This document shows, in pieces, positions 1 through 16,662 of a stretch of 16,662 bases of DNA. Below the pieces are notes generated by a model. That model made no database searches. It saw nothing but the letters and a program-made list of their open reading frames with translations, and was not told the origin of the DNA. This stretch comes from Entamoeba histolytica HM-1:IMSS (lineage: Eukaryota > Evosea > Mastigamoebida > Endamoebidae). Location of the stretch: positions 1 to 16,662 of the forward strand of contig NW_001915176.1 in the NCBI RefSeq assembly GCF_000208925.1, written 5' to 3'. Positions within the stretch are counted from its first letter, which is position 1. Every line of letters begins with the position of its first letter. The position numbers and the translations under genes were made by a program.

Positions 1-290
1 TTTTTTATAATTATTTTTTATGGTACAATTTATTATTATTATGTTAATTTGTATATTGTATATTATTATTTCTTCATTCATTTGGTTATTTATCATTTAT
101 TTATATTTTGTTTTATACCATATTCTGTTTGTAGAAAATATAATTCTTTAATTCTTTGACTATTTCATATCTAATCATTTATTCACGTTTCTCGTGTTTA
201 TAACTTATTATTCTCTCTAATATTTAAAATCACATTATTTTTATTATAATTTATTATAATTATTTATTTTTAATCAATCTAAAAGAATGA

Positions 291-308
291 AATTAGTATA
301 TACTAATT
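291..308. repeat. 18-bp perfect palindrome in left ITR
   Basis: AATTAGTAT is followed directly by ATACTAATT. The mirrored copy is at 13822-13839. It sits at the switch from T-rich to purine-rich sequence within the arm. Short palindromes are common by chance in such AT-rich DNA, so function is uncertain. Confidence 0.6.
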
Positions 309-619
309 CATTTGTGTAAATATTAGAATGGAGATTATATTTTGATTCATAACAACATAAGAATGTATAGATTTTTCATTTGAAATAAAGATAATAAATG
401 AAAAGAAATAGAAAATGGAAATAAAAAGAATGAATAATAAATAATAAATAATAAAGAAGAAATAGAATATGATTAAAAGAATAATAGAAGAATAATATAA
501 ATAATAAGAAAATAGAAGAAAATAAGACATAATGATAATAAACAAGAATTAGATATAATAAAAGAAATTAAACGATATAAAGAAGAATATAAATAATAGA
601 AATATGTCAGAAGAAGAAA

Positions 620-673
620 AAATATTAATAATTTGTGATTTTCTCCGGAGAAAATCACAAATTATTAATATTT
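620..673. repeat. 54-bp perfect palindrome, left ITR (candidate origin hairpin)
   Basis: All 27 base pairs match around the centre between 646 and 647. The core is TTTTCTCCGGAGAAAA, a small GC island in very AT-rich DNA, flanked by the arms AATATTAATAATTTGTGA and their complement. There is no spacer, so it can extrude as a hairpin or cruciform. The same palindrome is at 13457-13510. Rep-encoding viruses use hairpins as nicking or resolution sites, so this is the best origin candidate here. That role is inference. A canonical NANTATTAC loop is not present. Confidence 0.85.
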
Positions 674-699
674 CAAAATGAAATGATTATGAATGTTCT

Positions 700-830
700 A
701 AAAATAGAATGATGACGTGTAAATACGTAATAATTATTTATAGAAATAGATTTGACGTGGTAACAACTCAAATGTATTTATAGAAATAGAATGATGACGT
801 AATGAAACGTAATCAAATATAAATAGAATT
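700..830. repeat. Three-copy ~40-bp direct repeat with TGACGT (iteron-like)
   Basis: TGACGT occurs at 713-718, 753-758 and 795-800, about 40-42 bp apart. The 15-mer ATTTATAGAAATAGA precedes the second and third copies (736-750 and 776-790), and the first is preceded by the related CTAAAAATAGAATGA. A further TATAAATAGA lies at 819-828. The mirrored set is at about 13300-13430. It lies just inside the 54-bp palindrome, an arrangement like origin iterons or an enhancer. TGACGT also resembles a CRE/ATF half site and recurs before Rep (4167-4174). Confidence 0.7.
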
Positions 831-861
831 ATGGAATAGATAACACAAAAATCTAAAAAAT

Positions 862-1631
862 AGTCAGCGCAAAATCTAAAAATCTCAAATAGAAAAGTCA
901 GCTGACTAAACTGACCAAATTATTGTAAAATAATAGTAAAAATATAATAAAATATAATAAAAAATATAGTCATATATAATATATATATATATATTTTGAA
1001 CCTCAAAAAGTCAGAATATGAATAATATTGACTCACTCAATGACCATATTGGGATGAATAACATAAAATTATGAGAAAAATAAAGAAACACTAAATAGTA
1101 AATATGAAGTCGAAATAATAAATAACAAAAAAAGAATATCATAAACGTTCAATATAATATTGTAGTGGCGTATAACACAAAAGTCAGCGCAACTGAATTA
1201 TTAGATCACTGACCCCAGTATATATAGTAATGTCCATGTGGCAGGGTTGAAAATAACATTCAAATTTTTCAATTGGTGAGGAATTAGGGTGAAACAAAGG
1301 TGCAGAAATAAGAAGAAAATGTAACATAGAAACATAAAGAAGTTGAATAAACATACAAAAGTCATAGAAAAGTCAAGAAAATGATAAACATCATACCAAT
1401 GAAGAATAGAAACGAGAATTAAGAAAAAAAAAAGCAACATAGAAGCATGAAGAAGCAAAGAAACATACAAAACAAATAAACAAAAGAAAAGAAAATAGAA
1501 ATGGCATATCAATGACGGTTCGTAATAAAAATCATAATAATAAAAATATTAAATATTATACATAAAAATACGAATGTCCTATCAATTAATACGTATTACA
1601 ACGTAATACGTTATTAATAAACAAACTAAAA
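862..1631. promoter_or_regulatory. Inner ITR and leader region upstream of the kinase gene
   Basis: No convincing gene was found. GTCA/TGAC motifs are dense: GTCAGCGC at 863-870 and 1183-1190, the palindrome GTCAGCTGAC at 897-906, ACTGACC at 910-916, and CACTGACCCC near 1208. A TA-dinucleotide tract lies at 972-994. A TATATATAG box lies near 1220, followed by a purine-rich stretch to about 1500. The minus-strand open frame at 1201-1512 begins at TTG, has no early ATG and is a low-complexity hydrophobic string, so I reject it. The region probably contains Rep-binding and promoter elements for rightward transcription. Confidence 0.5.
1591..1611. repeat. Inverted repeat 20 bp before the kinase start
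   Basis: ACGTATTAC and GTAATACGT form a perfect 9-bp stem around the loop AAC. The left half resembles the CRESS nonanucleotide NANTATTAC apart from its second base. Placed 20 bp before the ATG at 1632, it could be an operator, a leader hairpin or chance. Confidence 0.5.
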
Positions 1632-2402
1632 ATGATTAAATGTTTAATGGACAATAATAATAACAATACAAATTATGAAAATAGTATCAACAACGACCAA
1701 GTATTACATTACAAATTCGGAAAGCAACACTTTTTCATTGGAGGAAGTATAGGAACGGGTAAAACCACATTAGTCAATTTAATACTTGAATATATGGATT
1801 TTTATTCACACACTGTCATTATTAAAGAATTTATTAATTATGATAAAGGAGGCGAAATCAAGTTGCATCATTTACATAATCAACTTATTAGCAACTACGA
1901 GTTTCAACAATACGTCCTCGATTGTTACGAAAAACAATTAAATTCTGAATTATACGAAGAAGCGGATTTTGTTTTATGGGTCAGACACCCAATTGAATCA
2001 CTAGAAATATTTTGTAAAAACAATGATTCGTTGTCAGTCAAAGAAAGAAACCAACTCGATTTAAGAATGAAACAAATGTGTAGAAGATACGGTATACCAA
2101 ACATCAGAGATAAAAGCGTCGCAGTGTTAAACGTAGATACATCAAGATTGTCAATTGAAATAATACAAGAAGCAATTATTAATACTTATATACATCCAGC
2201 CATGTTAGGAATTATGGAAGGAGATTTATACGTATTCTTGTTCTGCGGAGATACAGACACTCAATTTAAAAGAATCAAGAAGAGGGGAAGAACAGTAGAA
2301 TTAGAACAATATAAAAAGAAGGAAGATCTGTTTAGCTTAAACAACGTATATTATACGTTTTATTCGAATATAATAGAAGAAAAACTAAAACAGTCTAATT
2401 AA
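1632..2402 (+). CDS. Deoxynucleoside kinase (thymidine kinase-like)
   Basis: A 256-aa protein of the dNK family, which phosphorylates deoxynucleosides to monophosphates and so feeds the dNTP pool. Visible features are a Walker A loop GSIGTGKT at residues 38-45 after an Asn-rich leader, an acidic residue in the following helix region (KEFINYD, about 65-71), and WVRHPIESLEIF at about 116-127 where family members have their Glu-Arg-Ser region. A LID-type segment RIKKRGRTVE at 214-223 follows the strand DLYVFLF, a strong dNK signature, with the usual helical C-terminus. The length fits the family. The start may be Met1 or Met6; the Asn tract is in both forms. It is the first gene inside the left ITR and is followed 28 bp later by a small membrane-protein gene on the same strand. 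The substrate (dT, dC or broad) cannot be read from the sequence. Confidence 0.85.
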   Translation: MIKCLMDNNNNNTNYENSINNDQVLHYKFGKQHFFIGGSIGTGKTTLVNLILEYMDFYSHTVIIKEFINYDKGGEIKLHHLHNQLISNYEFQQYVLDCYEKQLNSELYEEADFVLWVRHPIESLEIFCKNNDSLSVKERNQLDLRMKQMCRRYGIPNIRDKSVAVLNVDTSRLSIEIIQEAIINTYIHPAMLGIMEGDLYVFLFCGDTDTQFKRIKKRGRTVELEQYKKKEDLFSLNNVYYTFYSNIIEEKLKQSN

Positions 2403-2430
2403 CTAATTATTATCATTTAATATTTACACA

Positions 2431-2586
2431 ATGAAAAATACAGAAGAATCACCAACAATCACTTCATTAGATAAAAAACCGAAACTATTATTAAGAATTT
2501 GTTTCTCAATAGCAGCTTCATTCGTTTTACTCATACTAATTATTTGCATTATAATAGCAGAAATATTTCTCAAATTTATAGAATAA
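2431..2586 (+). CDS. 51-aa single-pass membrane protein
   Basis: A short gene with its ATG 28 bp after the kinase stop and a TAA stop. The N-terminal ~20 residues are polar (MKNTEESPTITSLDKKPK). They are followed by a strongly hydrophobic helix of about 24 residues (from about LLLRICF to IIAEIFLKF) and a two- or three-residue tail. The lysines before the segment suggest the N-terminus faces the cytoplasm. It has no recognisable homologue by eye. Small membrane proteins of this shape occur in many viruses as viroporins or envelope/egress factors, but that role is only a guess. The stop codon overlaps an AATAAA (about 2582-2587), a possible polyadenylation signal. The minus-strand frame over it (2424-2636) overlaps the 105-aa gene and is less protein-like. 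Confidence 0.65.
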   Translation: MKNTEESPTITSLDKKPKLLLRICFSIAASFVLLILIICIIIAEIFLKFIE

Positions 2587-2604
2587 ATATTAATTAAAAG
2601 AGAT

Positions 2605-2922
2605 TCAATTATTTTTCTTCGGTTTAGTTTCATCACGTTGTTTATGAGAACAGTGTCTCATCACCGTTAATATTTTACCATAATCTCGTACAAAGTTCAT
2701 AGAAGTAATAGCAATATCCTCAACAAGCTCGGCTTCTTTTTCTAAAATTCGTAGATATTTCTCATCGCCTAAAGTAGAACACTGTTCCTTTTCATATAAG
2801 TTTTTTAAATCCTCGCATAATTCCTCTATACCGTCTAAATCAATGAAATAGCTAGAAAGATCTTTAACATTTAAATCACTAATATCACACGCTTCAACAC
2901 GGTCATCAACAGGAATACTCAT
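2605..2922 (-). CDS. Small acidic helical protein, unknown function
   Basis: 105 aa starting at a real ATG (2920-2922) and ending in TGA. The middle is acidic and heptad-like (DLDGIEELCEDLKNLYEK and KEAELVEDIAITSMNFV), suggesting short coiled coils. The tail is Lys-rich (KQRDETKPKKNN). No enzymatic motif is seen. It is divergent from the 101-aa gene at 3122 and converges on the 51-aa gene, with 18 bp between their stops. A TATA-like box, shared in sequence with the 164-aa gene promoter, sits 23-39 bp upstream of the ATG. Gene status is supported by balanced composition and the promoter. Function is unknown. Confidence 0.7.
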   Translation of the reverse strand: MSIPVDDRVEACDISDLNVKDLSSYFIDLDGIEELCEDLKNLYEKEQCSTLGDEKYLRILEKEAELVEDIAITSMNFVRDYGKILTVMRHCSHKQRDETKPKKNN

Positions 2923-2944
2923 TTTTATAGATAAAAAAAATATT

Positions 2945-2961
2945 CCAGTTTAAATATACAA
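2945..2961 (-). promoter_or_regulatory. Shared TATA-type core promoter for the 105-aa gene
   Basis: On the minus strand this reads TTGTATATTTAAACTGG. The identical 17 nt occurs at 4139-4155, also on the minus strand, 31-47 bp before the 164-aa gene. The embedded TATATTTAAA resembles a TATA box. Two exact copies at the same relative position before two genes make it a good promoter candidate, probably of one temporal class. Confidence 0.7.
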
Positions 2962-2991
2962 CAAATTCATCACCATAAATAAAAACGTCAT

Positions 2992-3051
2992 AAACAGACA
3001 CAAACAGGCATAACTCAACGCAAACAGACAATACACGTCACCAAACAGACA
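2992..3051. repeat. Four-copy AAACAGACA direct repeat in divergent promoter
   Basis: AAACAGACA is at 2992-3000, 3022-3030 and 3043-3051, with a variant AAACAGGCA at 3002-3010. Starts are 10, 20 and 21 bp apart, close to whole turns of the helix, so a protein could bind all copies on one face. CGTCA motifs sit beside them (2986-2990 and 3035-3039). The array lies between two divergent genes and may control both. Confidence 0.65.
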
Positions 3052-3083
3052 AAACTATTTACTAAACAACACGTATTCACGCG

Positions 3084-3091
3084 TATTTAAA
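3084..3091 (+). promoter_or_regulatory. TATA-like box for the 101-aa gene
   Basis: TATTTAAA on the plus strand, ending 30 bp before the ATG at 3122. Spacing and sequence fit a eukaryotic-type core promoter with a very short 5' leader. Confidence 0.5.
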
Positions 3092-3121
3092 GCACTGAAA
3101 ATTAACAATATTATCAACGTT

Positions 3122-3427
3122 ATGAACTCTTCCCCCTACATAAAAAACGTTTTAAAAGATTTATCCAAGGAATTATCAAACATTATCAAAAGTTTATCAT
3201 CAACCAATTTGTCTCCTGAAGGAGATAGTCTAATTCATGCTATTGCCATTTGGTTGAGACGCGTCTCATTTATTAACGAATTCAATTACGATGATACGAT
3301 GCTCAATTATTTGGATTATTTAATAGCAGATGCTCAGGTATTATTAATAGATAATGAAAAACTGACAGCAATTTTAAATCAATTTAGATTTTTCTATACC
3401 AGAGAATATGCTATACACTTTAATTGA
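3122..3427 (+). CDS. 101-aa helical protein, unknown function
   Basis: Begins at ATG and ends in TGA. The sequence predicts mostly alpha helix with amphipathic stretches (KNVLKDLSKELSNIIKSL at about 9-26, DYLIADAQVLLIDNEKLTAIL at about 66-86). It has no signal peptide, transmembrane segment or catalytic motif that I recognise. It is divergent from the 105-aa gene, sharing the AAACAGACA array, and convergent with the 164-aa gene across a poly-T-rich gap. Early position near Rep suggests a regulatory or host-interaction role, but this is inference from location only. Confidence 0.65.
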   Translation: MNSSPYIKNVLKDLSKELSNIIKSLSSTNLSPEGDSLIHAIAIWLRRVSFINEFNYDDTMLNYLDYLIADAQVLLIDNEKLTAILNQFRFFYTREYAIHFN

Positions 3428-3613
3428 TTAATTTTTATTACTTTTTTTTTTTTTTTTTTACTAATTATCAATTAAAGATTTATTTGATATTCGTATTTTT
3501 TTTTATTAACTTATGTAACCCTCCTTCGTCGGGTTTAATTAACTTGATCAAACATTAATATTATTATCCAATTATATATTATTAAACAATTAAAATAAAA
3601 GAATAAAAAGTTG
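3428..3613. terminator. Convergent intergenic region with T-tracts and a small hairpin
   Basis: It separates the convergent 101-aa and 164-aa genes. It contains a run of about 18 T near 3442-3459 and a second run near 3495-3504. A hairpin pairs AACCC (3517-3521) with GGGTT (3531-3535), unusually GC-rich for this genome. These features suit transcript ends. No gene is seen; the minus-strand frame 3535-3717 is a shadow of the 164-aa gene. Confidence 0.4.
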
Positions 3614-4108
3614 TTATTTATCTTTAGTCTCGGCTTTCTTCGGCTTCTTTTCTTCATCGGGGTATTTATTATTCTTAAGTAAAGCTCCATGTTCTTCGTC
3701 TTCATCAGCATCTTCATCTTTCCTCTTTTTAGAGTAACGTCTTACCCATTCGGGTAAATCAACTGTTTTCATCTCCTTCTTAACACCCTTAGAGAACTTC
3801 TTCTTTACCCAAGTATTGTATGCATTCAAATTGATACCGTTTTCATCCAAGAATTGGGATAAACGTTCACTACGTAAAATACTCTCAAGTTTTGATCTTA
3901 ATATACGACTTCTCTCTTCGTCATCTTCAACTTTACCCGATGAATTCAATTTCCAATCCATATAGGATGGTTCTTTCATAGTATAATACAATTTTTTAAC
4001 AAATGTATTCACTTCTGGATCACGTTGGCTTTCAATATAAACATCCGCTATATCTTTGCTCAATACTTCATAATGGATATCGTCCCTATTTCCATAAAAA
4101 TTGGTCAT
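3614..4108 (-). CDS. 164-aa charged, possibly nuclear protein
   Basis: Starts at a real ATG (4106-4108) and ends in TAA. Residues 1-120 are mixed helical. The C-terminal third is a low-complexity charged tail. A basic cluster RRYSKKRK (about residues 128-135) resembles a nuclear localisation signal. It is followed by an acidic run (DEDADEDEEH) and a Lys/Glu-rich end. No known domain was recognised. It is divergent from Rep, 145 bp apart, with the shared 17-nt TATA-type box upstream. Pairing with Rep suggests an early accessory replication or transcription factor, but this is not shown. Confidence 0.7.
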   Translation of the reverse strand: MTNFYGNRDDIHYEVLSKDIADVYIESQRDPEVNTFVKKLYYTMKEPSYMDWKLNSSGKVEDDEERSRILRSKLESILRSERLSQFLDENGINLNAYNTWVKKKFSKGVKKEMKTVDLPEWVRRYSKKRKDEDADEDEEHGALLKNNKYPDEEKKPKKAETKDK

Positions 4109-4138
4109 TAATGTCTTGTTATTAAATTGTATTTTTTA

Positions 4139-4155
4139 CCAGTTTAAATATACAA
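4139..4155 (-). promoter_or_regulatory. Shared TATA-type core promoter for the 164-aa gene
   Basis: The same 17 nt as at 2945-2961 (minus strand TTGTATATTTAAACTGG), here 31-47 bp before the ATG at 4108. The preceding cytosines and the downstream context differ, so the conserved part is the box itself. Confidence 0.7.
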
Positions 4156-4166
4156 GTTCCTCTCAA

Positions 4167-4225
4167 TGACGTAATTTCCAACGCATTTCCACGCCAGCAA
4201 AAACCTCATCACTTAATATAAATAG
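4167..4225 (+). promoter_or_regulatory. Rep promoter: TGACGTAA element and TATAAATA box
   Basis: TGACGTAA at 4167-4174 matches the TGACGT element of the ITR repeats (TGACGTAA also at 795-802). TATAAATA at 4218-4225 lies 28 bp before the Rep ATG (4254). Together they look like an upstream activator site and a core promoter. If Rep binds TGACGT it could regulate its own gene, but a host CRE/ATF-type factor is equally possible. Confidence 0.6.
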
Positions 4226-4253
4226 AACCATTTTTTTTTCTTTCAAACATTCA

Positions 4254-5930
4254 ATGTCAACAAACCAATTCTCATCCGAGCCTACCAAATTAGATTTTAT
4301 ACACCTCAACGAATCATTAAAGTCTAATAAACCACTACATTTCACCTCCAGATACCTATACCTTACACTATGGGGCGATGAAATAAAGAACAATATTCAA
4401 TTCAAGGAAGTTGTGGACAGAATGGCAGGAGCGACCAGTAACGTGCAATATGCACATATATCACCAACAGAACACGATGAAATTAATCCTCGTCCACACC
4501 AACATATGCTAATAGTATTAAAAAGACCACGTTCCTTTAAAGCCAGACCAATAATTACACATTCTGATGGAACCAGACAGACTTTCTGGTATTCCAGAGT
4601 AAATTCATATACATCACGAACAGGCGATATCTCCGCAATAATCAAATATATAACTAAGAAGGGGGAAGGGATACACCAAGGAGATCCAAATAAGAAGGAA
4701 GAATTAAAACAAACCTGGATTAACGCCCTGAACGATATGGACTCATATCGAGACTATAAAGAATTAGAACAGAATTTAATGGAGATAAATGCAGAAAAAT
4801 ATATCCAACAAGAGGGACGCATTAAAGCTCGTTGGATGAGGAAGAATGCTAGGAGAATAGACATGGAACAATACACGAAAACGGATCTACTTCCATGGAG
4901 AGAAGATATGGAGGAGATTAAAACAATCAGAAAGTGGATAAAATGTGCCTCAGGAAACAAATACCGTATGGGAAATTTATTTATTGTCGGCCCAACAAAG
5001 ACAGGGAAGACAGAATTTGCTGTCCAGGAAATTTTTATGAAATATAACACGTTTATGTTGCGCGGAGATTCCCTGTTCGATACCTATGACGATGAACAGC
5101 ATTATAGATTTATTTTATTAGACGATATTAACTATGATAAAAACACAGTACGTTTAATTAAAGCCATTACCTCAACAATAAATAAGAAGACTGTGGTAAA
5201 TATAAAATATTCAAAAGCAATCGTAACTGCAAGACCGTGCATCCATCTGCTTAATCAGAAAGAATACGAAAACGTTGTAAATTTAATGCGTGAAAATGGA
5301 GGATACTCATGGTGGAGAAGAAACTCTTTAACGGTCTTCTTAGATAAAAAGATTTATAAAGATCCACAAGAATCTGATAATCCATCAGAAGATATGCAAG
5401 AACAAGAGACTAATTATGACCCACAAAAAGACCTCGAAGAGAAATATACTGCTTTAGAAGAACAGGATGAAGATACAACCATGCAAGAGGATTATACACC
5501 AGAACATGTTTCATTCTATAGTAGAATGACAACACTCATGGCAGACCTAGGCTATGACGAAGACTTCTTAACAGAATTTAACGATAAAATAAAAGAAAAA
5601 AGAAGAAACAATCGACAATTAAAGAAAATGCTGAGAGAGTCTCAACAAGATAACGAGAGTATCCAAGAAGAATGGAACAATGATTTAGAAGAATACCAAT
5701 CAGAAAACCCCCTAGGCATGACGAAAGAAGACTTTAAGGACTTTGAAAGAGAAACTATGTCTTCATATGAAAAGCAAAGAAACAGTTACTTTGAAAAACA
5801 TATGGATTCTTCATCTGATGATTATGATGAAGATTATGATGAAGATTATGAAGACGATGTTATGAACAATCCAATGGAACACAGACCTTTCGGAGGAAAA
5901 AATGATAACATGGATATCATCTACGATTAA
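4254..5930 (+). CDS. rep: Replication initiator: HUH endonuclease + SF3 helicase
   Basis: 558 aa. It nicks an origin strand, stays attached through a tyrosine and unwinds DNA for rolling-circle or rolling-hairpin replication. Endonuclease motifs: motif I YLYLTLW (34-40), motif II PHQHMLIVL (81-89; metal-binding His82 and His84), motif III IIKYITKKG (129-137; catalytic Tyr132, Lys135). The YxxK form and compact size fit CRESS-DNA Reps. Helicase motifs: Walker A GPTKTGKT (246-253), Walker B FILLDDI (286-292), motif C region KAIVTARP (321-328), and an arginine finger WWRRN (353-357). Motif C lacks the usual Asn (TAR where many have TSN). Beyond ~365 there is an unusual ~190-residue acidic, partly coiled-coil tail with a repeated DYDED stretch (523-534). 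The total is well above the usual CRESS Rep length. Divergent from the 164-aa gene and convergent with the 824-aa gene. Confidence 0.92.
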   Translation: MSTNQFSSEPTKLDFIHLNESLKSNKPLHFTSRYLYLTLWGDEIKNNIQFKEVVDRMAGATSNVQYAHISPTEHDEINPRPHQHMLIVLKRPRSFKARPIITHSDGTRQTFWYSRVNSYTSRTGDISAIIKYITKKGEGIHQGDPNKKEELKQTWINALNDMDSYRDYKELEQNLMEINAEKYIQQEGRIKARWMRKNARRIDMEQYTKTDLLPWREDMEEIKTIRKWIKCASGNKYRMGNLFIVGPTKTGKTEFAVQEIFMKYNTFMLRGDSLFDTYDDEQHYRFILLDDINYDKNTVRLIKAITSTINKKTVVNIKYSKAIVTARPCIHLLNQKEYENVVNLMRENGGYSWWRRNSLTVFLDKKIYKDPQESDNPSEDMQEQETNYDPQKDLEEKYTALEEQDEDTTMQEDYTPEHVSFYSRMTTLMADLGYDEDFLTEFNDKIKEKRRNNRQLKKMLRESQQDNESIQEEWNNDLEEYQSENPLGMTKEDFKDFERETMSSYEKQRNSYFEKHMDSSSDDYDEDYDEDYEDDVMNNPMEHRPFGGKNDNMDIIYD

Positions 5931-5938
5931 GAAAAAAA

Positions 5939-5956
5939 AAATAAATTAATTTATTT
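5939..5956. terminator. Bidirectional polyadenylation-type palindrome
   Basis: The 18-bp palindrome AAATAAATTAATTTATTT lies across the 20-bp gap between the Rep stop (5930) and the 824-aa gene stop (5951). It provides AATAAA on both strands (plus 5940-5945), economically ending the convergent early and late units. The minus-strand signal overlaps the TAA stop. Confidence 0.55.
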
Positions 5957-8425
5957 CTTTTTATCTTTCACCATTGATACTTTTGTTATTTTTCTCGGTT
6001 TCACTGTTTTATCCTTCTTCAATGCATCTTCCCATGCATGTTTATTGATACGTTCCATAGTACGTTTTAGTATTAAATTGTTTCTTTTCGATGCACTCAC
6101 ACGCTTTTCATATTGTCCAATTTCATCGGCCTCAATCATGTTATACACGCCTCTGGGAATAGATTCAGTAATATGCCCATTAATATCAACAACTTCTCTT
6201 TCATTTTCTGGATTATCATAATATTTCTTTACTCGTTCTTTTATTCTTCTTCTAGCTTCTTTGTACCACTTCTCATAATCATATTCATTATAAGATGAAC
6301 GCATCAAATCATTTGTCTTCTGTCTATAATCTGAAGCAATGGGAATAGCATCATATTTAGGTTCAATTTTATGTCTACCCATTATTTCATATCCACGATT
6401 TCTTTCTCTCGGTGTAAATGTTTCATCTCCACGTTTGTCAAATCCGGAATTTGAATCAGAAGAAATATCATCTCTTATCATTCTTTTTCTGGGTTGTATT
6501 ACACTCTCAGAAACATAAGAATCTGCACCACCACGTACGGAAAAACTCTGAGCATATTCAACAAAATCATTAATATTTATACCATTTCGTTCAGCTAATT
6601 TATTTGCAATAATCTTAGCACCCGCATTTCTATTATCATTCCAAGAACCTCGTAATTTATCAAAATCATGAGAAGCAACATCCAATTTATAACGAATTTC
6701 ATCAACATTAGACTTATCATCCATAATACCACTCAAAACCATCATCATACTTTCGTGGAAATTTTGCATATCATTAACAGGAACAACATATTCAGCATTA
6801 AAAGACTGAGCAATATTTTCAAATTGTTTCATAATTGCATTAACATTACTTATTACATCTTTATATTGTGCACCTCGAACTTCGTTATCTTTTATATACT
6901 TATTAACATCTTTAAAACGAGAAATTAATAATTGGCGAGTATTTTCAAATGCCTTTTTACTCTGTCTCATATCCGGATCATCACTATAAAATTGTTCTTC
7001 TCCTGCATTTATTATTTGTCCCCTCTTTTTATATGAATTCATATCGTTTTGTATACTATTCACCAAACTTATTACACGAGTAATTTCTTCCGTTTTACCA
7101 CTACCAATTTTATGTATTGATGAATTAAGAGCTTTCACTTCACTCTCAAGTATTCTCATTCTTCTAGTGAAATTAGCGGGTTCTCTTTCTTCCAATAAAT
7201 CTTTAAGTAAATCATTTAATGGTATTTTCATATGTTCAGGTAATCTATTAACAACATCAAAAACATTTTTCCATTCTTCTGATTTCTTTTCTAATTTATC
7301 AAGACGTTCTGTATATAAATTGACCTTATCTGTAACAGCATCGAGTTGTTTCAATGAAAATCGGTTCTGTTCAGCAAGTCTTGAATCAATATCCTTAATA
7401 ATTCCTTCTTGTTTCTTTACATAATCATTAATTTGTCCTAATAAAGCATTTACATCATTTCGATTATATGTATTAGGTAATGTCTGATCAAACCACTTAG
7501 CAGCATCATTAACATCCAATTTAGTCCTATAAAGTAATTGTATTTCTTTTTGAAGTTGGTTTTTATATAATTCCAAATCTGCTCTAACAGCATTTAAATT
7601 CTCTGGACTTATTGTATTCAAATGTCTAAATTGAGAATTTAAATCATCATATTGTTTAGAAAATACCATTCCCATATTCCGATAAGCATTAGATAGATTC
7701 TGTAATTCATTCTCAAAAGCAGGATATTTATCAATTAATCCTCTCATGACATTAACTCGTTCTTCGATATTTTGTAATCTGGAACCTTGTTTTTCAATTA
7801 GAGGTTCATAGAAATCTCTGAAAGCATTTAACTCTGCACGAGTAACAAATATCTCATTATTCCTTTCAATTTGAGATACACGACGTTTCAATACCGAATT
7901 TTGTTCCGTGAGATCCCTTATTTGAGTACGAACATTACGAGGAACAAAATCACCAAATTGTAATTTTAATTCATTGATCTTATTCACATTTTCATTTATC
8001 AATTCTCTATTTTCACGAACCAAATCTTCAACTGTAACAAATCGTTCAGCATTTTGTTTATATTTTTTAATTGCAGACTCTAAACGTTCAATATGATGAA
8101 CATTTTTAAGATTATCCTGTTGAGCACGTAGAATAGCTCTATACAGACTTTTATTATCATCATCAATCTTTTTCTGTCGTTTATTATTCTCTTTATAAAA
8201 ACTACCTTCTTCACCTAATCGTTTATCTAATTCCCTACTAACTATATTTTGAAGAGATTCATCTGGAAGTGGTGGATTATAAGGTCTTCCACCAAATTGA
8301 TAAAACTGTTGTTCATTATCAATGGGTTGTTTATCATATTGTCTGGAAACATACTTTCCAGCACTATTATAATAACGGTTATTTCGTTTGTTATAACTAT
8401 ATTGTCTTCTCCTTCGTCTCCACAT
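5951..8425 (-). CDS. Large Arg-rich coiled-coil structural protein candidate
   Basis: 824 aa from the first ATG (8423-8425); the codon before it is TTG, so I do not start earlier. The N-terminus is a basic run (MWRRRRRQYSYNKRNN) like the nucleic-acid-binding arms of CRESS capsid proteins. There is a Pro-rich patch near residues 50-56. Long heptad-rich coiled coil covers about residues 60-460 with breaks (e.g. KRRVSQIERNNEIFVTRAEL), with shorter helices to about 620. A Gly-Gly then Ser/Arg-rich linker lies around 640-690, and the C-terminus is very basic. No enzymatic motif was recognised. It is the last gene of the minus-strand structural cluster, 26 bp after capsid 2. A core, genome-condensing or scaffold protein is plausible. 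It has no counterpart I know in small CRESS viruses. Confidence is high for the gene and low for the role. Confidence 0.85.
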   Translation of the reverse strand: MWRRRRRQYSYNKRNNRYYNSAGKYVSRQYDKQPIDNEQQFYQFGGRPYNPPLPDESLQNIVSRELDKRLGEEGSFYKENNKRQKKIDDDNKSLYRAILRAQQDNLKNVHHIERLESAIKKYKQNAERFVTVEDLVRENRELINENVNKINELKLQFGDFVPRNVRTQIRDLTEQNSVLKRRVSQIERNNEIFVTRAELNAFRDFYEPLIEKQGSRLQNIEERVNVMRGLIDKYPAFENELQNLSNAYRNMGMVFSKQYDDLNSQFRHLNTISPENLNAVRADLELYKNQLQKEIQLLYRTKLDVNDAAKWFDQTLPNTYNRNDVNALLGQINDYVKKQEGIIKDIDSRLAEQNRFSLKQLDAVTDKVNLYTERLDKLEKKSEEWKNVFDVVNRLPEHMKIPLNDLLKDLLEEREPANFTRRMRILESEVKALNSSIHKIGSGKTEEITRVISLVNSIQNDMNSYKKRGQIINAGEEQFYSDDPDMRQSKKAFENTRQLLISRFKDVNKYIKDNEVRGAQYKDVISNVNAIMKQFENIAQSFNAEYVVPVNDMQNFHESMMMVLSGIMDDKSNVDEIRYKLDVASHDFDKLRGSWNDNRNAGAKIIANKLAERNGININDFVEYAQSFSVRGGADSYVSESVIQPRKRMIRDDISSDSNSGFDKRGDETFTPRERNRGYEIMGRHKIEPKYDAIPIASDYRQKTNDLMRSSYNEYDYEKWYKEARRRIKERVKKYYDNPENEREVVDINGHITESIPRGVYNMIEADEIGQYEKRVSASKRNNLILKRTMERINKHAWEDALKKDKTVKPRKITKVSMVKDKKK

Positions 8426-8450
8426 CAAATAACCAAATAAAGTTCAATAA

Positions 8451-8460
8451 TCAATTAGAG
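8451..8460 (-). promoter_or_regulatory. Candidate late motif before the 824-aa gene
   Basis: On the minus strand, CTCTAATTGA lies 25-35 bp before the ATG and overlaps the capsid 2 stop codon. A related (T)TAATTGA box precedes capsid 2 and the 354-aa fibre gene, suggesting each structural gene has its own small promoter despite the tight packing. Confidence 0.35.
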
Positions 8461-9408
8461 ATTAACATTATGTTCTGGCAATCCATCATTTGGTATTACC
8501 AACCCACCGTTAGAATATGCATTGTTAGCATTATCATAAACAGTCTCAGGATTAATTGATGGAGCAAATCCATTAGCAATAGCTCCAACTAAAATATACG
8601 GAGGTTGAGCATTAGGAATATTACTAGGTACAACAAGTCCATTATTATTACGAGCATAACCAATAAACCCGGCATAAGGTTTGAATGAATTTTCATCAGT
8701 AACAAGTACTTTTCTCAAACCTCTCAATGTAACATCAAATTGCCAATGAATAGTAAGAGTACAAGCATTGGCAACATTAACAGCTTGAGGAGTTTTTATA
8801 GCGATAAGTAATTGAGGATTCCATGCACTATACATATTATCCATACTAAGTACATCTCTAGTATTAGTTGTTGGTAAATACATAGACTTTTCCATCATAG
8901 ATGCTGCATCTAATTGTCTCACTACTCCCCATCTACTACCATAATACAATGTCTTTTCATTTGCACTAGAATAAGAAGAAACAGAAGAATAAGCAGGTAA
9001 TTGGAAATATCTCGTATTATTAATAACAGCAGTATTAATTCTAACACCATTACGATCCCATGCCGTACATATAGAAGGGAATGTCGCACTATTTAACAAC
9101 TGATTTCCAATGAATGTCATTTCCATGGATGCTCTGACAGCATTTAACTTGAATTGATCATACATTCCCATATAATTATGAAAATATTGTGTAGAAGTCA
9201 TCAAAGCAGTGACATTCCTCAACATTGTACCTTCATTTGCACCAACCGGAACATTAATAGAAACATCCTCTTGCATACTAATAACTACATTAGTACTATC
9301 TCGTTGCTGCATAGCACTCGCGAAATTACCAAATGCCTGCCGCTTCAAAGTTGTACGTTTTTTATAACCTCTTCTTGGATAATTACGTCTACTAACACGT
9401 CGTTGCAT
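8455..9408 (-). CDS. Capsid protein 2 (CRESS-type jelly-roll candidate)
   Basis: 317 aa from the first ATG (9406-9408); the open frame extends upstream only through a TTG codon. The N-terminal ~25 residues are strongly basic (RRVSRRNYPRRGYKKR), typical of ssDNA-virus capsid arms that bind the genome and enter the nucleus. Then come strand-rich segments with CRESS-capsid hallmarks: MYDQFKLNAVRASMEM (82-97), TAWDRNG (115-121) and WQFDVTLRGLR (222-232) near the expected end of the jelly roll. A Gly/Asn/Pro-rich tail of ~70 residues follows. The size is close to ordinary CRESS capsids. It is the third open frame of the minus-strand cluster. It is probably a shell-forming protein; whether it or the 447-aa protein is the major one is unknown. 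Confidence 0.8.
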   Translation of the reverse strand: MQRRVSRRNYPRRGYKKRTTLKRQAFGNFASAMQQRDSTNVVISMQEDVSINVPVGANEGTMLRNVTALMTSTQYFHNYMGMYDQFKLNAVRASMEMTFIGNQLLNSATFPSICTAWDRNGVRINTAVINNTRYFQLPAYSSVSSYSSANEKTLYYGSRWGVVRQLDAASMMEKSMYLPTTNTRDVLSMDNMYSAWNPQLLIAIKTPQAVNVANACTLTIHWQFDVTLRGLRKVLVTDENSFKPYAGFIGYARNNNGLVVPSNIPNAQPPYILVGAIANGFAPSINPETVYDNANNAYSNGGLVIPNDGLPEHNVNL

Positions 9409-9428
9409 CAAATGATTGAAAACAAGAT

Positions 9429-9441
9429 TCAATTAAAAGTT
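9429..9441 (-). promoter_or_regulatory. Candidate late motif before capsid 2
   Basis: Minus-strand AACTTTTAATTGA, 20-33 bp before the capsid 2 ATG. The same 13 nt is found on the plus strand at 11842-11854, before the 354-aa fibre gene. Two exact copies in front of two structural genes suggest a promoter element. Confidence 0.5.
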
Positions 9442-9831
9442 CTAATTAAAGAGTGATATAGTCTTTGAAAGTAATGAAGTAACATTACCGCAAAAATCGA
9501 CAACTTTATCACCTGCGACTTTCCTCAACCCACCAATTAAGACAGATTCCAAAGCATCTCGACCAGCACTCAAATACGTATTATTATCAATAAACTCCAT
9601 ACCTTCAGAAATACCAGTATAAGCATATCCTACCAACACTTTAGCGGTATTATAACCAGGTACAGCATCAGAAATGACACTTTCAACTAATGGACCAATT
9701 ACATTCTTAACTCCCTTTTTAACCATATTACATGCATAAGAAGTAATACCCGTTCCTTCAGCAAGAGAGCCAAGAGTCAAGAAAGTATCAACTGGAATGT
9801 TTTCAACACCATATCGTTTCAATGCATCCGT
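9442..9831 (-). CDS. In-frame extension of capsid 1 beyond a single TAG
   Basis: This open frame of 129 codons plus a TAG stop lies in the same frame as the 447-aa capsid gene, directly after its TAG stop. No ATG exists in the first ~36 codons: the nearest upstream candidate is TTG (9820-9822), and the first ATG is 32 codons further in. The sequence is protein-like from its start (ENIPVDTFLTLGSLAEGTG), Gly/Ala/Val-rich and moderately hydrophobic, with possible amphipathic helices (KNVIGPLVESVISDAVPG). No family was recognised. Options are stop-codon readthrough giving a minor C-terminally extended capsid protein, non-AUG start, a shorter product from the internal Met, or a sequencing error or nonsense mutation in one long gene. 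Similar extensions often mediate entry or genome release in other viruses, but nothing here proves that. Confidence 0.55.
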   Translation of the reverse strand, partial: TDALKRYGVENIPVDTFLTLGSLAEGTGITSYACNMVKKGVKNVIGPLVESVISDAVPGYNTAKVLVGYAYTGISEGMEFIDNNTYLSAGRDALESVLIGGLRKVAGDKVVDFCGNVTSLLSKTISLFN

Positions 9832-9834
9832 CTA
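9832..9834 (-). other. Single TAG between two in-frame open frames
   Basis: The codons around it are GAG TCA TAG ACG GAT. TAG is a stop elsewhere (the end of the extension at 9442-9444), and no in-frame TAG occurs in the other long genes, so codon reassignment is unlikely. The context does not match the well-known leaky signals (TAG-CARYYA, TAG followed by G plus a pseudoknot). Confidence 0.6.
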
Positions 9835-11175
9835 TGACTCTCCATCACCACGTTCAATAACAAACCCACTAACACCATCCTGAACAAATTGTCCTAAACC
9901 ATTTAACGAAATTACACTGTCATGAGATGCAACCTCACCAGTCGTTGGATTTCTCCAAGATGACTGACAACGAACAAAATTATATGCTTCAACAATCTCA
10001 AGAGGAGATGAACGCAATTGCTTAAATCTCACTGTAATATACCCCATAATTTTCATAATATATGAACCATCAGTCTCAACAGTGGTATTGTCTGCAAGTG
10101 CCTGTTTATATGCCTCCTCAAAAACTCCAGCATCTGCTCCCTCAAATCCTCCAACTACAATCCCTCGTCTAACATGGACTTTTATTTTCACATTATCGAG
10201 AATAACATCCTGTAAATCGACATTGGCATTACTTAAAATAATTTCCTCTTCCTCTTGTGGTATTCCTTGATTACTAGTCCATGAAATACCACCATCATCA
10301 ATAAAAGAAAGAGCATCTGTAATATCACCAGCACCAGTAGGAAGAGTAGCTTTAGCACCATACATAATAAAAGGGAAAAAACGTCCATTTTGATTCTCTG
10401 GAATAAATTTATATAACTTTCCTGCCATCATAGTAGGTGTTGTCATCATTTTTTCACTAGAAGACACACCAGCAACATCAAGTGATAGATGTAAACTAGC
10501 ACCAGGCAACTTGCTCTGATATATAAAAGAAGAATAAGAAGAAAGAACATCAAAACTAGGTTCTACATATGAAACACCAGTAGGACTTGGAGTAAAAAAA
10601 CCAGGAGGAACAGTACGACGACTAGCTAAACCATAAACAGTTGGAAAACTGAGCACCTGTGTGGCAATTACTGCTCCATTTGCACTGGTTTCTGGTTTTC
10701 CAATATAAAAATTCGTATTATAATAAATAATAAAATCTCCAGCTCTTCTGTCAGAGAAAAATTCCTTATTAATATCAGCTAATAATTCAGCCGCAGTAAT
10801 ATCCCTCCAATTTGTTCCATTATCTGTACTTACTTGAAGTGAAAGACTCTTTATAAAACATACTTTGAAATTCATTAATGTAGATACTCCTTTACTAACA
10901 TCACCACAAATATGAACATCCATAATTTTAAATTGATCAAAACAATCACACATTTCTATAAATTGTCTAGAACCAGCAAGCATGGATAAAATCGAAATGG
11001 TGTGAACATCACTGTAATCTCTTCCCCCATTATGTCTCATTGCACCTTTCCATTCAGTTGACACTGGAATAGTAACAGTAAGCTCTTGTCTCTGATTACG
11101 TTTTGCAATATCGACATTGACTTTAGCTGGTCCATATTTCTTGTGTTTAAATGTTGAATTAGATGAAAAAGACAT
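9832..11175 (-). CDS. Capsid protein 1 (larger jelly-roll candidate)
   Basis: 447 aa starting at a real ATG (11173-11175). After a modest basic N-terminus (HKKYGPAKVNVDIAKRNQR) it is beta-rich. CFDQFKIMDVHICGDV (78-93) parallels the YDQFKLNAV element of capsid 2, and GYITVRFKQLRSS (378-390) parallels the WQFDVTLRGLR strand. Between them it is far longer than ordinary CRESS capsids, with inserted surface-loop-like Gly/Ser/Pro/Thr-rich stretches. This suggests an ancient duplication with loop growth, or two capsids acquired separately. It heads the minus-strand structural cluster and is divergent from the 208-aa fibre gene with only 40 bp between start codons. It ends in TAG with open frame beyond. 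Confidence 0.78.
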   Translation of the reverse strand: MSFSSNSTFKHKKYGPAKVNVDIAKRNQRQELTVTIPVSTEWKGAMRHNGGRDYSDVHTISILSMLAGSRQFIEMCDCFDQFKIMDVHICGDVSKGVSTLMNFKVCFIKSLSLQVSTDNGTNWRDITAAELLADINKEFFSDRRAGDFIIYYNTNFYIGKPETSANGAVIATQVLSFPTVYGLASRRTVPPGFFTPSPTGVSYVEPSFDVLSSYSSFIYQSKLPGASLHLSLDVAGVSSSEKMMTTPTMMAGKLYKFIPENQNGRFFPFIMYGAKATLPTGAGDITDALSFIDDGGISWTSNQGIPQEEEEIILSNANVDLQDVILDNVKIKVHVRRGIVVGGFEGADAGVFEEAYKQALADNTTVETDGSYIMKIMGYITVRFKQLRSSPLEIVEAYNFVRCQSSWRNPTTGEVASHDSVISLNGLGQFVQDGVSGFVIERGDGES

Positions 11176-11215
11176 AAACTGATATTACAAGATCCCAGAG
11201 AAACTGAGAATATCA
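11176..11215. promoter_or_regulatory. 40-bp divergent promoter between capsid 1 and fibre 1
   Basis: Only 40 bp separate two opposite start codons, so any promoter must overlap both genes or be very compact. TGATATT (11180-11186) and AATATCA (11209-11215) form a 7-bp inverted repeat ending at the fibre ATG. TGATATTAC (11180-11188) resembles CRESS nonanucleotides (consensus NANTATTAC) with one mismatch. A TATAAAA lies inside the fibre gene at about 11231-11237. The function is not certain. Confidence 0.4.
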
Positions 11216-11842
11216 ATGAACACGGAAGTGAGTATAAAAGACCTAATAAACACTTGTAATATCCTTCAAATGAATCAATACGACATTGTATTGGAAAAAG
11301 AAACAATAACTCTAAAAGATATACCAAGCTTACTTGTAATAAACAGAATAAAACTGACAGGAATTAATCCAGACAATGACGAAAAACAAATACAAATAAA
11401 TGAACAACCAACTAATCATAAAATCATAACATCTGAAAAGGGTAACACTCAAACATGGCAATCTCTAAACATTCCAACTTCAACTGTGACATTTCTAACA
11501 ATGGAAGATGACGATGAACATGAAATAATGATTACAGAAGGAAGTGGAATACTCTATGTAATAATGAGCTTCGACTTGAAAACACACACAATCCATTTCG
11601 GTGCATACGAAAATCAATGGTTCAATATCACACCTCAAAAAAACATAATAATATTTCCTTATAGATTAAATTATAATGATTCAACTAAACGTTTATTATT
11701 AACATTAGAAAGCGGGGGAAGAGAACAAAACTCGGACCAGCAATTCATTGAAATAGACTTGGAAATTAATGGAGGAATATCAGCAGTTTCTCCCGGTCTT
11801 TTTGATGAAATTTGGAATAAATACTTCAACAAGGAAGTTTAA
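11216..11842 (+). CDS. Fibre/spike-like protein 1 (short paralogue)
   Basis: 208 aa. Its N-terminus (MNTEVSIKDLINTCN, then ITLKDIPSL) aligns with that of the downstream 354-aa protein (METEINLTNLIKTCN, then IILTNIPDL), fixing the ATG at 11216. The C-terminal half also corresponds: TWQSLNIP (80-87) parallels SWSELNIP, followed by strand-rich sequence. The repeat shaft of the larger protein is missing, leaving anchor and head. There is no signal peptide or transmembrane segment. It opens the plus-strand late pair, divergent from capsid 1. A role as receptor-binding or vertex protein is inferred from the repeat type in its partner and its location. Confidence 0.72.
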   Translation: MNTEVSIKDLINTCNILQMNQYDIVLEKETITLKDIPSLLVINRIKLTGINPDNDEKQIQINEQPTNHKIITSEKGNTQTWQSLNIPTSTVTFLTMEDDDEHEIMITEGSGILYVIMSFDLKTHTIHFGAYENQWFNITPQKNIIIFPYRLNYNDSTKRLLLTLESGGREQNSDQQFIEIDLEINGGISAVSPGLFDEIWNKYFNKEV

Positions 11843-11854
11843 ACTTTTAATTGA
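11842..11854 (+). promoter_or_regulatory. Candidate late motif before fibre 2
   Basis: AACTTTTAATTGA starts at the end of the fibre 1 gene, 37-49 bp before the ATG at 11892. It is identical to the minus-strand copy before capsid 2 (9429-9441). Confidence 0.5.
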
Positions 11855-11891
11855 CTAATTATTCGATTCATCTCATTAAACATTATAACCA

Positions 11892-12956
11892 ATGGAAACA
11901 GAGATAAACCTAACAAACCTCATAAAAACATGCAATAAATCAAACCAAAATTCACTTGAAATAATTTATGAGAAAGAAAAAATTATTCTAACAAATATAC
12001 CAGATTTGGAAACAAAACAGTCAATAAATACTATAACTCTATCTTCTTATATAACACAGAATGGAAATTATACAATTCAAACACCAACTGATTATGATGG
12101 AATAAAAGAAGTAAACCTCAAAGTCGATGTACCTCCTAAAACAGAAGATATGTTAGTAAAATTGATAAACCAGAACGGTCAACAAACCTTCTTACCAGAA
12201 CCAAATCATACCTTCAGTCATGTTTCAATAACAACAGATGTCAACCCTCCTCTTCAAACACTGACATATACATTTACAAATAACGGAAATTACCTTCTTA
12301 AACCAGACGAAAATCATTACGGATTAAATGCCGTCAATGCATCAATAAATGTACAACCTGCACTACAAACAAAAGACATAACAATACAAGAAAACACGAC
12401 AACAACTTACACTCCGGATTCAAATTACTACGGGTTTTCAAAAATTACCATAACCACGAACATCCCAGAAGAAAAACATACATTCAATAAATTATATTAT
12501 TCAAATGGAACCACAACCTCTCCAATTAACTATCCTACTAACATAATAGACCTTCCTACAAACACAGAAGAAGCTAGTTGGTCAGAACTCAACATTCCTT
12601 ACTCTGAAGAAACAACACTCGTAAAATCTAGTCATACACTTAGACCGTTTTATATAACTCTACCAAGTTCTAAAAGCTGCCTTTCGTTAAAATTCGCAAA
12701 TAATGGGAAATTAGAACCCCGATTCATATTTGAAGGAGAAATCTTCTTAGCTGCGGGGGAAAAGGCATTACTTGTTCCAATACTCGTCGCTAATGCAATA
12801 AATTGGGGCAGCATATTCTTTATAGCATCGAACTCTGATGACGAAATGGCACAACAAGAAGATTCATTGAAAATAGCACTCAGAAAAGATACAGCAGCAT
12901 ATTCATATTTGCCAACTTCACTTTTCTCAAACCGCTGGAAAGCACTAGGTAATTAA
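11892..12956 (+). CDS. Fibre/spike-like protein 2 with four beta repeats
   Basis: 354 aa. The N-terminal ~45 residues match fibre 1 and may anchor it. Then come four ~36-residue repeats at about 47-82, 87-120, 121-156 and 157-193. They follow the pattern NGNYTIQTPTDYDGIKEVNL...VDVPP: an N-G-x-Y/T start, a Pro, an aromatic-rich turn (YDG, HYG, YYG), then alternating V/I strands closing with Pro. This pattern is known from phage tail-fibre-like and bacterial surface proteins, so its presence in a putative eukaryotic virus is notable. From about 228 (ASWSELNIP) a C-terminal globular domain shares its start with fibre 1. There is no signal peptide. It was probably formed by duplication of one fibre gene with gain or loss of the repeat shaft. 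A role in host recognition is inferred. Confidence 0.78.
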   Translation: METEINLTNLIKTCNKSNQNSLEIIYEKEKIILTNIPDLETKQSINTITLSSYITQNGNYTIQTPTDYDGIKEVNLKVDVPPKTEDMLVKLINQNGQQTFLPEPNHTFSHVSITTDVNPPLQTLTYTFTNNGNYLLKPDENHYGLNAVNASINVQPALQTKDITIQENTTTTYTPDSNYYGFSKITITTNIPEEKHTFNKLYYSNGTTTSPINYPTNIIDLPTNTEEASWSELNIPYSEETTLVKSSHTLRPFYITLPSSKSCLSLKFANNGKLEPRFIFEGEIFLAAGEKALLVPILVANAINWGSIFFIASNSDDEMAQQEDSLKIALRKDTAAYSYLPTSLFSNRWKALGN

Positions 12957-13136
12957 ATTCTTTTGTGAATAATTTAATGTTGTCATTTGTACAGGAAAAT
13001 AAGAGTGAAATAACAACCAAAGGGAAGTGCATGTAACGATTTCCTGATAACTGATAACATTAAATCGAGCAAAAGAAATCAATAAATTGTGTTATTCAAC
13101 ACACTTTAGTCAGAGAGTGTTTCATAAATAATTCAA
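12957..13136. other. Short gene-free spacer between fibre 2 and right ITR
   Basis: No open frame of note. It contains CTGATAACTGATAAC (a small direct repeat) near 13043 and a weak ACACT/AGTGT stem around a GTCAG near 13101-13120. It is much shorter than the corresponding left spacer (1015-1631). Confidence 0.4.
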
Positions 13137-13157
13137 CACTGACTTTTGAGGTTCAAA

Positions 13158-13256
13158 ATATATATATATATATTTATACTGACTATATATTTTTATTATA
13201 TTTTATAATATTTTTATTATAATTTTACTATAAATTTGGTCAGTGAGTCAGCTGAC
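13158..13256. promoter_or_regulatory. TA tract and GTCAGCTGAC cluster, right ITR
   Basis: A TA-dinucleotide tract (about 13158-13173) is followed by ACTGACT near 13178, GGTCAG near 13238 and the palindrome GTCAGCTGAC at 13247-13256. This mirrors the left arm (TA tract 972-994, palindrome 897-906) with small indels. Conservation of the GTCAGCTGAC palindrome despite divergence around it suggests a binding site. Confidence 0.5.
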
Positions 13257-13299
13257 CTTTCTATCTTTATTTTTTAGATTTTTTTGTTATCTATTCCAT

Positions 13300-13430
13300 A
13301 ATTCTATTTATATTTGATTACGTTTCAATACGTCATCATTCTATTTCTATAAATACATTTGAGTTGTTACCACGTCAAATCTATTTCTATAAATAATTAT
13401 TACGTATTTACACGTCATCATTCTATTTTT
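13300..13430. repeat. Mirror copy of the TGACGT ~40-bp repeats
   Basis: Reverse-complement partner of 700-830, with ACGTCA at 13412-13417, 13372-13377 and 13330-13335. It differs from the left copy at 13328 (the partner of 802). Orientation points towards the fibre-gene end of the coding region. Confidence 0.7.
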
Positions 13431-13456
13431 AGAACATTCATAATCATTTCATTTTG

Positions 13457-13510
13457 AAATATTAATAATTTGTGATTTTCTCCGGAGAAAATCACAAATT
13501 ATTAATATTT
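13457..13510. repeat. 54-bp perfect palindrome, right ITR
   Basis: Identical to the palindrome at 620-673, centred between 13483 and 13484. Because it is palindromic, it reads the same on both arms. Its exact conservation at the same distance from the repeat axis argues for a functional replication or resolution element. Confidence 0.85.
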
Positions 13511-14129
13511 TTTCTTCTTCTGACATATTTCTATTATTTATATTCTTCTTTATATCGTTTAATTTCTTTTATTATATCTAATTCTTGTTTATTATCATTA
13601 TGTCTTATTTTCTTCTATTTTCTTATTATTTATATTATTCTTCTATTATTCTTTTAATCATATTCTATTTCTTCTTTATTATTTATTATTTATTATTCAT
13701 TCTTTTTATTTCCATTTTCTATTTCTTTTCATTTATTATCTTTATTTCAAATGAAAAATCTATACATTCTTATGTTGTTATGAATCAAAATATAATCTCC
13801 ATTCTAATATTTACACAAATGAATTAGTATATACTAATTTCATTCTTTTAGATTGATTAAAAATAAATAATTATAATAAATTATAATAAAAATAATGTGA
13901 TTTTAAATATTAGAGAGAATAATAAGTTATAAACACGAGAAACGTGAATAAATGATTAGATATGAAATAGTCAAAGAATTAAAGAATTATATTTTCTACA
14001 AACAGAATATGGTATAAAACAAAATATAAATAAATGATAAATAACCAAATGAATGAAGAAATAATAATATACAATATACAAATTAACATACTAATAATAA
14101 ATTGTACCATAAAAAATAATTATAAAAAA

Positions 14130-16662
14130 GAAATAAATAAAAATAAGAAAATAAATATTTCATAAATTAAAATATATTAAAAAAGCAAAAAGAAACATGA
14201 TAAATTTAATCAAATAAATAGACATTATAAAGAAGTAAATAAATAAACAAATAGAATAAATTTCATAATATTGAATAAATTGAATAAATAAAATAAATTA
14301 TATATTTCAAAAGAAGAAAATCAAAAATAATTTGTTCAATAAATATAAATAATAATAATAATCATAAATAAATATAATTTTATTAATTCTTTATAATTTT
14401 ATAAATAATTTAATGAATTAATAATATTTAATATTTTATCTATGTAAATAATATAATAATGTAACAATTTACAAATAAAATAAAAATATATTTAAATATT
14501 CTTTTCATTCATTATTTCATATTAACAAATAAAATAAATATTTTAATAAATATTAATATTTAATTCTTTTTATAAAATAAATTCTATGTTTATTTTTTAA
14601 ATAAATATTTTAATTTATAACTCTTCTTATTTATTTCTTATTTTTCATATAAATTATTTATTCAATTATTCTATAGAAATATTAATATTATTTATAATAT
14701 TTTATTCGATTCATATATTAGTTTATACTAAACATATTTATTTTATTATTCATCTATCAGAATTAATTATTAATTTAAAATTGTTTTATATAAATATTAA
14801 TAATAAAATTAAAAATGAAATAAAACTTTTATTTATTATCAATAAAATATATTAATTATTATGTTTCAAAACAAACATCTTCTATATGATATTTAACTGC
14901 TATTACATCTATTATTTTAATATCAAATAGATTATTTCTTCTATTCTATATAGATTCTTATATTCATCAAAATGATTATAACATTATTTCATTAATTCTT
15001 TCATATTCTTGTTAACAATATCTTTCTCAATTATTTCATATGGTATTTTGATTCAAAACACTTCTATTAATCTTCTTATTTCTTTATTAATTAATCTTCT
15101 TATTCTTATTACAAATACTAATTATCATTACTTTTATCATTCTATTCTCTTGAATTTTCATAATTTATATCTTACATGTTCATTTTATTCATAAATATTA
15201 TATTTATATTGCAATTTCTTACATTTATCATATCTATGATACGTGATATTTGTTCATTGAACATATCATATAAATGTCTAGTATTTTATTGAACTTCATT
15301 TATTCTTTATTCATATTTTCACTATGCTTCATTACTATTATCTCTTCTTTTCTACTCTTCTTATGTTATCTTTTTTTCGTTTGTATTTTCCCTTTATTCT
15401 TTTTCTCAGTTGATTTATTATTTTATTTTGAAATAATTTGTATTTAATTCTTAATTCTCTCAAAATATATTCATCTATTAAGTCATGTTTTCCATCTGAT
15501 TTTTCTTTGTTACAATTACACTTTAATATTATATATTTGATAATTGTTGTTTTATCATATAATTAACACAATGATAATATTTTATTATATTTCATTGTAC
15601 TTTCATTCTTCCTGAATCACCTTTACCTGTTCTTATCATTTTCTTTGTATATTTATTAATTTCATTATTTTATTTGTAATTTCTTTAATTGCCATATAAC
15701 TATTAAAATTGTTTCTATTTTGCTTACTTTGATTCTTCTTTTTCCAATTCTTCAAACTAATATTGTTTGAATATATTCTTTATATATTTAATACTCATAT
15801 TTATTTGTTTTTTCATATTCTCTTTATTGTCTTTTTTATTTATTCTCTTTCTTCAAACACTATCAAATATATTCATTAATCACTTTTCTTTCTTTTGATT
15901 TATTTCATCTCATTATTTAAATGTAAATTGCATTATTCTTCTATTATATTCTAATCATTATTTATCTTTAAATATTATTATTCAATATTAATTCTTCTCT
16001 TTTTAACATATAATCTTACTATACATTTTCTTTCTTTTTCACGTGTGTTTTATAAATCTCTTTTCTTATTATTTATTCTATTTTGATTAATTTTATTATA
16101 TTCAATTTAATTAAAAATGATTAATAAATGAATAATTTGATTGATTCTGTATTGATTCTTCATATATAACTTTTCTTACTACATTATTCTTATTTATATT
16201 TTCTATTAATTTAATAATGTCATATTGCTTTCTTCTTGATACTTTCTTTACCATTATTCTTTTTGAATTGGAATATTCATAATTATTTCTATGACTGATC
16301 TTCATCTAGTATTTGTATTTCATTCATATTATCTGATGTTGTTATGTTCATAATTCTAATTAATCAAAATTCGTTGGTATTAATTTCCGTTCAAATTCAA
16401 TTTATTATATTTATTACTTTATTATGTACCATTTCAATGCATTTTTATTTATTATCTTCAGTTCATCAATATATAACACATTTATACTTTTTATCAAATA
16501 TTTTGGTTCTATATAATATTTCAAAAAGAATATTCACATTGAAGATAAATAATAAAGATGATAATGAATCAAAATGAACGATACAATATGTAAATTTAAT
16601 ATCTCTAATTCATTCTTATAATCCTATCTTATTTTTATTCTCTATTGATTGTTTATATTTTT
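14130..16662. other. Gene-free, extremely AT-rich terminal region
   Basis: A-rich to about 14420, then largely T/C on the plus strand with few G. Open frames up to 77 codons (e.g. 16344-16577 and 15009-15194) are low-complexity Ile/Phe/Leu/Tyr/Ser strings and are rejected. It directly continues the right ITR and has no partner in this window. It is most simply the rest of a longer ITR whose left copy was not assembled. It could instead be a unique segment of a circular molecule or host flanking DNA. Confidence 0.6.
15221..15277. repeat. Nested inverted repeats (possible branched hairpin)
   Basis: ACATTTAT (15221-15228) pairs with ATAAATGT (15270-15277). Inside are TATCATA/TATGATA (15226-15232 and 15235-15241) and TGATAT..GTTCA/TGAAC..ATATCA (15244-15268). 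Part of the first inner hairpin overlaps the outer stem, so not all pairs can form at once. Such a three-way shape would recall terminal hairpins of linear ssDNA viruses, but chance pairing in AT-rich DNA is a real alternative. Confidence 0.35.

What the first reader, a model, noticed from the sequence alone, without database searches (positions are those of the whole stretch)
1..16662. A ~17-19 kb virus with a CRESS-type Rep: a possible new lineage of large Rep-encoding DNA viruses
Seen: one HUH + SF3 Rep with YxxK, two jelly-roll-like capsid genes with the YDQFK and VTLRGLR-type elements, a kinase, fibre paralogues and long inverted repeats, with no polymerase gene. Known: CRESS-DNA genomes are typically circular and a few kb. 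Parvoviruses are linear but about 4-6 kb. Inference: this is a CRESS-derived virus that grew a late/early gene programme and a complex particle.
Basis: partly seen in the sequence, partly recalled or inferred. Interest (0 to 1): 0.92.

Follow-up and report, generated by a model that had tools for sequence, protein, structure and literature searches.

The report
Large Rep-encoding provirus in dysentery amoeba
This 16.7-kb contig, very likely from the dysentery amoeba Entamoeba histolytica, carries a predicted CRESS-type replication gene, a predicted circovirus-like capsid gene and a predicted nucleoside kinase gene between long inverted repeats, and is likely one member of an undescribed lineage of unusually large Rep-encoding DNA viruses.

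Summary
The window is a whole 16,662-bp contig of a 16.95-Mb assembly. Its Rep matches an E. histolytica HM-3:IMSS protein at 99.8-100%. Rep has HUH and SF3 motifs and a low-confidence predicted CRESS-Rep fold; the capsid is a predicted single jelly-roll, and 16 of 23 relatives hit Circo_capsid below its cut-off. Five contigs carry the same ten genes in one order between inverted repeats, so chimerism is unlikely. A second family of about 10 kb shares the plan.

(2) The repeats hold origin-like palindromes: 54 bp here, T-shaped AAV-like hairpins in both orientations in the second family.

Particles, termini and integration state are not shown; the second-capsid call is weak. Rep-like genes in Entamoeba were known; my searches found no report of this large element.

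The parts
1..1066 (.). Left arm of the inverted repeat (cut by the contig end)
   Evidence: 94.8% to 14129-13087; 3 mismatches in the outer 862 nt
13087..15471 (.). Right arm of the inverted repeat, the part shared with C72 (to 15219), C88 and C86
15472..16662 (.). Outer sequence shared at 99% with C88 (582 nt, to its end) and C56 (1,183 nt); C86 instead has a host repeat here. Either more inverted repeat or flanking DNA
620..673 (.). 54-bp perfect palindrome, left arm; candidate Rep origin or hairpin
   Evidence: folds with z -10.7
13457..13510 (.). 54-bp perfect palindrome, right arm
696..813 (.). Iteron-like repeats (TGACGT / ACGTAAT) beside the left palindrome
   Evidence: (D7-D9); the block varies between arms (55 of 135 columns)
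13317..13434 (.). Iteron-like repeats beside the right palindrome
1632..2402 (+). Predicted deoxynucleoside kinase, 256 aa
   Evidence: PF01712 E 4e-11; full-length ORF in 4 of 5 contigs
2605..2922 (-). 105-aa protein found in both families
3122..3427 (+). 101-aa conserved protein
3614..4108 (-). 164-aa conserved protein
4254..5930 (+). Rep, 558 aa, HUH endonuclease and SF3 helicase
5951..8425 (-). 824-aa protein with an arginine-rich N-terminus; presumed structural or internal virion protein; no Pfam family
8455..9408 (-). Main capsid protein, 317 aa, predicted single jelly-roll
9442..9726 (-). C-terminal part of the interrupted ~577-aa protein
9832..11175 (-). N-terminal 447 aa of the interrupted ~577-aa protein; weak candidate for a second capsid protein
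11216..11842 (+). 208-aa presumed fibre protein
11892..12956 (+). 354-aa presumed fibre protein, N-terminus paralogous to the 208-aa one

Best explanation
This contig is likely most of a linear provirus or episome of a large CRESS-Rep DNA virus whose host is very likely Entamoeba histolytica. Shown by the calls: a Rep with HUH and SF3 motifs, a predicted single-jelly-roll capsid, a predicted deoxynucleoside kinase and presumed structural genes lie in one order between inverted repeats in five contigs. Inferred mechanism: Rep would bind the iterons and nick or melt the palindrome inside each inverted repeat; host polymerase would copy the genome by a rolling-circle or rolling-hairpin scheme that also keeps the two repeats of one molecule alike; the kinase would raise the dNTP supply in a host that lacks ribonucleotide reductase; the jelly-roll protein, helped by the ~577-aa and 824-aa proteins, would build a particle larger than a T=1 shell; the fibre-like proteins would bind the amoeba. 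Copies sharing a cell would exchange the whole capsid-side module while keeping their own old Rep-side module.
For: Motifs and fold of Rep. Capsid model and Circo_capsid hits. Same ten genes and order in 5 of 5 family A contigs and a related plan in family B. Purifying selection on capsid-side genes, dN/dS 0.00-0.18. Arms of one contig are nearly identical from 400 nt outward: 0 of 1,688 (C72), 0 of 504 (C49), 1 of 667 (C82), 2 of 1,603 (C88). In the listed matches the arm occurs at 92% or more only at the ten ends of the five contigs (40 of 409 candidates scored). Palindrome in 10 of 10 arms, one with a symmetric pair of changes. T-shaped hairpins in both orientations in family B. E. histolytica lacks ribonucleotide reductase (passages).
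Against: No free molecule, terminus or particle is shown. The window's copy has an interrupted ~577-aa gene, one sister has a stop in Rep and one a stop in the capsid gene, as in endogenous copies. One sister abuts a repetitive host sequence, and a family A-type Rep is reported on a 131-kb contig (P0018), which speaks for integration of some copies. Palindromes lie inside, not at the ends of, the shared repeats, unlike AAV. The 54-bp palindrome is no better conserved than the sequence just outside it. The Rep model is of low confidence, its helicase part matches unrelated AAA+ ATPases nearly as well, and no sequence search tied Rep to a named CRESS family above a cut-off.
Confidence: 0.68

Rival explanations
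1. It is a decaying endogenous element or transposon-like repeat of Entamoeba chromosomes, of viral origin but no longer a virus.
For: Interrupted genes in three of five contigs; C86 abuts a host repeat with 35 other near full-length copies among 40 of 433 candidates scored; P0018 lies on a 131-kb contig; the inverted repeats are of a length similar to those of the ERE1 repeat.
Against: Capsid-side dN/dS of 0.00-0.18, near-identical arms, each of the ten genes open in at least 3 of 5 contigs, many diverse capsid relatives in unnamed sources.
Confidence: 0.22
2. It is a linear plasmid-like replicon that uses a viral Rep and keeps capsid-like genes for another use.
For: Palindromic origins, arms alike within a molecule, nearly no joins to host DNA seen.
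Against: The capsid is the most conserved gene (dN/dS 0.00-0.04) and is kept in two families and in 65 database proteins.
Confidence: 0.08
3. Chimeric assembly of a small CRESS element with unrelated amoebal DNA.
For: Rep-side and capsid-side halves have different histories.
Against: Five contigs join the same halves at the same point although the Reps are only about 68-72% identical; family B has a related plan.
Confidence: 0.02

Closest known systems
Entamoeba-associated CRESS viruses (2020; Naryaviridae and Nenyaviridae, names recalled)
   Same: CRESS Rep and capsid; Entamoeba hosts; integrated copies known (PMC7493932, section read)
   Different: Those are circular genomes of about 2 kb (size recalled) with Rep and Cap; this is 16.7 kb or more with ten genes and inverted repeats
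Large CRESS viruses of Tisza et al. 2020 (PMC7000223, passages)
   Same: CRESS Rep with capsid duplications or several structural genes
   Different: Circular; eight genomes over 6 kb are reported; no linear inverted repeats or kinase mentioned in the passages seen
Redondovirus (Vientovirus) Rep
   Same: Best PDB Foldseek match of the Rep model (9pqq, E 1.4e-9); hosted by oral Entamoeba according to PMC10094137 (search listing only)
   Different: About 3-kb circular genomes (recalled); tied with or below geminivirus and parvovirus Reps by VIA-align
Parvoviruses, AAV
   Same: Linear inverted repeats, T-shaped hairpins in two orientations (family B), HUH-SF3 Rep
   Different: 4-6 kb, hairpins at the very ends (recalled); no Parvo_NS1 hit here; here 1-3 kb of shared sequence lies outside the palindromes
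Adomaviruses with CressRep (PMC11071296, passages)
   Same: 9-20 kb with a CRESS-type Rep and several structural genes
   Different: Circular, defined by Penton and Cah genes; the capsid here is a single jelly-roll
ERE1 repeat of E. histolytica (PMC2657916, sections 13 and 14 read)
   Same: AT-rich, inverted repeats of 2,221 bp, same host species
   Different: 7,160 bp with one 369-aa ORF and 777 fragments; the sequences were not compared

Membership tests
Cressdnaviricota | Rep with HUH (HxH, YxxK) and SF3 (Walker A and B) motifs | tested here: met
   H82, H84, Y132, GKT and DD invariant in 14 of 14
Cressdnaviricota | Rep fold of the CRESS type | tested here: met
Cressdnaviricota | Rep placed among CRESS Reps by sequence or tree | tested here: inconclusive
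   Only weak Pfam hits (PF23343 in 7 of 14 members, best E 1.4e-4; Gemini_AL1_M and RNA_helicase in 1 of 14 each); no named CRESS family reached
Cressdnaviricota | Single jelly-roll capsid | tested here: met
   16 of 23 relatives hit Circo_capsid below its cut-off, the window's own does not; RNA-virus capsids score equally
Cressdnaviricota | Circular ssDNA genome | tested here: inconclusive
   Contigs end in inverted repeats; termini and strandedness not seen
Small Entamoeba CRESS viruses (Naryaviridae and kin) | Genome of about 2 kb with Rep and Cap only | tested here: not met
   Ten genes on 16.7 kb
Parvoviridae | NS1 of the Parvo_NS1 family | tested here: not met
   No PF01057 hit in the Rep or 13 relatives
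Parvoviridae | Terminal hairpins in flip and flop | tested here: inconclusive
   T-shaped hairpins in two orientations in family B, but not at contig termini; family A has a simple 54-bp palindrome
Bidnaviruses, polintons, virophages | Protein-primed PolB gene | tested here: not met
   No polymerase family hit among ten ORFs
Adomaviruses | Penton and Cah genes | not tested
   No structural model of the other proteins was made
ERE1 repeats | 2,221-bp inverted repeats around a 369-aa ORF | not testable with these tools
   The ERE1 consensus is not in the text read

The most novel reading that the evidence does not exclude
Gut amoebae carry a deep, unnamed lineage of linear, 10-20 kb viruses that join a CRESS Rep and circo-type capsid to parvovirus-like hairpin origins in inverted repeats, swap whole capsid modules between co-resident genomes, and are candidates for the genome of the ~70-nm polyhedral E. 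histolytica virus seen in 1972, for which a 2023 review lists no genome.
Probability: 0.32. Interest if true: 0.93.

Novelty: new variant of a known kind. Interest (0 to 1): 0.82.

Why it matters
CRESS viruses are thought to be kept small by their T=1 shells (passages of PMC7000223). A CRESS-Rep element of 16.7 kb or more with a kinase, several presumed structural proteins and inverted repeats would show how such viruses outgrow that limit and would narrow the gap to parvoviruses. E. histolytica has had a described polyhedral 70-nm virus since 1972 whose genome a 2023 review leaves blank (passage); these elements give sequences to test against it. A nucleoside kinase in a virus of a host without ribonucleotide reductase is a simple, testable dependence. 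The module swap is a natural experiment on which genes of such viruses travel together.

Tried and rejected
Relatives in IMG/VR: none for the Rep, the capsid profile or a family B Rep. PDB by sequence: nothing useful for Rep, capsid, ~577-aa protein or kinase (one search lists wheat dwarf virus Rep at E 0.45). Phage collection for the two fibre-like proteins tried: none; a phage origin of their repeats is a recalled lead with weak PHROG hits only (best E 8e-5, unknown function). The idea that each Rep lineage has its own origin (incompatibility groups) is not favoured: palindrome and most iterons are the same in four of five contigs although their Reps are about 68-72% identical. A search with the Rep alignment reached no named CRESS family. 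Chimeric assembly was rejected. Chromosomal or episomal state was not settled. Families that VIA-align does not list were not read as excluded.
Full report
What the window is. The window is the whole of contig C82 (16,662 bp) of a 16.95-Mb, 392-contig assembly. Its Rep matches the E. histolytica HM-3:IMSS protein KM1_201220 at 100% or 99.8%, so the host is very likely E. histolytica; an rRNA check did not complete. All contigs whose length I saw are above 11 kb, so short junction contigs may be missing.

Not a chimera but a family. Five contigs (C82, C72, C88, C86, C49; 14.4-16.8 kb) carry all ten genes in one order, some of them interrupted. A second family (B) has Reps about 24-28% and capsids 36-39% identical to the window's, with a fibre-like protein, a 286-aa protein and two basic proteins of up to about 500 aa; 9 contigs carry a B-type Rep match and 6 of them also a capsid match. 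In the protein database the Rep has 22 hits including its own cluster: 16 named as E. histolytica (6), E. dispar (8) or E. nuttalli (2), and 6 unnamed. The capsid has 65 hits: 7 named Entamoeba, 58 unnamed; 53 of the unnamed are 50-68% identical, on contigs up to 28 kb, presumably gut metagenomes. No relative was found in IMG/VR; one 33% capsid relative lies on a 5.4-kb contig filed in a bacterial MAG.

Mosaic history. Capsid-side genes (5951-12956) are about 90-99.7% identical to the window's in the sister contigs; Rep-side genes (1632-5930) are 31-82% identical. Identity to the four sisters is 46-77% in 100-column windows between 5367 and 5948 and 83-99% from 5949 to 6698: the change falls at the convergent junction of the Rep and 824-aa genes. 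Pairwise dN/dS: capsid 0.00-0.04 (6 pairs; C49 left out, interrupted), part of the 824-aa gene 0.07-0.09 (3 pairs; C72 and C49 left out, cut by piece ends), part of the ~577-aa gene 0.03-0.17 (10 pairs), fibres 0.04-0.18 (16 pairs; C49 left out of the 208-aa gene). Rep dN is 0.19-0.23 with saturated dS in 6 of 6 pairs (C72 left out, interrupted); dS of the other Rep-side genes is 0.66 or more, or saturated. In the Rep tree of 25 rows three of the five contigs have a close partner in another species: the window with E. dispar EDI_273450 (88%, support 100/100), C72 with EDI_192730 (87%, 100/98) and C49 with E. nuttalli ENU1_093150 (96.5%, 100/100); C88 and C86 pair only with E. histolytica proteins. 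The best E. dispar capsid is only 74% identical. So some Rep modules look older than the host species while one capsid module has spread among the copies of one host; how is inference, and transfer between amoeba species is not excluded.

Inverted repeats and origins. From 400 nt outward the two arms of one contig differ at 0 of 1,688 (C72), 0 of 504 (C49), 1 of 667 (C82), 2 of 1,603 (C88) and 11 of 820 (C86) positions; the inner 200-400 nt differ more; arms of different contigs differ at 6 of 1,690 (C72-C88) and 19 of 1,681 (C82-C72). This fits copying of one end from the other within a molecule; if the elements are integrated it would date C86 as oldest. In the listed matches the arm occurs at 92% or more only at the ten ends of the five contigs (40 of 409 candidates scored). 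A 54-bp perfect palindrome is in 10 of 10 arms, nine identical and one with a symmetric pair of changes. It has 2 variable columns of 54, no fewer than the sequence just outside it; the iteron-like block beside it varies more (55 of 135 columns). In family B the corresponding place holds a palindrome of about 170-180 nt with two short side arms that folds into a T (z -13.9, -17.7 and -15.7 for the three of four that I folded, trimmed to 146-150 nt; a different C189 palindrome gave z -8.1 and one long stem). Four of these T-hairpins are in the assembly (up to 3 mismatches, control 0): on C123 both read the same way, on C69 they are opposite, so the left end occurs in both orientations, like flip and flop in AAV (recalled); n is four. 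Shared sequence lies outside the palindromes: about 1.7 kb in both arms of C72, 2.5 kb common to C82 and C88, about 1 kb in family B.

Mechanism. Shown: genes, motifs, selection, repeats, palindromes. Inferred: Rep acts at the palindrome, host polymerase copies the DNA by a rolling-circle or rolling-hairpin scheme, the kinase feeds dNTP pools, the structural genes build a particle. E. histolytica has no ribonucleotide reductase according to two papers (passages). A 2023 review lists an unassigned polyhedral 70-nm E. histolytica virus of 1972 without genome data (passage); the link is speculation, and the 1972 paper itself was not held.

Known work. Rep-like sequences in Entamoeba are known: 14 in E. 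histolytica HM-1 (passages of PMC3198968). Kinsella et al. 2020 called an E. dispar and a Giardia contig the only known parasite elements with both Rep and Cap (section 7 read). Tisza et al. 2020 reported eight CRESS genomes over 6 kb and capsid duplications (passages). Lorenzi et al. 2008 described ERE1 (sections read). Nine literature searches on this topic listed no report of a large Rep-capsid element in Entamoeba; they cover open-licence papers only and I read listings. UniRef already names some of the proteins 'Capsid protein' or 'Replication-associated'.

Verdict. Size, gene set and CRESS-type Rep are real; 'virus' is likely but unproven; the module mosaic and the hairpin palindromes are the most interesting new facts. 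It works like a CRESS virus by Rep and capsid; formal membership stays open because circularity and sequence-level placement are inconclusive.

Noticed in passing
C86:1-999 (L030): A host repeat, with 35 other near full-length copies (93-96%) among 40 of 433 candidates scored, abuts the inverted repeat of this sister element.
   Followed up: partly
C56 (L046): Contig that starts with the window's outer 1.18 kb at 99% and runs on into AT-rich DNA without ORFs of 90 aa that resembles parts of C335.
   Followed up: partly
C11 (L043): A family B element whose outer repeat joins the interior directly at about 1173, as in an internal-deletion derivative.
   Followed up: no
C335 (L041, L042): A B-type Rep without a capsid match on a 72.9-kb contig, near a GH25 glycosyl hydrolase gene and a reverse-transcriptase ORF: a chromosomal setting.
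   Followed up: partly
C123 (L034): Family B element near a tRNA-Leu gene and masked stretches, flanked on the left by a repeat shared with C335; a tRNA array is a recalled guess.
   Followed up: partly
L047:1-5452: Contig in a 'Bacillales' MAG with a capsid 33% identical to the window's and a long protein with repeats like those of the family B fibre: a third lineage, probably misbinned.
   Followed up: partly
P0022: A 31% Rep relative on a 14.7-kb contig of unnamed source, the deepest family A-type Rep found; its contig could not be read here.
   Followed up: no
window 1-862 and 13268-14129: the repeat finder prints 100% for arms that have 3 mismatches in 862 nt.
   Followed up: yes
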